From a virus, in the IMG/VR virus record IMGVR_UViG_3300036832_000931, positions 1-59,264 of that record: DNA of 59,264 nt. The stretch is one strand, 5' to 3'. The position numbers were made by a program, and so were the translations under genes. Shown here one piece after another: positions 1-59,264 of this stretch. How positions within the stretch are numbered: position 1 is the stretch's first letter; every line of letters starts with the position of its first letter. The notes beneath the pieces were generated by a model, which saw only the letters and a list, made by a program, of their open reading frames with translations, did not search any database and was not told the DNA's origin.

Positions 1-1252
1 TGTTATGCGTAATATCAGTTCTGATCGAACTGCCTTTGCCCGTGAAAATGGAGATCGCTAGGTCATACTCGCGAAGCACCGAATAAAACGGATTGCCCGG
101 TTGTTCGGTGCCCGACATGGTACAACTATCAATCTTGAACCCACTGTTAGTAACGCGGAAGATTTGGGTTTGGCCCGTGGTCATATGGGGATTCCACAAC
201 GTTGCCCCGGCCGCACACTGGATGGCCGAATTTGAAGGCGGCGTAACCGCGGTGAACACCAAGCCATTGTAATTTGCCGGAAACACTAGATTCTGGCCAT
301 TCGTTTTCGCCTGATTCAGCGCATTACCAATCGCCGCTGAATCGTCATTCCCCACTATCCAGAATGCGCCCGCGCTGGCATTAAAGCCTATGCCACTACT
401 ACCGCATCCGGCCGTTTTGCTTACCGTAAGCTGTGAACTGGATTGCACCGAAGCCACCGTGCCTTCGCACGCCACGCCGGTATAGCAAGCGTACCCGGAC
501 CAGCACCCCGCGGTGCTGTTCGGTGCGCCCCATTGCATCAGCGAAATGCGCTTCCCGGCCATCCCGTTGGTGAATTGGTTTGCGCTGCTTTGTAGTACCC
601 AACTATTGGTTGAAACAGTGCCATCGGAACCACTAACCGCATCGCCTTTGGCACAGCCCGCGCCCTGACCAGCGTCGCAGCCCTGATAGGTTCCGCTGAG
701 AATATCCAGACCGGCGAGCGAGGGAGGCGTTGCCGTCGCACTCGGCTGCGGGGTCGAGCTGTTGCTCGGTCCAGGCGTCGGGGTGGAGTTGCCCGTGCAC
801 AGCACCTGAAGCGTCTCGCCAGCGGCCAGCTGGGTCCAGCTTGAGTTGCTCGTCGCCCCGCCGCAATCCGCCATAATGGTGGTCTGCGGGGTGAGGTCAA
901 TGGTGTTACCTGTGGTGCCGCAGCCGAAAGTCGCGCTCGACCCCGGCGTCATCGGCAGGCGGTTGTTGTTACCGCCGACCTGTTGTACGCACTGTACCAG
1001 CGTCGATTGCGGAGCGATCAGGGTGACGACTTGGCCCTGCGGCGGTGTGGCCGTGGCAGTTGCCGTTGGGGTTCGCGTCGGTACGGGTGTTCCCGTCGCG
1101 GTGCCGCTCGCAGTTGGGGTGGTACTGGGTGACTTAATCGGCTTGAGTTCGACCGAACAGCCGTCACAATGCTTGAGCTCCATCCAGTAGTCCGCGGCGA
1201 AGGCGCTGCTGGCGACGAGCAATGCTATTGCTATCATCCCCCTCGTTTTCAT
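1..1252 (-). CDS. Secreted beta-helix (pectate-lyase-like) protein, 3' end off the window
   Basis: An open frame starts at ATG 1252-1250 behind a GGGAGGGG ribosome site and stays open to base 1 (about 417 codons). The first 19 residues (MKTRGMIAIALLVASSAFA) form a textbook Sec signal peptide. Next come a short Cys-containing head, a Thr/Pro-rich linker (residues about 45-70), a Cys-containing domain, a second Pro/Ser/Thr linker, and a C-terminal part containing DDSAAIGNALNQA and LVFPANY. That resembles the start of pectate-lyase-superfamily beta-helices (DDT-AIQ-A-N-A...FPAG-Y). The role is inferred: an exported polysaccharide-active or spike-like protein. If the ends of the window join, it continues about 12 codons and stops inside the repeat at 59221-59245. 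A missing domain beyond the window is also possible. Confidence 0.7.
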   Translation of the reverse strand, partial: MKTRGMIAIALLVASSAFAADYWMELKHCDGCSVELKPIKSPSTTPTASGTATGTPVPTRTPTATATATPPQGQVVTLIAPQSTLVQCVQQVGGNNNRLPMTPGSSATFGCGTTGNTIDLTPQTTIMADCGGATSNSSWTQLAAGETLQVLCTGNSTPTPGPSNSSTPQPSATATPPSLAGLDILSGTYQGCDAGQGAGCAKGDAVSGSDGTVSTNSWVLQSSANQFTNGMAGKRISLMQWGAPNSTAGCWSGYACYTGVACEGTVASVQSSSQLTVSKTAGCGSSGIGFNASAGAFWIVGNDDSAAIGNALNQAKTNGQNLVFPANYNGLVFTAVTPPSNSAIQCAAGATLWNPHMTTGQTQIFRVTNSGFKIDSCTMSGTEQPGNPFYSVLREYDLAISIFTGKGSSIRTDITHN

Positions 1253-1270
1253 TGTGTCCCCTCCCTTGTT

Positions 1271-1295
1271 GTTTCACCGCTACTGCGCGGGAACC
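1271..1295 (-). repeat. Hairpin repeat, upstream of the secreted protein
   Basis: CCGC/GCGG class copy between two minus-strand genes, on the transcribed strand, about 20 nt before the ATG at 1252. Confidence 0.9.
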
Positions 1296-1319
1296 CTTAC
1301 TCACATAAATTGTAGATGC

Positions 1320-1526
1320 TCATGCACCGCGGCGCTTCGTGCGGCGAGCTTCCTTATATTGTTTGCCGAGCGTGGACTGGCATTGCTTGCATTTATGCTG
1401 AAAGCCGCGTTGCCTATGCCGATAAAGCTCAAACGCGCTGGTCGGTAGAGTCTTCTTGCATTGATTGCACAGCCGCGTCGTCTCTGTGGAGTAGTCGTCC
1501 CAATTAAACTGGCCGAGATGTATCAT
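1320..1526 (-). CDS. Small treble-clef zinc protein (68 aa)
   Basis: The ATG overlaps the stop of the upstream gene (ATGA at 1526-1523), so it is probably translationally coupled. The protein has CNQC near residue 20 and CKQC near residue 46 with a basic C-terminus. This is the C-x2-C...C-x2-C treble-clef layout of many small phage proteins, some related to HNH nucleases; no HNH residues are visible here. Function unknown. Confidence 0.7.
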   Translation of the reverse strand: MIHLGQFNWDDYSTETTRLCNQCKKTLPTSAFELYRHRQRGFQHKCKQCQSTLGKQYKEARRTKRRGA

Positions 1527-2647
1527 CTATATATACGCCGCTGCTGGTGCGGCTGACGCTTGTGATTCCACCCATGCGGGGCCTTGACCGCACTTACCGC
1601 AGTGGCACCGTTCTGTACGTTTACCGTGGTATACGCATCCGGCCACCCAATCGGCAGGTCATTCCCCTGCGACAATCCACACGTATAGGCCGTCGCTGTT
1701 AGGACATGGGTACCATTGTTGACCTTTACCGTCGTATCCCACATCCACGGCCCCTGCCCCGGACTACAGGTCAGAAAGCCCATGTCGCTGCTGAGACAAG
1801 CGTAAAAACACACACCAGGATTACCGGAATGTGCCAACTCTACCTTTACCTGACCAGAGACCGTCGTACCTTGTTTGGGACTGCTTATATACAGCGCCGG
1901 CAGCCACGGCTTCTCTGCCATCAGCTGATGTACCCGGTCGATATACGGTAGCGCCCCCTCGTCATACCAGTTACCGCTGTACCAGCTACCCAGACAGCCA
2001 TCACTCATCTCCTGCGCCGTACCGTTGGGATATTGCGGATAACCATGACCCGGAACCTTATCCCCGTAATACTTGATCTCCCCGTTCATACACGCCCGCC
2101 AGTACGAACCCCTGAAGTCGAGCGCGAACGGAGTGCTCTCATACGCCATCGGACACGCATTATAGTTGGTACATTTGATCTGAATTATGCTGTATGACGT
2201 GTAGCAGTAGCCTGCCGGTTGCCACGCATCAAAGCCGTTTCCTCCCGTACAGAGGTCGTGCTCGAACTCGTCGTCCCCCTTGACCGACTGATTCCACCCA
2301 CTCTCATTCCACGCCTGCGCCCTTAACTGCTCTACATCCATCCCCCACTTACACGCCGCCCACTGTATGACCTCGTCGGTGGTCCCCCTGAAGTTCCCAT
2401 CGACGCGAAAAAAGGAAGATGCCGGAGGACCATTAAATTGTAACGGGTTGGCGTAGAACGGCGCTAATTCCCCCGTCGTCGGTATCCGCTGATTGTAAGG
2501 ACTGTTCTGCCCCTTGGTCTCCGGCCGGGGCTGTACCTTGGCCGCACATTCCGCCCCCGACGGTAATGCCCCATTAGGCGGTACAAACTGTGCCCACGCT
2601 CCACTCGCGGTTAACAATAATACCGCGATTATCGCCAGTATCCTCAT
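1523..2647 (-). CDS. Secreted lytic transglycosylase-like protein
   Basis: Start chosen at ATG 2647, behind GGGGAGGGCAGCA; the longer frame only adds repeat-derived residues. Residues 1-19 (MRILAIIAVLLLTASGAWA) form a clear Sec signal peptide. Around residues 108-120, LRAQAWNESGWNQ resembles the catalytic-Glu region of SLT/goose-lysozyme-like folds (A-x-ESGWNP), with E115 the candidate acid. Many Cys and aromatic residues follow, and residues about 270-350 (SPKQGTTVSGQVKVEL) look like an Ig-like beta domain. It may act on peptidoglycan in the periplasm, at lysis or as an exported factor. It overlaps the 68-aa gene by 4 nt. The domain calls are by eye. Confidence 0.7.
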   Translation of the reverse strand: MRILAIIAVLLLTASGAWAQFVPPNGALPSGAECAAKVQPRPETKGQNSPYNQRIPTTGELAPFYANPLQFNGPPASSFFRVDGNFRGTTDEVIQWAACKWGMDVEQLRAQAWNESGWNQSVKGDDEFEHDLCTGGNGFDAWQPAGYCYTSYSIIQIKCTNYNACPMAYESTPFALDFRGSYWRACMNGEIKYYGDKVPGHGYPQYPNGTAQEMSDGCLGSWYSGNWYDEGALPYIDRVHQLMAEKPWLPALYISSPKQGTTVSGQVKVELAHSGNPGVCFYACLSSDMGFLTCSPGQGPWMWDTTVKVNNGTHVLTATAYTCGLSQGNDLPIGWPDAYTTVNVQNGATAVSAVKAPHGWNHKRQPHQQRRIYR

Positions 2648-2673
2648 TGCTGCCCTCCCCTTTGCCGAGCTTC

Positions 2674-2700
2674 GTTTCACCGCTTTATTACGCGGGAACC
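2674..2700 (-). repeat. Hairpin repeat holding a stop codon
   Basis: CCGC/GCGG copy of 27 nt. Its loop supplies the TAA of the gene at 2688-2864, which therefore ends Val-Pro-Ala. Confidence 0.9.
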
Positions 2701-2864
2701 TTGGTCTTACGCTCCTCGTCATTGATGCGCTGGTCTATACCCGCCATCCGGTACCCCAACTGATTTAAATACTTGTACAGCCGCAGACGCTGCAGCTCCC
2801 CCGCATCCTCCACCCACACCCTCATCAACTCCTCATCCGCCTTATCAATCTGCTGCCAGCTCAT
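2688..2864 (-). CDS. Small hypothetical protein (58 aa)
   Basis: ATG at 2864 follows a GGGGGG ribosome site; the longer frame to 2957 has no support. The protein is charged, probably helical, with no recognised domain. Its last residues (KVPA) and stop are encoded by the hairpin repeat at 2674-2700. First gene of the leftward group running to base 1. Confidence 0.6.
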   Translation of the reverse strand: MSWQQIDKADEELMRVWVEDAGELQRLRLYKYLNQLGYRMAGIDQRINDEERKTKVPA

Positions 2865-2918
2865 AACGGCCCCCCTGCTTATTTTGTACTCCTCTACAGG
2901 GGCGGTGAAAATGAACGC

Positions 2919-2947
2919 TTGACTAATTGTGAGCGGAAGCTTAGAGG
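2919..2947 (+). promoter_or_regulatory. Candidate promoter reading into repeat array 1
   Basis: TTGACT at 2919-2924 and TAGAGG at 2942-2947 are 17 nt apart, so a start would fall near 2954, four bases before the first repeat unit. The -35 is good and the -10 weak. The spacer includes a chance-level match to part of a lac operator. Confidence 0.35.
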
Positions 2948-2957
2948 GTTGATGCAT

Positions 2958-3446
2958 GGTTCCTGCGTACTACGGCAGTGAAACTTATTCGGGTTCTCGC
3001 GTATCAGCGATGAAACCTTCGTCGACAATGTCACGGTTCCTGCGGTTGAGCAGTGAAACTCAGCGCGCTCCCGGCTCCTGCGTATCAGCAGTGAGACCCT
3101 TCGCTTTTGTTCATCGGTTCTCGCGTACCCAGCGATGAAACTTTTGAAACTGGATGGTTCCTGCGTGTTAGCAGTGAAACGCTTCCTGGGGCGGCGAACG
3201 GTTCTCGCGTATTCAGCGATGAAACTCGCAAGCTTAACTCCCCGGCTCCCGCGTACCGGCGGTGAGACCCTTCGTCGCTTATGGTTCCTGCGTTTGAGCG
3301 GTGAAACTGATGCCGACGCGAAATGTTCTACTCGGTTCCTGCGTGTTAGCAGTGAAACCCTGATCCAGTCAAAATGTCGGTTCTCGCGTACTTAGCGCTG
3401 AAACTGATGCGCGCCTCGATGGCTCCTGCGTTACCAGCAGTGAGAC
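2958..3446 (+). repeat. Array 1: 12 CRISPR-like hairpin repeats
   Basis: Twelve units of 25-27 nt start at 2958, 2992, 3035, 3073, 3116, 3156, 3200, 3244, 3283, 3334, 3379 and 3421. All point the same way and are separated by unrelated spacers of 7, 18, 13, 18, 14, 19, 18, 14, 26, 20 and 16 nt. The inner stem is CTGC/GCAG (2958, 3035, 3073, 3156, 3334, 3421), TCGC/GCGA (2992, 3116, 3200) or CCGC/GCGG (3244). Unit 3283 pairs with one G-U, and 3379 has one mismatch. Units 3073, 3244 and 3421 change the outer stem from GGTTC/GAAAC to GGCTC/GAGAC, which keeps pairing. Unlike a classical CRISPR, spacers are short and uneven and repeats vary in sequence but not in structure. Open frames across it are incidental. 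Confidence 0.9.
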
Positions 3447-3887
3447 AGGGCTGGATATGCGTCGGGAATTGTTTGGCGCGTAGGGCTGAGGGAATGTACG
3501 CATATGCATATGCTCTCGAGAGGAAGGGCTAGGGGTGGGGTGGCTTAAGGTATCCCTACAAGCCTATAGGTACCATTCCCTGACTGACTAGGACTAGCAG
3601 ACTGAGACCTGACCGTTAGCTAGGCTAGCACAGGGTCAAGCTAACGTTTGCGGGGCTTTCGTGGCTTGTGTGCTTGGCTTGTGTCATCAGTCAGGTCAGC
3701 TAGGCAATCAATCAGATAGGTCTCAGGGAAGTGTCTACTCGAGTAGGTCCACAAAGCTAACCGGCTCCGTCTCAGGTTGATCCAACCTTGCCCTTGCCAA
3801 AAGCGCGCGCGATTGAGCCCACAGTTTCGTACGGATAAGAATTTCGCCACATATCAATATTAAACAGCAAGTTCGGTTTTCCTAATC

Positions 3888-3954
3888 TAACCTGACCCAC
3901 AACCTCGCGACATTTTTTGGTGCAAAAAAACGCGAGTGGGTTGACTGCAGGTTA
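3888..3954. repeat. Long interrupted inverted repeat
   Basis: Four paired segments nest: TAACCTG (3888-3894) with CAGGTTA (3948-3954), ACCCA (3895-3899) with TGGGT (3937-3941), CTCGCG (3904-3909) with CGCGAG (3931-3936), and an inner T6/A6 pair. Small bulges separate them. It sits just upstream of the first rightward gene. Confidence 0.7.
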
Positions 3955-3980
3955 ATTATAGGCTTCCCTTATACTTTACT

Positions 3981-4006
3981 ACCATTTACTATAGCTAGCG
4001 GTTCGA
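3981..4006 (+). promoter_or_regulatory. Candidate promoter motif, copy 1
   Basis: ACCATTTACTATA (3981-3993) followed by GTTCGA at 4001. The same pair of blocks recurs at 6130-6142 and 6151, each time shortly before a gene with an AAGGAG-type site. TACTAT could serve as a -10 box. Confidence 0.35.
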
Positions 4007-4028
4007 CAAGCTTTTAGGAGATAAGGGA

Positions 4029-4355
4029 ATGACAAAAGGCGATCGGATAGTTGTTTTGACGGGTTCACAAGCGGGTCAGTCAGGCGAAGTGATCGAAGTA
4101 ATTGTGGATATGGTTAAGGTCCGCTTGTATGGACGAGAGGGGCTCACGATCGATTATGTCACTCCTACCGACAATGTGATGCTGCGCAGCTGCCTAGTTT
4201 GTGGCGATGCTGACCATCATGGGAATGAGCCCTGTTGCCCCGCATGTAGACATCACAACGCGTTGTTAGGTGCATATGCTGATCAGGGTCAGGTCTACCC
4301 GACGCGGGTCTTAAAATGCCGCGATTGCGGTTATGTCCAAGATATTCGGCGATAA
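4029..4355 (+). CDS. KOW-domain plus zinc-ribbon protein (108 aa)
   Basis: ATG 4029 follows TTAGGAGATAAGGGA. Residues about 1-40 (GDRIVVLTGSQAGQSGEV...VKVRLYGREG) match a KOW motif, the RNA-binding or RNA-polymerase-contacting unit of NusG and ribosomal protein L24. The C-terminal half has CLVC, CCPAC and CRDCG, enough Cys/His for one or two zinc sites; the last resembles the zinc ribbon of transcription or translation factors. First gene of the rightward small-gene cluster. A role in transcription elongation or RNA binding is inferred from the domain only. Confidence 0.75.
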   Translation: MTKGDRIVVLTGSQAGQSGEVIEVIVDMVKVRLYGREGLTIDYVTPTDNVMLRSCLVCGDADHHGNEPCCPACRHHNALLGAYADQGQVYPTRVLKCRDCGYVQDIRR

Positions 4356-4385
4356 GGAGAGTTAAGGGACAATGACTAGAAGGAT

Positions 4386-4445
4386 GAGTGGACCCGGGGC
4401 AAGCCCCGGGTTTAAATGGCGGGTCAGGTCACAAGCCCTGACAAC
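4386..4445 (+). terminator. Double hairpin cassette, copy 1
   Basis: Perfect 9-bp hairpin ACCCGGGGC-AA-GCCCCGGGT (4392-4411) followed by TTTAAAT, then a second hairpin GTCAGG (4423-4428)/CCTGAC (4437-4442). The whole cassette recurs at 4730-4787. The T run is short, so termination may be partial. Confidence 0.55.
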
Positions 4446-4485
4446 TACAAGCTGACTGATAATCAATTTGTCGTAAGGAGACATC

Positions 4486-4722
4486 ATGGCAATCATCACA
4501 ACCGATTTTGTAGCGTACACAGCATCTAAAATGTTGGATAAGGCAAAGCGGAACTATCAACGCGCATTGACCAACCATAACAAGCAACAGTCAATCGGCG
4601 AAACTGATATGTCAGTCAAACAGACGAGACGTATGGCATTAGCAGTATCAGCATTGTCTCGAGCATCATTCCGCTTGCATGATTGCGAAAGGGTTATGTT
4701 GCGGTTGCTCAATCAGCGCTGA
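4486..4722 (+). CDS. Small basic helical protein (78 aa)
   Basis: ATG 4486 follows GTAAGGAGACATC. The protein is basic and alpha-helical in pattern, has one Cys, and no known domain. It sits between two copies of a double-hairpin cassette, as if it were its own transcription unit. Function unknown. Confidence 0.65.
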   Translation: MAIITTDFVAYTASKMLDKAKRNYQRALTNHNKQQSIGETDMSVKQTRRMALAVSALSRASFRLHDCERVMLRLLNQR

Positions 4723-4729
4723 CCTGCAG

Positions 4730-4787
4730 AGTGGACCCGGGGCTCAACCCGGGTTTAATGCGCAGTCAGGTCACAAGCCCTGACCAA
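4730..4787 (+). terminator. Double hairpin cassette, copy 2
   Basis: ACCCGGG (4735-4741)/CCCGGGT (4748-4754), then GTCAGG (4765-4770)/CCTGAC (4779-4784). Homologous to 4386-4445 outside the genes as well as in the stems, with the first loop changed. Confidence 0.55.
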
Positions 4788-4825
4788 CGCAAAATTCAAT
4801 TTCCCGCTAAGTGAGGGAATCTGGA

Positions 4826-5554
4826 ATGAGACAAAAGGGTTTTATCAAGGGCGCGGGTATTCTCTATGAGAATAGCCAAGTTGTAGTTATTGCAACTGGG
4901 GCTAATGGGTCTCGTAAAAGCCGGAACGTTAAGACGGGTCACATGGCGCAAATCTGGATTCTAGTCAAAGCAGTAGACCCGGTCACTGCTGTTAAGACGG
5001 GGCTAGATAAAGCAGTTTGTTTCAATTGCCCCTATCGTGGCGATGAGGGGCTTGATCGGGCTTGCTACGTCACAACCTATGATCTTGCACGGGCTCCGGG
5101 TTCTATCTGGAAAGCCTACCGACGCAATCGCTACGAACACATCACAACCTCAGGTCAGATTGCCAAACTGTTTGGCGATGCTGCAGTCAGATTTGGGGCT
5201 TACGGTGAGCCCGTCTTAATTCCATTGCCAACCATCAAGGCGATAACTGAAGTGGCTAAAACTTGGACGGGTTATACGCACCAATGGAAGCGGGTCAAAT
5301 ATTTGGCTTATCGGCGTTATCTGATGGCTTCAACCTCAGAGACGGATTATCAGCAAGCCCAATCGTTGGGTTGGAGAACATTCTCAGTATCAGCAACAAC
5401 CCTGCAGGGTCAGATAGTTTGCCCTGCTAGTGCGGAACGGGGGCACAAGCTCAGTTGTGAAGAGTGCGGCTTGTGTGCCGGCACAACCCGGGTTGCTAGA
5501 AGCGTACAGATTGCCCCGCATGGGTCAGGGGCTAAATATGCTGCAGCTGCTTAA
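4826..5554 (+). CDS. Conserved Cys-rich phage protein (242 aa)
   Basis: Start at ATG 4826, about 7 nt after GAGGGA; a GTG at 4811 is less likely. The central part (HMAQIWILV, CFNCPYRG, then CYVTTYDLARAPGSIWKAY) matches a widespread family of phage and bacterial hypothetical proteins with the pattern C-x2-C-x-HR...CYV...P-x-x-W-x-A-x-x-x-G-x-Y. The C-terminus adds CEECGLC, a likely zinc knuckle. I recall the family but no established function. The gene contains one of two copies of the palindrome ACCCTGCAGGGT (5399-5410); the other is at 5568-5579, just after the stop. Confidence 0.75.
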   Translation: MRQKGFIKGAGILYENSQVVVIATGANGSRKSRNVKTGHMAQIWILVKAVDPVTAVKTGLDKAVCFNCPYRGDEGLDRACYVTTYDLARAPGSIWKAYRRNRYEHITTSGQIAKLFGDAAVRFGAYGEPVLIPLPTIKAITEVAKTWTGYTHQWKRVKYLAYRRYLMASTSETDYQQAQSLGWRTFSVSATTLQGQIVCPASAERGHKLSCEECGLCAGTTRVARSVQIAPHGSGAKYAAAA

Positions 5555-5735
5555 GCAGTTGCTCGAGACCCTGCAGGGTCCACTCTGCAGGGTGCTAAAG
5601 CCCCTCGCGATTTTTGGCGGGCCCGGGAAAAAAACATCGCCAGGGCTAAAAATGTCGCGAGGTTAAAAGCAAGATTTAAGCAAGCTGGCGGGACTTTTTT
5701 TTCTAAAGCAAGTTTTCTAATAAGGAGAGAGCAAG
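5555..5735. other. Structured intergenic leader
   Basis: Holds the perfect palindrome ACCCTGCAGGGT (5568-5579), a partial copy just after it, a CTCGCGA...TCGCGAG pair (about 5605 and 5652), and a run of GCAAG words leading to TAATAAGGAGAGAGCAAG before the ATG at 5736. Similar GCAAG...ATAAGGGAG...GCAAG leaders precede 6184, 6493 and 7096. Confidence 0.5.
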
Positions 5736-6167
5736 ATGTCAGTATCTATCAAACAGCAAGTGATCGAGTATCTCGAGCGCAACGGGTACAAGTTCGACCC
5801 GGGATATAAAGGGCACAAGTACCGTAAGCTGATCCATGATCGGTATGAACCGATCTACGTTGGCCACACGGGGGCATTTAGGAAGGGTTCTACCATCGCT
5901 GACAGCATCTCGATCACTGATAAGCTCAGAGCGCTGTTGAGCTTGCCGGCATACGGTGAGGCCGGGGCTTGCGAGACCTGTGGCAGCACCGGGTATCGGG
6001 TCAATGCTCGCGTTGCGCGTGCCGCCGGTATAGCGGGCAAGTTGGCTGGTAAGCAAGGTACTGGGAGCAAGTCAGAATGTACCCGCAAGATATATCGTGC
6101 CGGTTATATCCAGGCTTGCTCCATACCATACCATTTACTATATTGGTGTAGTTCGATTGATGATTGA
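5736..6167 (+). CDS. Hypothetical protein with CxxC (143 aa)
   Basis: ATG 5736 has a strong TAAGGAG site. The N-terminal half is basic and Tyr-rich (YLERNGYKFDPGYKGHKYRKL) and the middle contains CETCGSTGYR, a DnaJ-like or zinc-knuckle Cys pair. The last residues run through the candidate promoter motif at 6130-6156. No family recognised. Confidence 0.6.
   Translation: MSVSIKQQVIEYLERNGYKFDPGYKGHKYRKLIHDRYEPIYVGHTGAFRKGSTIADSISITDKLRALLSLPAYGEAGACETCGSTGYRVNARVARAAGIAGKLAGKQGTGSKSECTRKIYRAGYIQACSIPYHLLYWCSSIDD
6130..6156 (+). promoter_or_regulatory. Candidate promoter motif, copy 2
   Basis: ACCATTTACTATA (6130-6142) plus GTTCGA (6151-6156), matching 3981-4006. It lies in the tail of the preceding gene, about 28 nt before the GTG at 6184. 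Confidence 0.35.
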
Positions 6168-6183
6168 TAAGGGAGATCAGCAA

Positions 6184-6462
6184 GTGAACAAGCAAATGAT
6201 CGCGAGGTTGTCTGAGGCTTTCGTTGCCGGGTTGCGGCAAGAACTGACGCCTGCTCAATGGGCGCTCATGGCGGAACGCAACCGCTCGGAACAAAGCAAG
6301 AATATCTGCCACAGTCACGATTTTACCGATGCAAATATGGTGATGTCTGCTGCTTTCGAGCAGGCCGGCATTCCGCTGTGGACCGCGGGCGGACATCTCA
6401 GTGAGCAATCGATGGAATTGTGGAATGCGGCGTGGGCCAAAGCGGCCGCGCAACTACGCTAG
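6184..6462 (+). CDS. Hypothetical protein (92 aa)
   Basis: Start chosen at GTG 6184, behind GATAAGGGAGATCAGCAA; the frame is open further upstream but has no ribosome site there. Helical, with HSHDF in the middle; no known domain. It shares its leader sequence with 6493 and 5736. Confidence 0.6.
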   Translation: MNKQMIARLSEAFVAGLRQELTPAQWALMAERNRSEQSKNICHSHDFTDANMVMSAAFEQAGIPLWTAGGHLSEQSMELWNAAWAKAAAQLR

Positions 6463-6492
6463 CAAGTTTTTACGATAAGGGAGATCAGCAAG

Positions 6493-6651
6493 ATGACGAT
6501 CCAGATAACAGAATTCGCCACGCAAGTGGCGCTCAGATCCTATGGCGAGGTGCGCAAAGCCTATCGCCGATATAAAGCAGACTGCGATCGTCTCGATCGT
6601 ACCGATAGGCTTGTACAAGCCCACAGAGTTAGCCGACGCAATTGTCGATGA
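6493..6651 (+). CDS. Small basic protein (52 aa)
   Basis: ATG 6493 follows GATAAGGGAGATCAGCAAG, an exact repeat of the leader before 6184. The peptide is Arg-rich (SYGEVRKAYRRYKADCDRL) and may bind nucleic acid; this is inference from composition. Confidence 0.5.
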   Translation: MTIQITEFATQVALRSYGEVRKAYRRYKADCDRLDRTDRLVQAHRVSRRNCR

Positions 6652-6701
6652 TTATAAGCCCGCGACATAAGCAAGTTTGGCGCTTCAAGAGAGTAAAGCA
6701 A

Positions 6702-6881
6702 ATGACAATATTTCAGACCAGCGACGGCTATAAGCTCTGGCAGCATACGAGCGGAGACGGGCAAGTGGTATGGCGTGACAAGCCCTCCGGGGATCCCGAT
6801 TGGGATCTTGAGTTTGGCGATGATAAGGGTCACCCGATTGACGACCTGGGTGAACCGCTCGAGGGCTCCTTTGTGAGTTAA
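6702..6881 (+). CDS. Small acidic protein (59 aa)
   Basis: ATG 6702 follows AAGAGAGTAAAGCAA. Acidic and Trp/Gly-rich (MTIFQTSDGYKLWQHTSGDG). No domain recognised. Confidence 0.5.
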   Translation: MTIFQTSDGYKLWQHTSGDGQVVWRDKPSGDPDWDLEFGDDKGHPIDDLGEPLEGSFVS

Positions 6882-6885
6882 AAGC

Positions 6886-7056
6886 ATGACGCGGTTAACG
6901 ACATTAATCGAGATAGCGCTCGGCATCCTGGTCGTTGTGCTGGGTATTCAGGCACCAATATGGATGAACCTCGTCAGACTAAACGGGCAAGTTGCCCAGA
7001 TGGGGGTTCAAGTGTCGCAAATAAACAGCAAGATTGACCAGTTGAATCGTCAATAA
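6886..7056 (+). CDS. Single-pass membrane peptide (56 aa)
   Basis: A hydrophobic helix (IEIALGILVVVLGIQAPIWM) is followed by a heptad-like region (VAQMGVQVSQINSKIDQL). It starts 5 nt after the previous stop. The layout recurs in 7732, 7989, 8117, 9210 and 9418; such peptides include holins, spanin parts and superinfection factors, but none can be assigned. Confidence 0.5.
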   Translation: MTRLTTLIEIALGILVVVLGIQAPIWMNLVRLNGQVAQMGVQVSQINSKIDQLNRQ

Positions 7057-7095
7057 AGCGTGAAGAGCAAGTTTCCCATTAAGGAGGGAGGCAAG

Positions 7096-7257
7096 ATGTT
7101 CTACCTCAATATCAAGTCTATATCGCCACCGTTCTACCAGATGCGGTTGTATCGTACCTCGCGGCAACTGTATCAGGTGCAGTTCGAGAACGGTGCTGCA
7201 ATCACCGTCACTGATACCGGTCGCATCGTTGCGCTGGTATATGGGCAAAGCAAATGA
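7096..7257 (+). CDS. Small hypothetical protein (53 aa)
   Basis: ATG 7096 follows TTAAGGAGGGAGGCAAG. A short beta-rich peptide with no domain recognised. Its stop overlaps the DUF29 start (ATGA at 7254), suggesting coupled translation. Confidence 0.55.
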   Translation: MFYLNIKSISPPFYQMRLYRTSRQLYQVQFENGAAITVTDTGRIVALVYGQSK

Positions 7258-7712
7258 AGGACTATCACGCATGGTTGCTGGAACAGGCTGCGGCGCTGCG
7301 CCGCCGTGACATCGAAGCGCTCGACTGCGACGAGCTGGCTGAGGAGGTGGAGGGGATGGCAAGGACCGCGCGCCACCATATAAAAGTGGGACTAAGAACG
7401 ATCCTCGAACATCTAAGCAAGCTGGCGTACAGCAAGCCTACCCATCGCCTGTGGCGCGCAGCTATCAGCCGCTCCCGCGATACTATCAAGCTGCTGCTCG
7501 AAGAGTCACCAGGGCTCAGACAGTACCTCGATGAATATAGAGTCAAAGGCTATCGCCGCGCTCGTCGTCTGGCCGGTGAGTCCTTGGGCTGGGAACGCAA
7601 GCAATGGGAAGCCAACCTCCCAGCCGAGTGCCCGTGGACGCTCGAGCAGATCCTTGATGAGGATTTCTTCGCCGACGGTGACAATGACGGCGACTGGATC
7701 CCGATATTTTAG
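7254..7712 (+). CDS. DUF29 family protein, paralogue 1
   Basis: The full 152 aa fit DUF29: Y-H-A-W-L-L-E-Q-A near the start, LDCDELAEEVEGMARTARHH, then a helix with LSKLAYSKP and a C-terminal W-E-A-N-L-P-x-E-C-P-W-T-L. DUF29 proteins are common in cyanobacteria and purple bacteria and their function is unknown. A second member lies at 12854-13288, beyond the TnpB-like locus. Translationally coupled to the preceding 53-aa gene. Confidence 0.85.
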   Translation: MKDYHAWLLEQAAALRRRDIEALDCDELAEEVEGMARTARHHIKVGLRTILEHLSKLAYSKPTHRLWRAAISRSRDTIKLLLEESPGLRQYLDEYRVKGYRRARRLAGESLGWERKQWEANLPAECPWTLEQILDEDFFADGDNDGDWIPIF

Positions 7713-7731
7713 CCGATAAGGAGAACAGTAA

Positions 7732-7899
7732 TTGAGCGACGTCGCCACCAAAAACGATCTGCGCGAGCTCGAAGCGCGGCTCGAGAGCAGCCTCAAAAGC
7801 ACTATCATCAACACCATGATCGCGCTCACCGCCATTTATGGCGGAATTACCGCCGTCGCGATCACCGTATTGACGCTCGTATTCAAGAAAGTAATTTAA
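7732..7899 (+). CDS. Coiled-coil membrane peptide (55 aa)
   Basis: TTG 7732 follows GATAAGGAGAACAGTAA. The sequence VATKNDLRELEARLESSLK, then a hydrophobic helix, matches the small coiled-coil plus C-terminal membrane anchor layout (CCDC90/DUF1640-like) frequent in phages. Function unknown. Confidence 0.55.
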   Translation: MSDVATKNDLRELEARLESSLKSTIINTMIALTAIYGGITAVAITVLTLVFKKVI

Positions 7900-7988
7900 G
7901 TTTGCAAACCCCAACCGATTTGGATTATTTACTACAACAAGTTACTGGCATGGATAAGGACGTATTTTCTAATAAGGGAGAATGCCCG

Positions 7989-8129
7989 TTGGACATGGAT
8001 TCTTTCAACGCTGAAACGACGGTCATACTGTCCAAGATCTTCCGCCACTACCTTCGGTGGACCATCGGGTCAATGGTCGCAATCGCCAGCATTGCCTTGG
8101 TTATAGCGAAGATATTATGGAACCACTAA
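7989..8129 (+). CDS. Single-pass membrane peptide (46 aa)
   Basis: TTG 7989 is 8 nt after AAGGGAG (ATG 7995 is possible). About 25 polar residues then a membrane helix (WTIGSMVAIASIALVIAKIL). It overlaps the next gene by 13 nt. Confidence 0.45.
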   Translation: MDMDSFNAETTVILSKIFRHYLRWTIGSMVAIASIALVIAKILWNH

Positions 8130-8326
8130 AAATGACCGCGGCTGAACACGTCTGGGTTGAGCAGCAGCTGGCCGAGACCCGCAAGTTTATTGCGGAGCAA
8201 AACAAGCTGAACGCCGAACGGCAAAAGTCTGAGCGGGTATGGTGGTGGGTGCCGTTTATTCTGGTCGCTGGGAATATCGTGCTGAGTGCTCTGATCGGTG
8301 CCCTCGTGGGGCACTTCGTCAAATAG
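8117..8326 (+). CDS. Membrane protein with coiled coil (69 aa)
   Basis: ATG 8117 lies within the end of the previous gene. Residues 5-40 are helical and charged, then VWWWVPFILVAGNIVLSALI forms one membrane helix. Possible holin-type or membrane-sensor peptide; not decidable from sequence. Confidence 0.5.
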   Translation: MEPLKMTAAEHVWVEQQLAETRKFIAEQNKLNAERQKSERVWWWVPFILVAGNIVLSALIGALVGHFVK

Positions 8327-8394
8327 TTACGTCATGAAGAGAGTCAGCAGGTCTGATTCCTCATCGTCAGTGATTTTCAGGTAGGTCAGCATCG

Positions 8395-8541
8395 ATGCGG
8401 TCGGAGCTCTGGAGAGTGTTGTTAGCGTTTGTGCTCGGTGTAGCCGTGTTCTGCGGTGCGGTGTTCGTCGTCTCGCACTGGATACTGCCAGCACCGGCTC
8501 ATCAGGAGATCTACGTTCATATCTATCACGATAAATCGTGA
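8395..8541 (+). CDS. Membrane-anchored peptide (48 aa)
   Basis: A basic start, then one hydrophobic helix (LLAFVLGVAVFCGAVFVV) and a short polar tail. No Cys lipobox. It ends 18 nt before the DUF1874 gene, whose AGGAG site overlaps its stop. Confidence 0.45.
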   Translation: MRSELWRVLLAFVLGVAVFCGAVFVVSHWILPAPAHQEIYVHIYHDKS

Positions 8542-8559
8542 GGAGAGAAATACTATAAA

Positions 8560-9207
8560 ATGTTATTTGGATTTACTAAAAATGAACTCTGTCTGATCTG
8601 CGATTGCCTGCACGGTACGCTCAGCAATCCGTCACAGGATCGTGATGGTGGTCGCCGCTTTATCCTCGATCAGGTGACGGAATTTATCCGCACCGAGAAG
8701 GCAGATGAGAAGTGGGATGTCGCCAGGACCACCATACTCGAGAAGATCGAGACGCTCGACGGCTGGCACTCGCAGCTAATTCTGGGATGCGTCAAGCGTT
8801 TCTGGGAGCTCACCGGTCAGTCCAAGGACTATGATGCTGAGGAGCTGCTGCGTAAGGCAGGCTTCGATACTCCGACCGCCTACCTGATGAACTCGGCCGT
8901 CATTCCGTCGGGTACCTCGGGCACCTACCGTTACACTTGGTATGCGGAGACGGATGGTACGCTGGCGAGATTTATCAAGGACAAACATCCAGTCTCGCGG
9001 ATTGGCTATGCCGATGCCTGCGACATGGTCCAGGACATGAGCGGCGGTTATCGGCCGCGGCTCTCCCGTTCTGCTGCGCTCATCGAACCCGGGGACTGCG
9101 CGATGGTGATCAGACTGAAGTACCGCCTCGCTGATACCGGTCCCAAGAGAGTGCGGATGAAGAATAAAGAAGACTATGAGATCGGGCTGCTCGAGCGGCT
9201 GGATTAG
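8560..9207 (+). CDS. DUF1874 (AcrIII-1/Crn2 ring-nuclease family) protein with N-terminal extension
   Basis: ATG 8560 follows GAGGAGAGAAATACTATAAA. Residues about 107-215 match DUF1874: AYLMNSAVIPSG, then SRIGYADACDMVQ, LIEPGDCAMVIRLKYRL and YEIGLLERL. The family degrades cyclic tetra-adenylate, the second messenger of type III CRISPR defence; the viral form is the anti-CRISPR AcrIII-1. The family motif is IGH, with the His catalytic. Here it reads IGY (Tyr150), while the Arg of the RL motif (R189) is kept. So the protein may bind without cleaving, or cleave differently; this is inference. Residues 1-105 are a separate domain of unknown function; the family is usually only about 115 aa. Confidence 0.75.
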   Translation: MLFGFTKNELCLICDCLHGTLSNPSQDRDGGRRFILDQVTEFIRTEKADEKWDVARTTILEKIETLDGWHSQLILGCVKRFWELTGQSKDYDAEELLRKAGFDTPTAYLMNSAVIPSGTSGTYRYTWYAETDGTLARFIKDKHPVSRIGYADACDMVQDMSGGYRPRLSRSAALIEPGDCAMVIRLKYRLADTGPKRVRMKNKEDYEIGLLERLD

Positions 9208-9209
9208 TT

Positions 9210-9353
9210 ATGTCGCTTAGTGAGTACCTCGATGCGCGATTACGTCGAGCCGAGATCGAAATCATTATTGCCACCATCATGATTGTCGGGCTGGGCGATG
9301 CTGCGTTGTTCTGGGGGCTCTCGATACTTCTGCAACACAAGTTTCACTGCTAA
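9210..9353 (+). CDS. Single-pass membrane peptide (47 aa) ending in a repeat
   Basis: ATG 9210 starts 2 nt after the DUF1874 stop. One membrane helix (IIIATIMIVGLGDAALFWGL). The last four residues (KFHC) and the TAA come from the minus-oriented hairpin repeat at 9341-9365, one of few copies opposed to local transcription. Confidence 0.5.
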   Translation: MSLSEYLDARLRRAEIEIIIATIMIVGLGDAALFWGLSILLQHKFHC

Positions 9354-9365
9354 TGCGCAGGAACC
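9341..9365 (-). repeat. Hairpin repeat opposed to local genes
   Basis: CTGC/GCAG copy on the minus strand within the rightward gene cluster; it supplies the end of the gene at 9210-9353. Confidence 0.9.
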
Positions 9366-9417
9366 TTGTCATCTATTATCAAATGTTTAGCGTCTGCACA
9401 AAGGCGGTTAGAAGCTG

Positions 9418-9726
9418 ATGAGTGACAACCATCAAGTGGAATTTGTTACGCGCGAGGAATTGCGCGGTGAACTGAGAGAGCTGCGTGGGGAATTTCACAC
9501 GATGCGCAGCGAGGTGCGTGCCGACCTCAAGGACATGCGTGGCGAGTTGAGCAAAATGCATGATGGGCTGAACACCATGCACGGTGAATTGCGGACGCAG
9601 ACGCACTGGATGATGGGCATTCTCGTGACCATTGCCGTGGGCCTCGCCGGGATCGCGTATGGCACCTTACGACTGAGCGTAGGTCTGAAACCACCAGCAA
9701 CAACAAGCTCTAGTACCTTACGATGA
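9418..9726 (+). CDS. Coiled-coil membrane protein (102 aa)
   Basis: Residues 8-60 form heptad repeats (REELRGELRELRGEF and on), followed by one membrane helix (WMMGILVTIAVGLAGIAYG). This is the same coiled-coil plus anchor plan as the 55-aa peptide at 7732. The stop overlaps the next start (ATGA at 9723). Confidence 0.55.
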   Translation: MSDNHQVEFVTREELRGELRELRGEFHTMRSEVRADLKDMRGELSKMHDGLNTMHGELRTQTHWMMGILVTIAVGLAGIAYGTLRLSVGLKPPATTSSSTLR

Positions 9727-9986
9727 AATACTTACGCGCAAGCTCTGACGGCATGTGGATGTTGTTCTTCCCCGTCCTATCGCTCTTCTTCGTGATCTTC
9801 ATCCTCGTTATTACCGATGATGACGGCGTCTCGCGCAAACAGGAGGTTAAAGCGTGCGACATTGCCGTGCAGCAGCTGATGACCACTCATGATCTCGTCG
9901 AACTCCAGCGCGATGAATGGCTGATACATCACTTGCGTTGTTGGGTCACTCGGCGCGCAGTGCCGATACTGGTTCCTGCGAAATGA
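9723..9986 (+). CDS. Membrane protein (87 aa), stop in a repeat
   Basis: One N-terminal membrane helix (MLFFPVLSLFFVIFILVI), then a soluble region with two Cys. The C-terminus VPAK and the TGA are read from the hairpin repeat at 9971-9996. Last small gene before the TnpB-like gene, 39 nt away. Confidence 0.5.
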   Translation: MKYLRASSDGMWMLFFPVLSLFFVIFILVITDDDGVSRKQEVKACDIAVQQLMTTHDLVELQRDEWLIHHLRCWVTRRAVPILVPAK

Positions 9987-9996
9987 GCAGTGAAAC
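9971..9996 (+). repeat. Hairpin repeat upstream of the TnpB-like gene
   Basis: CTGC/GCAG copy, loop GAAATGA. It ends the preceding gene and lies 29 nt before the TnpB-like start, after which AATAAGGGA gives a ribosome site. Confidence 0.9.
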
Positions 9997-10025
9997 GAAT
10001 AAGCGGTTAATAAGGGAATACTCTA

Positions 10026-11444
10026 ATGAGAAAAAGGAAAAGAGACTGGCCGATGAGGGTGATCAAGATTCGTGCGTATCCGAGAGTGATCCCGGATAGC
10101 GTCTGGGCGATCGCGAAGGACCAGAGAAAGCTGTGGAATGATTTGACCAGTATGTGGAAGGCGACCGCTGATCTGGCGGCCAACCTGCCTGAGCAGAAAA
10201 AAGAAATGTGGAAACAGTTTGAGGACTGGGCGGCAGCGGCCGTTAAACTGTCCGGCCTCGACTGGGTTAATGGACCGGATATTTTAGATAGATTGCGTGC
10301 TACCACGCGCTCGCGCAAACAGGCTCCACGCTTTCATGGTGCGCTGCAAAGGGTGTCGATCGGGCACAGATATACCGGCGGCGGGAAGGCTCTGGAGGAG
10401 GTGATTGATCCAGGCGTTCAGGTCAGACGATTCGCCTTGGTCTCATCGAAGGACTGGATCGCCTCGCAGCGCTCACAGATCGGTCAGCATTCGCCCAAGC
10501 GCAAGCATTGGCGCGGCCGCTTCCAGGTCGGTGAAGAGACGATTGAGTACTCGTTGGCGCTTCATCGCGAGCTGCCTGAGCGCGCGATTTTGAAGCGTGT
10601 GGCATGGCTGGGTGAGCGCAGTGGCCCGACATGGTTTTGGTACTTGGCGCTCACGGTGGAAGAAGAGCCGGTACAAGGTTCCTGCGTGACGACGAGCAGT
10701 GAAACTACAAGCTCTGCCGCTATCGACCTGGGCTGGCGGTTATTTGCCGATGGGACCAAACAGGACCGGCTGCGGGTCGGCATGCTGGCTGATTCCGAGG
10801 CGCGCATGATCGAGCTGCGGTTGCCGCTGCGCCTGCGGCCTAACCGCGTTCAGGAACAGCGCGGGCTGGATACCATCGCACAGTGGCAGGCCGAGGCTTC
10901 CAAGCTCGACAAGAGCTCTGACGAGTACCGCATGCTCACCCGCGAGATGAGACAGTTACGCTTTCGCTTAATCCAAAGGCGCAGATGGTACTACCTCAAT
11001 CTCGCCAACTGGCTCTGTCAGCGATACAAGCGGATTGCGCTCGAGGATATGAGCATCAAGGATCTGCATCGTAAGCCGGATGATCCCGCCTTGCAGAATA
11101 GCGCGCAGTATCGCAATTACGCGGCGATTGGGGAATTCCGTGCCCTGCTCCTGCGCACCGCCACCAAATACGGCTGCGAGGTCATTCCCGTCGATTCGAT
11201 TGACTCGACCAGGACGTGCTGGGAATGCGGAGCCAAGGCCGAGGCGAGTGGGCACCTGACGCTTAAATGCGAGAACGGGCACGAATGGGATCAGGATAAA
11301 AACGCCGCTCGTAATCTGTTCTCGCAACTGGAGGGGACTTTCGGGCAGACACACAGTTTGCGAAAAATAACGACTACTGGTAAGTGGAAACGATTGGAGT
11401 TGCCGGAGTCTATTGGAGCGGTTGCAGTTGAGGTTCCTGCGTGA
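10026..11444 (+). CDS. TnpB/Cas12-like RuvC nuclease (472 aa)
   Basis: ATG 10026 follows TTAATAAGGGAATACTCTA. The C-terminal half is a RuvC domain with all three acidic motifs: AAIDLGW (D234), IALEDMS (E340) and WDQDKNAARN (D424). A zinc ribbon sits between the last two (C398, C401, C415, H419), as in TnpB and type V (Cas12) effectors. The N-terminal half (1-215) would be the RNA/DNA-recognition part. D-L-G-W-R in motif I recalls the compact Cas12m/V-U group, but the subtype is uncertain. No TnpA transposase or IS ends are nearby. Two repeats touch the gene: one in frame at 10677-10705, encoding residues 218-227 in the linker before RuvC-I, and one supplying its stop (VPA, TGA). Array 2 follows directly, as an omega-RNA follows tnpB. 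Likely RNA-guided nuclease; guide source unproven. Confidence 0.85.
   Translation: MRKRKRDWPMRVIKIRAYPRVIPDSVWAIAKDQRKLWNDLTSMWKATADLAANLPEQKKEMWKQFEDWAAAAVKLSGLDWVNGPDILDRLRATTRSRKQAPRFHGALQRVSIGHRYTGGGKALEEVIDPGVQVRRFALVSSKDWIASQRSQIGQHSPKRKHWRGRFQVGEETIEYSLALHRELPERAILKRVAWLGERSGPTWFWYLALTVEEEPVQGSCVTTSSETTSSAAIDLGWRLFADGTKQDRLRVGMLADSEARMIELRLPLRLRPNRVQEQRGLDTIAQWQAEASKLDKSSDEYRMLTREMRQLRFRLIQRRRWYYLNLANWLCQRYKRIALEDMSIKDLHRKPDDPALQNSAQYRNYAAIGEFRALLLRTATKYGCEVIPVDSIDSTRTCWECGAKAEASGHLTLKCENGHEWDQDKNAARNLFSQLEGTFGQTHSLRKITTTGKWKRLELPESIGAVAVEVPA
10677..10705 (+). repeat. Hairpin repeat inside the TnpB-like gene
   Basis: 29-nt CTGC/GCAG copy read in frame as GSCVTTSSET. It falls in the linker directly before RuvC motif I, where extra residues should be tolerated. 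Confidence 0.9.
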
Positions 11445-12003
11445 TGAGCAGTGAAACCGATAAGCAGAGCATCGCAGGCAACCGGTTCTCGCGGTTGCAG
11501 TGGAGGTTCCTGCGTGACGAGCAGTGAAACTTGGGTACGGCGACTTCGATGAAGTACAAATCAAAGGTTCCTGCGTTACCAGCAGTGAAACAGGCCATCA
11601 GGAGTTCCTCGATTTTCTCGCAGCCCTGAGTTGCAGTAGAGGTTCCTGCGTAATGAGCAGTGAAACTACTAATCCTGCTCAGTGCGGCCTGCGAATGAGC
11701 ATTGAGGTTCCCGCGTACGGGCGGTGAAACAATGAACAAACAGTTTCGATCAAGATTGTCATCACAGTTGGTGGTTCCTGCGTAATGAGCAGTGAAACAG
11801 CTGGAGATCACGCAGCTTGAGGTTCGTGCGTAAGGGCGCTGAAACTAGAAGCACAAGATGGTTCGCGCGTAAGGGCGCTGAAACTCATACACGGTCGAAT
11901 CGGTTCCCGCGTACTGGCGGTGAAACAGAGAGCCGTTTCAGGGTTCCCGCGTGTGGGCGGTGAAACAGGAGAAATGAGGTTCCTGCGGATACAGCAGTGA
12001 AAC
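11432..12003 (+). repeat. Array 2: 11 CRISPR-like hairpin repeats fused to the TnpB-like gene
   Basis: Units start at 11432, 11505, 11566, 11641, 11706, 11773, 11821, 11860, 11902, 11942 and 11978, all on the plus strand. A decayed half unit lies at 11484. Spacers are 47, 35, 49, 39, 42, 22, 14, 17, 15 and 11 nt, so they shorten along the array. Inner stems: mostly CTGC/GCAG, CCGC/GCGG at 11706, 11902 and 11942, GCGC/GCGC at 11860, and GTGC/GCGC (one G-U pair) at 11821. The first unit holds the TGA of the TnpB-like gene, so gene and array are probably one transcript. The array ends at the convergent stop of the gene at 12006-12197. Confidence 0.9.
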
Positions 12004-12005
12004 TC

Positions 12006-12197
12006 CTAGACAGAAGCCGGTTCCTGTATCTGCCAATCTCCGCAGTCGTCTTGGTTGGAGTCCAGCAGCACGCCACTCTGCTTTTTACCTTCGCGCAGAT
12101 GCTCCCGGATACGGTCGAACATCAGCTCCAGCTCGCGGTCACGGTCGCCGCGCTTAAACGCCTTACTCTCCAGGTCGATCGTTATAACTAGCTCCAC
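12006..12197 (-). CDS. Small conserved phage protein (63 aa)
   Basis: GTG 12197 follows GAGGTGCAGTAGC. The pattern ELVITIDLESKAFKRGDRD...RI-x-E-x-L, then a D-S-N-x-D-D-C-G-D-W-Q-I end, fits a small family seen in many temperate phages (I-T-I-D-T-D-N-A-A-F...D-x-N-G-x-x-V-G). No function is known. Converges on array 2: its stop is 3 nt from the last repeat. Confidence 0.65.
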   Translation of the reverse strand: MELVITIDLESKAFKRGDRDRELELMFDRIREHLREGKKQSGVLLDSNQDDCGDWQIQEPASV

Positions 12198-12208
12198 GCT
12201 ACTGCACC

Positions 12209-12436
12209 TCAAGTTTTCTTGCCGTTGTACTCCCAAGTCTGCCGGCCGAGTTTGCCGCGATGCTGATGGCAGAGACCCTGGGTCTTGCATTTGTCGCAGG
12301 CCAGCACCGACAGCATCACTTCCCGCCCCTCCTGTAAATCCATCAGCGCCGCCGCCACGGTGCCCGGAGGCGGCTCATCCCCGTAATGCCCCACCAGCTC
12401 CAGCAGCCCCTTCAGTGCACGGTTGCTGCACCTCAC
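12209..12436 (-). CDS. Small zinc-type protein (75 aa)
   Basis: GTG 12436 overlaps the stop of the 22-codon frame upstream (GTGA). Helical N-terminus, then ACDKCKTQGLCHQH, a likely zinc site. Third in a chain of overlapping small genes. Function unknown. Confidence 0.5.
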   Translation of the reverse strand: MRCSNRALKGLLELVGHYGDEPPPGTVAAALMDLQEGREVMLSVLACDKCKTQGLCHQHRGKLGRQTWEYNGKKT

Positions 12437-12501
12437 CGCAATAATCCCAGCCAGCCCGCCGCCAAGCCCGTCATAAACGCCGCCATCTCGAGAGCCGTCA
12501 C
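12433..12501 (-). CDS. Tiny hydrophobic peptide (22 aa)
   Basis: GTG 12501 overlaps the stop of the 56-aa gene and its own TGA overlaps the next GTG. The peptide (MAAFMTGLAAGWLGLLR at its end) could span or insert in a membrane. It may be only a translational relay. Confidence 0.3.
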   Translation of the reverse strand: MTALEMAAFMTGLAAGWLGLLR

Positions 12502-12668
12502 TCGCCACCCTTGAGCAGAAGCGCCATCACCCTCACCGCATCGCGCGGGTCCAGATCGAGTGCCATCAAACGGTCGGATAGCCAATCGCGTAAAGCTGGT
12601 TCCAGCCACTGCGCGACCCGCTGCACTTCTTCTTCGCTCATCCGATCTTCTAGATGCAGATCTTTCAT
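12498..12668 (-). CDS. Small acidic helical protein (56 aa)
   Basis: ATG 12668 follows GGGGTGGTGAACC. A charged helical protein (HLEDRMSEEEVQRVAQWLE) with no family recognised. First gene of a leftward operon opposite the second DUF29 gene. Confidence 0.5.
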   Translation of the reverse strand: MKDLHLEDRMSEEEVQRVAQWLEPALRDWLSDRLMALDLDPRDAVRVMALLLKGGE

Positions 12669-12795
12669 GGTTCACCACCCCACCTCATTTTGTAGAAGTG
12701 AACTATAGTGGTTGAGTGATCTTTATTGAGCGAGTGAAATTGTCACCGCAGAGCTCAATTATTTGGTGAATTTTGACGTGAGCTGTGGACTAATC

Positions 12796-12831
12796 ATGCG
12801 AACTTAGCGTGGTAGGTTCGTAAGTTCGCAT
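12796..12831. promoter_or_regulatory. Operator-like inverted repeat between divergent genes
   Basis: ATGCGAACTTA (12796-12806) and its exact complement TAAGTTCGCAT (12821-12831) flank 14 nt. It lies between the leftward small-gene operon and the DUF29 gene at 12854, where a repressor site would be expected. Confidence 0.5.
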
Positions 12832-12853
12832 CTTTTATCCCCAGAAGTGAAAC

Positions 12854-13288
12854 ATGAAAACGTACGAAACCGATTACTTCGCGTGGGCCAACCACCAAGT
12901 CGCGCTGCTGCGCAGCACCCAGCCCGAGTGGCTCGACTGGAAGAATCTGGCTGAGGAGGTGGAGGACTTGGGGCGCAGCGTGCGGTTTAGCGTGGAAAGT
13001 CACCTCGAGAACGTGCTGGTGCATCTGCTCAAGGCGCGCTACCAGCCCGCCCGGAGCAGCCGCAGCTGGGAGACCTCGGTGCTCAACGCCCGACTGCGCA
13101 TCGAGCGGCTGTTGCGCGAATCGCCTAGTTTGAAGGCGAGGCTGCCGGAGGCGCTAATGGAAGCCTACCGGCTGGCGCGAGGCGAGGCTGGTAGCCAAAT
13201 GGGCATGGACCGCCGACAGTGGGAGGCGACTCTCCCGCCAACTTGCCCGTGGAGGCTGGCGCAGGTGTTGGGGGATGAGCCGCTCTGA
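12854..13288 (+). CDS. DUF29 family protein, paralogue 2
   Basis: The 144 aa match DUF29: YFAWANHQVALLRSTQPEWLD, KNLAEEVEDLGRS, SHLENVLVHLLKARYQP, and WEATLPPTCPWRL at the end. Clearly related to 7254-7712 but diverged. ATG 12854 is preceded by AGTGAAAC, the 3' end of the hairpin repeat without the rest, and another 3' half unit (13286-13298) follows the stop. Function of DUF29 unknown. Confidence 0.85.
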   Translation: MKTYETDYFAWANHQVALLRSTQPEWLDWKNLAEEVEDLGRSVRFSVESHLENVLVHLLKARYQPARSSRSWETSVLNARLRIERLLRESPSLKARLPEALMEAYRLARGEAGSQMGMDRRQWEATLPPTCPWRLAQVLGDEPL

Positions 13289-13298
13289 GCAGTGAAAC
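13286..13298 (+). repeat. Decayed 3' half of a hairpin repeat
   Basis: TGAGCAGTGAAAC remains, without a 5' arm, at the end of the DUF29 gene. A shorter remnant (AGTGAAAC) lies at 12845-12852. Confidence 0.6.
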
Positions 13299-13300
13299 GA

Positions 13301-13609
13301 CTACGCCGACCTCTGCCAAATACGACGAGCCTCCGGACTCATCACGATCCGCGTGGCTTCGCTCCTCGTTATTCCCAGATCCATCAGTAAGTCGATGGAC
13401 ATGGTCGCTATCGCCGAGTGCGCCAGTGCCCGCCGTTCCTCGATGGGCAGCTGGTTACAACGCGCGCATATCCCACCCGCGTCCACTTCCTCAACATTCA
13501 TTCCGAAGCGCTGTTTGAACAAGTCTGCGGCTTCTGCGGTGAACCGCTGTGGCGTGACATCCTTGCTGCTACCACACAGAAGACATTTGATTGATGCGCC
13601 GAGCTCCAC
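13301..13609 (-). CDS. Zinc-type protein (102 aa)
   Basis: GTG 13609 follows GAGGAGGAAAACTG. CLLCGSS near the start and CARC near residue 49 give a likely four-Cys zinc site; the rest is helical. No named family. It stands alone between the DUF29 gene and the ATPase gene. Confidence 0.55.
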   Translation of the reverse strand: MELGASIKCLLCGSSKDVTPQRFTAEAADLFKQRFGMNVEEVDAGGICARCNQLPIEERRALAHSAIATMSIDLLMDLGITRSEATRIVMSPEARRIWQRSA

Positions 13610-13745
13610 CAGTTTTCCTCCTCTTTTTTCGTCTGCAAATTTCGCTCAGGTATTAGCAATTTAAATAGGTGAAATCTTTCTCTTACATAGCTGCGATTCG
13701 ACGATTCTATAGCGTCTTATAGCGACACGACCTTTATTAGTTAAA

Positions 13746-15299
13746 CTAATGGCTTTCTTCCCCAAAAATACCCCCCTGATCGTCGTGGCTGGCGAGGATG
13801 TAACCAGTCGCTCTACCCTTCCCGTGGCGGTTGACCAGATGCTCTTTCACAGCCTGCCTGAGTCCCGCGAGGATCCAGTCTGCGCCCTTCCCAGTATGGT
13901 TGATGAGCTGAGCCTTGGTCGAGCCTCCCCCGAGCGCCTGTAATGCTTCGATGACTGAAGGCATTGCTACCCGTCCCCTGTGCTCACTGAACAAGCCACC
14001 CAGCGTTATCAGCCGTGTCTTCTCATCGAAGAGAACAAGCTCCTCCTTTAATACGCCAGTATCGCCATAACCGCCTTTACCAGTGACAAAAGCATTTACG
14101 CCGCTCGACTTGCGTCGGACCACCATTCGCATGCGATGCTGCGCCGTCCAGGCCGTATGCCCCGCAAACGCTTCCTCTGGATCACGCGGGTCGAGTGCTT
14201 TGGCCTCACTCTTCGGCGCGTGCCCCGTGACCAGTCCGCTGAAGTTGCGTTGACGTACGCACTCGAGCAGCGGATTCTGCTCGTTCATCGTAATCCGGTT
14301 GGTATCGCCAGAGTTATTGGGTGGCATCCCAAAAAAGTCGAAGAGAGTATCGAGGATAAAGGTCTTGCAGCCCAGCTTGTTCATCCAGTAATCGAACCAC
14401 TCCACCGCCTCCTCGGTGAAGCGGAAATGTGCTTTGCTCGACTCAACGATGTAGATAACTTCTTTGAGTTCCCAAAACCCGATATTCTCGCTCCACGCCT
14501 CGAACTCCTTGGCGGATACCACGACCAGCGTCTTGGACTGGCGGCACTTCCGCCCCAGCACCTCCGCTCCGAGCGCCCAGGCGCGAGCGAAGTTCATCGC
14601 CATCGTGGATTTGCCGCTGCCTATCAGGCCGGTCAGCACCGCTGAGCAGCCGTCTCTGATCAGTCCTTCCACCGAGTAGTCGCGACTGTCCGCCCGCATG
14701 GCCTCGTACGCCGCGTAAGCGTCGATTGGAGCGCGTTGTTCGAAGGCGGCTAGCTTCGGGTCCACCTTCGCCGGCAGCTGAGTCTTTTTGACCGGGACGA
14801 TCAGGCGGGAGATCCCCTCCAGTTCACCTCGTACATGCTCTCCGTCCAGCCCCTCCGGCACTGCGTAGCCGGGAACCTGCGTCACGAGCATCTCAAGGGA
14901 CTGCGTGAGTTGTTTGAAGAGCTCATCGCCCTCGAGCTTCCGCAGAGTCTGGTCCTGGACCATCATGCTCTCAGCGACCTGATAGACCCGCGCATTCCAG
15001 CGCAGCAGATTGGCTTGGAACTCATCCTCCTGCTCATCCGCTCCCGGCTCCCTGAGTACAACCTCCTGACGCGGCGGCGGTGGTGGCAGCGCTGGCGGGT
15101 CTTCCAGCAGCCGTGCGAGCGCAGCCGCTACAGCAGACGGCCGGAAACAACTTGGACAGTTAAACTTCAGCTCATCGCCATTGATGATGACGTAAGCATT
15201 CTTGGCTTCACATAACGGACAGGTGAACTCGAGACGGTCTGGCCGTCCGTTGCGATGCCCATCGGGAAGACGTGTTAGTAATTGATCGACGTTAGCCAT
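13746..15299 (-). CDS. RecA-like ATPase with N-terminal zinc finger (AAA_25/RepA type)
   Basis: ATG 15299 follows a GGAGGGGGG site. Residues 27-51 hold CPLC...CPSC, a zinc finger like those of primases. A Pro-rich linker follows, then a RecA-fold ATPase: Walker A GLIGSGKS (224-231) and a Walker B-like FILDTLFDFF (D317). This resembles AAA_25/RepA and DnaB-like ATPases, and zinc finger plus ATPase recalls phage primase-helicase proteins, although no TOPRIM residues are visible. Likely a replication ATPase or helicase loader. The C-terminus (from about 450) looks like a winged helix. Confidence 0.75.
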   Translation of the reverse strand: MANVDQLLTRLPDGHRNGRPDRLEFTCPLCEAKNAYVIINGDELKFNCPSCFRPSAVAAALARLLEDPPALPPPPPRQEVVLREPGADEQEDEFQANLLRWNARVYQVAESMMVQDQTLRKLEGDELFKQLTQSLEMLVTQVPGYAVPEGLDGEHVRGELEGISRLIVPVKKTQLPAKVDPKLAAFEQRAPIDAYAAYEAMRADSRDYSVEGLIRDGCSAVLTGLIGSGKSTMAMNFARAWALGAEVLGRKCRQSKTLVVVSAKEFEAWSENIGFWELKEVIYIVESSKAHFRFTEEAVEWFDYWMNKLGCKTFILDTLFDFFGMPPNNSGDTNRITMNEQNPLLECVRQRNFSGLVTGHAPKSEAKALDPRDPEEAFAGHTAWTAQHRMRMVVRRKSSGVNAFVTGKGGYGDTGVLKEELVLFDEKTRLITLGGLFSEHRGRVAMPSVIEALQALGGGSTKAQLINHTGKGADWILAGLRQAVKEHLVNRHGKGRATGYILASHDDQGGIFGEESH

Positions 15300-15461
15300 C
15301 AACCCCCCCTCCGGTTCTGTCTATCTACTCAGGTTTTACCTTGGTGCCAAATGATCACCCGTAAAAAACGGGTGCGCGGATTTTACTACACACAAACGAT
15401 CACACAAATCTCCTTCGTCATTTGATCGTCTATCTAAATGCCTAGATTTATTGAATAATAG

Positions 15462-15489
15462 AGAAGAGGGCCGATAATGACCCTCTTCT
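15462..15489. terminator. 9-bp hairpin, possible terminator
   Basis: AGAAGAGGG (15462-15470) pairs exactly with CCCTCTTCT (15481-15489) around a 10-nt loop; U-poor flanks make this uncertain. Confidence 0.4.
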
Positions 15490-15515
15490 GGACATGCTAA
15501 CAATCTGTTACATAA

Positions 15516-15536
15516 GTCTACTATGTAGTAGTAGAC
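15516..15536. promoter_or_regulatory. 8-bp palindrome, possible operator or arm site
   Basis: GTCTACTA (15516-15523) and TAGTAGAC (15529-15536) around TGTAG. Confidence 0.35.
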
Positions 15537-15721
15537 CGTTTGCGGCGGGTAACTTCTGCTATCAACAAGTGGACAGCCGGTTAATCCTGACTTAGCACTA
15601 CTTGACTTGCCATCCATCGACCACGCCCTCTACCGCCACGGGCAAAATTTCGGGCAAACCACCACACCCACTTGTGTCACCTATCCCGATTCGGCAGAAG
15701 GTCTTCACTGCTCACACTCAG

Positions 15722-15913
15722 TCAGCTCAGCCCGCCCGGTTTGACCCGACGCTCATCGATGAACCGCTCGAGCGCGGCGGGATCATAGCGCACGCGCTTG
15801 CCGAGCTTTATATACTCCGGCCCTTTTTTTTCGAGCCTCCATTTTTGAAGACACTGAACGGTCACGCGGAGGATCCCTGCCACTTCGCGCTCAGACATCA
15901 AGTCGGTCGTCAT
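15722..15913 (-). CDS. xis: AlpA-type excisionase / MerR-like HTH protein (63 aa)
   Basis: Start at ATG 15913, behind GGGGAGGGGCGAGTTA. The sequence LMSEREVAGILRVTVQCLQK followed by W-R, G-P-x-Y-I-K-L-G-K-R-V-R-Y is the HTH_17/AlpA winged-helix pattern of phage excisionases. It overlaps the end of the integrase gene by 23 nt, the usual int-xis arrangement. It probably bends DNA at the attachment site and steers the integrase to excision. Assignment rests on motif and position. Confidence 0.85.
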   Translation of the reverse strand: MTTDLMSEREVAGILRVTVQCLQKWRLEKKGPEYIKLGKRVRYDPAALERFIDERRVKPGGLS

Positions 15914-17099
15914 TAACTCGCCCCTCCCCAGCGTCTGGTATAGTTTCATCCACCGGTTCCTGCGTGGAAGCAGTGAAACGTTCTGGCTCATGCTCATCAC
16001 GCGCAGCGCTGTAGATGTATCGAGCGTAGTACTTGAACACGGTCTCAAGCCGATCGCCCATCAGCTCCGCGACCTGACCAGGGGTTAGCCCTTGCTCGAA
16101 ACAGTCCACGGCGAACGAATGCCTCATGACGTTCGGAGCTCGATACTTCAGCCCCGTCGCCTTGAACATCGGCCGCCAGTTGCGGTTGGTCCAGTTCTGC
16201 AGATTGAGACGTGCCCCTCGACGACCACGGAAGATCAGGCCCGTTTCATCGATCGGGATGTCTAACCGGCTGAGCACGGCCATGAGCCGTGCCGCGTTTC
16301 TCGGGGGCAGCTTTACAGTACGATGTGCGCGTTTCGTCTTGGTTCCTCGTATCGTAGCCCACTTCCCAGTGTCAGGAAGATCTTCCCGCAGAAGACCCAG
16401 CACCTCCGACGGTCGAGGCCCCAGGGCAAAGCCCAGTTCCACGATCGACCAGTCTTGGACGGTCTTGGCTACCGCCGACAGCTTCAACTGATCGGCCGGT
16501 GGAATGGGATCGATCTCCTCAGTCGCGCCTGAGGGCGGGTTCTCGATAAACTTCATCGGGTTTTTGCTGATCACCTCATCCGCTTCAAGCATCAAGAAGA
16601 TCTTCCGCAGCCGCTGAATGAACTGAGCTATCAGCCGATCCGGCTTGCCGGGGCGGTCTGACCGCCGCTCTACCCCATCGATCGCAGCCTGGATGTCCTT
16701 ACGCATAATCTCGCGCACGTCCATCTCCCCCAGCGCGGTGCCGTCGAGAAAGCGGCTGAACAAATACTCAACCCCCTTCGTCGTCTTTGCGCTTCTATAC
16801 TTCTGGGTATTCAGCCACTGCCGAGCTACGACGCGAAGAACCATAACGGGAGCAGCCGCCGCTTCCGCCTCTGCCACAGCCTTCAGCGCTTTGGCCGCCA
16901 TCGAATTGGGGAAGAATTCTTCAAGTGTGAACGTACCCTCCTTGATCGCATGGGTGACCCGCCGCTCAAGCGACGCGTACTGGCGACGATTCTCTTTGGT
17001 TGCACGCACGCCCTTGCCGACGCTGGGCCGATAAACCTTGCCCTGCCAGCGGAACTCCAGACACAGCCGGTTACGATTGCCTTTGATAAGTGATGCCAT
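15891..17099 (-). CDS. int: Tyrosine-type integrase (402 aa)
   Basis: Residues 1-50 form an arm-site binding domain (DUF3596-like), about 85-185 the core-binding SAM-like domain, and 205-365 the catalytic domain. Catalytic landmarks: GPRPSE (R229), K254/K256 on the beta hairpin, MRHSFA (R326, H327), and VFKYYARY with the nucleophile Y357 or Y358. Length is typical. The tail carries an antisense hairpin repeat (15955-15979), read as RFTASTQEP (374-382), which lengthens the C-terminus after the nucleophile helix. Catalyses site-specific insertion of the phage into the host chromosome. Confidence 0.93.
   Translation of the reverse strand: MASLIKGNRNRLCLEFRWQGKVYRPSVGKGVRATKENRRQYASLERRVTHAIKEGTFTLEEFFPNSMAAKALKAVAEAEAAAAPVMVLRVVARQWLNTQKYRSAKTTKGVEYLFSRFLDGTALGEMDVREIMRKDIQAAIDGVERRSDRPGKPDRLIAQFIQRLRKIFLMLEADEVISKNPMKFIENPPSGATEEIDPIPPADQLKLSAVAKTVQDWSIVELGFALGPRPSEVLGLLREDLPDTGKWATIRGTKTKRAHRTVKLPPRNAARLMAVLSRLDIPIDETGLIFRGRRGARLNLQNWTNRNWRPMFKATGLKYRAPNVMRHSFAVDCFEQGLTPGQVAELMGDRLETVFKYYARYIYSAARDEHEPERFTASTQEPVDETIPDAGEGRVNDDRLDV
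15955..15979 (+). repeat. Hairpin repeat antisense within the integrase gene
   Basis: CTGC/GCAG copy on the strand opposite to the integrase mRNA, in frame and without a stop in the integrase reading frame. Confidence 0.9.
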
Positions 17100-17151
17100 C
17101 CTCTTCTTCTCCTTGCGGTTATTTCTCTATTTTCTAGTGGTCTGAGCTGAG

Positions 17152-17176
17152 GTTTCACTGCTAATACGCAGGAACC
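17152..17176 (-). repeat. Hairpin repeat abutting a repressor-like gene
   Basis: CTGC/GCAG copy; its first G is the G of the TAG stop of the gene at 17176-17424. It lies 53 nt upstream of the integrase start. Confidence 0.9.
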
Positions 17177-17424
17177 TACTTCCACTCGCCGGTCAAATAC
17201 TCGATCGGGCGTCCGGACAGTTCCGACCACTGCTTTAAATATGGACAATTCAGCGGCAACACCCGATGCTTCTGCAGGCGGTAGAGCACCCGCCAGTGGT
17301 GGCCGATGGCCTTGGCGACCTGCAGCATCGACGTAAAGTTGTTGCGTTTTCTGATCTGCGAGATCGCATCGAGCACGCGGTTGGTGGCGATCGTCTCCTC
17401 GCCGGGGATGTACTGATATTCCAC
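17176..17424 (-). CDS. Cro/CI-like DNA-binding protein (82 aa)
   Basis: GTG 17424 follows AAGGAGAAGCGAA. The sequence TSMLQVAKAIGHHWRVLYRL resembles the helix-turn-helix of Cro-like phage regulators, followed by L-x-x-W-x-x-L-S-G-R-P, typical of YdaS/Cro families. It faces the RecT operon across about 300 bp that contains the GTGTCA...TGACAC palindrome, the position of an immunity repressor or Cro. Which of the two is unclear. Confidence 0.6.
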   Translation of the reverse strand: MEYQYIPGEETIATNRVLDAISQIRKRNNFTSMLQVAKAIGHHWRVLYRLQKHRVLPLNCPYLKQWSELSGRPIEYLTGEWK

Positions 17425-17460
17425 TTCGCTTCTCCTTTTTTTGTCCCCGCCGGTAAGACC

Positions 17461-17477
17461 GTGTCAGACAATGACAC
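17461..17477. promoter_or_regulatory. Operator-like palindrome
   Basis: GTGTCA (17461-17466) and TGACAC (17472-17477) around GACAA, in the divergent region between the repressor-like gene and the RecT operon. The rest of 17425-17720 holds a repeat copy and no gene I can support. Confidence 0.45.
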
Positions 17478-17683
17478 GACGGCGGCTGATGTGCAACCAT
17501 ACCACTGCCGCAGCGTCAGTACCAGCTAATTTTGGTAACTAAGAGTCAATGTTGGTTATTAGTAGTGGATCATAGTGACGCCTTATAGGCACATGCGCGG
17601 TTACATTTGACCACTTCGAGTGAGCGTGCTAGTTCTCCAAAACCGACGCAATCGCGTCAGCCTGAACGACAGACTTCGTGCAT

Positions 17684-17709
17684 GGTTCCTGCGTTAAGAG
17701 CAGCGAAAC
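17684..17709 (+). repeat. Hairpin repeat in the RecT operon leader
   Basis: CTGC/GCAG copy with the bulge T changed to C. It ends one base before the GGAGGGG ribosome site of the gene starting at 17721. Confidence 0.85.
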
Positions 17710-17720
17710 TGGAGGGGAAA

Positions 17721-18008
17721 GTGTCTGTATACAGTCAACTTACGATCGTAGACGCCAAGCCGCGCATCATCCAGCAGTGCAGAGAGCAGGTCGTCAGGGT
17801 GATGGCGCAGCTGAAGTACTGCCATAACCTGCCGCTCATCATCAGAGACCCGTCGTTCCCCTTCGAGGATGTCCCGTGGCACGTAGAGGGACTTACCCCC
17901 GACCAGTTCGGGCGCATCGTGCCGCTCCTGATCGAAATACAACTCATCATGAAACGCGAAGACAAAGCGGAGGAAACCAATGGCCGACAATGCCCTGACG
18001 CTGCTTGA
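17721..18008 (+). CDS. Hypothetical protein upstream of RecT (95 aa)
   Basis: Start at GTG 17721, behind GGAGGGGAAA; the longer frame to 17607 includes the repeat and has no ribosome site. No domain recognised (IIQQCREQVVRVMAQLKYCH). It overlaps recT by 29 nt, so it is probably coexpressed and may serve recombination. Confidence 0.6.
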   Translation: MSVYSQLTIVDAKPRIIQQCREQVVRVMAQLKYCHNLPLIIRDPSFPFEDVPWHVEGLTPDQFGRIVPLLIEIQLIMKREDKAEETNGRQCPDAA

Positions 18009-18897
18009 GCAGCAGAAAAACGAGATCCTGCAGACGCTGCCGGCGTCGATATCGCCTGAGCGGTGGTGGCAGCTCGCCATTCAGATAATCAAAAACCCAA
18101 CGCTGAATCGCTGCACCCCGGTCTCTTTGGTCGAGAGCTTACGTCAGATCGCGGCGTGGGGCCTCGAGCTCGATAACGAGGAAGCCACCATAATTCCCTA
18201 CGGTCAGCAGGCTACGCCTACGGCCATGATGAAGGGCGTGGTACGCCGCGTCATCGAGTCAGGTGCCGCCGTCCACGTCTACGCTGAGATCATCTGCGAG
18301 GGTGAGGCGATCCGTATTTCTTCCGGTACCACCGGCCGGAATATCGAGCACGAGCTAAGTTTCGGTTCACGCGGAAAGATCCTCGGGGCTTACGCAGTTG
18401 CGATCCTGCCCGGTGGTCTGACCGACTTCGAGCTCTTTGGCCAGAACGACATCGAGGCGATCCAGAAAGCTGCACTGCGCGTCAGCGGGGGTAAACCCTC
18501 TCCTGCGTGGCAGAGCTTCCCCGGCGAGATGCTCAAGAAGTCGGTGCTGCGCCGTCTCTGTAAGCGCCTTCGCGGTACTCGCGATACGGACGAGGCGCAT
18601 CGCTTCGACACCATGATGGACGGAATGAAGCGCGTCGAGCCTGAGCCTACCGCACCGCTTACCCCTGATGAAATGCCCAAGCCGGCAGAGCCGGTAGCGG
18701 AGACACCCTCGGCAGCTTTGGTTGATGAGGCTCAGATCGCCGTAATTGACGACAACGCACAGTCGACCGGAATTCCACCCAAGAAGTACGCGAAGCTCAT
18801 GCAGGAATTCGGCATTGCCGAGGAGTGTCAACTGCCGTCGGACAAATTGCCGGCGTTCTTAAGGCGCATGCACGAGCTAGCCGAGGCCAGCAACTAA
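17980..18897 (+). CDS. recT: RecT-family single-strand annealing protein (305 aa)
   Basis: ATG 17980 follows GCGGAGGAAACCA. The body matches RecT: an early helix, then PVSLVESLRQIAAWGLELD, EATIIPYG, MKGVVRRVIESGA, and a core ending FPGEMLKKSVLRRLCKRL. RecT coats single-stranded DNA and anneals complementary strands. The C-terminal 90 residues are acidic and Pro-rich, then helical. Its partner nuclease is probably the protein at 19175-19765. Confidence 0.9.
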   Translation: MADNALTLLEQQKNEILQTLPASISPERWWQLAIQIIKNPTLNRCTPVSLVESLRQIAAWGLELDNEEATIIPYGQQATPTAMMKGVVRRVIESGAAVHVYAEIICEGEAIRISSGTTGRNIEHELSFGSRGKILGAYAVAILPGGLTDFELFGQNDIEAIQKAALRVSGGKPSPAWQSFPGEMLKKSVLRRLCKRLRGTRDTDEAHRFDTMMDGMKRVEPEPTAPLTPDEMPKPAEPVAETPSAALVDEAQIAVIDDNAQSTGIPPKKYAKLMQEFGIAEECQLPSDKLPAFLRRMHELAEASN

Positions 18898-18917
18898 ACA
18901 AGGGAGGACGGGGGTAG

Positions 18918-19178
18918 ATGGCATTACGAGCAACCGCGTGGGCGTGGCGGCAGGAGTTGCGGGCTTCGGAGAAGCTGGTCTTACTGGCGCTGACTGATCT
19001 GGCGATTAACGGTGAATACGTGACATGGCTTGGGCAACCCAGGCTATGCGCCAAAACCGGTCAGTCACGCACCACCATGAAGCGCGCACTTGAGGCACTG
19101 GCTGAGAAGGGGCTGATCGAACGCAGACAGAATGTAGTTCATCTGCACGTACCGCCAGCCCTCGAGATACGAGCGTGA
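18918..19178 (+). CDS. Winged-helix protein, HTH_36 type (86 aa)
   Basis: ATG 18918 follows GGGAGGACGGGGGTAG. The sequence LRASEKLVLLALTDLAINGE, then C-A-K-T-G-Q-S-R-T-T-M-K-R-A-L-E-A-L and GLIERR is the HTH_36 winged helix found at the start of phage replication initiators. Without further domains it may be a stand-alone initiator or a regulator. The stop overlaps the next GTG. Confidence 0.7.
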   Translation: MALRATAWAWRQELRASEKLVLLALTDLAINGEYVTWLGQPRLCAKTGQSRTTMKRALEALAEKGLIERRQNVVHLHVPPALEIRA

Positions 19179-19765
19179 AACTCGAGCTCCCACATGTGAC
19201 CGGCCCGCGCTATGACCAGTTGGGCAATAAAGTGTCTGACGGTTTGCTGCACTGGGCAGGCATTTATTACCCCGGATACACGCCTAGGGATATCCAGATG
19301 TATTACAACCGCGGGCAGTTCATTGACGCCGCCTGTAATCTGCTGGCTAAAGGTCAGGCGCTCCATCCCTACACGGTAACAAAAGCCGCGCAGGAAGGAT
19401 GGACGGGCTTTCTCGATGCCTATCGCGATTTTCTCGATAAGGAGGAGTTCCTGCCGACTCATTGCGCGGTGCGAGTCGTCAATCGGATCGAGCGGTATCA
19501 GGGAACCTACGATCAACGCGGCATGCTGAAGGGCGAGCCGTTTATGCTCGATCTGAAGACCGGCACCGCGCCCTCGTGGACAGGTCTGCAGATAGCCTTC
19601 TACACCCTCGCACTGGAGGACACGTTATATCGGGACATCAAACGGGCGGCGCTGGAGCTGCACGCTGACGGTACCTACAGCCTGATTTATTACAAGGAAT
19701 GGAAGGATTTCGATAAAGCGCGTCTTTTGGCGCGCGCATACTGGACGGCTCAGGAATATCTCTAA
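19175..19765 (+). CDS. PD-(D/E)XK nuclease, RecB/Cas4-like (196 aa)
   Basis: GTG 19175 overlaps the previous stop (GTGA). The catalytic signature is FMLDLKTG (D-x-K) followed by LQIAFYTLAL, the Q-x-x-x-Y motif of RecB/Cas4-type nucleases. With RecT two genes upstream it most likely supplies 5'-3' resection for annealing recombination, like RecE. Shorter than typical Cas4, and the Fe-S Cys residues are absent. Confidence 0.75.
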   Translation: MKLELPHVTGPRYDQLGNKVSDGLLHWAGIYYPGYTPRDIQMYYNRGQFIDAACNLLAKGQALHPYTVTKAAQEGWTGFLDAYRDFLDKEEFLPTHCAVRVVNRIERYQGTYDQRGMLKGEPFMLDLKTGTAPSWTGLQIAFYTLALEDTLYRDIKRAALELHADGTYSLIYYKEWKDFDKARLLARAYWTAQEYL

Positions 19766-19783
19766 GAGAAAAGAGGGGGTGCT

Positions 19784-20617
19784 ATGAGCACTGAAACAAC
19801 AACAGACGAAGCGAAAGCATTAGCGGTCGAGATACAACCAGCGCGCAGCGGGTTTGAGAAAGCACTGCTCACTCTTAATGACCTGAACGGGGCAGAACTG
19901 GCCCAAGCTGGTCGTCTCGGTGAGCGGCGTATCGAGTGGGTCAAGCTGATCGACCAGCAGGCGGCCGAGTGGTTCAAGAAGGTGGGTGAACGTCTGGCTC
20001 CGGGTAAGAAAAAAGCCTACGACGCATGGAAGGCGTGGACCCGTCTTGAGGACGAGATGACCGCGCCGGCTAGGACCATCCGTGAGCGGGCGCGTCCTAT
20101 AATTGGTCAGTATCAGCTGGAGCTGACCCGTCAATCCGAGGCTCAGGCAGCACAGTTACGCGAGGAACAGCGCAAAGCTGATGAGGAGCAGCGGCGGGAT
20201 CATGAGGAGGAAGCGGCACGCATCCGCGCTGAGGCTGAGAGGCTCGATGCTCAAGGCGACACGGCGGCGGCTGAGGAAAAGCTGCTCGAGGCTGAGTACG
20301 TGGAGACCCAGCCGATCGTACCGGTGGCGGTTACTGCGGAACAGGTCGCCCGTCCGAAGGTCGACGCTGGCCGCCTCGTTTACTGGCGTCGTCTAGTCAA
20401 CGCTCATCTTTTCTTGCACTGGGTGACGAAAGAACATCCTCGCCTACCGGTGCGTAACGGCCCCGACGACAGCAATGAGCATGTCATCGAGGGGTATGGG
20501 TGGACGCTGACTCTGAAGTTCGATGCGAGCTGGAAGAGCAAAGACGGGAGCGTCGATATACCGGGCATCGCGGTGACGCGAGGCTATGAAGCTCGCAATG
20601 CTCGGGGCAGAAAATAG
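19784..20617 (+). CDS. Coiled-coil protein of the recombination operon (277 aa)
   Basis: ATG 19784 follows AGAGGGGGTGCT. Residues 110-175 form a long charged coiled coil (EAQAAQLREEQRKADEEQRR), followed by a compact C-terminal part with many aromatic residues. Similar proteins sit beside RecT genes in other phages; no activity known to me. The N-terminus (STETTTD) shares GAGCACTGAAAC with repeat 3' ends, possibly by chance. Confidence 0.65.
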   Translation: MSTETTTDEAKALAVEIQPARSGFEKALLTLNDLNGAELAQAGRLGERRIEWVKLIDQQAAEWFKKVGERLAPGKKKAYDAWKAWTRLEDEMTAPARTIRERARPIIGQYQLELTRQSEAQAAQLREEQRKADEEQRRDHEEEAARIRAEAERLDAQGDTAAAEEKLLEAEYVETQPIVPVAVTAEQVARPKVDAGRLVYWRRLVNAHLFLHWVTKEHPRLPVRNGPDDSNEHVIEGYGWTLTLKFDASWKSKDGSVDIPGIAVTRGYEARNARGRK

Positions 20618-20626
20618 GGGATAGAG

Positions 20627-20866
20627 ATGAAAATCCCATCAGAGGAACTCGATATTATCGCGACCACCGTCGCTGAGATCGAACAGATCCTAAAAGGAAA
20701 AGGGTCCGCTATGCAGGGGGCAATCCTGGGCGATCTGCTCGCGACATGGCTGCACGGTCATAGCGACGTAGATGATGATCCAGTCAAGACAGCAGAAGTG
20801 CGCGATGAGCTACTCGCGGTACATATCAATTATGTCAAGCTGCTGGTGGCAGCGAACGACCTATAG
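20627..20866 (+). CDS. Small hypothetical protein (79 aa)
   Basis: ATG 20627 follows GGGGATAGAG. Helical and acidic, no family recognised. Its TAG shares the G with the first base of the repeat at 20866-20890, the same abutment seen at 17176, 36814 and others. Confidence 0.6.
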   Translation: MKIPSEELDIIATTVAEIEQILKGKGSAMQGAILGDLLATWLHGHSDVDDDPVKTAEVRDELLAVHINYVKLLVAANDL

Positions 20867-20890
20867 GTTCCTGCGTGTGAGCAGTGAAAC
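20866..20890 (+). repeat. Hairpin repeat between small gene and methyltransferase
   Basis: CTGC/GCAG copy starting on the last base of a TAG stop and ending 16 nt before the methyltransferase ATG. Confidence 0.9.
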
Positions 20891-20906
20891 CAGAGCATGT
20901 CGGTTC

Positions 20907-21821
20907 ATGAGCATCAAAGTCTTCTACAACGACAACGACCTGTATTGCGTGGAATGGTTAAACAATCTAATCGAGGCAGGGCACCTGCCGGAAGGAACCG
21001 TTGATGGCCGCAGCATCGAAGACCTTGAGCCCGCCGACCTTGACAGATATACGCACGCGCATTTCTTCTGCGGACTTGGAGGCTGGCCCTACGCCCTCGA
21101 GCTTACCGGGTGGCCACCAGACCAGCCTGTTTGGACCGGCAGCCCACCCTGTCAGCCCTTCAGCGCCGCCGGCAAAAGACAAGGAGACGCTGATAGCCGG
21201 GACTTGTGGTCGGCTTGGTTCCGGCTCATCCAAGAGTGTCGCCCTGCAACAATCTTTGGTGAACAGGTTGATGGAGCGATTGGGTGGGGATGGTGGGATC
21301 GAGTATGCGCTGACCTGGAAGGCGAAGATTACGCCTGCGCGGCGGCGCTATTGCCAGCTTGCAGCGTCGGCGCGCCCCATCTCCGCAACCGGCTTTTCTG
21401 GGTCGCAACCCTTGACGGGCTGGCCGACGCCAAACCCCCCGACCGGTGGTCGTTCAATCTTAAACATCGACCAGATGGACCCGACGGGCCGGACGGTGGA
21501 CGGCCGGAAACATACGGCGAGTCTGGAACACGCGGTGAAATTCACGGGCTGGGCAACACCGACCTCGCGCGACCACAAGGACGGAGCCTCGGACCTGAGC
21601 AACGTTCCGATCAACTGTCTGCTTGGGCGGCAAGCACGCCTATCTGGTGCAGTGATGGAAAGTGGCGGCGGGTACCGCTTGAACCACGGTTTCAGCCTTT
21701 GGCTGATGGGCTACCCGGTCGACGAGTGGCTGTCCTGCGTGCCGCGGGGAACGCCATCGTCTCCCAAGTCGCGGCAGAGTTCGTAAGAGCATTTCTCGAG
21801 GTTCCTGCATGTGAGCAGTGA
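20907..21821 (+). CDS. dcm: DNA cytosine-C5 methyltransferase (304 aa)
   Basis: ATG 20907. Motif I FFCGLGG (53-59), motif IV GSPPCQPFS with catalytic C82, motif VI as GEQV (E119, usually ENV), motif VIII HLRNR, and a C-terminal AAGNAI (motif X) identify a C5-methyltransferase. The recognition domain (about 175-265) is short, Gly/Pro/Asp-rich and overlaps a second gene in another frame. Methylates cytosine, probably to protect phage DNA from restriction or to regulate it. The C-terminus VPACEQ and the TGA are encoded by the repeat at 21800-21824. Confidence 0.88.
   Translation: MSIKVFYNDNDLYCVEWLNNLIEAGHLPEGTVDGRSIEDLEPADLDRYTHAHFFCGLGGWPYALELTGWPPDQPVWTGSPPCQPFSAAGKRQGDADSRDLWSAWFRLIQECRPATIFGEQVDGAIGWGWWDRVCADLEGEDYACAAALLPACSVGAPHLRNRLFWVATLDGLADAKPPDRWSFNLKHRPDGPDGPDGGRPETYGESGTRGEIHGLGNTDLARPQGRSLGPEQRSDQLSAWAASTPIWCSDGKWRRVPLEPRFQPLADGLPGRRVAVLRAAGNAIVSQVAAEFVRAFLEVPACEQ
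21001..21786 (+). CDS. Overlapping-frame phage protein inside the methyltransferase gene
   Basis: In a different frame, fully inside the methyltransferase, runs a 261-codon frame with features of a known phage protein family: EYALTWKAKITPARRRYCQL, then GWPTP, LLGRQARLSG, YRLNHGFSLWLMGYP and TPSSPKSRQSS. I recall this pattern (YALTWK...LNP-x-x-S-R-W-L-M-G-Y-P-x-E-W...T-P-S-S-R-K-S) as a recurrent phage protein, often labelled methyltransferase. The true start is unclear; the recognisable part begins near 21180. No strong ribosome site is seen, so frameshifting or coupled initiation is possible. Confidence 0.6.
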   Translation: MMAAASKTLSPPTLTDIRTRISSADLEAGPTPSSLPGGHQTSLFGPAAHPVSPSAPPAKDKETLIAGTCGRLGSGSSKSVALQQSLVNRLMERLGGDGGIEYALTWKAKITPARRRYCQLAASARPISATGFSGSQPLTGWPTPNPPTGGRSILNIDQMDPTGRTVDGRKHTASLEHAVKFTGWATPTSRDHKDGASDLSNVPINCLLGRQARLSGAVMESGGGYRLNHGFSLWLMGYPVDEWLSCVPRGTPSSPKSRQSS

Positions 21822-21907
21822 AACATCAAGCTGAGCACTGCGCCTTAAGGTTTTTTTCTTAAAGCGCATGTACAATCGAACAGGTTCCTGCGTACCAGCA
21901 GTGAAAC
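21800..21907 (+). repeat. Two hairpin repeats after the methyltransferase
   Basis: Copies at 21800-21824 (loop ATGTGA, supplies the methyltransferase stop) and 21883-21907. Between them, 21839-21866 holds a different 10-bp hairpin, GCGCCTTAAG/CTTAAAGCGC, with T7 in its loop. Confidence 0.88.
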
Positions 21908-21926
21908 GTTATGCAGTTGCTCTATC

Positions 21927-22385
21927 GTGAAAAAGCTAGTCCTGACTCCCGCTAGGGGGTTCGTGCGAACATCCAAAAAAGGGGTGTGGCAACCCAAAGA
22001 GTCCACCAGTCAATCCCAAGTGTTCGACTGGGCTAGGTGGGCACGGGGGCGTTATCCCGAACTCGATCTGATGTTCGCCGTCCCGAACGGATTTCCCCTC
22101 CACGGTCCTCAGCGTTTTGCCGTGGTCAATTATATGAAAGCGCAGGGGCTCAAGAACGGCGTGCCCGACATCAGCTTGCCCATCGCCCGCGGCGGATTCT
22201 TCCACAAATGGATCGAGATGAAGGTCAAAGGCGGGCGACTGAGTGAGGCACAGGAGGTCTGGATCCAAGCGCTCCGTAACGCCGGCGGGGACGTCTCAAT
22301 TTGCGAGTCGTTCGAGGAAGCGGTGGCTGATCTGGAAGGCTATCTTCAGTTGCCGAACACGCTCTCGTTCAGTGAAACGAATTAG
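21927..22385 (+). CDS. VRR-NUC domain endonuclease (152 aa)
   Basis: The VRR-NUC fold (a PD-(D/E)XK branch) is clear: VPNGF, then NGVPDISLPIARGGF with the metal-binding Asp, WIEMKVKGGRLSEAQ (E-x-K) and a C-terminal helix. Related phage proteins act on DNA junctions or flaps. GTG 21927 is used here; GTG 21963, behind AGGGGG, is a better-supported alternative. The end (FSETN) reads through a deleted repeat remnant (GTTC joined to AGTGAAAC). Overlaps the converging gene by 17 nt. Confidence 0.85.
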   Translation: MKKLVLTPARGFVRTSKKGVWQPKESTSQSQVFDWARWARGRYPELDLMFAVPNGFPLHGPQRFAVVNYMKAQGLKNGVPDISLPIARGGFFHKWIEMKVKGGRLSEAQEVWIQALRNAGGDVSICESFEEAVADLEGYLQLPNTLSFSETN

Positions 22386-23409
22386 TCATCGCTTCGAGAC
22401 GCTCGCGCGCAGAAGCCTGCAGCGTGAGCATATTAATCTCCATTGGATCGGTGATTGGCAGTTGCTCCGGATTAACTGGAAGCTGCGACTTCGGCATCTT
22501 GGCCTCGGTGGCAGCATCCCAGCGGTTCTGCTCGTTAAGCAGCGCGAGTTCCCACCACTGCGCGAGTTTGTGCGCGATCGGAGGGAACAGGCACGAACTT
22601 TTACCCGCGAGCACATGATCCTCCCACTCGGTCTTGCTCGCGTTAATGCTGTAATAAGCGCACATTGCTGAGAATGAGTGGAATTGCCAGCCATACAAGA
22701 TGACCGGCAATTCGATACTCCTCCGCTGTTGGGCGCGCTGGCGATGGTGGCGAGCGTAGGCTCTGGCGTGTGCGAGGGCACCTTCTAGGCCTTCCTGTTT
22801 GATCCACCGCCTCACGACTCCCGGCGCTAGCCGGTAACGCCGACGCAGTTCACGAACAAACGCCACGAGACTGGGATAGGTGGTCCCATCGACAAGGATC
22901 CGGCTCCGTTCGACATCGCGCCGGAGCTGTTCGACATTATTGCCATTGGCACATAGTCGCGAATCAATCGTAGAGACTGGAAGACCGAGCCGAGGGGACA
23001 ATTCCCGAGCCAGCGCGCTGCGACTTAGTTCTCGTCCTTCGAACATGATGACGCGTGTCGGAGAAACACCGCGGCGGCGCGATGTCCGGTGCGTTTGACA
23101 CCACCGCAGCGCAGCATCGCCATCGCCATCATGATTTCGAATAATCGCTTTGAGCCATTTGACGCTGCGACCGGTAGATTGCGCTAATTCCTGAGCGGCC
23201 ACTTGCAAGGAAGGATATTCTCGACCGTTATACGTAATAGTACGTCGGTGGCGTTTCGGTTGCTGTTCGGACACGGCGTCACCGTCACCGTTTTGTGCCT
23301 TGAGAAGCTGATGGAGCCGCCGGAGACTCAGCCCAGTCTCCGGCTCCAGAAGCTTGGCGACGGCTTGAAGGGAGGTATATTGCTGACCCTTGTATGTTGC
23401 GCCGCGCAT
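22369..23409 (-). CDS. Modular repeat protein, probably DNA-binding (346 aa)
   Basis: At least three to four modules of about 45-60 residues share the plan Y-x-G-R-E-Y-x-S-L-x-x-x-A-x-x-L...G-x-S-x-x-x-L: YKGQQYTSLQAVAKLLEPET, YNGREYPSLQVAAQELAQST, a diverged FEGRELSRSALARELSPRLG, and VDGTTYPSLVAFVRELRRRY. The design resembles NUMOD-type DNA-binding repeats attached to homing nucleases, but no nuclease motif is visible. ATG 23409 directly follows the stop of the upstream gene (TAAATG). Confidence 0.6.
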   Translation of the reverse strand: MRGATYKGQQYTSLQAVAKLLEPETGLSLRRLHQLLKAQNGDGDAVSEQQPKRHRRTITYNGREYPSLQVAAQELAQSTGRSVKWLKAIIRNHDGDGDAALRWCQTHRTSRRRGVSPTRVIMFEGRELSRSALARELSPRLGLPVSTIDSRLCANGNNVEQLRRDVERSRILVDGTTYPSLVAFVRELRRRYRLAPGVVRRWIKQEGLEGALAHARAYARHHRQRAQQRRSIELPVILYGWQFHSFSAMCAYYSINASKTEWEDHVLAGKSSCLFPPIAHKLAQWWELALLNEQNRWDAATEAKMPKSQLPVNPEQLPITDPMEINMLTLQASARERLEAMTNSFH

Positions 23410-24612
23410 TTAAACAGACAGCTGTTCGAACGCCGATCCCGCGGCCGGAGCTGCGGGGACGACCCGGCGGCGGCGGGCGAGCACATCACGCTCCCGACGC
23501 TCGGCCGCCTTACGCTCAGCCGCTTTGTTCCTGGCCCGAACGGCCGTCTGGTGAACGGCGTTGAGCTCCTCACGAAGCACCGGATTGAAGGTCGCGATCA
23601 CTCGCTGATCCGTCGGAAATTTATCTGCTTTGAAATCGCGCGCCGTCTTCCACCCCTCATAAGCATTGAGCACGTTCGCGAGCACCATCAAGTCGCGCTG
23701 ATCTCCTGTAATCTTGATCTTTTGCTTCTCGTTTTTAGAGAGGAGTTGATTTTCGACCATTTTTATAGCGTAAAACGCGTCCATCAAACCGTCCATGTAA
23801 GCACCTTTTTCAGTTTGCAACTTCTCGAGGAACTCTCTCCCGCGTTCTCCATCGCGGTGCAGAACTGACAGATAACCAGCGATGAAAGCTGAGCCTAAAG
23901 GCATTTCCGACTTCGTGGGCGCGAGTGCATCAAGTGCTTCGAGCGCTGGTTTGAAATAATGAACGCTGGCGAGCAGCGGCAAACTTCGATGGACTTGCTG
24001 ATAGATAGGATCTGGATTCTCTTTCGCGAGCAACACTTCGCGAAATTCACTCATCACGGTACTGCCGCACACCGTTGCAGCGAGCTGCAGCACTTTACTC
24101 AGTCCACTTGCTTGACGCAGCCACCACCAGTTCGGGGTGATTTTCGCTACCCGAACCGTCGTCTGGTTCATATCTCTTCTAGCTTTAACCGCAATCAACG
24201 AATCTAAAGCATTGTAAGCCTTCGTTGCAGCGGCCATGTCGGTAGCAGCATAGACCGTAGTGCGTACGGTCGCCGGAGCCGGGATCCCCTCGAGACTCCA
24301 GACGTGGGTTCGCGTATGACCATTAAGTTTGTGTCCGCGTCGGCTGAATGCATCGTCGTGACTTGCATGCCACAAGCTGCTCAGGGATTCGATCGTATCG
24401 CCCTGCTCCGGTCTGCCGATCAGAATGGCGGCGACTTCCCGATGCTGGTCCAGAGGTTCATCGAGCACGCCTGAACTTATGAGTCTCGCAGCGTGCAAAA
24501 CAGTCTGCCGCTGGGCTGGATGGTCTGGCAACGCTGTGAACGTCCCAAGGGGCAGATCCTTGATCGTCTCCAAGTGAAGGATGTGGGGATTTGCAACAAA
24601 CGGAGCTGTCAT
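23410..24612 (-). CDS. ParB-like protein (400 aa)
   Basis: Start at ATG 24612, behind GGAGGAAAC. Residues about 20-125 contain VAAILIGRPEQGD and HKLNGHTRTHVW, resembling the GHTR box of ParB/Srx-type phage proteins that bind nucleotide and DNA. The C-terminus is basic (ERKAAERRERDVLARRRR). Possible partition or regulatory role; the link to ParB is weak. Confidence 0.5.
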   Translation of the reverse strand: MTAPFVANPHILHLETIKDLPLGTFTALPDHPAQRQTVLHAARLISSGVLDEPLDQHREVAAILIGRPEQGDTIESLSSLWHASHDDAFSRRGHKLNGHTRTHVWSLEGIPAPATVRTTVYAATDMAAATKAYNALDSLIAVKARRDMNQTTVRVAKITPNWWWLRQASGLSKVLQLAATVCGSTVMSEFREVLLAKENPDPIYQQVHRSLPLLASVHYFKPALEALDALAPTKSEMPLGSAFIAGYLSVLHRDGERGREFLEKLQTEKGAYMDGLMDAFYAIKMVENQLLSKNEKQKIKITGDQRDLMVLANVLNAYEGWKTARDFKADKFPTDQRVIATFNPVLREELNAVHQTAVRARNKAAERKAAERRERDVLARRRRVVPAAPAAGSAFEQLSV

Positions 24613-24755
24613 GTTTCCTCCAGCGCCTTTTCGAGGCTGCAACTTTGGTTTGACGTGCTGTTCTGCGCGCCGAGCGGACTATACGCCTTTGCGATAAAAT
24701 ATTACAATAGCGAGTGCCAGTGATCGAATAATTGGGTGGGAAAGCGGATGTGACG

Positions 24756-25013
24756 ATGAGATACGGCATGATCACAGGAGCTCAGATTCGTGCGGCTCGT
24801 GCCCTGCTTGGGTGGACGGCTACCGATCTGGCTGAAAAATCCGGCGTCAGCTATGCGTCGATCCAGCGCGCGGAGGCAGTCAACGGCGTCAGCACGATGC
24901 GGGCAAAGAATCTTTACGCTTTACAGCGCGCGCTTGAGGACGGTGGAGTGATCTTCCTTGGCGCTAGCGATAACGGTGGCGATGGATTGCGGCTGAAGTG
25001 TGAACTAAGTTAA
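24756..25013 (+). CDS. XRE-family helix-turn-helix regulator (85 aa)
   Basis: ATG 24756. The sequence GAQIRAARALLGWTATDLAE followed by KSGVSYASIQRAE is a clear HTH_3 domain, with a short C-terminal strand region (GVIFLG). It is the lone rightward gene between two leftward blocks and faces the ParB-like gene across an AT-rich 140 bp (TAAAATATTACAATA near 24697), so it may control that promoter. Its TAA overlaps the converging 43-aa gene. Confidence 0.8.
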   Translation: MRYGMITGAQIRAARALLGWTATDLAEKSGVSYASIQRAEAVNGVSTMRAKNLYALQRALEDGGVIFLGASDNGGDGLRLKCELS

Positions 25014-25141
25014 GGTTCAGGGGGGCAGCGGTATTTCTCGTTCCACGCGACATACCACGCGAATGCGATCACGGTCACCACTCCACCGACGAAGCCGAAG
25101 ATACAGCCCAACACCAGACCGTCTATAAACGGTGTCATCAT
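25010..25141 (-). CDS. Small membrane protein (43 aa)
   Basis: ATG 25141 (or 25138) follows AAGGGGGGGCACTGCC. One long hydrophobic stretch (LVLGCIFGFVGGVVTVIAFA) then a short polar tail. Downstream end of the tail operon, where holins often lie, but no proof. Its stop overlaps the opposite stop at 25011-25013. Confidence 0.5.
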   Translation of the reverse strand: MMTPFIDGLVLGCIFGFVGGVVTVIAFAWYVAWNEKYRCPPEP

Positions 25142-25165
25142 GGCAGTGCCCCCCCTTGGGCTATT

Positions 25166-25546
25166 TTAGGCGGTCTTCTCTCCCACTACTTCCTCGATCA
25201 CCAATCCAGCCACTACCGGTGAATAGGCAGCTGCAGTCAGTTGTGAGGCGACCGCGATCAAATGCACCCACTGATCGCGTCCTACATCGCCGGCATACTG
25301 CAACAGCGCGGTATGGAACTGTGCGAAGCTCTTCCACACCACTTTCTCGGTGGGTGACAGCACCATCTCCGGTGCTTTCGGTGCAACGATGGAGATGCGC
25401 GGGCGGTTAATTGGTGGACGATCCTGCAACGAAATCAGTTCCCGTTGCAGCCGCTGGAGTTCCTGCTGAAAAGGGGTATCCGGCAGTGCCTGCTGGAGTT
25501 CGAGGATCTGCCGCTGCAATTCTTCGAGTTGGACTTTCATGCTCAT
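25166..25546 (-). CDS. Tail-associated coiled-coil protein (126 aa)
   Basis: N-terminal coiled coil (LEELQRQILELQQAL) followed by a module VVWKSFAQFHTALLQYAGDV...DQWVHLIAVASQLTAA. The same module occurs in 28174-28533 and 29892-31052. Overlaps the large tail spike by 4 nt (ATGA). Probably a fibre accessory or assembly protein. Confidence 0.6.
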   Translation of the reverse strand: MSMKVQLEELQRQILELQQALPDTPFQQELQRLQRELISLQDRPPINRPRISIVAPKAPEMVLSPTEKVVWKSFAQFHTALLQYAGDVGRDQWVHLIAVASQLTAAAYSPVVAGLVIEEVVGEKTA

Positions 25547-27999
25547 GATTTCTTCTTCTCCACAGCGGCGAGCCGCTTATCGATTTCTTTAAGTGCATTC
25601 ACCATCAAAGTGAATATCGCGGATTCGGCAATGCCCAGCGTTGGGTCGTCCGACTCGAGTCCGCCTGAACCGTCAGCCAACTTCTCCCCAATCACCACTA
25701 CTGCTTCAGGCAGCACCGATTTTACATCCTGTGCGGAGAAGCCAACCTCACGGGCCCGTAATTTACCGTCAGGATTGGAGCGCTGAAACATGATCGGCTT
25801 CAGTTGCTTGATCACCTCAAGGCCGCGCGCTTCCGGCTCCACGTTTTTCTTGAAGCGGATATCGCAGATGTTCTGATAAGCCCCAAGCCCGCCGACCGGT
25901 CCTGTTGGATTGTACGAGAGCAGGTCGCTGGGGCGCATGTGCCACAGCGCACCGTTATTGACAATGAAAGACGATGCGGTTTGACCGGCAACACCGTAGG
26001 CCCAATAAGTATTGGCTGGTATGCCCGCCGCTACGAGAGAATAGCTTCTCCCGACGATTGACCCATCTGCATTTACGGAAGCTACCAGTGCGGGGCTAAA
26101 GCCACTCCCCACCGTCAATCCCGAATTAACGTAAAATTGAAAGTTTCCACCATTACCCGAGAAAACCATCGCGCTCGTGGCATTGGCAATCCAACTAACG
26201 CCGTTATAATAAGCCCCGGTGGCCAGATTTACGTTGTTGGCGACGACTGAGGTAAGCGTAGCCGCTGCAGTCGAAGCACCACTGCTGGCTCCTATATAAA
26301 TTTGGCTAGCGCCGACCGCCGTACCTGCAATCACCCCGTAACTGCCGCTGACCGTACCGGTAACGGCCAAGCCATTCAGGTTCAAGGCCATTGCGAGACT
26401 GGGGCTATATGTACTACCAGCACTCAAAGCTTGATTCAGGAAAATCGAGAAGGCTGCGGCGTTGGCCGGGAAGTTGAATATCGCTGCATTGGCATTTGTC
26501 GCCATCCACGCTGCGCCGGTGGAGTAGGCCCCGGTTGATAGGTTGAACGCACCGCTGATCCCAGGGACATAATTGATAGCTGCCGTGGGCTGAAAGCCAC
26601 TGGTCTGGAACAGTACGCAGGGCGTAGTCGTCTGGCCGCAGATGAGCACGTTGCCGCCCACCTGGGGATTCCCGCCCGTCCGCGCGTAGCCGATGCCTAG
26701 TCCCGTTACGTTCTGATAGCCGTAGACGAATCCAGCAACACCGTTATTACCCCCCGCCGTAACGATTGAGCTGCCATCGGGGAGCGTGACGGTGCCAGTG
26801 AAGGTCGGGGATGCCAAGGGCGCGTAGTTGTTCTGCCCCGAGGCAGGATTTGTCAACGGAGCGGCATTGGCCAGTACAAACTGAGTAGTGCTTAGCTGTG
26901 TAGTATTCGTTCCAACCGTGGCAGTAGGCGCAGTCGGGGTACCGGTAAAGGTCGGGCTGGCTGTAGGAGCTGCTCCGAGTGAGGTCAATGCAGACGGGGC
27001 AGTAGTCGCAGCGGTCCCACCATTCGCAACGCTAAGAGGAATAGCTGCGGTAGCCAATCCACTAAAAGCTGTCCCGTTGGTTTTGGTAACAACGAGTGAG
27101 CCAATGTTGCTAATCGTTCCATCGCCCGAGATCGTCTGTGGGGTAAAGCTGGTGCCGCTCTGGGCGATCCAAATCTGCCCCAAGGTAGGGGCGGTGCCGC
27201 TGCCCGACCCACCGTTGGCCACCGATAGAGGAATGGACGCCGTAGCGAGTGCGGTAAACGCAACCCCAGCAGTCTTGGTAATGGTCAGAGTTCCCGAACT
27301 ATTGAGCGTTCCATCACCCGCTATCGTCTGGGGAACAAAGGTGGTGCCGTTTGCCGCGATATGAATCTGTCCCGACGCAGGCGCGGTGCCATTGCCCGAC
27401 CCGCCGTTAGCCACGGAGAGAGGAACGGTTGCTGTAGCGAGTGCGGTAAACGCAGTCCCCTGAGTCCTTGTAACGGTCAGCGCCCCCGCACTGGTGATCG
27501 TCCCGTCACCGCCCAGCGTTACCGGTGCGATTGAGGTGCCTGACTGCGCGATCTCTATTTGACCGGCGGTGGGAGCGGTGGTGTTTCCGGTACCACCGTT
27601 TGCGATCGTAACCGGACTCGTCAGTGAGATCGTGCCAGTGGTGGTTATGACGCCACCGGCTAGACCAGCCCCCGCGGTAATACTGGTGACTGTGCCGCTG
27701 CCACCGCCACCAGCCGATGAAACGGCAGCCCACGTACTGCCATTCCAGACCATCAACTGACCAGTCGTGGTGTTGTACCAGAGATCACCCGTCGCCGGAG
27801 TAGCTGGGGCCGCGGTCCCGGCAGCGGAGGACGCATTCAGGCGGATCTGTCCTGCAGCGGCGATACTGGTTGGGACACCGCACCACAAACGCGGCGGCTG
27901 GGTCGCCATCTCTACCGCCAGTTCGCCTTGGGCGAGACCTGACGGAGCCTGATTGGCTGTCGCCGTGCGATAAATCTGGATGGCGGTGAGATGAGCCAT
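25543..27999 (-). CDS. Tail fibre with C-terminal peptidase S74 chaperone (818 aa)
   Basis: About residues 1-60 may attach to the tail. Residues about 130-340 hold three to four tandem copies of a 45-50-aa unit with PLSVANGGSGNGTAPASGQI, typical of collagen-free fibre shafts. The middle is beta-rich. The end (ICDIRFKKNVEPEARGLEVI, then EVGFSAQDVKSVLPEAV) is an S74 intramolecular chaperone, which trimerises fibres and then cuts itself off. It shares GQNNYAPL and PTAPTA..GTNTTQL segments with 29892-31052. Host recognition is its likely job. Confidence 0.85.
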   Translation of the reverse strand: MAHLTAIQIYRTATANQAPSGLAQGELAVEMATQPPRLWCGVPTSIAAAGQIRLNASSAAGTAAPATPATGDLWYNTTTGQLMVWNGSTWAAVSSAGGGGSGTVTSITAGAGLAGGVITTTGTISLTSPVTIANGGTGNTTAPTAGQIEIAQSGTSIAPVTLGGDGTITSAGALTVTRTQGTAFTALATATVPLSVANGGSGNGTAPASGQIHIAANGTTFVPQTIAGDGTLNSSGTLTITKTAGVAFTALATASIPLSVANGGSGSGTAPTLGQIWIAQSGTSFTPQTISGDGTISNIGSLVVTKTNGTAFSGLATAAIPLSVANGGTAATTAPSALTSLGAAPTASPTFTGTPTAPTATVGTNTTQLSTTQFVLANAAPLTNPASGQNNYAPLASPTFTGTVTLPDGSSIVTAGGNNGVAGFVYGYQNVTGLGIGYARTGGNPQVGGNVLICGQTTTPCVLFQTSGFQPTAAINYVPGISGAFNLSTGAYSTGAAWMATNANAAIFNFPANAAAFSIFLNQALSAGSTYSPSLAMALNLNGLAVTGTVSGSYGVIAGTAVGASQIYIGASSGASTAAATLTSVVANNVNLATGAYYNGVSWIANATSAMVFSGNGGNFQFYVNSGLTVGSGFSPALVASVNADGSIVGRSYSLVAAGIPANTYWAYGVAGQTASSFIVNNGALWHMRPSDLLSYNPTGPVGGLGAYQNICDIRFKKNVEPEARGLEVIKQLKPIMFQRSNPDGKLRAREVGFSAQDVKSVLPEAVVVIGEKLADGSGGLESDDPTLGIAESAIFTLMVNALKEIDKRLAAVEKKKS

Positions 28000-28003
28000 T
28001 AAC

Positions 28004-28174
28004 TTATTCCTTCATTACCACGCCATTAGCTGGCAATGCGTCAGCAGGTAGTTGTGGCTTCGCCTGCTCCATAATGGCGTTAATCAGGGGCATCGCACGT
28101 TTGATCGATTGATCCCCCAGCATGTCCAAAATCTGGTTCCATTGTTCAACGGTTAGTTTGATCGTTATTTCCAT
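28004..28174 (-). CDS. Small tail-cluster protein (56 aa)
   Basis: ATG 28174 overlaps the preceding stop (TAATG) and has GGGGGAAC upstream. Short amphipathic helices (VEQWNQILDMLGDQSI). It lies between two fibre genes; function unknown. Confidence 0.55.
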   Translation of the reverse strand: MEITIKLTVEQWNQILDMLGDQSIKRAMPLINAIMEQAKPQLPADALPANGVVMKE

Positions 28175-28533
28175 TAGAATGTTCCCCCGTCGATCGGGCT
28201 TAGTAATTGCCAACTCGCAGTTGCACCATTTCTAACGTAGGGTTGCGATGCTCCGGTTGGGGCCTCCCCTAGACCCCCCGCTGGTCCAGGCGGCCCTTGT
28301 GCTGGCACTCCGGTATCGGTGGTACCAACAAACCAATTGCCGTTGGGGCCGATATATGGGCTCTCGGAAACTCCGGCGGTCAGATGCGCAGCGACATCCA
28401 GAATGCGGTAGTACTGATCCTGATTCAGCTCGCCCAGTACGGAGGTGAGCTTGGTCAGCATGTACATAAAGGTGTCCCAAGTATTTTGCTCGTCAGCCGG
28501 CAGAGGCGCTCGGGGAATTGCTGCTGCTGCCAT
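28174..28533 (-). CDS. Tail-associated protein with DQY module (119 aa)
   Basis: ATG 28533 follows GCTGAGGTGAAAC. The N-terminal half (NTWDTFMYMLTKLTSVLGEL...DQYYRILDVAAHLTAG) matches the module in 25166-25546 and 29892-31052; the rest is Gly/Pro-rich (GPPGPAGG, collagen-like). Likely a fibre component. Confidence 0.6.
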   Translation of the reverse strand: MAAAAIPRAPLPADEQNTWDTFMYMLTKLTSVLGELNQDQYYRILDVAAHLTAGVSESPYIGPNGNWFVGTTDTGVPAQGPPGPAGGLGEAPTGASQPYVRNGATASWQLLSPIDGGTF

Positions 28534-28541
28534 GTTTCACC

Positions 28542-29882
28542 TCAGCGTATCGGGACAACTATAGTCGGCTGCTTTGCTGTCGTCGCTGCTGCTACGGCTC
28601 CGAGGGCTATCTGGAACGCTTCTGTGGTGGTCGGATTACTTAAGATTGCAGTGCGCGTCGAGGTTGTCCCGGCCGCCACCTGCGTAAAAACCGTAGCATT
28701 GCATTTCTGGAATTGCATCGCACGGAGAGTAGGAACCCCGTTGTTATTACGGAACACGAGGGAGTCGGTCGTCGGAAGGCCCGTTGCGAAGTAGTTATTG
28801 GTCGCACGCCACATCGCGACGATGAGCGCGTTCGCCGTTGTGGTCGTGACCGTAGGCGTTACGCTGTTTGTCGCGCTCGCGTTATCGACGTTGGCAAAGG
28901 CGTTTTGCAGAATGCCGCCGCCGGTATCGTGATAGACCGCGAGGAGACTGCAACTGAACGTGGGTGAGCCGGATGCCACGCTCCAGTTGTAACTGGCTGG
29001 CTCAGATCCGCTCGCCACTTTCCAATAGATCGACAGCGTGTATTGGAAGCTCGCATCGTTGTGATCGCCAAAGAGCCGAGTCCAACCAGATGGCGCAGTT
29101 ATGGTCGCGTTGGCAGTCTCGGGCGTAACCATCGCAATCATCATATCGCCCGCGATGATATTGGTCGGTACCGGCACCGGAAGCGAGGTGATGCCAGCCC
29201 CACCGTTATCCTCCCACCGCGCGGCGCGAATACCTAAAGGCTGTGTCGTCTTGGTGCCGGAATTGTAAAGCGACAGTCTCATCACCGCCCAATTGCGTGC
29301 AGCCGTATCGGTAATCGTAGGGGTCGGCGTAGCCGTGTTCTTTTTAACCGGGATTAGCTGACAGTAGCCATTGCCTGAGCCGCCGCCCGCGCCATTATCG
29401 GCGAAATAACCCAAGGCCGGAACGGTTGGTGCGTTCAGTGAAGGGCCGGAAAAGATACTCAACACCAGTTCATACTGGTCATTAGTAGTATCGTTCGGCG
29501 TAAAGGCCGGCATCGTAACGGTCGTACTCGAGTTCTGTATGGCCGTGACAAAAGTGCCAAAACTTGCCGTACCGCCACCCGTATCGTAGTACGTCATCAT
29601 CATCGCGCCACCGGTACCGCTGGGTGTCGTATAGGTATAACTCGCTGGCTCTGATGCCGCCCGCCGCCAGAACACGCCCAGGGCGTAATTACTTGAGGTA
29701 GCCTGCCCGATCTTGGTCCAGCCCGAGGCTGGTCCAGTAATCGTTCCCGCCGAGTTATTGCAGATCATCAGGATGAGCAGATCGCCGTTCTGCGTGCTCG
29801 TTGGCACGTTGATCGGACCGACATTTGAGCCGCCTGAATTGGCGCTGTCAGCCGTCGTTCCGGTACGTAAGGCAATTGCCAT
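28542..29882 (-). CDS. Tail/appendage protein with duplicated domain (446 aa)
   Basis: Two copies of a domain of about 190 aa in tandem: one has GDLLILMICNNSAGTI, SGWTKIG and YYDTGGG; the other GDMMIAMVTPETANATI, SGWTRLF and VYHDTGGG. Both look like beta-sandwiches (SEPASY near the end of each). This type recurs in phage appendages and probably binds carbohydrate. Follows the fibre gene 29892-31052 with a 9-nt gap. Confidence 0.65.
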   Translation of the reverse strand: MAIALRTGTTADSANSGGSNVGPINVPTSTQNGDLLILMICNNSAGTITGPASGWTKIGQATSSNYALGVFWRRAASEPASYTYTTPSGTGGAMMMTYYDTGGGTASFGTFVTAIQNSSTTVTMPAFTPNDTTNDQYELVLSIFSGPSLNAPTVPALGYFADNGAGGGSGNGYCQLIPVKKNTATPTPTITDTAARNWAVMRLSLYNSGTKTTQPLGIRAARWEDNGGAGITSLPVPVPTNIIAGDMMIAMVTPETANATITAPSGWTRLFGDHNDASFQYTLSIYWKVASGSEPASYNWSVASGSPTFSCSLLAVYHDTGGGILQNAFANVDNASATNSVTPTVTTTTANALIVAMWRATNNYFATGLPTTDSLVFRNNNGVPTLRAMQFQKCNATVFTQVAAGTTSTRTAILSNPTTTEAFQIALGAVAAATTAKQPTIVVPIR

Positions 29883-29891
29883 TTCTGATCC

Positions 29892-31052
29892 CTACCGCGT
29901 GCCGACAAACGTGATCTTCACGCCTGCGAGCGTGCTGTCCGCAGCGGTTGGTGCGACTAGTTGGAGTACGTCACCCGCGTTGAACGTGGTCGCCGCGAAG
30001 CTTTGGAACGTACCCGTCGCACTGGCCGCGAAGCGCACCGTGCCGATACTCGAGCCGTTCTTATTTGCCGTGCATGAGACGGTACCGGTCGAGGCGGCGT
30101 CGGCTAGCGCGTAGCTGCCGGTCATATTCGCCGGGAAACTCACTGTACGCGGGAAGATGTACTCACCGATGATCTGCGAGTTGGAATAAGTACCCGCCAG
30201 ATATATGCCGAGATCGTATGGCCCAGTCGCTGGTGGGTTAGCCAAGACAAAAGCGGTGGTGGCTAATTGGGTAGTATTGGTGCCGGGGGCGGCAGTTGGA
30301 GCGGTCGGAACGCCGGTAAACGCAGGGCTGCTGAAGATGCTGACGCCGTTCAGTTGATAGGTACCGGTGGTGATGTTGATGCCGGTGGCCGGAGGGAGAG
30401 CCCCAGGGGTAGTACCGATCTGCAGGGCCGGGAGCCGATAGATACCGGTCTTGTCCCAGATTGCGTCCAAGGTGGGGGTAGTCTGAACCTGGAGGTAGCA
30501 ACCAAAATTGTAGCTATCGACGAGGATGTAAGCGTTTGTAGTATCGAGAGTAATTGCGCTGATATCGACGATGCCCCCGTTGGACCAGTACCCCCCATCA
30601 GGAAAAGTCGCCCAAGTGGTGAAGGTGGGCCGATCGAGGGGCGCGTAGTTGTTCTGTCCAAATGGAGGGTTAATCAGTGGAGCTCCCCCACCGCCGCTGC
30701 CGCCACCACCGCCATCAGACAACGTCAGGGTCGCCGCGATCTCGGCCATATAGAGGTACTGATCACGGTTGGGCCAGCCAAAGGTCTGATATATGGCGGT
30801 GAGAAAACTCCAGAACTCGTCCCATCGGGCTTGCAGGCCAGCTGGCAGGTTGACGGGTGGTGGAGTCGGGTTGACGGTGATGATGTCCTGCGTCGGTGCC
30901 ACCGGAACGGACGGCCGCATCTGGTTAAGCGCCGCCGCTACTCTGCCCAAGTCCGGTAACGCGAGACCCTCTCGCCCGATCTCGGCATCGACGTTGCTGA
31001 TCTGGCGAAGAACTTCTTGGATCTTCTGAGCGATGTCGTTCTTGCGGTTCAT
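29892..31052 (-). CDS. Tail fibre protein (386 aa)
   Basis: N-terminal coiled coil, then the DQY module (WDEFWSFLTAIYQTFGWPNR...DQYLYMAEIAATLT), a Gly-rich linker (GGGGGSGGGG), GQNNYAPLDRPTFT, and a C-terminal beta domain. The PTAPTAAPGTNTTQLATTAF segment matches 25543-27999, so the two fibres share interchangeable parts. Overlaps the next gene upstream by 4 nt. Confidence 0.7.
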   Translation of the reverse strand: MNRKNDIAQKIQEVLRQISNVDAEIGREGLALPDLGRVAAALNQMRPSVPVAPTQDIITVNPTPPPVNLPAGLQARWDEFWSFLTAIYQTFGWPNRDQYLYMAEIAATLTLSDGGGGGSGGGGAPLINPPFGQNNYAPLDRPTFTTWATFPDGGYWSNGGIVDISAITLDTTNAYILVDSYNFGCYLQVQTTPTLDAIWDKTGIYRLPALQIGTTPGALPPATGINITTGTYQLNGVSIFSSPAFTGVPTAPTAAPGTNTTQLATTAFVLANPPATGPYDLGIYLAGTYSNSQIIGEYIFPRTVSFPANMTGSYALADAASTGTVSCTANKNGSSIGTVRFAASATGTFQSFAATTFNAGDVLQLVAPTAADSTLAGVKITFVGTR

Positions 31053-31378
31053 GCTGGCGTTATGATCTGACTAAATGTTGCGGTTGAAGCCATCGGGACC
31101 AACCCAATCATCGGCGGATAAGTGCGGCCGTTATCCGAGACGTAGACCTGAAGCACCATGCCCTGAACCAAAGAAACGGTGGTCATATTGCCCGAAGTGT
31201 CGGTGGTCGCCGTGATGATGATGGGCTGGACGACCATGCTGGACAGTGATTGTGGCACCATGCTGTTGAACGTGATGGTACCGTGCTGGACGGGGTTGCC
31301 ATCGACGCGCAGGACCGTCCCCGACACCGTGCAGACCGCAACGGACGTAGCTCGTGGTTCAACTCCTGGCAAACTCAT
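31049..31378 (-). CDS. Small beta-rich virion protein (109 aa)
   Basis: ATG 31378 overlaps the preceding stop (ATGA); GGGGAG lies upstream. The sequence CTVSGTVLRVDGNPVQHGTI reads as a carboxypeptidase-regulatory/Ig-like beta sandwich. Coupled to both neighbours, so probably a tail component. Confidence 0.6.
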   Translation of the reverse strand: MSLPGVEPRATSVAVCTVSGTVLRVDGNPVQHGTITFNSMVPQSLSSMVVQPIIITATTDTSGNMTTVSLVQGMVLQVYVSDNGRTYPPMIGLVPMASTATFSQIITPA

Positions 31379-31797
31379 GAGGTGATAACTCCCCACTTCT
31401 GAAGCACTGGATGGTAGATGAACGCTGCTTGATGATTAGCCGGAATAGTCGCGCTCACGAGGATGTTGCCGGAGGTAGCGGTGTTGAAACCATCTCGAGA
31501 AAAGGCGTAAAACTGGCTCGCCATATTAGCCGGCGCATTGATCGTCGTAATCGTGGTCGTGCCGGTGATCTGCTGCACCAGCGCACTCGGCGTAATGGTC
31601 GCCGCACTGGCGATATCAGCCCCATAGTTGAATTGCAGGGTGTCGAGCGGTGGCAGCAGCTGGATACGCATATAGTTGGTGACGTACTGCATCCAGCGAT
31701 CCACGACATAGTTGATCAGGAAGGCGCGCAGATCCTGAAAAGTACGGACATTGATCGGTCCCGGTGGTGGGGGATCGAATGGGGCGATATTCGGCAC
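31375..31797 (-). CDS. Tail cluster protein (140 aa)
   Basis: Pro-rich start (APFDPPPPGPINVRTFQDL), helical region, then a beta-rich half with TITTINAPANMASQFYAFSR, common in phage appendage proteins. It starts one base after the stop of the tail hub gene is read, indicating tight coupling. Confidence 0.6.
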   Translation of the reverse strand: MPNIAPFDPPPPGPINVRTFQDLRAFLINYVVDRWMQYVTNYMRIQLLPPLDTLQFNYGADIASAATITPSALVQQITGTTTITTINAPANMASQFYAFSRDGFNTATSGNILVSATIPANHQAAFIYHPVLQKWGVITS

Positions 31798-33294
31798 TTA
31801 ACGCCATCCCCCCGGACGTAACTCCACCAGCAGCGCCGAGACCTCCCCGCCGTGCTGGGTATTGGGCGTTATCGGCTGCCCCGGACCCTCGGTATTGATC
31901 TGAAACGAGTGCCACTTATCGTATTGGCGGAAGTAAAACCAGCCATCAGCGGCACGAAAGGTGGTCGGGCCGGGAATGTCGTCACCACCCAGATTCCGCG
32001 CATGATACGCCAACACTGAAGCGTATTTCGGCTCTACATAGTATTGCGGCTTGACCCGCATGCACTGTGACAAGCCTTTGGGACTGCCGATGTAGCTGGT
32101 TCGCAGCATCATGGTGCCGGGAGCTCCGGTCCACGACTTGAGAATGTTGTCAGCGCCAAAAAACAAACCATTCCAGACACCGCCGGTATAGCTGTTGCCG
32201 GACTGAGAGCCCGATTGAAAATTCGGGGTAGGCACCATCGTCACATTGAGGAATCCTGCCCCCCATTTACCGTTACGGGTATTCCAGCACACGTAGCGAT
32301 CGGGCACATGCTGAACTGGCGGATTCTTGCTGACGAAATACCAGTAACAAAGGCCGTGGTAAGGATCGTACCGGCTCAAAATCGCGCCGAACCACGTCGG
32401 ATCAGCCACATCGAAAAACCACTCTTTGAGGTTGTTCGGTATCCTTTGCGGCGTATAGCCCGAAGTCACATAAAAATCGTCGATCCCGAAGAATGCCACC
32501 GCATCCGGCATCTCGATGACGGCTTCCTGCGTCCAAGTACCAGTCAAGTCTGACAGTAGCTGCCATGACCACACCGCCTGTCCACCAACGTAGCTACCCA
32601 ACCACATCGCCGAAGGTTTAAAAGCGATGACGTTACGGTAGAGGCGGCTGCAGGCGACGACCTCACCGGGAAAATCGTACAGCACTCCTTGTCCCGCTTG
32701 GGTCTGAATATTCGGTGTCCAGTTATTAAAAGTCGCCAACGCTGAGCAGTACCAGTTGGCACCATTGAACATTAAGACTTGGCCGTTAACTGCGGTGACG
32801 AGACTGGCATTGGTCGGTGCGCCACCACCGATCGCAGCGAAATGGCCGTTACCATCAAAAGTCGAGAAGAGCGGTTGTGGCTGCCCCCTATTTACGGCGA
32901 TGACCGTGTCACCGAACTGGGAGAATCGCCAGCGGTAGCCGACTCCTGGGGGAATTGCCCCGGTATTCTCTGCGATGTTCCATGTATTGGTGGGATCCGG
33001 ATTACTGCCTGCGGTGTTGTTCAGTGCCCACAGATGATCTTTGTCACCAGCGAACACCTGAATAGTGCCGTTGCTGTAGTAAACCACCGTCGCACCGAGC
33101 GGCATGCTTGCCAGCGGTGGCGGACAGTACAACTCAGCCAGATTCTGCGCCTGATAGCCTTTTGCGGTCGGCATCGCCTGATCCATATCGATCAGTACGA
33201 CCTGCCCGCCGGAGCTGGCATTGAGCGCGAGATCGGGCGCGAAGTCCGCGAGGGGAAACTCCTGCACCGATACGCCGACCTTATAAGCGCTCAT
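31798..33294 (-). CDS. Tail hub / DNA-stabilisation protein, P22 gp10-like (498 aa)
   Basis: The protein begins with a beta-rich region (LNASSGGQVVLIDMD) and carries repeated blade-like stretches (YYSNGTIQVFAGDKDHLWAL, VIAFKPSAMWLGSYVGGQ, VEMPDAVAFFG-like), the pattern of P22 gp10-type packaged-DNA-stabilisation or T7 gp12-like nozzle proteins. Its position after the connector gene agrees. Seals the portal channel and carries the fibres. By similarity of plan; no alignment could be run. Confidence 0.7.
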   Translation of the reverse strand: MSAYKVGVSVQEFPLADFAPDLALNASSGGQVVLIDMDQAMPTAKGYQAQNLAELYCPPPLASMPLGATVVYYSNGTIQVFAGDKDHLWALNNTAGSNPDPTNTWNIAENTGAIPPGVGYRWRFSQFGDTVIAVNRGQPQPLFSTFDGNGHFAAIGGGAPTNASLVTAVNGQVLMFNGANWYCSALATFNNWTPNIQTQAGQGVLYDFPGEVVACSRLYRNVIAFKPSAMWLGSYVGGQAVWSWQLLSDLTGTWTQEAVIEMPDAVAFFGIDDFYVTSGYTPQRIPNNLKEWFFDVADPTWFGAILSRYDPYHGLCYWYFVSKNPPVQHVPDRYVCWNTRNGKWGAGFLNVTMVPTPNFQSGSQSGNSYTGGVWNGLFFGADNILKSWTGAPGTMMLRTSYIGSPKGLSQCMRVKPQYYVEPKYASVLAYHARNLGGDDIPGPTTFRAADGWFYFRQYDKWHSFQINTEGPGQPITPNTQHGGEVSALLVELRPGGWR

Positions 33295-33312
33295 GTCATT
33301 TGCTCTCTTATC

Positions 33313-33361
33313 GTTTCCCCGCTAACGTGCAGCGATGGTTCCCGCGTAGAGGCGGTGAAAC
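33313..33361 (+). repeat. Hairpin repeat opposed to the late operon, next to a decayed copy
   Basis: An intact CCGC/GCGG copy at 33337-33361 points against the leftward late genes. Directly beside it, 33313-33333 holds a decayed 3' half in the opposite orientation. Confidence 0.8.
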
Positions 33362-33369
33362 ATTTTTGC

Positions 33370-34287
33370 TCACCAATCCCAGCCGGGGATCCGATATCCC
33401 TGTTGTGCCGCGGCTTGCGCTTTGAGGTGGCTCAATTCCTCACTGGCCGCGCTCATGGCGAGTTGGGCAGCGTCTGAATCATAGAGAATTTCGCGGCTGA
33501 TCGAGGCTTGCGCGTACTTTCGAATTAAGCGCTCGGCAGTGGTCGTCCAGTAGTTGGTGTCAGTCGCATTGAAGAGGATGTTAGGGCCGGTGTTGTAGTT
33601 CAACGTGATCGGATAAAAGCCTGCCGGATAGACCCACAGATAAATCTGCGATTGCCAGTACGACCAGAAGCGGGGATACGCCGCGATCGGAGAGGGCTGC
33701 ACCACGTCGTACGAACTCAGCTCGATAAAAGGAATCTTCTCGAGAATCAATCTGAGGTTGGCGGTGGTGATCTGAACCATGTACGGAGCCACCCAATCGA
33801 CGGGCGGAATGTACTGGTTCATGTTGGGAACCGTGCTCAGCTGGGTGTGATAGCCACGCTGAAACGGCCCGATATTGGCCCACAGCACTCCACCATCCGA
33901 GGTAATGCCGTAGTCAGTCGGCAGGGGCTGCTGGTAGTACGAGGACCCCGGCAGATCGTAAAAGATATGGTTGTTCCAAGTGGGAGGAGTCGCTCCGCTC
34001 TGCTGTATCCCCTCCGACATGGCGACGAAGGCGTAGGTGATGCCGCTCACCATCTGCTGAATGGTCGAGCCCAGCGGAAACATCGTACCCGCCTGCCAGA
34101 CGGGAACTTTGCGATTGTCGATCTCAGAAAAAAAGAACGCCTTGCGCTGGAAATAACGCATGGCGTCCTGCAGATAGTCGATGATCAGACCGGCGAGGTC
34201 GGGACGATTCAAGTCATCGAGCAACCTCGCCTGCTGTGCGCCAAACGTCCGGGTATCCGCCTGTTGCGGTTGATACGATTCAGCCAT
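33370..34287 (-). CDS. Head-tail connector (adaptor) protein (305 aa)
   Basis: Helical N-terminus (DLNRPDLAGLIIDYLQDAMR, YFQRKAFFF) resembles the adaptor family of short-tailed phages (P22 gp4 / T7 gp11-like) that sits under the portal; the rest has many aromatic residues and a C-terminal helix (ASEELSHLKAQAAAQQ). Lies directly between head genes and the tail hub. Assignment from position and fold pattern. Confidence 0.65.
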   Translation of the reverse strand: MAESYQPQQADTRTFGAQQARLLDDLNRPDLAGLIIDYLQDAMRYFQRKAFFFSEIDNRKVPVWQAGTMFPLGSTIQQMVSGITYAFVAMSEGIQQSGATPPTWNNHIFYDLPGSSYYQQPLPTDYGITSDGGVLWANIGPFQRGYHTQLSTVPNMNQYIPPVDWVAPYMVQITTANLRLILEKIPFIELSSYDVVQPSPIAAYPRFWSYWQSQIYLWVYPAGFYPITLNYNTGPNILFNATDTNYWTTTAERLIRKYAQASISREILYDSDAAQLAMSAASEELSHLKAQAAAQQGYRIPGWDW

Positions 34288-34308
34288 GACATAGAACAGT
34301 CAGCCGCG

Positions 34309-34527
34309 TTAGTCTTTACCCATCCCTGCGGGGTTAGGCTCACCGGGAACTGGTCCGCCCATCACGCCTGAGCCGGACTTGCTGTTAGGCGTTTCGGTCA
34401 TGTCACAAGTCGAGAGATGGTCTTTCATCATCTCATCATAACTGGTGAAGAGCTTTCCATCCGGCTCCTCACCGGAGTTGGTTTCATTGAACGGATTGGG
34501 ATAACCGTAACCCATGCTTTTTGCCAT
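34309..34527 (-). CDS. Small structural-cluster protein (72 aa)
   Basis: Gly/Pro/Asn-rich, largely disordered (GYGYPNPFNETNSGEEPDGK). Starts one base after the next gene's stop. Function unknown. Confidence 0.5.
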   Translation of the reverse strand: MAKSMGYGYPNPFNETNSGEEPDGKLFTSYDEMMKDHLSTCDMTETPNSKSGSGVMGGPVPGEPNPAGMGKD

Positions 34528-34779
34528 TTACTTATTTCCTCTTACGTCGCGTTTGCCTTCGCTTATTCCCCACAGCGCGTCTCTAAAGTCTTCACAGGCG
34601 TTTGTGATGTGATGACCCTTATCCCACGCTTTCTGGTAAGCGTCAGTCACCGTGTCGTCACTCAGCTTCCCGGCGATGAGGTCTTTCACCCTCGTATCCG
34701 CATTTTGCGGATAACTGGTCTTGGGCGGCACCCAGATATTGTCGATATCTGGATACTCATCCATCGTTTTGCGACTCAT
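34528..34779 (-). CDS. Small structural-cluster protein (83 aa)
   Basis: Charged, helical, no family (DARVKDLIAGKLSDDTV-like middle). Its ATG overlaps the stop of the gene at 34779-35408. Possibly a head completion or decoration factor; unproven. Confidence 0.5.
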   Translation of the reverse strand: MSRKTMDEYPDIDNIWVPPKTSYPQNADTRVKDLIAGKLSDDTVTDAYQKAWDKGHHITNACEDFRDALWGISEGKRDVRGNK

Positions 34780-35408
34780 TATACGCCTCCGTCATAAGCC
34801 GGTGCCCACTGTACCACAAAGCTTACAGGCGTGGCCGGTGTGAGCGCGGCAGCGACGATGATTTGCAGCATGGTTCCGGGCTGCCACTGCACTACGCGGC
34901 AGCCGGTCGCACCGATCGCGCGCGGCGTCGAGCAATACATCGTCCCGAGATTCTGCGCCTGAGGAGCAGTCATGGCGGCGTTAGTGATAATGGCACCCGC
35001 CAGCGTGCCGTACGCCGTCGGGCTGGCCAACGAATCCTGAAGCGTCCCGGTTACACCGGAAGTGACGATTTGGTAACTGAGCAGGAACGAATTGAACGGC
35101 ACGTAACAAAGGTTAATGTTGTTGCCAATCGCCAATGCCACGCCAGCTTGGAAAGCACCCATGACGGGAATTGTATAGACGCTCGGTCCTCTACCGCCCT
35201 TGGGATCACGGATGATGGCCGAGGAGTTGAAGCCCGCGGGCAGTGCCAGCAGACTCGGACCCATCGGTCCTTTTACTTCACCGTTGCCGTTGCTCTTGTG
35301 TTGTTTCGCCGCCTCTTCATGTGAACCAGCGTGTTCAGACACAGGCGCTTCTTTCTCTTTGTCTTTCTCTGAAGAAACTCCAAAGCCCTGGTGTTCGCTC
35401 TTTGACAT
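34779..35408 (-). CDS. Head protein, possibly decoration (209 aa)
   Basis: Start at ATG 35408, behind AGGAGTGGAAGAACAA; the longer frame lacks support. Residues 1-55 are charged and disordered, then a beta-rich domain (SVYTIPVMGAFQAGVALAIG). It directly follows the capsid gene, the usual place of a decoration or head-fibre protein. Confidence 0.6.
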   Translation of the reverse strand: MSKSEHQGFGVSSEKDKEKEAPVSEHAGSHEEAAKQHKSNGNGEVKGPMGPSLLALPAGFNSSAIIRDPKGGRGPSVYTIPVMGAFQAGVALAIGNNINLCYVPFNSFLLSYQIVTSGVTGTLQDSLASPTAYGTLAGAIITNAAMTAPQAQNLGTMYCSTPRAIGATGCRVVQWQPGTMLQIIVAAALTPATPVSFVVQWAPAYDGGV

Positions 35409-35425
35409 TTGTTCTTCCACTCCTG

Positions 35426-36532
35426 CTACTGCGCCATCGCTTCTTGCGAACCCGGCTGATCGATATCGGCACCCCAGGTGTCGATTACGGTGACGCCGAA
35501 GTCGAGGTTGTTGAACACAACTTTCTTCATGCCCCAGATGGCACTCACACCGATCCCGATCTGTCTCCCGAAGTCTCTTAGTTCCTCTAACCAAAGAAAC
35601 TTTTGCTCAGCCTGCTGACCGCGGCCGAACGCCATCACCGCTGCCTGAGCACCGCAGAAGAGTGCGCGCTTGGTATTGGTCACCGCCGCTCCAGCCACAC
35701 TCACGGCATTGGGCAGACGGCTGTTCTCATGCATCAAGGTGCGATGGTACTGACCGAGGCTCTCCCAGAAGATCGGGTTATCCCCGAGGTCGCCACCAGT
35801 CATCGCTGCTTTTTGAATATCGAGCCACTGACCTACAGATGTATTGATTCGTAGATCGGTGCCTTGTGACGTATGGACGAACAGTACATAGAAACTGCGT
35901 CCAGCGACTTTGAGCGGGCGAATACCACTGGTGAGCGACTTAGCTAACAATTCTGCCTGATCGACCAGGGTAATGTTAAAAGTGTTGGTGTTGGTCAGGT
36001 TGGCCGCGTCGGTGATCGGAGTGGCCGGAGGTGCCGGCTGGGCGAAGATCTGCCGCGTAGCCGTGGTTGGGGCTTGCAACCCTGTGAATCTGGTATCGGT
36101 TTGCGGCGTGTATGAGGCCAATTGGTTCGCCGCGCTATGATCGGTACGTGCGGCATACCAGTCGGCGAGGCGGTTACGTCCCGTCCTTCTACGATCGAAC
36201 AGAATGCGTTGATCCGAGATCGGACCAACCAAAAGGATCGCGTGCGCCAACTCGTGGATATAGAGGCTATCACCATATGTGAGCGGCGATTCCTCATTAC
36301 CGGTCAAGGTATTGAGGTCCATCACACCGGCACCGCTAAGCAGCTGGCTAACCCCGTAGCGGACATTATCTCCGGCGTGTTTCTGGAGATCGTCCAGGAT
36401 CATCACCAGTGAGCTGTCGTCAGGTGACGCAAAGCGGAGAAAAAGCGTGTCGATCATGTACTGAGCCAACATCAGTTTGGCCCAGCGTGAATTACTTAAT
36501 GGATCTGTAGTTTGATAAACCCATTCTGCCAC
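35426..36532 (-). CDS. Major capsid protein, N4-gp56 family (368 aa)
   Basis: Start chosen at GTG 36532, behind a near-perfect GGAGGACCACCT site; an upstream GTG lies in the repeat. Landmarks of the N4-gp56/DUF4043 capsid family: SPLTYGDSLYIHELAHAILL, then L-F-D-R-R-R-T-G-R-N-R-L-A-D-W-Y and WLDIQKAAMTGGDLGDNPIF, with GALGVYN-type end replaced by NNLDFGVTVIDTWG. HK97-fold shell protein. Preceded by a hairpin repeat. Strongly translated, as expected. Confidence 0.82.
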   Translation of the reverse strand: MAEWVYQTTDPLSNSRWAKLMLAQYMIDTLFLRFASPDDSSLVMILDDLQKHAGDNVRYGVSQLLSGAGVMDLNTLTGNEESPLTYGDSLYIHELAHAILLVGPISDQRILFDRRRTGRNRLADWYAARTDHSAANQLASYTPQTDTRFTGLQAPTTATRQIFAQPAPPATPITDAANLTNTNTFNITLVDQAELLAKSLTSGIRPLKVAGRSFYVLFVHTSQGTDLRINTSVGQWLDIQKAAMTGGDLGDNPIFWESLGQYHRTLMHENSRLPNAVSVAGAAVTNTKRALFCGAQAAVMAFGRGQQAEQKFLWLEELRDFGRQIGIGVSAIWGMKKVVFNNLDFGVTVIDTWGADIDQPGSQEAMAQ

Positions 36533-36564
36533 AGGTGGTCCTCCGGAAATCGTTAAATTCCACC

Positions 36565-36814
36565 GTTTCACCGCTGTTACGCGGGAACCGTCGTGCTATG
36601 TGCCTCGATGAATTTAACGCCCAGAAGAGGAACCCCGAGGCTCCGAACTGGCGTCGTCCGGTCGGGTTACTCGCGACTTTAACGCGACCTGTGCGAGTGG
36701 CTACCTTTGCGAAGAGTAGCAGGTCTAAATTTTTCTATAGACGCAACTAACTACTAAGTCAATATATCTTGACTGTCAGTCATCCCACGTTTCACCGCCG
36801 TAAACGCGGGAACC
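36565..36814 (-). repeat. Two hairpin repeats flanking the capsid leader
   Basis: Copies at 36565-36589 and 36789-36814 (both CCGC/GCGG). The second begins on the G of the TAG of the gene at 36814-37074. The 200 bp between them hold no supported gene. Confidence 0.9.
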
Positions 36815-37074
36815 TAACGCATGGTCTTGCCGCGCCCTGACATATGCCTGCCTGTGTCATGCTGATACTTCTTATCCGAAGCGTAGCCGCGCTTTGTTTC
36901 AGTACGCGAGTGCGTTTTGACCTTAGCTGGGAGTCCTTCAGTCTTGGTGGCTGCATAGTCATGCAGTTGCTTGTGCGACATCTTCGTCACACCAGCATTT
37001 TCGGGCGATACCGCTTCAGGGTCGTGCTCCGCAATCGCCATTAGTTTTTGTTGTTTTTTCGATACGGCAGGCAT
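36814..37074 (-). CDS. DUF3008-like small protein (86 aa)
   Basis: Start at ATG 37074, behind GAGGTTAATGAC. The sequence MPAVSKKQQKLMAIAEHD, then MSHKQLHDYAATKTEGLP matches DUF3008-like phage proteins (MPA-S-KAQQ-x-M...M-S-x-K-x-L-x-D-x-A-x-T-K-x-K-G-L-P). Basic tail. Commonly beside capsid genes; function unknown. Confidence 0.75.
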   Translation of the reverse strand: MPAVSKKQQKLMAIAEHDPEAVSPENAGVTKMSHKQLHDYAATKTEGLPAKVKTHSRTETKRGYASDKKYQHDTGRHMSGRGKTMR

Positions 37075-37088
37075 GTCATTAACCTCAT

Positions 37089-37114
37089 GTTTCACCGCCA
37101 ATAACGCGGGAACC
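37089..37114 (-). repeat. Hairpin repeat between scaffold-like and DUF3008-like genes
   Basis: CCGC/GCGG copy, starting on the G of the scaffold-like gene's TAG and ending 14 nt before the next start. Confidence 0.92.
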
Positions 37115-38169
37115 TAACCTCTCAGATAGCTTACTTCATCGCCGTCCAAACCATCTGCACGAGCCATCGCGTATTTTAGATCGGCGGCAGTTTGCGGATT
37201 TGAGAGCGCGGCCATAAATTCCCGTTCACTCATCGCCTCGATATCCGCCGGACCATAATTGCGATACGAACTGGCACCACCAGCGTTACCACCTGCAGGA
37301 ATAGCACCCAAGCCCTGGAGTCTCTGACCGTTTTGTACCTGCTGTAGCCGTTGCGACTGCGGTGTAGCCGGTTGTGTTATGCGAGATCCTGTTTCAGCGC
37401 CATTTACGCGCGAACCTTGTTGTTGGTTAAAGCCCCACTCGCGGGCGAGCTGCGCCACTGCCGGCGCAAACTTGCCCCCGTACTGCTGGCTCAACCGCGC
37501 GATCATCACCGATTCCGCCTCCACCATCTTTTCAGCCAGACCCACAGGCGCATTCGGAGCGATCGACCGCCAGAAGCCGATACGCTTGTCGGCGGCGTAC
37601 TTGGCTGCCGGGAAATACTGCTGATCGTTGGCCGCATAGACGTTGGCTTCATTCTTTACCCAGTCTGCGAACTGCTGCTGGTCCTGATTGGACTGATAGG
37701 TCTGACCGAAGTTCTGGAGCTGCGACTGTAACTGCTCAATCAGCCCGCGATCCTGCAGACGCGCCTGCCTCACATCATAGAGTTCAGCCCCGACCGGATC
37801 GATGTTCGGATCGGGACGTTCTGCCGCACGGCGTTGCTCCGCAGTTAGACGCGCTGCCTGATCATTGGCTTCCTGGATGAGACGCTGCCGTTCATCCATG
37901 CGGGTTCTGAACTCACGATGTTGCGAGAGTTCATCGCTGAACTGCTTGTTCTGATCGAGGAGCTGTTTGAAGCGCCAATAAGGAACTTCCTCGGTTTGTT
38001 CCTGAGCGTGTGCGTCCGGCTGCTGAGGTTGCGGCGGTGCTTCTTCAGGAGCAGGTTCTGGTGCGGGAGCCTGCTCCGGCGCGGGTTGTTCCCCGGTTTC
38101 TAACGCTTCGACTTCCGCATCATTGGCTAATTCTCCAGGCTTAAAGCCTGCTCGCGGTTGTGCTGCCAT
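37114..38169 (-). CDS. Scaffold-like protein (351 aa)
   Basis: Start at ATG 38169, behind AAGGAGATGCCATCA. Residues 15-55 are Pro/Glu-rich and disordered, about 60-170 charged coiled coil (QFSDELSQHREFRTRMDERQ), and the C-terminus is short, helical and acidic. This composition and its place just upstream of the capsid gene fit a scaffolding protein. A GCGC/GCGC repeat (37391-37416) is read in frame as GSRVNGAET. Confidence 0.7.
   Translation of the reverse strand: MAAQPRAGFKPGELANDAEVEALETGEQPAPEQAPAPEPAPEEAPPQPQQPDAHAQEQTEEVPYWRFKQLLDQNKQFSDELSQHREFRTRMDERQRLIQEANDQAARLTAEQRRAAERPDPNIDPVGAELYDVRQARLQDRGLIEQLQSQLQNFGQTYQSNQDQQQFADWVKNEANVYAANDQQYFPAAKYAADKRIGFWRSIAPNAPVGLAEKMVEAESVMIARLSQQYGGKFAPAVAQLAREWGFNQQQGSRVNGAETGSRITQPATPQSQRLQQVQNGQRLQGLGAIPAGGNAGGASSYRNYGPADIEAMSEREFMAALSNPQTAADLKYAMARADGLDGDEVSYLRG
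37391..37416 (-). repeat. GCGC-class hairpin repeat in the scaffold-like gene
   Basis: Inner stem GCGC/GCGC, loop GTAAATG; open in the reading frame of the host gene. Confidence 0.88.
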
Positions 38170-38187
38170 TGATGGCATCTCCTTCAA

Positions 38188-38254
38188 GTTTCACCGCTGT
38201 TACGCGGGAACCATGTCGTCTTCTTACAGTTTCACTGCTTTATACGCAGGAACC
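38188..38254 (-). repeat. Two hairpin repeats between ATP-grasp and scaffold-like genes
   Basis: 38229-38254 (CTGC/GCAG) begins 1 nt after the TAA at 38256; 38188-38212 (CCGC/GCGG) precedes the AAGGAG site of the next gene. 16 nt separate them. Confidence 0.92.
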
Positions 38255-38255
38255 T

Positions 38256-39512
38256 TTATTCCCACCTGATACCGAGCTCTTCACCACTTTCGATCGCTTC
38301 GGTTAACTGCTCAAGCGCACCGAGGTTAATATCCAGGTCGCGACCCTTGATATTTTCAGCGACCTCAACCGCTTCTTCCATCGCCTGACTCAGAGTCGTG
38401 CCCATACCGATTGCAGCACCACATTCAGTCAGCTTCGAGGGCGATACCGCATAGTCAGTGCCGTCGTATTGACAGTGTCCATAGAGGACTGTTCGATCCC
38501 AGCGTTCTGACGTAATGCGTAACGGGTTCTCCTTCCCATACTCGCTTTTGAAGATGATCTGCACCCCGATCGGGGCGAGCCATTCCGGCTCAACCACCCT
38601 GCCGTGAGCACCCTCCCACATAGTCTCGCCCAGATTATGGACCATGAACCGCATCAGGGCTGATGGCGGGTTGGGGTATCGTGCGGTGAAGTCAATGAAG
38701 TATGACCCCTGATCCGTTTCCCGCGTCTCCGTCGACATGGGACCGCGATAGTCAAACTGCTCGAGAATGGGGGCGAGCTTATCGACACAGTCCTGCAGAC
38801 GTTGCGGTAATTTGCCGACCCTACCTCCGTAGCAGACGTCTTTGACTTCGTAGCCCCAGAGATTCTCCGTTGGCAGTACCCCAGCGACGTTGACCAGGAG
38901 GTCCGCTCCAACTTCGACGCAGGGATCACCCTGAATGGGTTGCTCGATCACGAATTCCGCGTGGTCCCCATACGGTTCCATCTTGAGTGCCAGTTCATTC
39001 AAGCGGCGCGTAGTATCGACTGGATCCTCATGTTTGAAGGTTTCGGCCTCACCGCGGAAGGTCGAGAGTTTGATGTGGAGCTGGTCATCTTTCATCTCGC
39101 TCAGGATGTTGCGGAGATTCTCGACGCCAGTTACCGGCATAGCCTCGGCACAGCCCAGTTCGTACTTCTTGCAGACGCTTTTCAGATACCAGCGATCACG
39201 TTCGAGGCGAGCGGCAGCACCGGAGCCAAAGACTGGCTTGCCCTGACGGCGCAGCCACTCCTGCAGACCGGCATTACCGACATCGGGGAAGACCACCAGA
39301 TCGGCATCGTCTAATACGTCCCAGAAGTCATAGACGCGCTCGATCCCGTCCAGACCGGTACCGGGGATGTAGTCGCGCACCGAGGGAAAGGCTTTTTCCC
39401 ACGGGGAGTAGTAGTAGATGGTCCCAAATTGCCCAACTACCGATTCACACATATGCACATAGGAAGCACTGGGATCGAAAAATAAGACCGTTTTTGTTGA
39501 AAGGTCTGTCAT
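38256..39512 (-). CDS. ATP-grasp-like protein, PurD-type (418 aa)
   Basis: A Rossmann-like N-terminus (VLFFDPSASYVHMCESV, LVVFPDVGNAGLQEWL) is followed by VFGSGAAARLERDRWYLKSV and ATP-grasp landmarks: LHIKLSTFRGEAETF (ATP lysine), EFVIEQPIQGDPCVEVGADL, and a metal-binding end YFIDFTARYPNPP. The order resembles GAR synthetase (PurD) and other carboxylate-amine ligases. Lying between portal-proximal and scaffold genes, it could modify a virion protein or small molecule; substrate unknown. Confidence 0.7.
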   Translation of the reverse strand: MTDLSTKTVLFFDPSASYVHMCESVVGQFGTIYYYSPWEKAFPSVRDYIPGTGLDGIERVYDFWDVLDDADLVVFPDVGNAGLQEWLRRQGKPVFGSGAAARLERDRWYLKSVCKKYELGCAEAMPVTGVENLRNILSEMKDDQLHIKLSTFRGEAETFKHEDPVDTTRRLNELALKMEPYGDHAEFVIEQPIQGDPCVEVGADLLVNVAGVLPTENLWGYEVKDVCYGGRVGKLPQRLQDCVDKLAPILEQFDYRGPMSTETRETDQGSYFIDFTARYPNPPSALMRFMVHNLGETMWEGAHGRVVEPEWLAPIGVQIIFKSEYGKENPLRITSERWDRTVLYGHCQYDGTDYAVSPSKLTECGAAIGMGTTLSQAMEEAVEVAENIKGRDLDINLGALEQLTEAIESGEELGIRWE

Positions 39513-39561
39513 CCCCGTTTTCGCCCAACGAGAACTGATTTACTTTTCATGACATCCACGA

Positions 39562-39587
39562 GTTTCACTGCCGTATACGCAGGAACC
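39562..39587 (-). repeat. Hairpin repeat after a TGA stop
   Basis: CTGC/GCAG copy beginning on the base after the TGA of the gene at 39588-40058. Confidence 0.92.
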
Positions 39588-40058
39588 TCACTTACTGCGC
39601 GCACCTGCTTGCATGCTCGGTGCTTGCCCGCCACCACCCGCATTTGCTTGAGCCCCAGGTAAACTCGGTGCGGGGTTCATCGGCGCTGGTTGCCGTTGGA
39701 GCGGCTGTCCCATCTGTCCCACATTTGGCATCGGGCCGCGCATCTGGGGAGTGCCAATTGCCCCCCATTGCGGGTTTTGCTGCGGCATCGGCGGCGGCTG
39801 CATCACCGGACCCATCGCGGGAGTGCCGACTTTACCAAACTGTGGGTTTTGTTGTTGCATCGGTGGACTCGGCTGAGGAGTACCGATCGCACCGAATTGC
39901 GGACCCTGCGGGCTAACGGGTCCAGGCACGGGTGCGGTGATGGGCTGTGGCGGCTGCATAGGCGGTCCCATTGCGGGAGTGCCGATTTTACCGAACTGCT
40001 GACCCTGCGGCGGTGAGCCACCCATCTGACCGGTCTGTTGCTGTGGTCCTGCCGACAT
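39588..40058 (-). CDS. Pro/Gln-rich tandem-repeat protein (156 aa)
   Basis: About four to five copies of a 20-25-residue unit (PQFGKVGTPAMGPVMQPP and variants with GAIGTP). Low complexity, probably disordered. ATG 40058 overlaps the preceding stop. A flexible virion linker is plausible. Confidence 0.6.
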   Translation of the reverse strand: MSAGPQQQTGQMGGSPPQGQQFGKIGTPAMGPPMQPPQPITAPVPGPVSPQGPQFGAIGTPQPSPPMQQQNPQFGKVGTPAMGPVMQPPPMPQQNPQWGAIGTPQMRGPMPNVGQMGQPLQRQPAPMNPAPSLPGAQANAGGGGQAPSMQAGARSK

Positions 40059-40561
40059 TAGCTTAGTTCCTCTTTCAATTGCCTCACCGCTGATACGCGG
40101 GAGTCTTCCTCGAAGCGGACGTGATGATGAAGGCTCCAGAAACCGGTCGTTTCCAGTGCCTGCTGATGACCGTCACCGGGGCGCAGGATCGGCCCGAAGA
40201 CCTCAGCCAATATGTAACGCGCCTGTTCGAAGTGCTCCGGTGACCATGAGCAGGTAGCCAACCACCCTTCTTCCGGCACCTCAAGCTTATATTTGCCTTG
40301 CTTCGCAGGACCGTCATCGACGGGAGTGTGACCGAGCAGTTCGAGCACAGCGGCTGAGCCGTGCCACACCGGTCTTTTCTTGTTCCACGTCTCAAGCATG
40401 AAGATGAGATGCCACGGTCCCATCTTCCAACGATATTCATCGACTATCGCCATGTTGCGATCGTACGCGGGGAAGCGCTGTGCAATCGCACGCTGCTTGG
40501 CGCACTTCTTCTTGAAGGACTCGATGTCCCACTTAGCTATAAAGTCGAGGCCAGTAACCAT
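40058..40561 (-). CDS. Hypothetical phage protein (167 aa)
   Basis: Start at ATG 40561 (a TTG 9 nt upstream is possible). Trp/His-rich (WKMGPWHLIFMLETW, FWSLHHHVRFEEDSR). No family recognised. Near its C-terminus a degenerate repeat is read in frame as DSRVSAVR. Confidence 0.55.
   Translation of the reverse strand: MVTGLDFIAKWDIESFKKKCAKQRAIAQRFPAYDRNMAIVDEYRWKMGPWHLIFMLETWNKKRPVWHGSAAVLELLGHTPVDDGPAKQGKYKLEVPEEGWLATCSWSPEHFEQARYILAEVFGPILRPGDGHQQALETTGFWSLHHHVRFEEDSRVSAVRQLKEELS
40081..40105 (-). repeat. Degenerate hairpin repeat in coding sequence
   Basis: Inner stem CCGC/GCGG intact; outer arms GACTC and GAGGC only partly pair. Confidence 0.75.
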
Positions 40562-40579
40562 AATGCTCAAATCGGAAGT

Positions 40580-40605
40580 GTTTCACCGCTCTAAACGCGG
40601 GAACC
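40580..40605 (-). repeat. Hairpin repeat encoding a C-terminus
   Basis: CCGC/GCGG copy read as GFPRLER and TGA at the end of the gene at 40583-40792. Confidence 0.9.
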
Positions 40606-40792
40606 CCAGAAACGGCGGACCAAATACACCGAGGAACTGTAACAAAATGACCACCAGAACCAGCGCCATAATCACGCGAATGACTACTCTAACTGGTGGT
40701 GGCAGTGGTATCTGTCCCAACAACCAGTCGAGGAGATAGAACACCAACCCGAGAATTACGAGATAAAAGATTAACGATATGAGGCTTATCAT
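40583..40792 (-). CDS. Two-helix membrane protein (69 aa)
   Basis: Two hydrophobic helices (LISLIFYLVILGLVFYLL and VVIRVIMALVLVVILLQF) around a short Pro-rich turn, resembling the small Thivi_2564-type family. The end FPRLER plus stop is repeat-derived. ATG overlaps the next stop by 4 nt. A holin-like role is possible but unsupported. Confidence 0.6.
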   Translation of the reverse strand: MISLISLIFYLVILGLVFYLLDWLLGQIPLPPPVRVVIRVIMALVLVVILLQFLGVFGPPFLGFPRLER

Positions 40793-41415
40793 CGCGGTTG
40801 CTCGTCGACTACTTGCGCCAACCCCATCGCTTCAGAGAGCGACGATGCGCCTGCTGCTGCATGACCATTAGTCACTGGTGGAGCGAACATTTCCGGCTGC
40901 GTCGGCGCTGCCAATGCCGGAGCCGGTGCGAGTGAACGATCCATACGATCCTCAGCTTCGATCTGGTTGGCCAAGGGCTGATGCAGACGACAGTACCAGC
41001 TACCGGTGCGGTTGAACTGGCTGGGCTTGGTCTTGTAGATGCCCTGTCGCCCGCAATGGACACAGGGATTGGTCACAACTGCTGATGCTGCTGGAGTCTG
41101 ATGCGTTTCACCGCCGATACGCGGGAACCCGGCTGTATTTAGACCAGCTGCCACCAGCAGCGTTCTGACCTCGTCCAGTTTACGGGCGCAGACCATAAGC
41201 GCCGCAGCCTTCATCGCTTCGCTGAAACCCTGCTCATAGATCTGTTTCGCCGAGCGCTGGATTTCCATATCCAGCGACATTTGCCGGCGTCGGCGACGGC
41301 GCTTCGGCTTATCCACGCGGTCTAAACGTTTCACTGCTGTATACGCAGGAACCTCACCGGGGTCTAAACGGGTCGTGGTACGTGCGCGCCTGCTGCTGAA
41401 ATTGTTTTCTTCCAT
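40789..41415 (-). CDS. Hypothetical protein with two repeat insertions (208 aa)
   Basis: Start at ATG 41415, inside the end of the upstream gene (62-nt overlap); no strong ribosome site. Basic N-terminus (KRRRRRRQ), a middle helical region, then CVHCGRQG...WYCRLH, a likely zinc site. Repeats at 41328-41353 (read as VPAYTAVK) and 41105-41129 (FPRIGGET) lie between these parts, as linkers. Confidence 0.5.
   Translation of the reverse strand: MEENNFSSRRARTTTRLDPGEVPAYTAVKRLDRVDKPKRRRRRRQMSLDMEIQRSAKQIYEQGFSEAMKAAALMVCARKLDEVRTLLVAAGLNTAGFPRIGGETHQTPAASAVVTNPCVHCGRQGIYKTKPSQFNRTGSWYCRLHQPLANQIEAEDRMDRSLAPAPALAAPTQPEMFAPPVTNGHAAAGASSLSEAMGLAQVVDEQPR
41105..41129 (-). repeat. Hairpin repeat in coding sequence
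   Basis: CCGC/GCGG copy, read as FPRIGGET. Confidence 0.9.
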
Positions 41416-41879
41416 GATCCGCCAGTTCACTTCGTAAGATGTAGTCGTCCTCTTCGCACATGCCGCCGTGTTCCCAAGTGGAGAGCGGGTCGCGCGTCCA
41501 CATTGGGTTGCGGCAGTTGTGGCACCTCGTTGCAATCCACGGAGCAGTCAGTGGCGTACCGGGTCGTTCACTGGCTATTCGCCACCGCCGCCGATCAATC
41601 GGAGCTGGGTGCATCGGGGGGCCGTCGATAATCGAGACGAGCGGCGTTTCACTGCTCTTATACGCAGGAACCTCTGCAGTCGTGCCACTGCTTCCATCGC
41701 TAAGTTTCACTGCTGTTTGCGCAGGAACCTCTTGTCCCATCGTCCTGATGCCATGCCCTCGTGCCCACTTCTGCCATGTACGCCTGCCACAGCCGCATGC
41801 ACACAAATTCGGTGGTTCTGATGGTGGCGGCGCTGAGCGTTTCAGTTTCACTGCTTCATCCGCGTCATCCGCAGGAACC
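41328..41879 (-). repeat. Four hairpin repeats within two overlapping genes
   Basis: Copies at 41328-41353, 41646-41672, 41704-41729 (all CTGC/GCAG) and 41845-41879. The last has a 35-nt length because its loop carries a near-duplicated GGATGA block, while both arms are intact. Confidence 0.9.
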
Positions 41880-42064
41880 GCTTCTTCCGGGGGCTTAACT
41901 TTGCTCCATAGTGCGCTCAGCTTTTCGATGTTCGCCTGCTGCTGTGCCGCACGTTCGGCCTCCTGCTTTTCCAGATACGGCGCACGATGACCGGAACGAA
42001 AGCCGCCAGCGTCTTGCACCATTTCGCCGCAGCCGCAGGCACATTCGAACTTCGCGTAAGCCAC
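41354..42064 (-). CDS. Zinc-type protein with three repeat-encoded linkers (236 aa)
   Basis: Begins CACGCGEMV, has a second CACGCGRRTW near residue 87 and a third CHNCRNPMW near 185, each likely a zinc knuckle. Between the knuckles lie three in-frame hairpin repeats: VPADDADEAVK, VPAQTAVK and VPAYKSSET. ATG 42064 directly follows the portal stop. Function unknown; the bead-and-linker layout is unusual. Confidence 0.6.
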   Translation of the reverse strand: MAYAKFECACGCGEMVQDAGGFRSGHRAPYLEKQEAERAAQQQANIEKLSALWSKVKPPEEAVPADDADEAVKLKRSAPPPSEPPNLCACGCGRRTWQKWARGHGIRTMGQEVPAQTAVKLSDGSSGTTAEVPAYKSSETPLVSIIDGPPMHPAPIDRRRWRIASERPGTPLTAPWIATRCHNCRNPMWTRDPLSTWEHGGMCEEDDYILRSELADHGRKQFQQQARTYHDPFRPR

Positions 42065-44296
42065 TTAGACCTCGCCTCCTTGATCTTGCGCGCCCGGAGG
42101 CGGTTGCGGTGCGGGACCACCAAAGCCACCAAACGCACCCATACCCTTGGCTAAAGCATTAGTGATGTTCAGTTTATGTTGATGACCTTTGTGCATCAGG
42201 TCAGCGACATCTTTGCCGCGCTGATGAGCATTCTTGAGCCGCTCCTGTTCCATCTGATGCTGCTCATACTGACCCTTCTGCCCTTGTGATACCGCTTCGA
42301 GGGCGAACTTTGGTCCGGTCAGATTCGAGCGCATATCAATCTCACGAGCCTGCGACATCGCTTTCTTCGCTTGCGCGCTACGCAGCTGCACGTTGGCCTG
42401 CACCAGTTCCGGTGGATCCTGTTTGCCCCGTCCCTTCTGCGGCTGCCCCTTCTGCTGTTGCTGCATCTGCGCCGCCTGCTTCTGAATATCGGTGACCAGT
42501 TGGCTCGGGAAGGGGCTGTATTTCAGCAGCTGGAGGATCATCTGACCCATGCCGAACTTCATCAGGGCCTGCAGGATGCCGCTCTCCATCAGATCACGCC
42601 ACACTGCGGCTTTAAGGTTCGGGTTATGTTTCACGCTGTCGTCGAGCACCAGACTGTAGTGCCAGCGATCAGGGAGCGATTCCTTGAGTAACGGTGCTGA
42701 CTGACTGTTAAAGTCGCCACCGACTTGGATAATCTGACCCTGCGACCAATATTCGCGGATGAACTCGAGCGTCATCGTGGCTTTCTCTTTGTGATGACGC
42801 CGGAGATTGTCAAAGAACCAGCCGAGGACCACGAGACCAGCCTGCGTACGACCCTGGGCGGTCTGGGAGGGAGTCTGACCGGTAGCCTGACCGATCAGTT
42901 CCGCGTTGACGCCGCTCACCAATGTCATCGCTTTCTGAGCCTCGCTATAAAACATCGGGAGCTCAGGCGGCAGTTGGGTCGGAGTACGCGGCACTATGTC
43001 GTTCTTGATGTCGCTCTCGTCAGTGACCGGAATCCAGGCATCGGGTTGAGACCATGCATCCTGTGCGCGGCGGGGATCGTCAAATGCGCGAGGCTTGAAG
43101 AGTACGCCGCCCTTGGCATTGCTGATGTGGAAGGCGAGCGCACTGCTGATGGCTTTGTTCTGGGTCTTTTGCGGGTCGATCATGTTGCGGACGAGGCCGT
43201 ACCAGCGCTTCTTTTCCTCGTCCCACTGTCCGGTCATGCACAACAGCGAAAACCCACCGGGGAGATCGACCGGTTCCTCCAGTTCGATGCCGCGGCAGTA
43301 CATGCCCTGCCGAAAGACCGGCTGCATCTGCTTGACGGCGGGAGGTGGAGGCGTACCAAGCATCTTGGCGCGTTTCTTCAGACGGCCCCACTGCACCTCG
43401 TCGAACTGATTTTCCTCACCCGTCGTTTCATCGATGAGGCGGAACACAGGTTGCATGTCACGCCATTGGTACTGAACGACAGTCACGTCCTTTTTGGGAC
43501 CACCGCCCCCCACTTGCGGGTTAGCCTGCTGATTCGCTCGACTGTAGTAAGGCGTAACCAGCTCATATTTATCGGTGGCCCCAAAAGGCGTATCAGGGGT
43601 GGAGAGATCAACTGAAGCCAGTTTCTCTTCACCCCAAATCTGTTTGAACTTTTTACGGGAGATAGGTTTCTTGCGGGCGCACCACTCACGCCCCTCGAGA
43701 TTCTCCTTTTTCTGATTGTTGGGATCCCATCTCATTTCGTCCCACGGCAACCGCTCGTAGATGACCCGTCCGTTAATGTCGTCGGAATAATCCATGCGGA
43801 TTTCCGACCAGCCCATGCCGGTAACTACCGCATCACGCGCTACGCGGCTCAGTTCCTCACTGGCATTGCAGAGATCATCCGCAGTTGAGACAGCCTCGCT
43901 AGCGAGATCACCAGCAGCATCGAGTTGCGGTGGAGAATCCATCGCGCGGCTGACGAAGCGGACATCAGAGCGGTTGAGCCGCTCCAATCCGCTGACCGCA
44001 TCCACCGCCGGTTTGATCATATTGAAGACGATGGCGGGACGCTTGGTCCGTTCCATCGCCATGCGGTCAATGTCGTCCCACTGGTGGCCGGCGTAGAAAC
44101 GATTGTCTTCTTTGGCGGAACCAATGAAGGCTTGATAGGTGGATTCGGAACTGGCGAGATCGCGCAACACCTTCTGCGCGCGTTCCTCAGCGTCATCACT
44201 GTCATTGAGCCGGGTGATCTGTTCGCCAGGAGCCTGCGACCCCTGATCGGCACCGAGAAAGACGCGGGCATAAATGTCAGTTGACTCAGCCATCAC
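42065..44296 (-). CDS. Portal protein, P22 type (743 aa)
   Basis: N-terminal half matches P22-type portals: ASESTYQAFIGSAKEDNRFY-like start with NRFYAGHQWDD, KRPAIVFNMIKPAVDAVSG, then VVTGMGWSEIRMDY and a Gln-rich C-terminal helical barrel region (QKQAAQMQQQQKGQPQ). Length agrees with the family (about 700-750). Twelve copies form the DNA entry ring at one vertex; it works with terminase and the connector. Overlaps the next gene by 4 nt. Confidence 0.85.
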   Translation of the reverse strand: MMAESTDIYARVFLGADQGSQAPGEQITRLNDSDDAEERAQKVLRDLASSESTYQAFIGSAKEDNRFYAGHQWDDIDRMAMERTKRPAIVFNMIKPAVDAVSGLERLNRSDVRFVSRAMDSPPQLDAAGDLASEAVSTADDLCNASEELSRVARDAVVTGMGWSEIRMDYSDDINGRVIYERLPWDEMRWDPNNQKKENLEGREWCARKKPISRKKFKQIWGEEKLASVDLSTPDTPFGATDKYELVTPYYSRANQQANPQVGGGGPKKDVTVVQYQWRDMQPVFRLIDETTGEENQFDEVQWGRLKKRAKMLGTPPPPAVKQMQPVFRQGMYCRGIELEEPVDLPGGFSLLCMTGQWDEEKKRWYGLVRNMIDPQKTQNKAISSALAFHISNAKGGVLFKPRAFDDPRRAQDAWSQPDAWIPVTDESDIKNDIVPRTPTQLPPELPMFYSEAQKAMTLVSGVNAELIGQATGQTPSQTAQGRTQAGLVVLGWFFDNLRRHHKEKATMTLEFIREYWSQGQIIQVGGDFNSQSAPLLKESLPDRWHYSLVLDDSVKHNPNLKAAVWRDLMESGILQALMKFGMGQMILQLLKYSPFPSQLVTDIQKQAAQMQQQQKGQPQKGRGKQDPPELVQANVQLRSAQAKKAMSQAREIDMRSNLTGPKFALEAVSQGQKGQYEQHQMEQERLKNAHQRGKDVADLMHKGHQHKLNITNALAKGMGAFGGFGGPAPQPPPGAQDQGGEV

Positions 44297-47200
44297 GCCA
44301 CCGCGGTTTCGCCCATGCTTTGCAGTTGTTTCATGCGTTTAGTGAGATTCGCCTGAGTGGTTTTGTTCTTCACTTGCGGCAGTTCTTGTCTGAGGCGCGT
44401 CTGCAATACCTGCATCAGCATCGGCCTTTCTTCAGGTGAGGCCAGTTCCGTTGCCATCATCGCATCGGTCAGCGGCATCCCCGCCAGTACATCGGTGGCT
44501 TTAGGGTCGTTGTGGAATTGAAGGGTCTTCCTGACTTCATCGACCGAGTGACGGCCGCTGGCCAGATCACGCGACACATCGACGGGAGAAGTTGGCTTGC
44601 TGACATTCATCGCGAGCTTCTGCGCCGAGTCGGCAGAGGAGCGGCTGGGAGCGACGTTCTCGGAGCGCATACGATCGGCAGCGCTGACGCCGGGGCCGGG
44701 ACTTGGACTCGGCGTCGGAAATAGGGGGGTCGGCGTTCCCCAAATCTCAGGGTGCCGGTTACCTTTCACCGCCTCTTCGCGGGAACCTGATGTCGCTGAC
44801 GCAGCGTTCACCGAGTATTTCTCAACGGCTCTGCTCAAGCTCGCTCCGCGCTCGTACTCGTCGAGGATTTCCTGATCGACTTGCGTCTTTGCCAAACCCT
44901 CGGCAATGATGCTGCGGCCAATCGCCCTAGTCAGTGCGTTCGGACGGGAGAGATAAGGCGTGGGATTGCGTAGAATGTGTTCAACATCCTGCGCGAGAAT
45001 CGGATCCTTCGCCATCGCTTCACGAAGACCCCTATACATCATTTCACCTGGAACCAGCCCCGTGAACGCACCAAAACCGGTGAGCGCGAAACCGGAAAAC
45101 CGGCTCATCATTGGCATCGCGATATCCACCAGTGCCCAGATCCCCGCTCGATTCTTCCAACGTGTAAAGAACTGCCGCTCTTTATAGCCCCTCTGGAAGT
45201 TCTGGACGGCGGCACCTGATTCGAGAGCTTCCTGCCGCGTCATGGGTTCCGGGCTACCACCACCACCGCCACTAGGGTCCAGCCGCCGTTGAAGATTATC
45301 GCGAGTATCCGGTAACCCTTGTACACCCCCGGGAGGGGCTAACCTCGGCTCTTCTCTCGCCGCCGCAGCTTGTTCACGCGCAGTGGTCTGCTGCGGGTAT
45401 GCTGCCTCCGCTTGCTGTCTGGCTAAATCAGGGTTCTGGATTTCCGGTGGTTGCTGTTTGAGTTGGTTTTCAACGGTATCAGGGATAGGTGGCTGCTGCT
45501 GCAGCGCATGGGTTTGTTCCGCACCCGCGATAAACTCAGATGCCTTTCTGGCAGCCAGTTCCGCATTGCTTCCAACACGCTCTCTGATCAGTACATCAGG
45601 GGGTGCCTCTTCTGCCGAGCGAATCCGGAATTTAAGTTGCCTCTCCAGAGCCGGACCTAATAGATGCGCGTCTCTGCGGGCTAGCTTGACGGTGATGTCG
45701 GCCAATCGGCGATTCCGGTCACCAACGTCTTGCATGACATCGTTCAGAAAGCTCTGCTTCAGTCTGGGATTCGCCTCGATCGCGGCGGCCGCAGCCTTGA
45801 TATTCTTATCGTTACGAATCCAAGAGTCTTTGTTGCGGAGGTCGCTAGTCTCGGGGAATAACTCGTCGAGTATTTTCTGGTCGACATTATTGATCCATTG
45901 CGGACCATTTTCCTTCACATTAGCAGCGATCTGATCGCGCAGTTCCATGCGCGTACCGAAACCATCGTCAGCAGCGAGCTTGGAATGCTGGATCAGTTCG
46001 AGCGCTGCCTGCGGGTGTTGAGTCAGCAGTACGTTTGAGGCATCGACCGGCCGTTCAAACTGGTTCAGCCGTCGCTCGAGCGCAGGGGTGAAGTTGTTGC
46101 GGTGGTTGAAGTACTCCTCGTTGAGCTCCTGCAACCTTTGAAGATTGGCTTCTCCTGCTCGCTCGGGGGGAAGACTATCAACGTGAGCCTTGATGTTATC
46201 GTCAATGCCGTCGTTAATTGCCTCAATCGCTACCTGATTGGTGGGATCTCTCTCCCTGAGGATGAGTCCTTTAGCCTCGCGCTGTACCTTGAGCAGATCA
46301 CGGATACTAGCTGGCGGATGTGCTGCGTGAGCCTGCTCGATCTCCCATCGCGCGGGACTTAAAGCATAACGCCGCTCCAGAATCTTTGCGTGGGCCTGCT
46401 CCGGTGTCTTGGGTTCAAACCTATGCCCCACCATCGAATCGTACTGAGCCTGTTCAGCGGGGTCATATGCCCTAGTGCGGTCAACGGCAGCTTCCTTTTC
46501 GGCTTGTGCAAGGAAATTTCTGACTTCCTGCGGGGATTTACCCTGAGCAGCTAGGACGTCTGCATCAGTCGGCGCAACTAGACTTCTTACCCTGTCGAAA
46601 AAGCCTCTGACCTTAGGATTTACCGGTCGATTCTTCCACTCAGGAGCGATGACGTTACCCTGCTCGTCCCGCTGCTCATTCTGCTCCTCATCCATCTTCC
46701 TGATGAGTGGATCATAATTGGTCGGTCGTTCGTCTTTGATCGTGTCAGGGATGGCTTGATCGCGCTCGCTACGCCAGTTCTCGCGATAAGCCGTTACCGG
46801 CGCTTTCGTGGCACGTCGGAAAATTCGGTCGCGCAGGCTCCGGAGAGGCCCAGACGGCATGGTGTTATCAAAGACCGGTTTGCCCTTCCTGTCCTGATTA
46901 GCCTCATCAACCTCCTGCTGAATAGCGTCTTTGGCTGCCTCCTTGCGATATTTTGTGGCGTGCTTATCCCTGGCCGCCTGCTCATCGGTTTTGATCTGTT
47001 CTTCTTCTGCAGCCGCTGCCTGCCTTTGGGCATGTTCAGCTTCTGCCTTACCGAACGTTACCTTTGCCGCATCTTCTCTCTGCTTATCAAGCGCCGTTTG
47101 CCGTTCGTCCGTTGCTTTCTCGACGAACTTAGTACGTGCCGCCTCGGCTTTGTCCTGTGCTCTTTGTCCGGCTCCTACCGCTTTGTCCTGTTGTGATTCA

Positions 47201-47991
47201 GTTTCTCGTCGCGCCGCCTCATCGGCACTTTGAGTCGCTTTGGTGAAGCGGTCACGGGCTTTCGCTGAAGCTGCCTCCATCTCAGGCCTCAAGGTGCCTT
47301 CGCCACCAAACATACTTTCAGCTTTCGGGACGCCATAGGCTTCGATTCCCATTGGCACACCCAAACCCGCCACCAAGCCTGCCCCTTCAGCAACCATTGG
47401 ATGATTCGGGAATAGCGCGTGAGCCCCTTCCTGAGCTAGTTGCGAACCCTTTACAGAGGCGACCACTGAGCCCGCACCAAGAGCTTTCTGCGCGATCTTG
47501 GGTCCGGCCTTTTCGACTGCCTGCAGTGTGCCTTCATGTCGTAAACCAAGGTTTTCCAACCATCGGCGGGCAGTGGGACCAGTCATAGCTTCCAACACTG
47601 ACTTGGCAGCTGGTTTTACCACTGCCTCTCCTGCTTCTCCTAACTCCCCTACCTCTCCACCGGGAATCAGTAACGAGGCTAAGGCCGTGTAATAGGGATG
47701 CCGATCCATCCAGTCGGTGACTTTCTTGCCCTGCCGATTCACATAATCGTAGGCTGTGCCCACGGGCGAATTGCGGACAGCATTGAACTGAAACGGGTCC
47801 ACGTTCATTAAGTACGCGAGCGGTGCCGGTATAAACTGGTCCTGCGTCTGATGCTTAAACTCGGCTTCTTCCGGAGCAGTGAACCCTGATCGCGGCGGTT
47901 TTGCTGCTGGTTTCACCGCTGTTTCGCGGGAACCTGAATCACTCGCCGGCGGAGCATAAGGGACGGCGTCATCGGGTACTGGAATTGGCAT
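44293..47991 (-). CDS. Large internal virion (DNA-ejection) protein (1232 aa)
   Basis: Mostly helical and coiled coil (residues about 240-370 very rich in Glu/Lys/Ala/Gln), with two hydrophobic stretches near 960-1000 (GIWALVDIAMPMMSRFSGFA, LTGFGAFTGLVPGEMMYRGL) that could cross a membrane. Size and place beside a transglycosylase-bearing gene fit T7 gp15/gp16-like or P22-like ejection proteins. Two hairpin repeats are read in frame (47910: GSRETAVK; 44762: GSREEAVKG). The long frames on the other strand are shadows. Confidence 0.65.
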   Translation of the reverse strand: MPIPVPDDAVPYAPPASDSGSRETAVKPAAKPPRSGFTAPEEAEFKHQTQDQFIPAPLAYLMNVDPFQFNAVRNSPVGTAYDYVNRQGKKVTDWMDRHPYYTALASLLIPGGEVGELGEAGEAVVKPAAKSVLEAMTGPTARRWLENLGLRHEGTLQAVEKAGPKIAQKALGAGSVVASVKGSQLAQEGAHALFPNHPMVAEGAGLVAGLGVPMGIEAYGVPKAESMFGGEGTLRPEMEAASAKARDRFTKATQSADEAARRETESQQDKAVGAGQRAQDKAEAARTKFVEKATDERQTALDKQREDAAKVTFGKAEAEHAQRQAAAAEEEQIKTDEQAARDKHATKYRKEAAKDAIQQEVDEANQDRKGKPVFDNTMPSGPLRSLRDRIFRRATKAPVTAYRENWRSERDQAIPDTIKDERPTNYDPLIRKMDEEQNEQRDEQGNVIAPEWKNRPVNPKVRGFFDRVRSLVAPTDADVLAAQGKSPQEVRNFLAQAEKEAAVDRTRAYDPAEQAQYDSMVGHRFEPKTPEQAHAKILERRYALSPARWEIEQAHAAHPPASIRDLLKVQREAKGLILRERDPTNQVAIEAINDGIDDNIKAHVDSLPPERAGEANLQRLQELNEEYFNHRNNFTPALERRLNQFERPVDASNVLLTQHPQAALELIQHSKLAADDGFGTRMELRDQIAANVKENGPQWINNVDQKILDELFPETSDLRNKDSWIRNDKNIKAAAAAIEANPRLKQSFLNDVMQDVGDRNRRLADITVKLARRDAHLLGPALERQLKFRIRSAEEAPPDVLIRERVGSNAELAARKASEFIAGAEQTHALQQQPPIPDTVENQLKQQPPEIQNPDLARQQAEAAYPQQTTAREQAAAAREEPRLAPPGGVQGLPDTRDNLQRRLDPSGGGGGSPEPMTRQEALESGAAVQNFQRGYKERQFFTRWKNRAGIWALVDIAMPMMSRFSGFALTGFGAFTGLVPGEMMYRGLREAMAKDPILAQDVEHILRNPTPYLSRPNALTRAIGRSIIAEGLAKTQVDQEILDEYERGASLSRAVEKYSVNAASATSGSREEAVKGNRHPEIWGTPTPLFPTPSPSPGPGVSAADRMRSENVAPSRSSADSAQKLAMNVSKPTSPVDVSRDLASGRHSVDEVRKTLQFHNDPKATDVLAGMPLTDAMMATELASPEERPMLMQVLQTRLRQELPQVKNKTTQANLTKRMKQLQSMGETAVA
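44762..44786 (-). repeat. Hairpin repeat in ejection-protein gene
   Basis: CCGC/GCGG inner stem; 3' end GAAAG instead of GAAAC. Confidence 0.8.
47910..47934 (-). repeat. Hairpin repeat in ejection-protein gene
   Basis: CCGC/GCGG copy near the N-terminus, read as GSRETAVK. Confidence 0.9.
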
Positions 47992-50816
47992 CAGCCTGCT
48001 GCCTCCGAACCGGTGCGCTCTGAATCAAGATGCATGACTCCGCCCTTGACCCATCCGCTGCCTTTGGTGGGGCTGTGTACATATGTCCACCCGCCAGCAT
48101 TATCCGGTGGCTCCGGTGTACCGGGAGGATGCGGTGGCCCTGCTGCTGCCGCTTTGGGTGGTGGTATGTGGATGTTTAGGCCCGGATTGTCATACCCTTG
48201 GCCGTTGTTAAGAGCATCAGCCATCTTGTTGGCCTCATTCAACGGCATGTTGTACTGCTGTCGGTGACCGGGAGGTCCGACAAGTACAGTTCGCCTTGGC
48301 CCGCCGGGAAGATACCTCTCCGCGAATCCAGGCGTGGTCGGCGATAGCACAGTTACGTTCGGTGCTACTTGAACGGGGAGAACTCCACTTGAGGGTTTGC
48401 TTTGCTGGATCTGCTGTCCCGCTTTTCTATCGATAGACTCCTGAATCTGTGCCGGTGTGGCTATCGTGTATGGATAAGGCGGATTGAAGTTCTCACCGGG
48501 CTTTATCCAAATCCCATGTGAATCACTCGAATCGTCCTTATTGGTGACGATAAGGTGCGTCCAGCCTTTGTACCCGGCTGCCTCTGCTTGTGCGTTACGT
48601 TCCTTGGTCTCAGCTTCCAGTGCTGCTTTCCGTGTGGGTACAAGTCCTGTGTTCGCTTGGTTGAGGGCTGCGGCAGACGTATTCCTCGCTGCTATTGTCG
48701 GCTGGACTCCAGCCTCTGCCCCGGCGAGCGTGCCCTGCTGTTTGTGCATCCAGTTGGTTACGAGGTCATTCCGGCTGTTGCGGAAATACTCCATCTGATC
48801 CTTAACCGGCATATCTGACAGAGCTGCGGCATAGAGGCCACTCGCCAACTCTCGCTGTTCCGGTGTTGCATCGGGATTTTGCGATATCGGAGCCCAGACA
48901 TCAGTGGCCATCCGCCTGCCAGCGGTAATCTCCTGCGCCTGCTGCTGATGTAATCCCGCCTCCGCGTAGGACGCTTGGGTCTGAGCTCGCTTCAGCGGCA
49001 GGTCGGCGAGTGACTCATATGCCTTGAGTTCCTCATCGGTCAGCTTTGCCTGCTGTGCTTCCGCCTCACTAAAGCCCTTCAATCCGGTCAGCCCACCGAT
49101 GCCAAGTCTACCCATCGGGCTGGTGTGCTTGGGTGCCGAGATCCCGCCAAAGTAGGCACTCAGCGCACCCTGCATGAGCGGGTTGTTGAGGAAGTTACTG
49201 ATCTTGTCGAGTGTCGGGAAACCGCTCGAGTGCGACCCGAAGCTCTGAGAAATTAAGTCTTCGAGATGCTGCTCATACGGATCCTGACTGCCGCCAGCAC
49301 CCGCACCGTCAATGGGAGCCGCGCTGGGATCCTGAACGTTATGCATCTGCATGACGTGTTGAAGGAGATTCGTGTTGCTCGTTGTATCGGGAGCACCTGC
49401 TGCTGGTGCTGCACCAGACGCTGGAGCGGCTCCTGCTGCCGGTGGAGCAGATGGATCTGCCGCAACCGGTGCTGCCGGGTCTGTTGCCGCAGGCGCAGCG
49501 GAAGTAGCTGTCGTAGCGTTTACACCGCTATTAACGCGGGAACCTGTTGCTGAAGGATCTGCTGGCGCTACTGCCGCTGCGGGTGCTGCTGCAGTAGCCG
49601 GTGCGCCACCTGCGGGTGGTGCGGTACCACCGCCGCCATCGGTAGGCGGACGTAGTTTCTCACCTCGCGCGATCGCGTTCCGCAGCCGGTCGTTGTAGGG
49701 AACCCAGGGTTTCAGTCCCTGTTCCTTGTACATCGCGTGTGCGACTCGTGTCTGATCTTCAGGACTCGCATCCATTGCATTTTTTGCGAGCTGCCCCGGA
49801 TTAGTCCGCGACTGGATGTTCATCCCCTTCGAGTAGTGATTCCAGTTGCTGTCGGTGATCTGGAACAGTCCACCCGCGGTGCGGCCTTTAGCCCCATAGA
49901 GATAATTCGGCACATAGGGACGGAAGTCGCTCTCGTAATAAGCGGCCAAGCCGAGGTCGTTGTATGCCTTATCGGACATACCCGGAAGCCGCGGGATCGC
50001 ACCGATTGGACCGAGACCGCCGCTGCCTGATGGTGGTGTAGATGCCGCAGGAGCTGGAGTAGCACCGCTATCAGGAGCAGGAGCTGCCGCTGCAGCTGCA
50101 GCATCTGCAGGTACCTTTCGTCTCACTGCTGGTGACGCAGGAGCCTTGCCTGCCACAACCTTCATATCATCGGGGGTGAGAGTCGATGGCAGTCCGGGCA
50201 TCAATTCCGCCGGTATTGCCGATGGTGTACCACCGTCCACGCGACCCGAGATCGCAGACAGCTTTGCCGCTGCTGGATCAGTTGCACCACCACCAGCTGC
50301 CGCGGCCATCGCGGACAATCCAGGCATGTCATAATTTGCACCGGGATCATCGGTTGGCATACGATTCGCCAGCGCCGCCAACTGCGGCATGTTGTAGCCA
50401 GCGCCGGGAGTCAGATCTGCCCCTGCCGTTGAGCCGCTGACATCGTTTGCCGTTGCCGCCATCGCCGGTATGTCGTAATTAGCGCCGGTGTTTACACCGC
50501 CATTACGCGGGAACCCTTTTGTTGCAGGTTTGGACGATTTCATGCGATTAGCGATCACCGCCAATTTGCGCATGTCCAAATTCGCGCCCGGAGTAGGGGG
50601 AGTTGGAGGAGCCACCGCATCGCCCGCGGTGTCTGCGTTCGCTGCACTCAGATCGACTTTCGCACCTGCTGGATTAAACGCGCTAGTTGCTCCACCACCA
50701 CCTAAAGCCCTAGCCGGTGGAGTCAATGGCGACGGCGTCAGTCGAGAGAGCGGGGAGCCTTGGTTATAGCCCTGAATCGCATTGAAGATCGCAGCGAGCT
50801 CGTCGGTGATTGCCAT
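47991..50816 (-). CDS. Internal virion protein with lytic transglycosylase domain (941 aa)
   Basis: Residues 1-270 are Ala/Pro/Gly-rich with repeated ANYDMPxLxAMA words (four copies). About 285-385 is an SLT/lysozyme-like domain: LAAYYESDFRP with the candidate catalytic Glu, GAKGRTAGGLFQITDSNW, and AHAMYKEQGLKPW. A second Ala/Pro-rich part follows, then a helical C-terminal half. Virion transglycosylases open the cell wall during DNA entry. Three repeats are read in frame (50490: FPRNGGVNTG; 50120: APASPAVRR; 49518: GSRVNSGVN), all in low-complexity regions. Confidence 0.78.
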   Translation of the reverse strand: MAITDELAAIFNAIQGYNQGSPLSRLTPSPLTPPARALGGGGATSAFNPAGAKVDLSAANADTAGDAVAPPTPPTPGANLDMRKLAVIANRMKSSKPATKGFPRNGGVNTGANYDIPAMAATANDVSGSTAGADLTPGAGYNMPQLAALANRMPTDDPGANYDMPGLSAMAAAAGGGATDPAAAKLSAISGRVDGGTPSAIPAELMPGLPSTLTPDDMKVVAGKAPASPAVRRKVPADAAAAAAAPAPDSGATPAPAASTPPSGSGGLGPIGAIPRLPGMSDKAYNDLGLAAYYESDFRPYVPNYLYGAKGRTAGGLFQITDSNWNHYSKGMNIQSRTNPGQLAKNAMDASPEDQTRVAHAMYKEQGLKPWVPYNDRLRNAIARGEKLRPPTDGGGGTAPPAGGAPATAAAPAAAVAPADPSATGSRVNSGVNATTATSAAPAATDPAAPVAADPSAPPAAGAAPASGAAPAAGAPDTTSNTNLLQHVMQMHNVQDPSAAPIDGAGAGGSQDPYEQHLEDLISQSFGSHSSGFPTLDKISNFLNNPLMQGALSAYFGGISAPKHTSPMGRLGIGGLTGLKGFSEAEAQQAKLTDEELKAYESLADLPLKRAQTQASYAEAGLHQQQAQEITAGRRMATDVWAPISQNPDATPEQRELASGLYAAALSDMPVKDQMEYFRNSRNDLVTNWMHKQQGTLAGAEAGVQPTIAARNTSAAALNQANTGLVPTRKAALEAETKERNAQAEAAGYKGWTHLIVTNKDDSSDSHGIWIKPGENFNPPYPYTIATPAQIQESIDRKAGQQIQQSKPSSGVLPVQVAPNVTVLSPTTPGFAERYLPGGPRRTVLVGPPGHRQQYNMPLNEANKMADALNNGQGYDNPGLNIHIPPPKAAAAGPPHPPGTPEPPDNAGGWTYVHSPTKGSGWVKGGVMHLDSERTGSEAAG
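49518..50515 (-). repeat. Three hairpin repeats in the transglycosylase gene
   Basis: 49518-49544 and 50490-50515 have 3' ends GTGTAAAC (one base inserted). 50120-50145 has the GGCTC/GAGAC outer-stem change also seen in array 1 at 3073, 3244 and 3421. Confidence 0.85.
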
Positions 50817-50823
50817 TATTTGC

Positions 50824-51717
50824 CTATGCGAACTGACGGGTGTTGCTGCCCATCATCAGCGCGAGCAGTTGCGCCAGTGCCGGATTCTGACCGCCGCCTC
50901 CTCCCGCACTGATGCCAGCCGCGGTCGGCATATTACCTCCACCTTGATTAGCCATCACTCCGGCAGCACCGGGTAGTTGCTGTGCCGGAGGAGTCTGCAG
51001 AGGAGCTACCGGCTTGGGAGTCATCTGCTGAGGTGGTGCAGCCGGTGGTGGTGTCGGCTGCGTGTTCTGCTGCTGACCCTGTCCGCCACCCATCACAGCT
51101 TTTGCCGCTTGTTGTGCCGCTGGTGACTGCATCACCTGACCAGTAGGTGACTGGAGAAAACTATTGAGTTTCCCCATGATCCCTCCACTGCCGGGAGCGG
51201 CTCCCTGCTCTGTTGATGCTCCAGTAACCTGATTCTGCAGTGAGCTCAGGAGCGGGTTGCTGCCCAAGGCCGAATTGATGTCACCCATTCCCGGCGCGCC
51301 ACCGGTTCCAGGTGTTGCCAAGTTTGGAGTCGGCCCGGGAGTACCGGCACCTACTTTCCCACTGAACATGTTGCCGATCCCACTGGCCATGCTGCCCAAT
51401 CCGCTACTAGCCATTCCCGGTAGATTACTCAGACCACTCAGCCCGAGGCTGCCTGTCAGGCCACCGCCGCTGGTCATACCTGCGGTACCACCGGCACCGA
51501 GGGCTGATAGACCCTCTGCACCGCCACCGGCCAGCCCACCGACCATGCTGCCCATGTTGGCTCCGGACTGACCGCCCGCCCCTTGTCCCGCCATCTGCCC
51601 AACCCCGGACATCATCAGGGGAACCCCGATTTCAGGTGCGCCGAAAGCGGTGGCCGCAGCGCCACCGACCGTCTTCAGACCCCCGAAGATGTAATTATTT
51701 GAGCCGCCACCACTCAT
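50824..51717 (-). CDS. Gly/Ala/Pro-rich virion protein (297 aa)
   Basis: Starts NNYIFGGLKTVGGAAATAFG, a hydrophobic amphipathic segment, then long Gly/Met/Pro/Gln-rich low-complexity stretches. This kind of protein often lies beside ejection proteins in podoviruses and may insert in membranes. No catalytic motif. Confidence 0.55.
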   Translation of the reverse strand: MSGGGSNNYIFGGLKTVGGAAATAFGAPEIGVPLMMSGVGQMAGQGAGGQSGANMGSMVGGLAGGGAEGLSALGAGGTAGMTSGGGLTGSLGLSGLSNLPGMASSGLGSMASGIGNMFSGKVGAGTPGPTPNLATPGTGGAPGMGDINSALGSNPLLSSLQNQVTGASTEQGAAPGSGGIMGKLNSFLQSPTGQVMQSPAAQQAAKAVMGGGQGQQQNTQPTPPPAAPPQQMTPKPVAPLQTPPAQQLPGAAGVMANQGGGNMPTAAGISAGGGGGQNPALAQLLALMMGSNTRQFA

Positions 51718-51735
51718 ATTAATTTACTGCTTTCA

Positions 51736-51760
51736 GTTTCACTGCAATTACGCAGGAACC
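51736..51760 (-). repeat. Hairpin repeat abutting a TAG stop
   Basis: CTGC/GCAG copy; its first G is the G of the TAG at 51760-51762. Confidence 0.92.
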
Positions 51761-52530
51761 TAGTTTTGCCGCGCGGCTATCCGGTCTTGCCGCGCCTGTT
51801 GTCTCGCTGCTACTTTCTCTTGTCGCGCTTCTTTTCGCGCTGCTACCTTCTCTTGCCTTTGCTCTTGCCTTGCCTGTCTCAGTTCTTGGCGTAGCTCCTT
51901 CGGGGTCTGCTGAGTTGTCGGGCCACCCTGAACGGGAGCAGGCGGGGGTGCAGGAGCCGGTGGTGGAGGTGCAGCGGCAGTTCCGGCAGCTCCTGGCGAA
52001 AACATCCCACCGAAGCTGCTGGGACTAGGGGTACCAGCATTCATACCCCCGCCCATTACGGGATTGGCAGGATTAGGATTCGTCGTCAGACCGCTGGTGA
52101 AGCCTCCCAGCGGATTTGACCCACCATAAAGACCGGCTAATTGAGATGCCGCAGCCGGTGACGTTGCACCGGCAAACGCCGCAGGATTCTGCGCTGCCAT
52201 GTTTTGCAGAAAGGGACTACCCGAGATCATCGGGGAGAACAGCGAATAGGCACTCCCGCTAGGATCGATCTGCTGGAGCATCGAGGCTGCGGCCTGCCCG
52301 CCACCTCCGCCGGCTCCACCACCAGTCGTGGTGACACCGGTATTGGCACCACCGGTCGGAAAGCTTTCGCCCGGTGTGTTGAACCAACTGGACGGGACGG
52401 TGCTGCCGGGAAAGACATAGCCCATCAGGGAGGAGAGATAAGCCTTGGCCGGCTCACGCTCCCACTGCGGCAGCTTTTGGTTGCTCTGCGTGGTGGTCTG
52501 TTGTGACCCGCTACCGCCGCCTCCGCTCAT
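51760..52530 (-). CDS. Gly/Pro-rich protein with basic repeat tail (256 aa)
   Basis: ATG 52530 follows AAGGAGAGCGAACT. Low-complexity Gly/Ser/Pro body; the last 45 residues repeat RQEKVAARKEA-type units, a highly basic Arg/Gln/Ala helix able to bind nucleic acid. Virion protein of unknown role, homologous in style to 50824-51717. Confidence 0.55.
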   Translation of the reverse strand: MSGGGGSGSQQTTTQSNQKLPQWEREPAKAYLSSLMGYVFPGSTVPSSWFNTPGESFPTGGANTGVTTTGGGAGGGGGQAAASMLQQIDPSGSAYSLFSPMISGSPFLQNMAAQNPAAFAGATSPAAASQLAGLYGGSNPLGGFTSGLTTNPNPANPVMGGGMNAGTPSPSSFGGMFSPGAAGTAAAPPPPAPAPPPAPVQGGPTTQQTPKELRQELRQARQEQRQEKVAARKEARQEKVAARQQARQDRIAARQN

Positions 52531-52562
52531 AGTTCGCTCTCCTTATGATCACGATATATTCA

Positions 52563-52587
52563 GTTTCACCGCCAGTACGCGGGAACC
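52563..52587 (-). repeat. Hairpin repeat between virion genes
   Basis: CCGC/GCGG copy, 1 nt after a TAA stop (52589-52591). Confidence 0.92.
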
Positions 52588-52588
52588 T

Positions 52589-53674
52589 TTATTTACCTGC
52601 CGCGGACGAGGGTGAGGTACCAACCTGCACGCTCGTACCACCACCGCCTGACGCGGTACTCAAGCCTTGTCCCAGATCACTGAGAGCTTGTAGTGGCCAG
52701 TTCGCCTGCCCAGTCAGATTCTGATACGCCGTGTTGAGGACGTTCTGCGCCTGCTGTTGGCCTGTAGCACCAGATTGCATGAGTTGTTGCGGAACCTGAT
52801 ACATCGCGTTGGTCAGTTGCGGAGCCATCTGACCGGCATTCTGCGCCGCCTGTAGCTGCTGACCGTAGATGTTGCCAGCCTCCTGCATGCCCTGGCCGTA
52901 CAGGCTTGTAGCATTCCCCATCCCTTGCCCTAACAAGCTGGCGGCAGTACCGAGACCTTGCCCGTACATGTTCGCCGCGGTGTTCATGCCCTGCCCCAAC
53001 ATGCCGGTAGTTGCGCTCAGATTTTGCGCATAAGCAGGCTCATAAATGCCCGCCGCGAGATTACCTAGGCCCTGACTGAGTGCGTTCTCGGCATTGCCGT
53101 AAGCCTGCGCCTGACCTGCGCTGCCGAGCGTACCGGTCTGCGCAGCGTTCTGGAGGATACCGGGAGCAACCGTTTGCTGGAATTGCTGGGTGAGCGGCTG
53201 TGCCGCAGCATTGAAGTATTGTTGCAGGTACTGATTGTCCGATGGGTTCATCAACCCACCGCCCATGATGTTGGAAGCCATACCCGCACCTGCCTGCTGG
53301 TACTGGTTGGCTAGGGCGTTTTCATTACCGAGCTGTCCGACCGCATTACCGGTAATCGCGTTCTGATTACCAAGTTGGCCGATCGCGTTATTCATCAGCG
53401 CGTTCTGCCCACCCAGATTACCAACGGCATTACCGGCGATGGTGTTTTGCCCGCCGATCGCGTTGCCGGCGTTGGCACCGATCATCTGCTGCTGATTGGC
53501 GGCATTGCCGAGGAAGTTCTGCGCCCAGGGGGTTATCTGGGAGACGAGGTCCATGCCCTGCTGCTGCTGCTGTGTCAGCGGAGCTATTTGTTGGTAGGGA
53601 GTCATCTCCATACCGACTTGGGGAGGAGCAACGCCGCCACTGCCTATCGATCCACCGGCCTGATTAGCTGACAC
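52589..53674 (-). CDS. Asn/Gln/Gly-rich virion protein (361 aa)
   Basis: Start placed at GTG 53674, behind GGGGTAACC; a GTG at 53701 lies in a repeat. Contains tandem 14-15-residue units (NAVGQLGNENAL, NAIGQLGNQNAI) and a second set (LGQGMGNATSLYGQGM). Such proteins occur beside tail/ejection genes in many podoviruses. Function unknown. Confidence 0.58.
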   Translation of the reverse strand: MSANQAGGSIGSGGVAPPQVGMEMTPYQQIAPLTQQQQQGMDLVSQITPWAQNFLGNAANQQQMIGANAGNAIGGQNTIAGNAVGNLGGQNALMNNAIGQLGNQNAITGNAVGQLGNENALANQYQQAGAGMASNIMGGGLMNPSDNQYLQQYFNAAAQPLTQQFQQTVAPGILQNAAQTGTLGSAGQAQAYGNAENALSQGLGNLAAGIYEPAYAQNLSATTGMLGQGMNTAANMYGQGLGTAASLLGQGMGNATSLYGQGMQEAGNIYGQQLQAAQNAGQMAPQLTNAMYQVPQQLMQSGATGQQQAQNVLNTAYQNLTGQANWPLQALSDLGQGLSTASGGGGTSVQVGTSPSSAAGK

Positions 53675-53694
53675 GGTTACCCCGCAAGTTGGTA

Positions 53695-53719
53695 GTTTCA
53701 CCGCTCATACGCGGGAACC
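53695..53719 (-). repeat. Hairpin repeat between GNAT-like and Asn/Gln-rich genes
   Basis: CCGC/GCGG copy, 4 nt after the TAA at 53724; it ends 21 nt before the GTG at 53674. Confidence 0.92.
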
Positions 53720-53723
53720 TTGT

Positions 53724-54182
53724 TTATACTTTCGCTGTTATCGTCACCCAGGTCGCCGACCAGCCAAATTTACGAGCGAAGGCTTTTGCGCGACGCGGGC
53801 GCGTAACCCACGTAATCTCACTAGTTCCGTAGACTGTTTTAGCGATATTAGCAATATGGTTCCATACACTAGCTACCACCGCCGGCATATGGTCGTCTGG
53901 TAGCCACTCTCGCATCGGGATGTTCCAGGCACACCAGACAAACAACTCTGGCTCATAGTTAAAGATGCGTTGCTGCTTGGAATAGACTAGGAAACCCAAC
54001 ATACGCTCGTCGCGACGAGCCATGACACAGTTAACCTGTGCCCCTTTCATCGCTGCATAAAGGTCTTCCGGGAGCCAGTTGGGTTGCATGTCGCGCTTTA
54101 CATCGAGCATCCCACGCAACAAAAAGGGCCAGAAGTGGTGGAGCTCCTCTGGCTTTAACTCGATTAATTCAGTTCGCGACAC
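53724..54182 (-). CDS. GNAT-fold protein, T7 gp13-like (152 aa)
   Basis: The order CVMARRDERMLGFLVYSKQQ, a central strand, then IANIAKTVYGTSEITWVTRP and RAKAFARKFGWSATWVTI follows the GNAT acetyltransferase fold, as in T7 gp13 and related virion-associated proteins. The acetyl-CoA loop is poorly conserved, so it may be structural only. Overlaps the next gene by 14 nt. Confidence 0.6.
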   Translation of the reverse strand: MSRTELIELKPEELHHFWPFLLRGMLDVKRDMQPNWLPEDLYAAMKGAQVNCVMARRDERMLGFLVYSKQQRIFNYEPELFVWCAWNIPMREWLPDDHMPAVVASVWNHIANIAKTVYGTSEITWVTRPRRAKAFARKFGWSATWVTITAKV

Positions 54183-54807
54183 CGCTGTTCGATAGCTTGC
54201 TCAAGACGTACGACTGCGGGTCGGTGTTTTTACTCGGCGTCTTCAGATAATCGTTGATCTGCTGCATCAACTTCATTTGTTCAGGGGTGTATCCACCTTT
54301 GTTCCCCTTCGTCCAATCTGAGGTCTTGAACATGCCGCCACCGCGGATGTACTCCTGAGCCTGCACCTGCCGCAGAAAACGATCGTAACTCCTCATATTA
54401 CTGTGCGGCGATAAGTCGTAGGGCTGAGGCTGATCTGCCGCCATCGATTCCGCCAAACCTTTTACATAAACCTGCCGTGCGCTGGCGTGCTGTTCCGGCG
54501 TCATCGACTTGATGAACTGCTCCGTGAAGCCCTGATACGTGGGATCGGTGGCTTGCAGCCAATGGAGCGACTCGAGACCGAGCGTTTCCGGCCAGCTCGA
54601 AGGATCGGTCAGGGGTTTGTTGCCCCGCAATTGAACGTGCCAGTTATCAGGTGTCGGATTGCCCTCCTCGCCAGGAGGGTATGTTTCGCTCCAGTCCTTG
54701 CCCGTCCCTTTGCTCATCTTCACGTCCCAGTTTGCGAGCCGGGGCCACTGCTGCTTAGCCTGGGCTATAGCTGCATCAAACGCACCCTGATCGTTTTCAT
54801 CGTTCAT
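54169..54807 (-). CDS. Hypothetical virion-cluster protein (212 aa)
   Basis: Start at ATG 54807, two bases after a repeat ends, with no Shine-Dalgarno site other than repeat sequence (GCAGTGAAACTT). Body: Trp/Pro-rich N-terminus (WPRLANWDVKMSKGTGKDW), then helices. No family recognised. Confidence 0.55.
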   Translation of the reverse strand: MNDENDQGAFDAAIAQAKQQWPRLANWDVKMSKGTGKDWSETYPPGEEGNPTPDNWHVQLRGNKPLTDPSSWPETLGLESLHWLQATDPTYQGFTEQFIKSMTPEQHASARQVYVKGLAESMAADQPQPYDLSPHSNMRSYDRFLRQVQAQEYIRGGGMFKTSDWTKGNKGGYTPEQMKLMQQINDYLKTPSKNTDPQSYVLSKLSNSGVAN

Positions 54808-54809
54808 AA

Positions 54810-54834
54810 GTTTCACTGCCGATACGCAGGAACC
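54810..54834 (-). repeat. Hairpin repeat between TGA and ATG
   Basis: CTGC/GCAG copy occupying nearly the whole intergenic gap: it starts right after TGA (54835-54837) and ends 2 nt before ATG 54807. Confidence 0.92.
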
Positions 54835-55494
54835 TCAATCATCATCGTCGTCTACGTCGTATCCGCCGTCACCGATATTTCGCGGTTTGCTCCAGATCAT
54901 CTCTGACGGTCTGATCACCTTGCCCACCGCCTCACCATCATCAAGCGGCAGCAGACCGAAATGCGCCAGCCCCTCAGCTTCGTCGGCACAGTCAGCGTCA
55001 TGCTGCTTATCCATATAATCGAGGCGCTCGAGCACTTCGCGCATATGCTGGTTCATGATGTTGAGCCGCTCGCTGAGCTGCGACACAGTACGCATCGCTT
55101 CAACCACCTCATCGGTGTGAGCGACTAGATGGGCGAATTTACTTTCGTCACGCACGAGAGCACCCCGCATATCCGTAATCTGACTAAGCACCAGTGCCAT
55201 AAAGTCCGGCCACTGCGCAGCCATCGCGGCGTAGCTGTTCTTGCCGTTCGCGAGCTGACGGATGCGGGCTACTACCGCACGGGTCCAGAGCATCGCCTGC
55301 GGATCGAGGTCGCCGGTCTGTGCCCACAACTCCTTGGTATCGAGATTGGCCGGTATCAGATCGACCGGGGGATGGTAATTATCGCAGCCCTCGATGGCAC
55401 GGGCACCATAGGTAGGTACCCCTTGTTGATCCCTGCGGAGGATTCCCCAGGGGTGTGATTTGCCGCATACGCATGGCCTCATTTCATCTTTCAT
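54835..55494 (-). CDS. Hypothetical protein with coiled coil (219 aa)
   Basis: Starts with a possible zinc site (RPCVCGKSHPWG and CDNYHPP), then a coiled-coil region (EAMRTVSQLSERLNIMNQHM) and an acidic tail of Asp residues. No family recognised; lies between zinc-type and hypothetical genes upstream of the internal virion set. Confidence 0.58.
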   Translation of the reverse strand: MKDEMRPCVCGKSHPWGILRRDQQGVPTYGARAIEGCDNYHPPVDLIPANLDTKELWAQTGDLDPQAMLWTRAVVARIRQLANGKNSYAAMAAQWPDFMALVLSQITDMRGALVRDESKFAHLVAHTDEVVEAMRTVSQLSERLNIMNQHMREVLERLDYMDKQHDADCADEAEGLAHFGLLPLDDGEAVGKVIRPSEMIWSKPRNIGDGGYDVDDDDD

Positions 55495-55509
55495 AAAACC
55501 ACCTCTACT

Positions 55510-55698
55510 TCATCTTATAGTCACATGCTCGATCTCCCGATAATTCTCACCCAAGATAAACCGCATACAGTCACAGCCCCTTTCCCGGCATACCCCTTCC
55601 TCGTCCTGATGCAGCATCCGAGTGTGACCGCAGAGGCAGAACTGCTGATGCCATACGCTGGCACAATGCGGTCTGCGTGAGATTCGTTTCACTGCCAT
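55510..55698 (-). CDS. Cys-rich zinc-type protein (62 aa), start codon inside a repeat
   Basis: The ATG (55698-55696) lies in the loop of the repeat at 55686-55710 and overlaps the upstream TAA as TAATG; the repeat's 3' arm encodes AVK. Body: CLCGHTRMLH, then CRERGCDC, a likely zinc site. With no Shine-Dalgarno, translation probably restarts after the upstream gene. Confidence 0.55.
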   Translation of the reverse strand: MAVKRISRRPHCASVWHQQFCLCGHTRMLHQDEEGVCRERGCDCMRFILGENYREIEHVTIR

Positions 55699-55710
55699 TA
55701 CGCAGGAACC
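55686..55710 (-). repeat. Hairpin repeat carrying a stop-start overlap
   Basis: CTGC/GCAG copy whose loop contains TAATG: the stop of the upstream gene and the start of the downstream gene. Confidence 0.92.
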
Positions 55711-55967
55711 CCAAATAACTCCCCCTGGCGAGCGGGTTCGCATTGATGCTTGCGAATAATGCGAACAATGTGCGGGCGCATGGCATCCGGATACACGGCG
55801 AAACAGTGCGTACCCTTACCGTTGGTCTTCTCGCGAAGCTCCTTGGGTGGCAGTTCGCCGTGGATGGAGAACCACAGATCCCGTGTCTCTTCACCGACCG
55901 CCCAGGAGAGATTGGGAGTGATGTCCACCCTCTCTTCACGCATGACATCAATCACTGTGATGCTCAT
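55698..55967 (-). CDS. Hypothetical protein (89 aa)
   Basis: ATG 55967 follows ACGGGGAAGACC. Mixed alpha/beta (VRIIRKHQCEPARQGELFGV), no family. Ends VPA with the TAA in the repeat loop. Confidence 0.58.
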   Translation of the reverse strand: MSITVIDVMREERVDITPNLSWAVGEETRDLWFSIHGELPPKELREKTNGKGTHCFAVYPDAMRPHIVRIIRKHQCEPARQGELFGVPA

Positions 55968-55982
55968 GGTCTTCCCCGTTCC

Positions 55983-56105
55983 GTTTCACTGCTCTAAACG
56001 CAGGAACCTTACGGTTCGTACGTAACGGCGGTGAAACAAGAGAAGTTTCACTGCTAGTACGCAGGAACCGCCGCCTCATCGTTTCACCGCCCGTACGCGG
56101 GAACC
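55983..56105 (-). repeat. Cluster of four hairpin repeats
   Basis: Minus-strand copies at 55983-56008, 56045-56069 (CTGC/GCAG) and 56081-56105 (CCGC/GCGG), plus a plus-strand copy at 56013-56037 whose 5' arm (GTAC) no longer pairs with its 3' arm. The cluster fills the gap before the Ig-like gene's stop. Confidence 0.88.
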
Positions 56106-56116
56106 CGTACTGCCGC

Positions 56117-56536
56117 TTACACCACGACGATGCTGTCCGATGGTGGGGCGGCGGTGGAGCCGAGTGCGTTGGTGGCGGTAACCACGCAGGTCGCAGTTTT
56201 GCCCACATCATCGCTTACAATCGTATAGTCCGCGGCATTGGTACCGACATCGGTCCCGTCCAATTGCCACTGGTAAGCGTAGAAGGTGGGTACGCCCACC
56301 CATTCGCCCATTGTGCAGTGCAGCACACTGCCGCTCTGCGACACGTGCGGCACTGTCGTGTTAACGGGAGCACCGGCGGGGTAATTACGCTCCATCAGGT
56401 ATTGGCTGGTTTCTTCGGCATAGCTGAACACTCGCCAGCCGTAGTGCCCGAGGTCATTGACCTCATCGAGCGTAGTTGACCACCGGTATTCATATCGATC
56501 CGGCAGTGCCGTACCTTTTGTTTCTGCTCTTGCCAT
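56117..56536 (-). CDS. Ig-like domain protein (139 aa)
   Basis: ATG 56536 follows AAAAAGGTAAATC. Residues about 60-139 (YAYQWQLDGTDVGTNAADYT, then GKTATCVVTATNALGST) form a bacterial Ig-like domain of the kind displayed on phage heads and tails. The N-terminal 55 residues are a separate small domain with many aromatic residues. Probably virion surface, binding carbohydrate. Confidence 0.7.
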   Translation of the reverse strand: MARAETKGTALPDRYEYRWSTTLDEVNDLGHYGWRVFSYAEETSQYLMERNYPAGAPVNTTVPHVSQSGSVLHCTMGEWVGVPTFYAYQWQLDGTDVGTNAADYTIVSDDVGKTATCVVTATNALGSTAAPPSDSIVVV

Positions 56537-56563
56537 GATTTACCTTTTTCGCTGAACCTCAGT

Positions 56564-56628
56564 GTTTCACTGCCACTACGCAGGAACCTTGCTTTGGATT
56601 ATAGTTTCACTGCCCAAACGCAGGAACC
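56564..56628 (-). repeat. Two hairpin repeats after the terminase gene
   Basis: 56604-56628 begins on the G of the terminase TAG; 56564-56588 follows after 15 nt. Both CTGC/GCAG. Confidence 0.92.
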
Positions 56629-58274
56629 TACCCAGCCATCCAACTACCACCAGAATCAGCACCTCTATTACCAAATGGACTACCACCATACTCCGCATCC
56701 CCGCGGTAGCGCCTCGGCCACACAATATTAAGGGCCGGATCGAACAGGCGGCTCAAAGCGTCCAGCATGTCTCGCTGTTTGGGATTGTACGGCCATAACA
56801 AAAACTCATCATTAATAAAGTGCTGCACCAAGTCGACTTCGCTGCCGTCTTTCAGCTTTTTCTTGATGCCGTCTTTAGGAAAGAGAATGCGCCGGTCACG
56901 GAAGGGAGGGATCAGCCAACCGATGCGGCCGTCTTTAGACATGCCGCCGGACAATTGTACGATCGTAAACATCTGGTTGAGTTCGCGCATACGGAAGTGG
57001 AAGTGCTCGATGTCGCACTGCATCCCGTATTTCTCGTAACCAACCTTCAGCGGATCCCAGCGGGTCACCGCCTGGAACACCGCCTCCCAGCGCTCCTCAA
57101 GATCCAGCTTGTCGCAGATCACGTCACAAATCCGAACGCGCTTGTCTGCTCCAAGCGCTACCACCCACAGGGCGAAGCGGCTGTTGCTGTCGGGATTATT
57201 GCCGGCCGGATCGACCAAGACGTATTTGTTCATGCCGGTGAGCGAGTCGTCCTTGGCGTCCCAGTAATCCAGCCACTCGTGGCTGAAGCCAACCTCGTGA
57301 GGATCCTTCGCCTGACTCGGGTCGAGCAGAATCTGCAGGGCGAAGACCTTGGGGGACAGGGCGGATTTGAAAAAGGAGAACTTCTCATCGCTCAGATAAG
57401 CGGGCTGATGATTCTCATCAAACGGTCCACGCAGCCTGAGCTTGCCCACTCTGCGCTTGATCAACTCGCTGGTCGTATCGCCAAACTCCTGAAAGGTCGC
57501 GATGTATCTGAAGATGGGCGGGTCGGAGGCGGTCAGCAGCAGCGAGTTATCAAACTGCTCGGTAGTGGTGGCGATCATCAGGGTCGAGGTCTGATCCCGC
57601 GCCACGACATCATCATATATAAGGCGGCGGTAGCGCTTGCCGACCGGCTGTCCATCGACCAGACCCCACGCCTCGATGGTGGCCTCTTTGGGATTACCCT
57701 TGCGCTTGACGGTGATGCCGTCATTCTCGCCCCAGCTTACCGAGGCGGTGCGGCACTCATGTTTGGGATCCTGCCACAAGACATCATCGAAGAGATCCTT
57801 GAGGAGCTGGTTGGTTTCGAATTCCCGCTTGATCAGGGTCAGGAAGTCCTTGGCCATCGGGCGGGTATGGCTGAAGAAACCGAACGTCACCTCGGGATCA
57901 TTGAGGATATCCTGAATGGTCAGCCCGAAGGTGATGATCTCGGATTTGTACGACTCGCGAGGCCACAGGTCGAGGTGATTATTGGGATTCTCTTGGACCT
58001 CAGTGCAGCGTTTAAAAGTCCAGCGAGTCTTTCGCTCGTCCGCCAGGAAATGCTTGCGGTTGAGAAGATAGACCAGCAGAAAGAAGAGATCGTGTTGTCC
58101 CAACCAGCGCAGATGATCACGGCGCATCGGGGCGGAACAGTTGCGGGTTTCCGTCCACCACCACTGGGCATTAGCCGGCGAGGTGGAGCGGTGCAGCGGT
58201 GGATGTTCGGCGCAGGCGTTGGTCTTGCGCAGTGCGCCGATTAAATCCTCAAAGCCGTTACCCCGTTTAGGCAT
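56628..58274 (-). CDS. terL: Terminase large subunit (548 aa)
   Basis: N-terminal ATPase: variant Walker A LWPRESYKS (103-111), a Walker B-like RLIYDD (217-222) and the following motif; C-terminal RNase H-like nuclease: VLVDPAGN (D355), YEKYG, and DMLDAL near the end. Length is typical. Packages DNA into the prohead by ATP-driven translocation and cuts it. Follows the presumed small subunit by 90 nt holding two hairpin repeats. Confidence 0.88.
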   Translation of the reverse strand: MPKRGNGFEDLIGALRKTNACAEHPPLHRSTSPANAQWWWTETRNCSAPMRRDHLRWLGQHDLFFLLVYLLNRKHFLADERKTRWTFKRCTEVQENPNNHLDLWPRESYKSEIITFGLTIQDILNDPEVTFGFFSHTRPMAKDFLTLIKREFETNQLLKDLFDDVLWQDPKHECRTASVSWGENDGITVKRKGNPKEATIEAWGLVDGQPVGKRYRRLIYDDVVARDQTSTLMIATTTEQFDNSLLLTASDPPIFRYIATFQEFGDTTSELIKRRVGKLRLRGPFDENHQPAYLSDEKFSFFKSALSPKVFALQILLDPSQAKDPHEVGFSHEWLDYWDAKDDSLTGMNKYVLVDPAGNNPDSNSRFALWVVALGADKRVRICDVICDKLDLEERWEAVFQAVTRWDPLKVGYEKYGMQCDIEHFHFRMRELNQMFTIVQLSGGMSKDGRIGWLIPPFRDRRILFPKDGIKKKLKDGSEVDLVQHFINDEFLLWPYNPKQRDMLDALSRLFDPALNIVWPRRYRGDAEYGGSPFGNRGADSGGSWMAG

Positions 58275-58294
58275 TTACCTGATTCTCTTCAAGC

Positions 58295-58365
58295 GTTTCA
58301 CTGCCGGTTACGCAGGAACCTAACCTTCACTCATCGCTTCGTTTCACTGCCGATACGCAGGAACC
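58295..58365 (-). repeat. Two hairpin repeats between terminase genes
   Basis: 58341-58365 begins on the G of the TAG of the small-subunit-like gene; 58295-58320 ends 20 nt before the terL start. Both CTGC/GCAG. Confidence 0.92.
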
Positions 58366-58901
58366 TAGTCTATTTTCTCAGCGAGTTTTTCGTCCTCCGC
58401 TGCCAGCTCCTTCAATAATTCACTCATCGCCTCGGGATGGTTACGCAAAGCGCGTTCGATCCGCTCAATCGCCCAGCGCGGGATCCCGCTGGCGTCATGG
58501 CCCATCTCGCGGCGTACCTTGACGATGGAGTCGAGGATACCGCGCAGCGTATCGAGCGCCGACAGGACTAACTTCTCGTCAACGGTAAAGCTCTGTACGT
58601 GCTGCTGGAGGTGAGGATCCCAGACCTTGAGTGCTGATTTACTGTGCTTGGCCCGCCACACGCACATCCGTCCCTCTTGCCAGAGATCGACGAAGCGCTC
58701 GTGAATGTCCGCCCAGTCGAGCTGTTTGCCGTTACGTACCGCGGCGCGGAGCTGGTCACCTTTTATCTTGATGGCGCGGACAGGAGCTTTGGGCGGCGGC
58801 TGCTGACGGAACTTCTCCGCCGTATATTCGTTCGGGACCAGATGCTTTTCAGGTGGCTGCGGCAGCTTGTAGCCGTCTTTTTGTGTTAGTTCGTCAGCCA
58901 T
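58365..58901 (-). CDS. Probable terminase small subunit (178 aa)
   Basis: ATG 58901 follows AAGGTCGGGCATCGT. A basic N-terminus (YTAEKFRQQPPPKAPVRAIK) precedes helices and an acidic C-terminus (LLKELAAEDEKLAEKID). No family motif is clear; the call rests on its position directly upstream of terL and on size. Could also be an unrelated DNA-packaging accessory. Confidence 0.5.
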   Translation of the reverse strand: MADELTQKDGYKLPQPPEKHLVPNEYTAEKFRQQPPPKAPVRAIKIKGDQLRAAVRNGKQLDWADIHERFVDLWQEGRMCVWRAKHSKSALKVWDPHLQQHVQSFTVDEKLVLSALDTLRGILDSIVKVRREMGHDASGIPRWAIERIERALRNHPEAMSELLKELAAEDEKLAEKID

Positions 58902-58916
58902 ACGATGCCCGACCTT

Positions 58917-59031
58917 GTTTCATCGCCAGTTTACGCGAGAACCTCGAGATTACGTCCGTGTTTCATCGCTAATACGCGAGAACCTTTGTTTCGAAACAAA
59001 CTCGGCGTTTCACTGCCTGTACGCAGGAACC
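58917..59031 (-). repeat. Three hairpin repeats upstream of the terminase genes
   Basis: 58917-58943, 58960-58984 (TCGC/GCGA) and 59007-59031 (CTGC/GCAG), spaced 16 and 22 nt: a short third array on the late strand. Confidence 0.9.
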
Positions 59032-59179
59032 TTTAACTTAAGCGCGCCCGTCGGGTTTGTTTCGAAACGTGGGGGTGGATACGTCGTCGCCGGATCTCCC
59101 GACGCACCATTCCCCGGCGGGCGCAAGCTTTATCATCTCATATTGATCCACCATCAGTGAGCATTATAGCCTCCCCAAT

Positions 59180-59245
59180 GTTTCACTGCCGATACGCAGG
59201 AACCTAGCCGTTCGTCAGAAGTTTCACCGCCCTGACGCGGGAACC
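59180..59245 (-). repeat. Two hairpin repeats at the right end
   Basis: 59180-59204 (CTGC/GCAG) and 59221-59245 (CCGC/GCGG), 16 nt apart. If the ends join, the second supplies the stop of the gene cut at base 1. Confidence 0.9.
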
Positions 59246-59264
59246 CTAGCTATGTAGGATGTTG

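Follow-up and report, generated by a model that had tools for sequence, protein, structure and literature searches.

Hairpins dispersed through a phage genome are probably miniature repeats of a type V-M (Cas12m) CRISPR system

The window analysed here, a stretch of viral DNA of 59,264 nt taken as a whole, raises a simple question: what are the dozens of short hairpins that it carries? The sequence-only reading had counted about 70 of them on both strands, between positions 1271 and 59245, with lengths of 25-29 nt and rarely 35 nt; the family proved real and its coordinates correct. A plain pattern found 64 exact copies (29 on the + strand, 35 on the - strand) and its backwards control found none. 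A fuzzy scan gave 66 copies without mismatch and 3 with one, versus 0 and 0.1 per strand in Markov shuffles; at 2, 3 and 4 mismatches the counts (6, 50 and 236) were not above those of shuffles (about 5, 49 and 291, both strands). Covariance model R1, run unfiltered over the whole window, returned 71 copies of 25-35 nt (29.3-42.4 bits), all save one being of 25-29 nt; below them came a single decayed copy at 14.9 bits, then noise at 9.9 bits or less. The model was trained on 70 rows, i.e. 66 of the 67 pattern copies (the 35-nt copy was excluded) plus four near copies chosen by eye; the scores of these rows are by construction, but the gap beneath them is not. Further near copies with up to 2 mismatches were kept out of the alignment; their scores fall under the model's noise line. 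An Rfam scan at gathering score detected two twister ribozymes and nothing else. Unrelated DNA did not match equally often, an outcome that the earlier reading had named as counting against the family: in viral contigs the pattern matched 30 stretches, one copy each, and in genome contigs a stricter pattern matched 3, of which a 3.2-kb contig of a Binataceae MAG (L035) had two copies and the others a single one. Among 145 genomes of the class of that MAG, searched with stricter filters, the same MAG was the only positive.

The alignment of the 70 rows upheld the constant plan with a covarying stem. The hairpin folds as ..(((((((......)))).))).., that is a 7-bp stem with a bulged U. For the 63 distinct rows of the 70, 98.8% of 504 stem cells are paired, against 33-50% in slid controls. 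Changes on both sides of a pair number 40, spread over three pairs with 5, 8 and 27 rows, and the covariation score is 0.220 versus 0.102 in shuffles; two of the five covariation measures stayed at shuffle level, namely the number of pairs with a two-sided change (3, reached by 63 of 500 shuffles) and that of further pair types (5, reached by 328 of 500). The inner stem had been described as variable but paired: pairing is indeed kept, but just two of its four pairs vary. The loop, initially put at 5-8 nt, never has 5; it measures 6 nt in 41 rows, 7 in 24, 8 in 4 and 10 in 1, and 16 nt in the 35-nt copy, with the consensus G-U-R-N-R. Around the stem, G2 faces A(-2) in 69 of the 70 aligned rows (the remaining one has the swapped A.G), and C(-1) is present in 67 of the 70. 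A descriptor of the form R-G-7bp-loop-7bp-A-C found 64 U-bulged copies in the window versus 1.3 in shuffles; with the flanks left free, GG..AC flanks were those of 64 out of 162 hairpins and the next flank pair was found in 3.

Two groups of hairpins form arrays, one of them beside a gene for a Cas12m-like protein:

10026-11444 (+): gene for a Cas12m-like (type V-M / V-U1) effector, 472 aa; PDB, PADLOC, tree, Foldseek
11432-12003 (+): array 2, 11 hairpin repeats, spacers 47, 35, 49, 39, 42, 22, 14, 17, 15 and 11 nt; model R1
2958-3446 (+): array 1, 12 hairpin repeats, spacers 7, 18, 13, 18, 14, 19, 18, 14, 26, 20 and 16 nt; model R1

Where two to three arrays had been announced there are two, the rest being close pairs, seven of them. 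Array 1 opens the rightward gene block. The first repeat of array 2 begins within the last codons of the effector gene and overlaps its stop codon; the start-to-start distances in this array are 73, 61, 75, 65 and 67, then 36-48 nt, and its spacers are irregular (11-49 nt). When all gaps below 80 nt are considered (both arrays and close neighbours), 21 of 31 measure 11-22 nt, and 7 of the 10 close gaps outside the arrays are spacer-like by the same measure. Nothing resembling a promoter was seen ahead of array 1, and a promoter and terminator scan of positions 2500-12300 gave fewer sites than shuffles did.

Judged by its sequence, the effector encoded by ORF 10026-11441 (+) is a divergent member of the Cas12m family, i.e. 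of type V-M CRISPR. The best match in the PDB was Cas12m (2.1e-20), with ISDra2 TnpB at just 0.003. PADLOC gave Cas12u1 (3e-33), followed by a model labelled Cas12f (1.1e-31) which fits a full-length Cas12m nearly as well as the Cas12u1 model does. In a tree the protein groups with six Cas12m against seven TnpB (support 100/99), on a branch that the tree tool flagged as long and unsure (1.78). Foldseek placed Cas12m at ranks 1-3 (TM about 0.37) with an AlphaFold model that is poor (pLDDT 49.9) and served for ranking alone. Identity is 21-25% to five Cas12m of viral contigs and at most 24-25% to other Cas12m, and the RuvC D-E-D residues are present (by eye). Other libraries label the protein TnpB or transposase (NCBIfam 2e-18, under its cut-off; phrog_506 1.4e-24), and a plasmid search gave weak matches only, mostly annotated as TnpB. 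No close relative was found in viral contigs (search with the protein's own sequence) or in phage records (tblastn). The stem and GUA loop resemble those of type I-F/I-E repeats, and mimicry of such repeats, IS608-like ssDNA hairpins and an IS605 TnpB identity of the effector were all early ideas; the protein searches shifted the case to Cas12m, the tree placing the effector there and not with TnpB, albeit on its long branch.

The hairpin and the 3' core of V-M repeats have the same architecture and different sequences. In the viral Cas12m contigs L084 and L085, the 36-nt repeats fold as stem I, AG, stem II, AC, with a stem II of 8 bp and a 5-nt loop in the former, and of 7 bp and a 7-nt loop in the latter. 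Their 3' core of 25 nt is built like the window hairpin (two purines, stem II, loop, A-C) and occurs in arrays directly 3' of the effector gene, as in the window. Stem II of L084 has two-sided changes at two pairs (27 cores, one array), as the window hairpin also has; the L085 repeat folds barely better than its shuffles (z -1.3). In the crRNA of Cas12m2, G and A(-2) pair non-canonically, C(-1) is contacted, Watson-Crick pairing runs inward from -3 and a flipped-out A precedes the G; the guide optimum is 17 bp (PMC10442227). Arrays with this core are carried by 2 of the 5 Cas12m records examined. The last bases of the L089 repeat are A-G and its stem, judged by eye, is of 6 bp; no array with the core was found in L087 and L088, and R1 did not match other V-M arrays; within 2500-5800 of L083, a Manganitrophus plasmid with a Cas12m gene, there is no repeat array. 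While the effector family is common to the phage and the V-M systems (Cas12m2, GoCas12m; L084, L085, L089), the window repeats have a bulged U, show no stem I and are of 25-29 nt instead of about 36; spacers are mostly of 11-22 nt, 48 copies lie outside the two arrays, and the effector has 472 aa.

The reading that we favour, and hold to be probable, is that the hairpins are miniature V-M (Cas12m) CRISPR repeats which provide the small Cas12m-like effector of the phage with crRNA scaffolds. The repeats would have been cut down to the structured 3' core, i.e. stem II, the purines beside it and A-C. Arrays and close pairs would be transcribed, then cut by the effector into crRNAs made of the hairpin (about 25 nt) and a guide of about 16-20 nt, and the guided effector would bind competitor or host DNA, and perhaps cut it, because its RuvC residues look intact. 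No protospacer was found in the window itself, in 1.2 Mb of further DNA, in phage records (array 2 spacers) or in IMG/VR (two spacers). Matches of the guides to their own window numbered 7 at 12 nt and 3 at 13 nt, versus 2.4 and 0.8 in mononucleotide shuffles, and were partly to other elements.

Two other roles bear on the same features. The hairpins could regulate transcription or mRNA stability, acting as nut-like antitermination sites or protecting 3' ends, with a different phage protein as their binding partner. Loops of the boxB type read GNR(N)A, to which the G-U-R-N-R consensus is similar; copies do stand after stop codons, and another Cas12m contig (G352) bears a further hairpin family, unlike this one, whose first bases are TGA. 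Nevertheless, such a role would not predict the short-spacer arrays with their 12 and 11 copies, the hairpins lying in ORFs, or the G.A(-2)/C(-1) signature, a specific match to the Cas12m crRNA, and we regard it as very improbable. Alternatively, the hairpins could be Racr-like RNA decoys that occupy the V-M effector of a host with guides of no use, the phage protein being secondary. A phage-encoded solitary CRISPR repeat unit does so against type I-F (PMC10651486), viral mini-arrays are likewise CRISPR-like repeats outside a full locus (PMC11656645), and many transcribed copies would make many decoys. However, apart from the L035 pair, the strict scan of genome contigs matched just two single copies, and so no array of this repeat in a host; the stems vary among the dozens of sense copies, whereas a mimic should copy one host repeat, and the phage's own effector adjoins an array. 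This makes decoys improbable in our view. Stem-loop arrays beside an RNA-guided protein, phages included, are also a trait of TIGR-Tas, where the proteins have a Nop domain and box C/D motifs (PMC12045711); here the effector is Cas12m-like, and no Nop domain was matched among 29 window proteins scanned with Pfam.

Set against the V-M systems, the unusual part of the phage system is its dispersed copies, listed here with the decayed one (all from model R1):

1271-1295 (-): dispersed hairpin
2674-2700 (-): dispersed hairpin
9341-9365 (-): dispersed hairpin, antisense to gene block
9971-9996 (+): dispersed hairpin, before effector gene
10677-10705 (+): hairpin inside effector gene, 32.7 bits
15955-15979 (+): dispersed hairpin, antisense within integrase gene
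17152-17176 (-): dispersed hairpin, stop codon
17684-17709 (+): dispersed hairpin
20866-20890 (+): dispersed hairpin, stop codon
21800-21824 (+): dispersed hairpin, C5-methylase gene end
21883-21907 (+): dispersed hairpin
33337-33361 (+): dispersed hairpin, antisense to gene block
36565-36589 (-): dispersed hairpin, upstream of major capsid gene
36789-36814 (-): dispersed hairpin, stop codon
37089-37114 (-): dispersed hairpin, stop codon; junction element-free in L039-L041
37391-37416 (-): hairpin in ORF 37114-38187
38188-38212 (-): dispersed hairpin, second of close pair
38229-38254 (-): dispersed hairpin, stop codon; junction element-free in L039, L041, L042
39562-39587 (-): dispersed hairpin, stop codon
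40081-40105 (-): dispersed hairpin, purine pair swapped (A.G)
40580-40605 (-): dispersed hairpin
41105-41129 (-): hairpin in ORF 40789-41535
41328-41353 (-): dispersed hairpin, stop codon
41646-41672 (-): hairpin in ORF 41354-42064
41704-41729 (-): hairpin in ORF 41354-42064
41845-41879 (-): hairpin in ORF 41354-42064, loop 16 nt
44763-44787 (-): hairpin in ORF 44293-47991, last base altered
47910-47934 (-): hairpin in ORF 44293-47991
49519-49544 (-): hairpin in ORF 47991-50816, 3' end altered
50120-50145 (-): hairpin in ORF 47991-50816
50491-50515 (-): hairpin in ORF 47991-50816, 3' end altered
51736-51760 (-): dispersed hairpin, stop codon
52563-52587 (-): dispersed hairpin, stop codon
53695-53719 (-): dispersed hairpin
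54810-54834 (-): dispersed hairpin, stop codon
55686-55710 (-): dispersed hairpin
55983-56008 (-): dispersed hairpin
56013-56037 (+): decayed antisense copy, 14.9 bits
56045-56069 (-): dispersed hairpin, close pair
56081-56105 (-): dispersed hairpin, close pair
56564-56588 (-): dispersed hairpin, close pair
56604-56628 (-): dispersed hairpin, stop codon, close pair
58295-58320 (-): dispersed hairpin, close pair
58341-58365 (-): dispersed hairpin, stop codon, close pair
58917-58943 (-): dispersed hairpin, run of three
58960-58984 (-): dispersed hairpin, run of three
59007-59031 (-): dispersed hairpin, run of three
59180-59204 (-): dispersed hairpin, close pair
59221-59245 (-): dispersed hairpin, close pair

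Mapping bore out the positions first described (between genes, at stop codons, inside genes and in arrays). Almost all dispersed copies, 45 of 48, are sense to their own gene block (p 1.3e-10). Twelve start at stop codons, whereas 300 random placements gave 0.8 on average and never more than 5, and at least 11 lie inside ORFs, six in all, and in all three frames. In G349 and G350 no repeat copies were found outside their own arrays; the other descriptor matches there (3 and 6), unlike in sequence, compare with 5.3 and 2.0 in shuffles. A RecT gene is also present in the phage.

The orientation and the stop codons would suit hairpins that are docking and cutting sites for the effector on phage mRNAs, so that polycistronic transcripts are cut or controlled at gene junctions and guides matter just in the arrays. 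One copy lies within the effector's own gene, and processing of pre-crRNA by Cas12m does not need RuvC (PMC11013384). But cuts at the copies inside ORFs would destroy the message, and the spacer-like gaps outside the arrays are needless for processing alone; we consider this explanation unlikely.

Small palindromes between and within genes, like these hairpins, are known as REP/REPIN and Rickettsia palindromic elements, and the hairpins could be selfish elements of this kind, spread by a transposase and unrelated to the effector. The earlier reading was right on the structure, but its comparison with REP/BIME and Rickettsia palindromes overlooked the Cas12m-like gene before array 2 and the match to the V-M core. 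Relatives were gathered via the capsid protein (25 loci); a megablast of 20 kb and a search through a 1231-aa protein gave none. In favour of a selfish origin, 12 records of these capsid relatives (28-85% identity) hold no copy, and junctions bearing hairpins in the window are nearly empty there. Furthermore, copies occur in all three ORF frames, and A precedes 33 of the 48 dispersed copies (21 of the 36 not at a stop codon, p 6.6e-5), which hints at an insertion preference; in the arrays A precedes 7 of 11 copies (array 2) and 0 of 12 (array 1). Against it stand the sense bias, the spaced arrays, loops without trace of descent (16 identical 6-nt pairs versus 13.0 expected) and the single decayed copy among 72, unlike copied elements; no Y1 (HUH) transposase was present in the subset of window ORFs scanned. 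We give this origin little probability. As a PAM, a reading also considered, the preceding A would be unlike that of known Cas12m, which is T- or C-rich (PMC11013384), and this counts against the favoured V-M reading.

If the dispersed hairpins are crRNA scaffolds, as we favour for the family, a solitary copy might, more speculatively than an array, give rise to a crRNA in which the phage sequence downstream of the hairpin acts as the guide. The same locus in an element-free relative could then be attacked, the phage genome being spared because a repeat, not a PAM, stands 5' of the sequence matching the guide. A possible, though doubtful, extension is that the genome of the phage has itself become a bank of spacers: the native sequence after every dispersed repeat would act as a guide, and the repeat would shield the phage's copy by separating it from the former PAM; attack on the same loci in element-free relatives would lead to competitor exclusion and, through recombination (RecT gene), to RNA-guided homing of the 25-bp elements.

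We found no published description of this system, subscription journals being mostly outside the coverage. The claim that no phage has such a density of palindromes holds with a qualification: in Cluster O mycobacteriophages a 17-bp dyad of no known function occurs more than 30 times per phage, about one third of the copies lying inside ORFs (PMC4351075). These dyads have another structure (invariant arms, a 3-nt spacer) and are not known to form arrays or to accompany an effector.

If our reading is right, the V-M crRNA scaffold would have been reduced from 36 nt (Cas12m2) to 25 nt, with stem II only, and its guides would lie close to the 17 bp found to be optimal in Cas12m2; the hairpin with its 472-aa effector may serve as a compact tool. 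The phage would then offer a natural case in which CRISPR repeats have left their array and spread over a genome in sense orientation. This raises the question of whether a solitary CRISPR repeat in an mRNA takes its guide from whatever follows; such use of the flank as a guide, if true, would tie viral CRISPR and solitary repeat units to homing of the TnpB kind.

A plain pattern matched 64 exact copies of the hairpin on both strands of the window and, when read backwards as a control, matched nothing. A covariance model built from 70 of the copies and run without filters over the window retrieved 71 copies at or above 29.3 bits and one decayed copy at 14.9 bits, with noise at or below 9.9 bits. 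Array 1 (2958-3446, + strand) contains 12 copies, array 2 (11432-12003, + strand) contains 11, and 48 are dispersed outside the arrays. The alignment consists of 70 rows (63 distinct), the 35-nt copy being excluded and four near copies having been chosen by eye. Among the 504 cells of the distinct rows, 98.8% are paired, against only 33-50% for slid structures, and two-sided changes are present at three stem pairs (5, 8 and 27 rows). Changed cells were more numerous, and the covariation score was higher, than in any of the 500 shuffles; the number of pairs with a two-sided change (3) and of pair types (5) did not go beyond the shuffles, which equalled them in 63 and 328 of 500 cases, respectively. 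Since the rows were chosen by motif, the fixed positions are partly there by construction. When the flanks were left free, GG before and AC after were found in 64 of 162 hairpins of the same shape (runner-up flank pair: 3). The loops bear no sign of common descent, with 16 identical pairs versus 13.0 expected for 6-nt loops (p = 0.21) and 3 versus 2.4 for 7-nt loops; the copies are thus old and subject to selection, or else the loop was varied when they were made.

The gene directly before array 2 encodes a 472-aa protein. This ORF (10026-11441) was initially taken as TnpB; the structure-database, PADLOC and tree results favour Cas12m. The family matches were Cas12f1-like TNB in Pfam (7.9e-11), the transposase phrog_506 in PHROGs (1.4e-24) and, under cut-off, guided_TnpB in NCBIfam (2e-18). 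Among solved structures, a Cas12m ranked first (2.1e-20, in two stretches) and a second one scored 7.7e-11, with the TnpB-like protein L79 (5.4e-8) and ISDra2 TnpB (0.003) lower. PADLOC gave Cas12u1 (3e-33) and then a Cas12f-labelled model (1.1e-31), the same two that came on top for a full-length Cas12m; V-U1 has been renamed V-M, according to PMC11013384. A 14-row tree separates the seven TnpB from a group formed by the effector and six Cas12m (support 100/99); the effector lies outside the other six, and its branch, 1.78 in length, is flagged as long by the tool. The AlphaFold model is weak (pLDDT 49.9), and the ranking obtained with it placed Cas12m at ranks 1-3 with a TM of about 0.37. 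The RuvC D, E and D residues are present in the alignment, as judged by eye.

In the Cas12m2 study (PMC10442227), the protein contacts two features of the crRNA, C(-1) and the non-canonical pair G(-23):A(-2); position -3 opens a Watson-Crick helix that continues inward, a flipped-out A precedes the G, and guide-target pairing spans 17 bp. Of the 70 aligned rows from the window, 69 have G2 facing A(-2) and the remaining one has A facing G; C(-1) is found in 67. Comparison arrays were obtained by searching viral contigs for Cas12m. Two loci, L084 and L085, carry arrays of 36-nt repeats located 41 bases past the effector gene; L086 shares the length of L085 and produced the same match. Their repeats fold in the order stem I, AG, stem II, AC, stem II having 8 bp and a 5-nt loop in L084 (fold z -3.2) and 7 bp and a 7-nt loop in L085 (z -1.3). 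In the window hairpin, GG is followed by a 7-bp stem with a bulged U and a 6-nt loop, and then by AC (z between -2.0 and -2.7 in the three copies folded). The 3' core of the repeat is 25 nt long in both loci, and stem II of L084 shows two-sided changes at two pairs among 27 cores of one array, chosen by AG/GG..AC. A point against the comparison is that the covariance model did not match the L084 and L085 repeats, so that the link is one of architecture and not of sequence. A descriptor scan found 64 U-bulged hairpins in the window (1.3 in shuffles), and 26 and 28 unbulged ones in the records of two array-bearing Cas12m contigs, G349 and G350, where matches outside the arrays numbered 3 and 6 (shuffles: 5.3 and 2.0); G149, a relative free of the element, gave 3 versus 2.0.

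Three other Cas12m loci also speak against the link. The L089 repeat ends in A-G at its 3' side (by eye), no array was found in L087, and the L088 contig stops inside the Cas12m gene. That contig bears, at G352:3788-7890 (- strand), nine copies of a different hairpin of about 46 nt, TGACGCTCAACAG..stem..CGATTGAACGCCACCAC; they are intergenic, their stems vary and all nine start with TGA, which may be the stop codon of the gene. In the L084 array (7132-9480) one half is regular; in the other the repeats have diverged and their spacing is uneven, which looks like an early stage of decay or shortening.

Gaps below 80 nt between neighbouring copies number 31, of which 21 measure 11-22 nt; outside the arrays, 7 of 10 do so. 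Array 1 spacers are 7-26 nt long. Start-to-start distances in array 2 are first 73, 61, 75, 65 and 67, close to the 71-77 seen where the L084 and L085 arrays are regular, and finally 36-48: array 2 might be a normal V-M array that has become shorter. No guide target was found in the phage's own genome or in 1.22 Mb of fetched DNA, where 13-nt prefix matches for 6 of 71 guides, versus 2.2 expected from mononucleotide shuffles, are not convincing. Array 2 spacers had no target in phage records (best E 2), nor had two spacers in IMG/VR. From array 1 to the next gene, about 580 bases (3447-4028) are without evident gene and show short palindromes by eye; a replication or regulatory site might lie there.

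The hairpin was absent from 12 whole phage records reached via the capsid protein, with identities of 28-85% (66-85% in nine records). It was also absent from 25 capsid-reached loci and MW202512, among which the top score was 13.1 bits, in L058. At two gene junctions, stop and start are separated by just a few bases in the relatives and by one or two hairpins in the window. A second occurrence was met in L035, a Candidatus Binataceae MAG contig of 3183 bp, where two copies lie 75 bp from each other and share the strand of an upstream excisionase-like gene (phrog_66, 9.2e-4). This contig, too short to reveal an effector, may be viral in origin, and may come from kin of the phage host or of the phage.

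Other features of the window are as follows.
4383-4440, + strand: twister-P5 ribozyme (Rfam, above gathering score)
4725-4782, + strand: second twister-P5 ribozyme (Rfam, above gathering score)
8560-9204, + strand: ORF with a Csx16-like C-terminal half (PADLOC, 3.1e-8)
12854-13285, + strand: DUF29 protein (8.7e-41)
17980-18897, + strand: RecT-family recombinase
20772-21821, + strand: C5 cytosine methylase, with two hairpins, one close to the start of the gene and the other at the end
25543-27999, - strand: tail fibre with an S74 chaperone end (weak Mtd_N match, 1.2e-4, under cut-off)
The ribozymes, 342 bases apart, belong to the gene block that follows array 1. The C-terminal half of ORF 8560-9204 also has a weak STIV B116-like match; because Csx16 is reported alongside type III CRISPR ring nucleases, this ORF may encode a counter-defence protein. 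By eye, ORF 7254-7712 is similar to the DUF29 protein.

Twelve of the 48 dispersed copies begin no more than 2 bases from an ORF stop codon (ORFs of at least 50 codons, taken mechanically); 300 random placements averaged 0.8 such copies and reached 5 at most. With block boundaries set by the analyst, 45 of 48 have the sense orientation relative to their own gene block (p = 1.3e-10), the antisense ones being at 9341, 15955 and 33337. For the arrays and the close pairs, a crRNA scaffold is the plain reading. A solitary copy might take its guide from its flank, or might be an mRNA-processing site or a decoy, and the sense orientation is compatible with all three uses. Processing is disfavoured by the 11 copies lying within six ORFs and read through in all three frames (a count taken over ORFs with homologs); where homologs can be aligned, these sites are poorly conserved. 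Decoys are disfavoured because the stems vary and because no matching host repeat is known. The base before dispersed copies is A in 33 of 48, with no recognisable PAM, which counts neither for nor against the idea of flank guides.

The nearest dense phage palindromes that we found described are those of Cluster O mycobacteriophages. As for type V-M, the accessible text of a review (PMC11656645) places it on plasmids and some prophages and reports mini-arrays and single repeat units carried by viruses; dispersal of the present kind is not mentioned in that text. The phage system would work in the same manner as type V-M, and is near it by its effector and repeat core, but its repeat is cut down and variable, its spacers are short and its copies are dispersed. 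Most likely, the hairpins serve the phage's own effector as crRNA scaffolds.

Follow-up and report, generated by a model that had tools for sequence, protein, structure and literature searches.

Covarying repeat hairpins, arrayed and dispersed through a phage genome, as candidate guide handles of its own Cas12m-like effector

A twelve-unit array of short hairpins in a phage genome (array 1) is probably a compact guide array, in which 25-nt handles alternate with spacers of about 17 nt and the handles are likely bound by the phage's own type V-M-like effector; we put the probability of this reading at roughly 0.6. The window, that is the whole stretch of DNA analysed, spans all 59,264 bp of one complete IMG/VR record; the phage is temperate and encodes terminase, portal, integrase and RecT. 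The array itself was confirmed, and the finding has to be widened to a genome-wide set of handles. A structure-aware scan together with a covariance model gave 71 copies of the hairpin in the window. Array 1 accounts for 12 of these and a second array beside the effector gene (array 2) for another 11, and 48 are dispersed, leaving 59 copies outside array 1. A strict form of the motif had 67 sites in the window and was absent from three shuffles.

Array 1 and its hairpin units

Array 1 lies at positions 2958-3446 on the + strand and is made up of hairpin units of 25-27 nt, which start at 2958, 2992, 3035, 3073, 3116, 3156, 3200, 3244, 3283, 3334, 3379 and 3421 and end at 3446. The spacers measure, in order, 7, 18, 13, 18, 14, 19, 18, 14, 26, 20 and 16 nt (range 7-26 nt), giving a mean unit of about 42 nt. 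The preliminary description of this DNA had reported twelve same-strand units within 489 bp, separated by unique spacers mostly 13-20 nt long, and both statements were borne out, with all twelve units inside the interval and 9 of the 11 spacers in that size range. The repeats are not near-identical: several stem types occur, the loops are mostly different and the constant part is the hairpin core only.

The unit consensus is an imperfect hairpin, GG-YTC-NNGC-G(loop)-GCNN-T-GAR-AC, of 25-27 nt. After the initial GG, YTC pairs with GAR and a four-base-pair stem (NNGC/GCNN) carries a loop, mostly of 6-7 nt, whose first base is G; the result is 7 bp with one bulged U, a G.A mismatch at the foot and a 3' AC. 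Across the copies the pairing was kept in 99.6% of cells (2 of 504 stem cells were unpaired), and when the partner strand was slid by one to three columns as a control, pairing was only 33-50%. Three pairs vary on both sides (UA/CG; CG/UA/GC; UA/CG), and compensated cells numbered 38 as against 11.3 in shuffles, none of 500 shuffles being as high. Individual units are divergent yet covary as hairpins. No covariation was found in outer pairs beyond the hairpin. Because the stem pairing is kept while the loops vary almost freely (55 distinct among 69), each copy is taken to be under selection on the hairpin and not to have been copied recently. Folding of array 1 as a whole gave an ordinary stability (z 0.10), so the signal resides in the local hairpins and their covariation and not in a global fold. 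Rfam returned no family at array 1.

The array had also been credited with a possible promoter of its own. A TTGACT box (2919-2924) and a TAGAGG box (2942-2947) do stand before array 1 on the + strand (2919-2947) with a spacing of 17 nt, but TAGAGG is weak, agreeing with TATAAT at 3 of 6 positions, and a promoter scan of 2600-4100 reported 0 against 1.2 expected by chance. The AGAGGG sequence upstream of the array could equally serve as a ribosome-binding site for an ATG at 2955. A terminator search over 2600-4100 reported none.

The first gene after array 1 (4029-4355, +) encodes a protein with a KOW motif and a zinc ribbon, which is RNA-binding or transcription-factor-like. Two Twister-P5 ribozymes above the Rfam gathering score (4383-4440 and 4725-4782, +) lie between small early ORFs downstream of the array, and the phage carries two DUF29 genes (7254-7712 and 12854-13288, +).

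The comparison of spacers with phages that had been proposed for array 1 came back empty: neither the spacers nor the tracts downstream of handles had a credible target in the window, in the nearest phage (the syntenic phage G002) or in the public phage set. BLAST of both arrays against public phages gave chance-level matches only, and the matches of guides to the window itself and to G002 did not exceed those of offset controls. Within the window, two spacer matches of 12 nt, at 20776 and 10796, were rejected as near chance and without a fitting layout.

A Cas12m-like effector and the repeats of its relatives

The distant gene that the preliminary description had labelled TnpB-like lies at 10026-11444 (+) and encodes 472 aa. 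This label did not hold, as TnpB ranks below Cas12m by profile, PDB and fold alike, and the predicted protein is nearest to Cas12m (type V-U1/V-M). It matched the PADLOC Cas12u1 profile at 3e-33, and in the PDB the Cas12m entries 23vw (2e-20) and 23vu (8e-11) came well before ISDra2 TnpB (8bf8, 0.003). The NCBIfam guided_TnpB model gave 66.8, below its cut-off of 100. The four best folds for the predicted structure were all Cas12m entries, with Cas12m2 the best, the model itself being of low confidence (pLDDT 54). The RuvC D, E and D positions are conserved (D234/E340/D422,D424); Cas12m proteins with this triad are reported to bind double-stranded DNA without cutting it, and Cas12m proteins process pre-crRNA within the repeats (PMC11013384). 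A search for Cas1 found none in the window.

Array 2 (11420-12003, +) consists of 11 hairpin units, placed by the scan and covariance model at 11432-12003, and begins at the effector stop codon. A 5' extension, GTTGCAGTNGA, precedes the hairpin in units 1, 2 and 4, where the repeat is therefore 37 nt long and the spacers are 35-39 nt; successive spacings are 73, 61, 75, 64 and 68 nt for the first five and fall to 37-47 nt later on. In layout and spacing these first units are like the arrays of related phage effectors. Some array 2 loops (11432-11845, +) hold TGATG or TAATG, stop-start overlaps between tiny ORFs beginning MSSET, possibly by chance.

Relatives of the effector were found in three phages (L133, L134 and L135), all confirmed as members of the Cas12u1 family (PDLC00930; E 1e-108, 1e-60 and 2.5e-34), with only 24-33% identity to the window protein. 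In each case an ordinary CRISPR array follows the effector gene directly, in the same orientation, with 72-74-nt units and 36-nt repeats that end in a hairpin followed by GAGAC or GCGAC, the whole repeat consisting of 12-13 nt, the hairpin and (G)AC. No adaptation gene was found in the window or in these relatives. A further example of the hairpin came from L033, a phage-like contig of 3.2 kb from a Candidatus Binataceae genome bin, which has two copies spaced at 75 nt whose 5' part, GTCGNAAYCGA, is similar to the array 2 extension. The repeats of the window, L033, L133 and L135 share one fold of 13-14 nt, hairpin and AC. That of L133 reads as 13 nt, a hairpin G-CTC...GAG and AC, beside G-YTC...GAR-AC for the window handle, and GCTC...GAGAC is common to the L133 repeat and array 1. 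The two-unit array of L033 (160-260, -) is a possible hint at the host lineage.

The foot of the hairpin can be compared with a known crRNA. In the Cas12m2 structure (PMC10442227), G(-23) of the crRNA pairs with A(-2), the helix begins at -3, position -1 is C and the guide duplex measures 17 bp, and the window foot, GG-YTC...GAR-A-C, agrees with this 3' end in the G.A(-2), the helix from -3 and the C(-1). Given this agreement, the relatives' arrays, the layout of array 2 and L033, the hairpin is best read, from sequence comparison, as corresponding to the 3' portion of a V-M-like repeat, which array 1 and the dispersed copies have in shortened form, as a handle of 25 nt. The earlier remark that the array 1 spacers are near type V guide length fits well, as they bracket the 17-bp duplex of Cas12m2.

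The Cas12m-like effector, the arrays adjacent to its relatives and the layout of array 2 together make it likely that array 1 is a guide array. Each unit would be a minimal crRNA repeat, or handle, with the guide lying 3' of it. Transcription would begin upstream of 2958, and the effector would bind the handles of the transcript, which would be cut into guides of about 42 nt (a 25-nt handle plus about 17 nt); the units of array 1 are already close to this mature size. With such guides the effector would block the DNA of competitors or host genes. The core of the preliminary interpretation, a compact type V guide array, therefore probably stands in so far as the effector is nearest to Cas12m and the 3' ends of the relatives' repeats are alike, but the set of handles proved wider than the arrays. 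Several observations count against the guide model. At 7 to 26 nt the spacers are of uneven length, and some could not accommodate a guide of 17 nt; the uniformity of the units is far below that of CRISPR repeats; the 5' third of the repeat is missing from array 1 and from the dispersed copies; and array 2 next to the effector is a single case in the window. The missing spacer targets and Cas1, the weak promoter, the low identity of the effector to its relatives and the pLDDT of 54 weigh on the same side.

Dispersed handles and what they may do

The preliminary description took the arrays to be the full extent of the repeats. The arrays are real, but 48 solitary copies occur elsewhere, in mRNAs across the genome. 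Placed with ad hoc gene calls, 41 of the 44 scorable dispersed copies lie on the coding strand (binomial p 8e-10), a bias that persists through several switches of gene direction. Half of the intergenic copies that follow a same-strand gene (12 of 24, as against 3.6 expected) start -1 to +4 nt from the stop codon. These strand and gene-end biases point to a role in RNA. The intercistronic hairpins were rejected as terminators because they have no T run.

Copies at stop codons are found on the + strand at 20866-20890 and on the - strand at 17152-17176, 36789-36814, 37089-37114, 38229-38254, 39562-39587, 51736-51760, 52563-52587, 53695-53719, 54810-54834, 56604-56628 (the terminase stop codon) and 58341-58365; the copy at 41328-41353 (-) directly follows a stop codon. 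Within genes, copies occupy variable linkers, and G002 has some of these linkers in shorter form or not at all. One sits in the effector gene itself, in a low-confidence linker just before RuvC-I (10677-10705, +). On the - strand there are linker copies at 37391-37416 (a variable linker), 41105-41129, 41646-41672, 41704-41729, 41845-41879 (with a 16-nt loop), 44763-44787 (in a linker shorter in the syntenic phage), 47910-47934 and 50120-50145, and two variant copies with a GTGTAAAC 3' end in repetitive gene linkers (49518-49544 and 50490-50515). A slightly degenerate copy lies near a gene 3' end (40081-40105, -). Antisense copies are those at 9341-9365 (-, relative to the neighbouring genes), 15955-15979 (+, within the integrase gene) and 33337-33361 (+, relative to the late operon). 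The remaining + strand handles are at 9971-9996 (upstream of the effector), 17684-17709 (bulge C instead of T), 21800-21824 and 21883-21907. On the - strand the others are at 1271-1295, 2674-2700, 36565-36589, 38188-38212, 40580-40605, 55686-55710, 55983-56008, 56045-56069, 56081-56105, 56564-56588, 58295-58320, 58917-58943, 58960-58984, 59007-59031, 59180-59204 and 59221-59245. In the tail/fibre gene block (22000-36500) the sense strand is free of handles, in contrast to the remainder of the late operon.

This dispersal was seen in the window only. A generic handle scan gave 65 sites for the window, 0 for G002, 3 for G201 (its array) and at most 1 each for G202 and G203; the relatives carrying effector and array had no dispersed handles. 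When 2.9 million viral contigs were scanned for the exact pattern, none besides the window had multiple copies, and the single matches look like chance. Scanning 84,980 species for the hairpin returned L033 and one likely chance match. G002, whose late genes are 34-76% identical in the aligned parts, was found to have neither the effector nor the hairpin. Since the relatives are without dispersed handles and the viral scans were negative, it looks, on this sequence evidence, as if one lineage has spread its handle through its own operons. Two side observations concern these genomes. G202 has its array at both contig ends, suggesting a circular genome of about 69 kb. G002 (L128-L131; e.g. L128:15793-15808) has about ten dispersed 16-bp palindromes, TTCACCGCGCGGTGAA and close variants, which have no loop and whose arms are those of the window's CCGC-type hairpin with one base pair added.

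Each solitary handle would be a binding and cutting site within a phage mRNA, where the tract 3' of it may become a guide or the mRNA may be processed. The candidate roles are to yield guides from the phage's own mRNA, to process or regulate that mRNA, or to decoy a host Cas12m. The first would make the phage transcriptome a guide library, with handles after stop codons letting 3' mRNA tracts guide the phage's own Cas12m-like effector. Its own DNA would be protected by the adjacent handle, as CRISPR repeats protect theirs, and related phages without the handle could be silenced. We offer this extension of the guide reading tentatively.

A role confined to mRNA is rather unlikely as an account of the whole set. 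On this view the intercistronic hairpins would be bound by the effector or by a different RNA-binding protein of the phage, for instance the KOW/zinc-ribbon protein, and phage mRNAs would thereby be cut, protected or regulated; the arrays would be sponges, and there would be no guided DNA binding. In its favour are the sense-strand and stop-codon biases described above, the processing of pre-crRNA within repeats by Cas12m proteins (PMC11013384) and the position of the KOW gene just after array 1. However, array 2 opens with 37-nt repeats and spacers of 35-39 nt, which are left unexplained, as are the ordinary arrays beside the effector's relatives, and the stretch of tail genes at 22-36 kb has no sense copy.

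We also regard it as unlikely that the handles are RNA anti-CRISPRs (Racr-like decoys), handle-bearing phage RNAs that tie up the Cas12m of a host V-M system with the same repeat. There is precedent, in that solitary repeat units in phages inhibit cognate CRISPR systems and Racrs exist for many types (PMC10651486; PMC11656645), and most copies in the window are indeed solitary and in the transcribed sense. The known units, however, are described as occurring singly or in small numbers, behind a promoter and apart from cas genes, whereas here an effector with an adjacent array is encoded on the same genome and would be sequestered too. Nor was a host V-M system with this repeat found: in the L033 phylum the motif occurred in 1 of 198 genomes, and this was the phage-like contig L033 itself.

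Selfish palindromic repeats, REP-like or resembling the Rickettsia palindromic element, which spread by inserting themselves wherever this is tolerated, in linkers and between genes, would account for copies in gene gaps and variable linkers, some shorter or absent in G002, but are very improbable. The near-complete stem pairing and the variety of loops speak for purifying selection on each copy and not for recent copying, and the strand bias is strong. Mobility of the TnpA/REP kind was rejected, as no TnpA Y1 transposase was found and a 9-nt flanking duplication accompanies one copy only. An array of the TIGR-Tas type, suggested by tandem hairpins with variable loops and spacers in a phage, was rejected as scarcely credible, since the window has no Nop-domain protein and its spacer pattern is unlike the two 9-nt spacers of TIGR arrays (PMC12045711).

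Relation to known systems

CRISPR handles are normally confined to one array. Alongside its own compact Cas12m-like effector, the phage described here has about 70 minimal handles that covary, and two thirds of these stand alone within its operons. If the effector uses these handles, they would represent either a route to guides that needs no spacer acquisition or the domestication of a CRISPR effector to process or regulate phage mRNA, and either would be new. In addition, the 71 natural variants define a 25-nt minimal handle that is useful for compact Cas12m work.

Type V-M CRISPR-Cas12m (formerly V-U1) is alike in effector family, by profile, sequence and fold, and in having an array after the effector on the same strand, repeats that end in a hairpin and AC with G.A at the foot, a spacer length near the 17-bp duplex of Cas12m2 and no adaptation gene found. 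It differs in that the window effector has 472 aa against about 600 and array 1 has 25-nt handles with spacers of about 17 nt against 36 plus 36; moreover, compensatory changes accompany the divergence of the window units, the phage's own transcripts contain about 48 solitary handles and no target was found. The TnpB/omega RNA systems of IS200/IS605 and IS607 share the nuclease superfamily and a guide-bearing RNA after the effector gene, whereas the window protein matches Cas12m best, has no Y1 transposase with it and is accompanied by many short hairpins instead of one long omega RNA. TIGR-Tas systems also have tandem hairpin arrays in phages, with a Nop-domain protein and a different unit layout. 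Solitary repeat units of the Racr kind are likewise single repeat-like hairpins in a phage genome; the window has dozens where those number one or a few, mostly inside operons and not behind a promoter of their own, and an effector on the same genome. Finally, the mini-CRISPR arrays carried by viruses in interviral conflict are similarly short and virus-borne, but they use repeats borrowed from the host with normal spacers, whereas the repeats of the window are self-specific, shortened and dispersed.

Follow-up and report, generated by a model that had tools for sequence, protein, structure and literature searches.

The window analyzed here is an entire virus record of 59,264 bases, and the gene under study is an intact frame of 215 codons that begins with ATG and ends with TAG (Table 1). 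A purine-rich stretch, GAGGAGAG, lies 12 nt upstream of the frame. The GC content by codon position is 0.57/0.43/0.68 for the whole ORF, 0.57/0.39/0.64 for its N-terminal part, and 0.56/0.47/0.72 for its C-terminal part. This pattern resembles that of the portal and terminase genes of the same phage, so both halves of the ORF look like genuine coding sequence of the phage.

Table 1. Features of the window and of related loci; positions refer to the window unless a locus is named.
Feature	Position	Strand	Remark
ORF, 215 aa; helical domain at the N terminus, followed by DUF1874-fold domain	8560..9207	+	Tyr replaces catalytic His
N-terminal domain, residues 1-105	8560..8874	+	Predicted all-helical (AF2, low confidence)
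DUF1874 / STIV-B116-like domain, residues 106-215	8875..9204	+	hhalign, AF2, VIA-align
Asn111-Ser112 codons	8890..8895	+	Match gp29 Asn8 and Crn2 Ser452, by sequence alignment
Tyr150 codon (TAT)	9007-9009	+	At catalytic His47 of AcrIII-1 (SIRV1 gp29), IGH motif
Arg170 codon	9067..9069	+	gp29 Arg66 equivalent, kept
Arg189 codon	9124..9126	+	gp29 Arg85 equivalent (RL-motif Arg), kept
Asp192 codon	9133..9135	+	gp29 Glu88 equivalent, changed
Type-P5 twister ribozymes, two	4383-4440 and 4725-4782	+	Above Rfam cut-off, 285 bases apart
Small-protein cluster, single hydrophobic helix each	6886-9986	+	At least 7, around the DUF1874 gene
DUF29 proteins (PF01724), two	7254-7712 and 12854-13288	+	E 6e-34 and 8.7e-41
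TnpB-like gene, 472 aa	10026-11444		
Integrase	15891-17099		
RecT-like annealing protein	17980-18897		
Portal	42065-44296	minus	
Large terminase	56628-58274		
L070 DUF1874 match	1501-1779 of locus	minus	Bacillota genome, beside phage large terminase
L076 Tyr-clade gene	L076:7995-8342		IMG/VR virus contig
L077 Tyr-clade gene	L077:6886-7266		IMG/VR virus contig
L078 Tyr-clade gene	L078:4011-4364		IMG/VR virus contig

Several of the small membrane-type proteins that surround the gene have a charged or coiled-coil-like N terminus. Further downstream, positions 9957-12003 hold about a dozen degenerate, hairpin-like repeats of ~26 nt, GGTTCCTGCG...GCAGTGAAAC and GGTTCCCGCG...GGCGGTGAAAC, which are found before, within, and after the TnpB-like gene. 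Changes in the repeat stems look compensatory (CTGC/GCAG versus CCGC/GCGG), and the spacing is irregular, 35 to 75 nt among the repeats that follow the TnpB-like gene. The sequence-only reading had argued for type III evasion from "CRISPR-like elements" in this phage. We abandon that argument: the elements are the TnpB-like gene and these degenerate short repeats, which are uninformative on type III. The host was identified neither by the portal, with its one relative, nor by the TnpB-like protein, with none, and the integrase and DUF29 proteins gave only broad, distant matches. A pattern scan of IMG/VR found a single portal relative (L002, 55% identity), which indicates that this phage group is sparsely sampled. 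For the whole 215-residue protein, pattern scans found no relative in viral contigs or genomes, and tblastn found none in phage records; one tblastn match (H1) was rejected as a relative when it proved to be a portal-like ORF in the antisense frame.

The C-terminal part of the protein, residues ~106-215, had been assigned from the letters alone to DUF1874, the AcrIII-1/Crn2 family. It is indeed a remote but real DUF1874 domain, which aligns with the family from end to end. By Pfam's own rule the domain falls outside PF08960, since the full-length protein scores 17.1 bits and the domain alone 19.1 bits against a curated gathering score of 26 bits, and the PHROGs search gave a weak match of the protein to phrog_5063. 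Whether profiles place the domain outside DUF1874 was a check set beforehand. The Pfam score is sub-threshold, yet hhalign, purpose-built HMMs, and fold comparison concur in placing it inside. Aligned by hhalign with 14 viral DUF1874 proteins, residues 100-214 matched with a probability of 92.4. An HMM of 48 DUF1874 domains, from which the window was left out, scored the window domain at 21.1 bits (best of 5000 shuffles, 6.5 bits) and matched no other window frame of at least 60 codons. With an HMM of the four tyrosine-bearing relatives described below, the domain scored 80.0 bits (best shuffle, 8.9). A single-sequence search of 398 Pseudomonadota genomes returned one full-length domain match, to a Crn2-like gene, with an E value of 4.5e-5 per genome, or ~0.02 over all genomes searched; that gene is a bona fide PF08960 member at 84 bits.

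We then modeled the domain with AF2 using the aligned relatives. The pLDDT was mostly 82-95, falling to about 59 at residues 191-200. Foldseek matched the predicted fold to all solved DUF1874 members at a probability of 1.00, except 8y6z at 0.99. In VIA-align, the predicted fold reached a Z score of 14.7 to 8y7g (Crn2 H495A with cA4), with an rmsd of 2.2 over 110 residues, 14.7 to 2j6b (AFV3-109), and 14.0 to 6scf (AcrIII-1 H47A with cA4), and the scores dropped abruptly to 5.4 for unrelated chains. The similarity by profile and fold thus extends across the whole domain. Among the fold matches were also four Erwinia phage proteins (A0A1B2IEC3, A0A1B2IEJ3, A0A1B2IEG6, and J7KCD4), very divergent at 4-12% identity to the model; Erwinia phages with DUF1874-fold proteins are vB_EamM_Kwan (at least three such proteins) and phiEaH2.

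The added 105-residue N-terminal domain proposed earlier is present and predicted to be helical. AF2 places helices at residues 7-21, 31-44, 49-63, 69-85, and 93-99, with a pLDDT of about 50-66. Searched alone, this domain had no relative in phages, Pfam, or the fetched loci, and its matches in plasmids were at chance level. It is missing from all four tyrosine-bearing relatives and, by sequence comparison, appears peculiar to this phage among the material searched. We tried to name it by fold, and Z scores of up to 5.4 for one model and 6.4 for the other were too weak at this pLDDT. A suspected resemblance to a phage domain that occurs on its own could not be confirmed. L015, a DUF1874 protein of a Fusobacterium phage, has an N-terminal extension of similar size, which does not align with the one here.

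We next compared the window protein with the family residue by residue. Numbering follows SIRV1 gp29 (AcrIII-1), and the canonical sample consists of 48 domains, drawn from cellular genomes as well as from phages and archaeal viruses; the "Tyr clade" is the window protein together with its four relatives. Position 47, the catalytic histidine of the IGH motif, is His in 48/48 canonical domains and Tyr in all five members of the Tyr clade; Tyr150 of the window protein aligns exactly with the family histidine, as the sequence-only reading had it. That reading also noted that the Arg of the RL motif is retained, and R189 is there, but it omitted the adjacent losses of Glu88 and Gly89. Arg85 and Glu88 are residues that we take to be catalytic in AcrIII-1. 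Glu88 is present in 48/48 canonical domains and 0/5 Tyr-clade members, three of which, the window protein included, have Asp instead. Gly89 is likewise found in every canonical domain and is T193 in the window protein, so that its motif reads RL-A-D-T in place of RL-E-E-G (E88 to D192, G89 to T193). The window protein additionally lacks Thr50 (A153) and Asn65 (S169). Arg85 is invariant in the canonical domains (48/48) and plainly present in three Tyr-clade members, again including the window protein. In L077 and L078, an insertion displaces this Arg and breaks the R-x-x-E-G motif, so the count of Arg there depends on the alignment.

Other positions of the site are unchanged. Asn8 occurs in 5/5 Tyr-clade members and 47/48 domains of the His family, the Ser that follows it in 5/5 of the clade, and Arg66 in 48/48 and 5/5; Gly46 is retained throughout the clade (5/5). 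The clade has fixed residues of its own as well, Y125 and R185, and usually a W at positions 138 and 206. Set against the features of a ring nuclease, the window protein thus has Tyr150 for the catalytic His of IGH and keeps only the Arg (R189) of R-x-x-E-G (Arg85, Glu88, Gly89), while the cA4-site Asn8, Ser (Crn2 S452), and Arg66 appear by alignment as N111, S112, and R170. Judged by these features, it would not be an AcrIII-1/Crn2 ring nuclease, the catalytic His and Glu both being absent.

The tyrosine is a feature of a clade and not a one-off. Among the PF08960 genes of 398 Bacillota genomes, one (L070, 53 bits) contains ...SRIGY... and ...KYRVTDPG... and so shares both changes with the window protein. 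An alignment of these two sequences drew three more from IMG/VR (L076, L077, and L078), and later scans gave only these loci. The four relatives are proteins or frames of 115-126 aa, and all of them have IGY (4/4). They serve as bridging sequences: each passes PF08960, with scores of 45.7-53.9 bits against the cut-off of 26, and each groups with the window protein. In a maximum-likelihood tree of 53 domains, the window protein and its four relatives share one branch with support of 100/99, and they grouped together in 200/200 bootstrap trees. Of the five, the window protein has diverged furthest, and its exact position within the clade is uncertain because its end branch is long (1.95). Between the genes of L077 and L078, two related phages, there are 30 synonymous and 5 non-synonymous codon differences, which give a dN of 0.028 and a dS of 0.487 (dN/dS ~0.06). 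The gene of this clade is therefore under strong purifying selection and is no relic. The DUF1874 fold, then, includes a small clade, carried by phages, in which Tyr is fixed. As far as we found, this branch has not been remarked on before in the literature searched, to which the founding Nature 2020 AcrIII-1 paper did not belong.

Ring nucleases are among the closest known systems. AcrIII-1 (SIRV1 gp29; DUF1874, PF08960), a viral cA4 ring nuclease, has the same fold, domain length, and carriage by viruses or phages, and it has equivalents of Asn8, Gly46, Arg66, and Arg85 in common with the window protein. The two differ by His47 to Tyr150, Glu88 to Asp192, and Gly89 to Thr193 and by the extra 105-residue N-terminal domain, and their identity is 14% over the aligned structure. 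Cellular Crn2, including the Csx1-Crn2 fusion, also has this fold (8y7g is the best match, with its Z score of 14.7) and is likewise found fused to other domains. However, Crn2 retains its His and is associated with type III loci, whereas the partner domain in the window protein is not CARF or HEPN by any match found. AcrIII-2, a viral SAVED ring nuclease, and Crn4 are also phage-encoded and act on cyclic oligoadenylate (cOA), but they have other folds, and both have a catalytic His (PMC12751052; PMC12830947).

What might a DUF1874 protein without the catalytic His and Glu do? Our best reading is that it is probably a binding-competent pseudo-ring-nuclease, a sponge or a sensor. More specifically, we tentatively favor the idea that this phage-borne branch binds cOA, cuts it slowly or not at all, and so shields the messenger from type III effectors. 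Under this proposal, the catalytic His/Glu pair would have been given up while the fold and several ligand-site residues were retained, and the domain would be selected for holding cOA, with cA4 as the first candidate, rather than for cleaving it. The bound messenger would then be withheld from the type III CRISPR effectors of the host, and the N-terminal helical domain could contribute oligomerization or an output. We infer each of these elements, cOA binding, loss of catalysis, ligand identity, and the anti-type III role alike. The strategy would be like that of the sponges Tad1, Tad2, Acb2, and Acb4, which bind a signal without cutting it and have unrelated folds. Acb4 was considered as a relative and rejected, since it belongs to PF13876 and its monomer is dsRBD-like (PMC11722364).

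Published mutants bear on this proposal. In known enzymes, the His is described as a general acid that aids the leaving group (PMC7371418; PMC12830947), and cleavage of cA4 is abolished in Crn2 H495A (PMC7293037). Loss of the His alone leaves tight cA4 binding, because catalytically dead AcrIII-1 H47A binds cA4 with a KD of ~25 nM (PMC7213978) and Crn2 H495A binds it at ~20 nM (PMC7293037). Crn2 S452Y, by comparison, is severely defective in cA4 binding or has lost it (PMC7293037), and S452 corresponds by sequence to S112 of the window protein. We count the joint alteration of two catalytic positions, with Asn8, Ser, Gly46, and Arg66 unchanged, in favor of binding without cutting. Tyr is bulkier than the Ala of the binding mutants, however, and could clash with cA4. 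It also counts against binding that the window protein, by its sequence, is the most diverged of the clade and has lost Thr50, Asn65, and Gly89 as well. Stoichiometry is a further objection. A sponge acts one-to-one, and the estimated output per target RNA is about 1000 molecules of cA4 (PMC7213978), which disfavors pure sequestration and favors enzymes, unless the protein is abundant, the effector sites are few, or the domain is a sensor.

The sequence-only reading had offered a sponge, a changed enzyme, or a sensor. The present results narrow that list but do not choose among its members. Elsewhere, Tyr acts as a catalytic residue in enzymes that cleave RNA without a metal, RelE and the tRNA-splicing endonuclease among them. 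The protein could be a changed ring nuclease, slower or pH-shifted and metal-independent, in which Tyr150 donates the proton or acts as the base and D192 stands in for E88. We regard this as unlikely, though it is the first of the alternatives. R189 (R85) and R170 (R66) are kept, and the Glu-to-Asp change, conservative, is seen in three of the five members. Yet replacing the equivalent His in Crn2 (H495A) ended cA4 cleavage (PMC7293037), and the insertion in L077 and L078 interrupts the Arg/Glu motif, which is therefore no constant of the clade, contrary to what a new active site requires.

The same fold may instead hold another immune nucleotide, be it cA3 or cA6, a cyclic dinucleotide or trinucleotide of CBASS, or the 3' ends of linear RNA, and the Tyr would then belong to an altered specificity; we think this rather unlikely. 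A changed pocket would have just such fixed residues as the clade has of its own (Y125, R185, and usually W at 138 and 206), and the Crn2 domain is also able to trim RNA 3' ends (PMC7293037). However, Asn8, Ser, and Arg66, which have the closest link to cA4 binding, are retained. Quite unlikely, in our estimate, is reuse of the fold for a non-nucleotide job, for instance as a phage regulator that binds protein or DNA and in which the pocket residues are only structural. The long branch and the extra domain of the window protein would suit such a role, several canonical homologs are labeled "DNA binding protein" in their records, and the gene lies among small membrane proteins and not among known anti-CRISPR genes; full conservation of Arg66 and Asn8 across otherwise divergent clade sequences argues against it. 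A long shot is that the fused helical domain makes the protein a cOA-gated switch with which the phage reads the type III alarm instead of erasing it; the phage might then alter its own programme, perhaps through the neighboring small membrane proteins. Chance resemblance or a decaying, functionless ring nuclease would fit the sub-threshold Pfam score (17.1 versus 26 bits) but is very improbable and largely refuted, given the agreement of fold, clade, and independent HMMs, the shared change and strong purifying selection among the relatives, and an ORF that is intact and codon-typical.

If binding without cutting is indeed what the Tyr clade does, it would differ from the viral counters of type III signaling found in the literature searched: those are ring nucleases and cleave the messenger. 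With both catalytic residues lost, the clade would let nature answer whether binding is enough by itself, and it would bear on the fate of non-cutting ring nucleases and on a possible origin of sponges from nucleases. Its existence also makes it unsafe to label every DUF1874 phage gene AcrIII-1. The clade further touches the dispute over whether the native role of AcrIII-1 is that of an anti-CRISPR, a dispute we give as it is cited in PMC12751052 (Nature 2025, 640:E8) and count against the anti-type III role proposed here.

Extra segments are not confined to the window protein. Three other phage DUF1874 proteins (L032:1812-2414, L037:1894-2535, and L015:295-915) have additional N- or C-terminal segments with IGH intact, which indicates that domain additions recur in this family. 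In a Pseudomonadota genome, a canonical DUF1874 gene overlaps the end of a CARF-like gene (L050:752-1815) and is probably a cellular Crn2.

Follow-up and report, generated by a model that had tools for sequence, protein, structure and literature searches.

The two genes of the EcoHK31I methyltransferase reportedly overlap in different reading frames. M.EcoHK31I carries motifs I-VIII and X on its large subunit and motif IX on the smaller subunit, and the recognition domain has been assigned to the large subunit, according to the passages on this enzyme in PMC3404938. The corresponding passages on M.AquI place the catalytic and the recognition/motif IX parts on separate chains, with the beta chain also carrying motif X (PMC3404938). 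EcoHK31I is a precedent for the arrangement described below; two-subunit methyltransferases are already known, and certain phage records list both members of the overlapping pair.

The locus studied here lies on a virus contig of 59,264 bases, the whole of which is referred to as the window. Positions 20907-21821 of the + strand encode alpha, a 304-residue protein with the features of a cytosine-5 DNA methyltransferase catalytic subunit (PF00145, 2.1e-18; phrog_363, 1.9e-70; AF2 model). The GC content of alpha is 61%. On the same strand, the +1 frame is stop-free between 20971 and 21786 (271 codons), with the first TTG at 21001 and the first ATG at 21004. Reading from this ATG gives beta (21004-21786, 260 residues), a putative recognition and motif IX subunit identified by its phrog_1008 match, its conserved open frame and the selection acting on it. 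Beta matched phrog_1008 (3.5e-16, in two stretches) as well as phrog_31772 (2.2e-10), and in the own-genome search the phrog_1008 profile match spanned positions 17-174 and 259-282, covering the recognition and motif IX parts. The original prediction had proposed a second frame of about 200 codons lying over the recognition domain of the methyltransferase. The frame indeed covers that domain, but at approximately 260 codons it is longer than proposed and also overlies nearly all the rest of alpha (residues ~33 to ~293), such that beta is situated almost wholly within alpha. The peptides quoted in that prediction were all found in the +1 frame: YALTWK (21304-21321), GWPTP (21418-21432), LNHGFSLWLMGYP (21679-21717), LLGRQ and TPSSPKS.

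An Rfam search of window positions 20500-22400 gave no match. A 25-nt repeat, GGTTCCTGCGTNNNAGCAGTGAAAC, with a CTGC/GCAG hairpin and a variable loop, occurs at 17 places between 3035 and 59204 of the window when up to 3 mismatches are allowed (0 expected). The copies are mostly intergenic and occur on both strands (e.g. 20866-20890, 21800-21824 and 21883-21907), with one copy ahead of the methyltransferase start and one containing its stop codon. Degenerate neighbours of the repeat show paired changes in the stem.

The AF2 model of alpha has a mean pLDDT of 75.5 and contains a confidently folded catalytic domain, with M.HhaI as the best structural match (Z 14.9, rmsd 3.2, 178 aligned residues). 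Motif I (AHFFCGLGGW, 21057-21086) gave a weak local alignment to HhaI and motif IV, with the catalytic Cys (SPPCQPFS, 21141-21164), was likewise aligned to HhaI; both are conserved in an alignment of 79 chosen sequences that includes the window. Alignment to HhaI also identified motif VI as GEQV (21258-21269; ENV in HhaI), and motifs VIII (RNRLFWVA, 21384-21407) and X (AGNAIVSQVA, 21744-21773) were recognised by alignment. Motifs II and III (YNDND...VDGRSI, 20925-21017), corresponding to AF2 strands E5-8 and E30-33, are found ahead of motif I. Alpha does not follow the linear order I, II, III, IV, and residue 3 of the alpha model aligns to HhaI residue 34. The segment 20922-21086 thus represents a local permutation, with motifs II and III before motif I. 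In the account of natural permuted methyltransferases given in PMC5944983, the circular permutations all occur in the variable region, and the arrangement seen in alpha is not among the natural permutations listed there. No motif IX-like segment was present in the alignment of alpha sequences. Residues 184-233 (21456-21605), which occupy the place of the recognition domain in one-chain enzymes, are predicted to be disordered (pLDDT <50); the selection ratio for the recognition segment of alpha is 0.89. In one-chain enzymes a single polypeptide holds both the recognition domain and motif IX, an organisation to which alpha does not conform.

We examined the conservation of the +1 frame in a set of 90 loci. 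Of these, 80 are viral-contig relatives for which alpha alone provided the search profile; the others are the window and nine loci from earlier steps. Alpha identity to the window's alpha ranged from 39 to 50%. Stops were counted over the region corresponding to window alpha residues 72-281, and expected values were derived from synonymous codon shuffles within each gene. It was found that the +1 frame is stop-free across the overlap in 88 of the 90 loci, compared with 4.9 expected, and only 2 stops were seen (one each in L024 and L087) versus 239.6 expected. The +2 frame of the same loci contains 849 stops. The third base of four-fold degenerate codons varies almost freely ahead of the overlap (mean 1.85 bits versus 1.94 expected) and is strongly fixed in the last part of the overlap (1.04 bits versus 1.93 expected). 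Synonymous sites of the methyltransferase are therefore not free to vary in the overlap, with the GEQV valine encoded by GTT in 90/90 loci, A266 by GCT in 77/77, P260 by CCC in 77/78 and G268 by GGG in 86/87.

Searches with a beta profile added the best 80 of 175 relatives in bacterial genomes and the best 80 of at least 561 in viral contigs. All 250 loci of this stage have the same +1 relation of both frames; in 6 loci a frame is split or doubled. No beta without alpha was found in the 250 loci, 160 of which had been found by the beta profile; as these are the best 80 per scan, weaker standalone copies are possible. Addition of two further sets and of phage and plasmid records gave 361 loci, 359 of which (320 unique alpha DNAs) share the +1 relation; the exceptions are L160, with a stop in alpha, and L258 (Gordonia phage Float294), with side-by-side genes. 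As loci were picked via conserved alpha or beta peptides, very divergent or separated forms are under-sampled in these counts. The +1 frame is also open at 47-50% GC, in Lacticaseibacillus, Paenibacillus and Acinetobacter phages. N15 gp58 DNA gave no match when compared with E. coli genomes. The overlap of two coding frames in the alpha gene is real and conserved.

Individual loci depart from the common arrangement. In addition to the single beta stops in L024 and L087 and the alpha stop in L160, the frame is split in L150, L170 and L186. In PMG1 (L006, 1355-2246), a frameshift close to residue 30 splits the alpha frame and leaves beta intact; this could be natural or a sequencing error. Viral contig L033 contains tandem copies of the overlapping pair (1495-2490 and 3590-3980), the second being incomplete at the end of the fetched stretch. 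In Klebsiella phage KpV2811 (L005, 1450-2808) and viral contigs L185 and L189, the beta frame continues stop-free into an endonuclease VII (PF02945) gene, suggesting a possible beta-nuclease fusion.

Selection on each frame was estimated with an OLGenie-like count (own script) on 54 independent pairs of 72-98.5% identity, taken from 224 with each locus used once. The beta NN/NS ratio is 1.15 (1.01-1.31) before the overlap, i.e. no purifying selection. Within the overlap it falls to 0.65 (0.58-0.73) for the N-terminal part of beta; the YALTWK, recognition and motif IX parts have ratios of 0.47 (0.37-0.55), 0.50 (0.43-0.57) and 0.43 (0.36-0.50), respectively. When only the closest 19 pairs are used, the ratio of the N-terminal part is 0.66 (0.29-1.14) and not significant. 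For alpha, the NN/SN ratios of the pre-overlap, N-terminal, YALTWK, recognition and motif IX segments are 0.19, 0.21, 0.42, 0.89 (0.83-0.95) and 0.36, respectively. The nearly neutral stretch of alpha thus coincides precisely with the recognition part of beta. A dN/dS-type comparison had been proposed as a check on the original prediction, and the frame-resolved ratios demonstrate purifying selection on beta inside the overlap. Together with the open frame in 88 of 90 relatives, this bears out the suggestion that the overlap is real and old, with both ends of both proteins conserved, as opposed to an alternative frame that is not maintained among relatives.

The only well-predicted part of beta in AF2 is a helix and β-hairpin containing YALTWK (21229-21372). 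This is followed by two modules, GWPTP (21418-21432) and GWATP (21547-21561), identified from the sequence and from an alignment of 83 chosen sequences including the window. Individual beta proteins (320 unique sequences) carry between 0 and 5 GWxTP-like modules, with 2 or 3 the commonest, and this variation would fit variable or multiple target recognition. The segment LNHGFSLWLMGYPVDEW (21679-21729) corresponds to a motif IX-like LNxxxSxWLMGYP (LNPxHSRWLMGYP) and stands at the motif IX position, as in profile alignments with one-chain and side-by-side relatives it pairs with their in-frame motif IX region. The one-chain relatives from mycobacteriophages ShiLan and Estave1 and Gordonia phage Rabbitrun match phrog_363 over most of their length, and phrog_1008 matches in frame in the C-terminal part of the same chain (ShiLan gp70, 2e-61; Estave1, 9e-50; Rabbitrun, 3e-32), after motif VIII. 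LPTPxAxD-like repeats occur in this part of ShiLan, and an EWMMGWPAGW-like motif and GNGVVPQQA (motif X) close the C-terminal parts. Profile comparison of the C-terminal parts of window-type beta with the one-chain and side-by-side sequences gave an E value of 5.7e-9, and comparison of the same C-terminal parts with beta parts from phages of Lacticaseibacillus, Paenibacillus, Mycobacterium and Acinetobacter gave 4.2e-14. As judged by these profile matches, beta is homologous to the target-recognition and motif IX half of single-chain cytosine methyltransferases. The second protein had originally been attributed to a separate phage family; the in-frame phrog_1008 matches rule out an unrelated family and point to the other half of the enzyme. 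A PDB profile search with beta returned no chain up to E 10, and Pfam gave no methyltransferase match for beta or for the C-terminal halves of the one-chain relatives.

A putative Shine-Dalgarno site, GGAAGGAA (20990-20997), precedes the beta ATG (21004) by 6 nt, and the duplex energy of the stretch upstream of this ATG is -5.7 kcal/mol. Following omission of the 25 of 320 unique loci that have no recognised motif I pattern, an in-frame beta ATG is present around motif I in 289/295 loci. The alpha Asp located 13 residues before the motif I His is encoded by GAT in 192/236 cases where G follows, compared with 44% elsewhere (p 6e-30). As GAT followed by G creates an ATG in the frame of beta, the beta ATG at this conserved Asp codon is selected for. 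Two other candidate ATG positions show little or no GAT bias (p 0.37 and 0.03), and the window's ATG 21004, behind GGAAGGAA, is one of these two.

It could be argued that the second frame is a passive by-product of high GC content and conserved methyltransferase residues. This is not without basis, given the 61% GC of alpha and the weak N-terminal +1-frame matches seen in one-chain relatives. We trained a beta profile on 82 loci and scored 145 others, each with 40 synonymous shuffles; the rest of the 320 unique loci lie in the neighbourhood of the training set. Shuffled alpha genes still reached a median of 81 bits, while the real genes had a median of 255 bits, and all 145 test loci exceeded every one of their own shuffles. 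The window's beta scored 187 bits versus at most 90 bits in 40 shuffles. The similarity of beta sequences is thus partly forced by alpha, and mostly not. Negative controls without a deep overlap (ShiLan, Estave1, Rabbitrun, Zaka and Float294) behaved as the null, with 5/5 inside the shuffle range and no +1 signal. Among distant overlap-type genes, ten exceed all 200 shuffles; Bacteroides BS-TP4 (L368) is borderline, with 1.5% of shuffles reaching the real score. In conjunction with the near absence of stops (2 instead of 239.6), a beta ratio below one only inside the overlap and a frame that stays open at 47-50% GC, this leaves passive conservation an extremely improbable cause of the frame, ruled out by the stop, selection and shuffle tests, although it does account for the 81-bit background. 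We also considered whether the open +1 stretches over motifs IV-VIII of ShiLan, Estave1 and Rabbitrun are a relic of beta; their scores fall within the shuffle range, and we do not take them for a relic.

Two further explanations were weighed. A programmed +1 frameshift from alpha could yield an alpha-beta fusion and no separate subunit, which would suit the invariably +1 relation and would put the catalytic and recognition halves in one chain. However, an in-frame ATG near motif I is almost universal, with one such position under selection, and beta is constrained from near its start. Furthermore, motif X is conserved in alpha's own frame downstream of the recognition region, so that a full chain would need two shifts; we regard a frameshift fusion as unlikely. 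Beta could also be a genuine protein that acts independently, e.g. by regulating or inhibiting the methyltransferase, instead of serving as its recognition subunit; this would agree with its absence from Pfam and with the poor AF2 model of beta alone (pLDDT 61.7, pTM 0.27). This poor prediction is also consistent with an obligate subunit and proves nothing. The homology of beta to the in-frame recognition/motif IX half of one-chain enzymes argues against an independent role, as do the lack of motif IX and the disordered recognition region in alpha, and the lack of any beta without alpha in the 250 loci (best 80 per beta scan). An independent role consequently appears highly unlikely, somewhat more so than the fusion.

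The two overlapping genes very probably encode a heterodimeric cytosine-5 DNA methyltransferase with target recognition residing in beta. The computations show a second frame that is conserved and selected, a beta that is a homologue of the recognition/motif IX half and an alpha without that half. Alpha, read from 20907, would supply the SAM-binding and catalytic domain. Beta is likely to begin inside alpha by internal initiation at ATG 21004, in the +1 frame and with its own ribosome-binding site, and would supply target recognition (the YALTWK and GWxTP modules) as well as motif IX. Alpha and beta are expected to assemble into one enzyme for which both are needed, and this enzyme may methylate phage DNA, and perhaps also that of the host, at a specific sequence, e.g. 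as protection against restriction. More broadly, we consider it probable, with less confidence than the heterodimer itself, that this is an ancient obligate overlap in which two frames encode the catalytic and DNA-recognition halves of one enzyme, with hosts among the Proteobacteria, Firmicutes, Actinobacteria, Cyanobacteria and probably Bacteroidota. Alpha opposite the recognition domain would then be a nearly neutral filler, allowing recognition modules to vary without disturbing catalysis, and the single-chain and side-by-side relatives would represent ancestral or derived states of this arrangement.

Gene overlaps in DNA viruses are as a rule very short, with a median of 15.6 nt given in a survey of virus reference genomes (value as stated in PMC8903798), in contrast to the ~780 nt shared here by two products that are both under selection and have roles suggested by homology. 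As the two frames appear to correspond to two halves of one enzyme, constraint can be measured for each frame in every segment, and a mutation that is silent in one frame offers a clean test of the other. If the proposed heterodimer is correct, database entries that describe one frame as 'DNA methyltransferase' or 'hypothetical protein' represent only one half of the enzyme, and alpha would probably appear inactive when expressed on its own. Only the beta frame is annotated in PMG1, Cr-LKS3 and Bipolar, and only the alpha frame in PHB09. In Mycobacterium phage Bipolar (L259, 1933-2484), gp069, annotated as a DNA methyltransferase, corresponds to the beta frame, and the overlapping catalytic frame is unannotated.

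A search of the open-access literature, with subscription papers mostly outside its reach, did not turn up any account that treats this phage overlap as a single enzyme. Kagunavirus K1ind2 has the same overlapping pair with both members annotated ('putative C-specific methylase' and 'putative Mte8-like protein'), with no relation stated between them. An out-of-frame product within a phage methylase gene has a parallel in the ShiLan domain, an HNH endonuclease found out of frame inside methylase gp65 (PMC11855218); this is a homing insertion in another gene and does not provide an enzyme subunit. The one-chain actinophage enzymes (ShiLan gp70, Estave1 and Rabbitrun) combine the same halves, phrog_363 and phrog_1008, but in one frame and with an unconserved +1 frame. 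Gordonia phage Float294 (gp62/gp61) and Zaka (gp91/gp90, 179 nt overlap) are AquI-like, with two genes and motif X in the second. The window's pair resembles M.AquI in the split between catalytic and recognition/motif IX parts, and differs in that motif X (GNAIVSQVA) is located in alpha. In this last respect it is closer to M.EcoHK31I, a two-polypeptide cytosine-5 enzyme (YGGCCR), since motifs I-VIII and X occur in alpha and motif IX only in beta, as compared by description. Unlike in M.EcoHK31I, recognition appears to reside in beta, as suggested by the selection ratios (0.89 for alpha versus 0.50 for beta), the predicted disorder of alpha in AF2 and homology. Moreover, while M.EcoHK31I is one restriction-modification enzyme, the overlapping pair described here belongs to a wide phage and prophage family.
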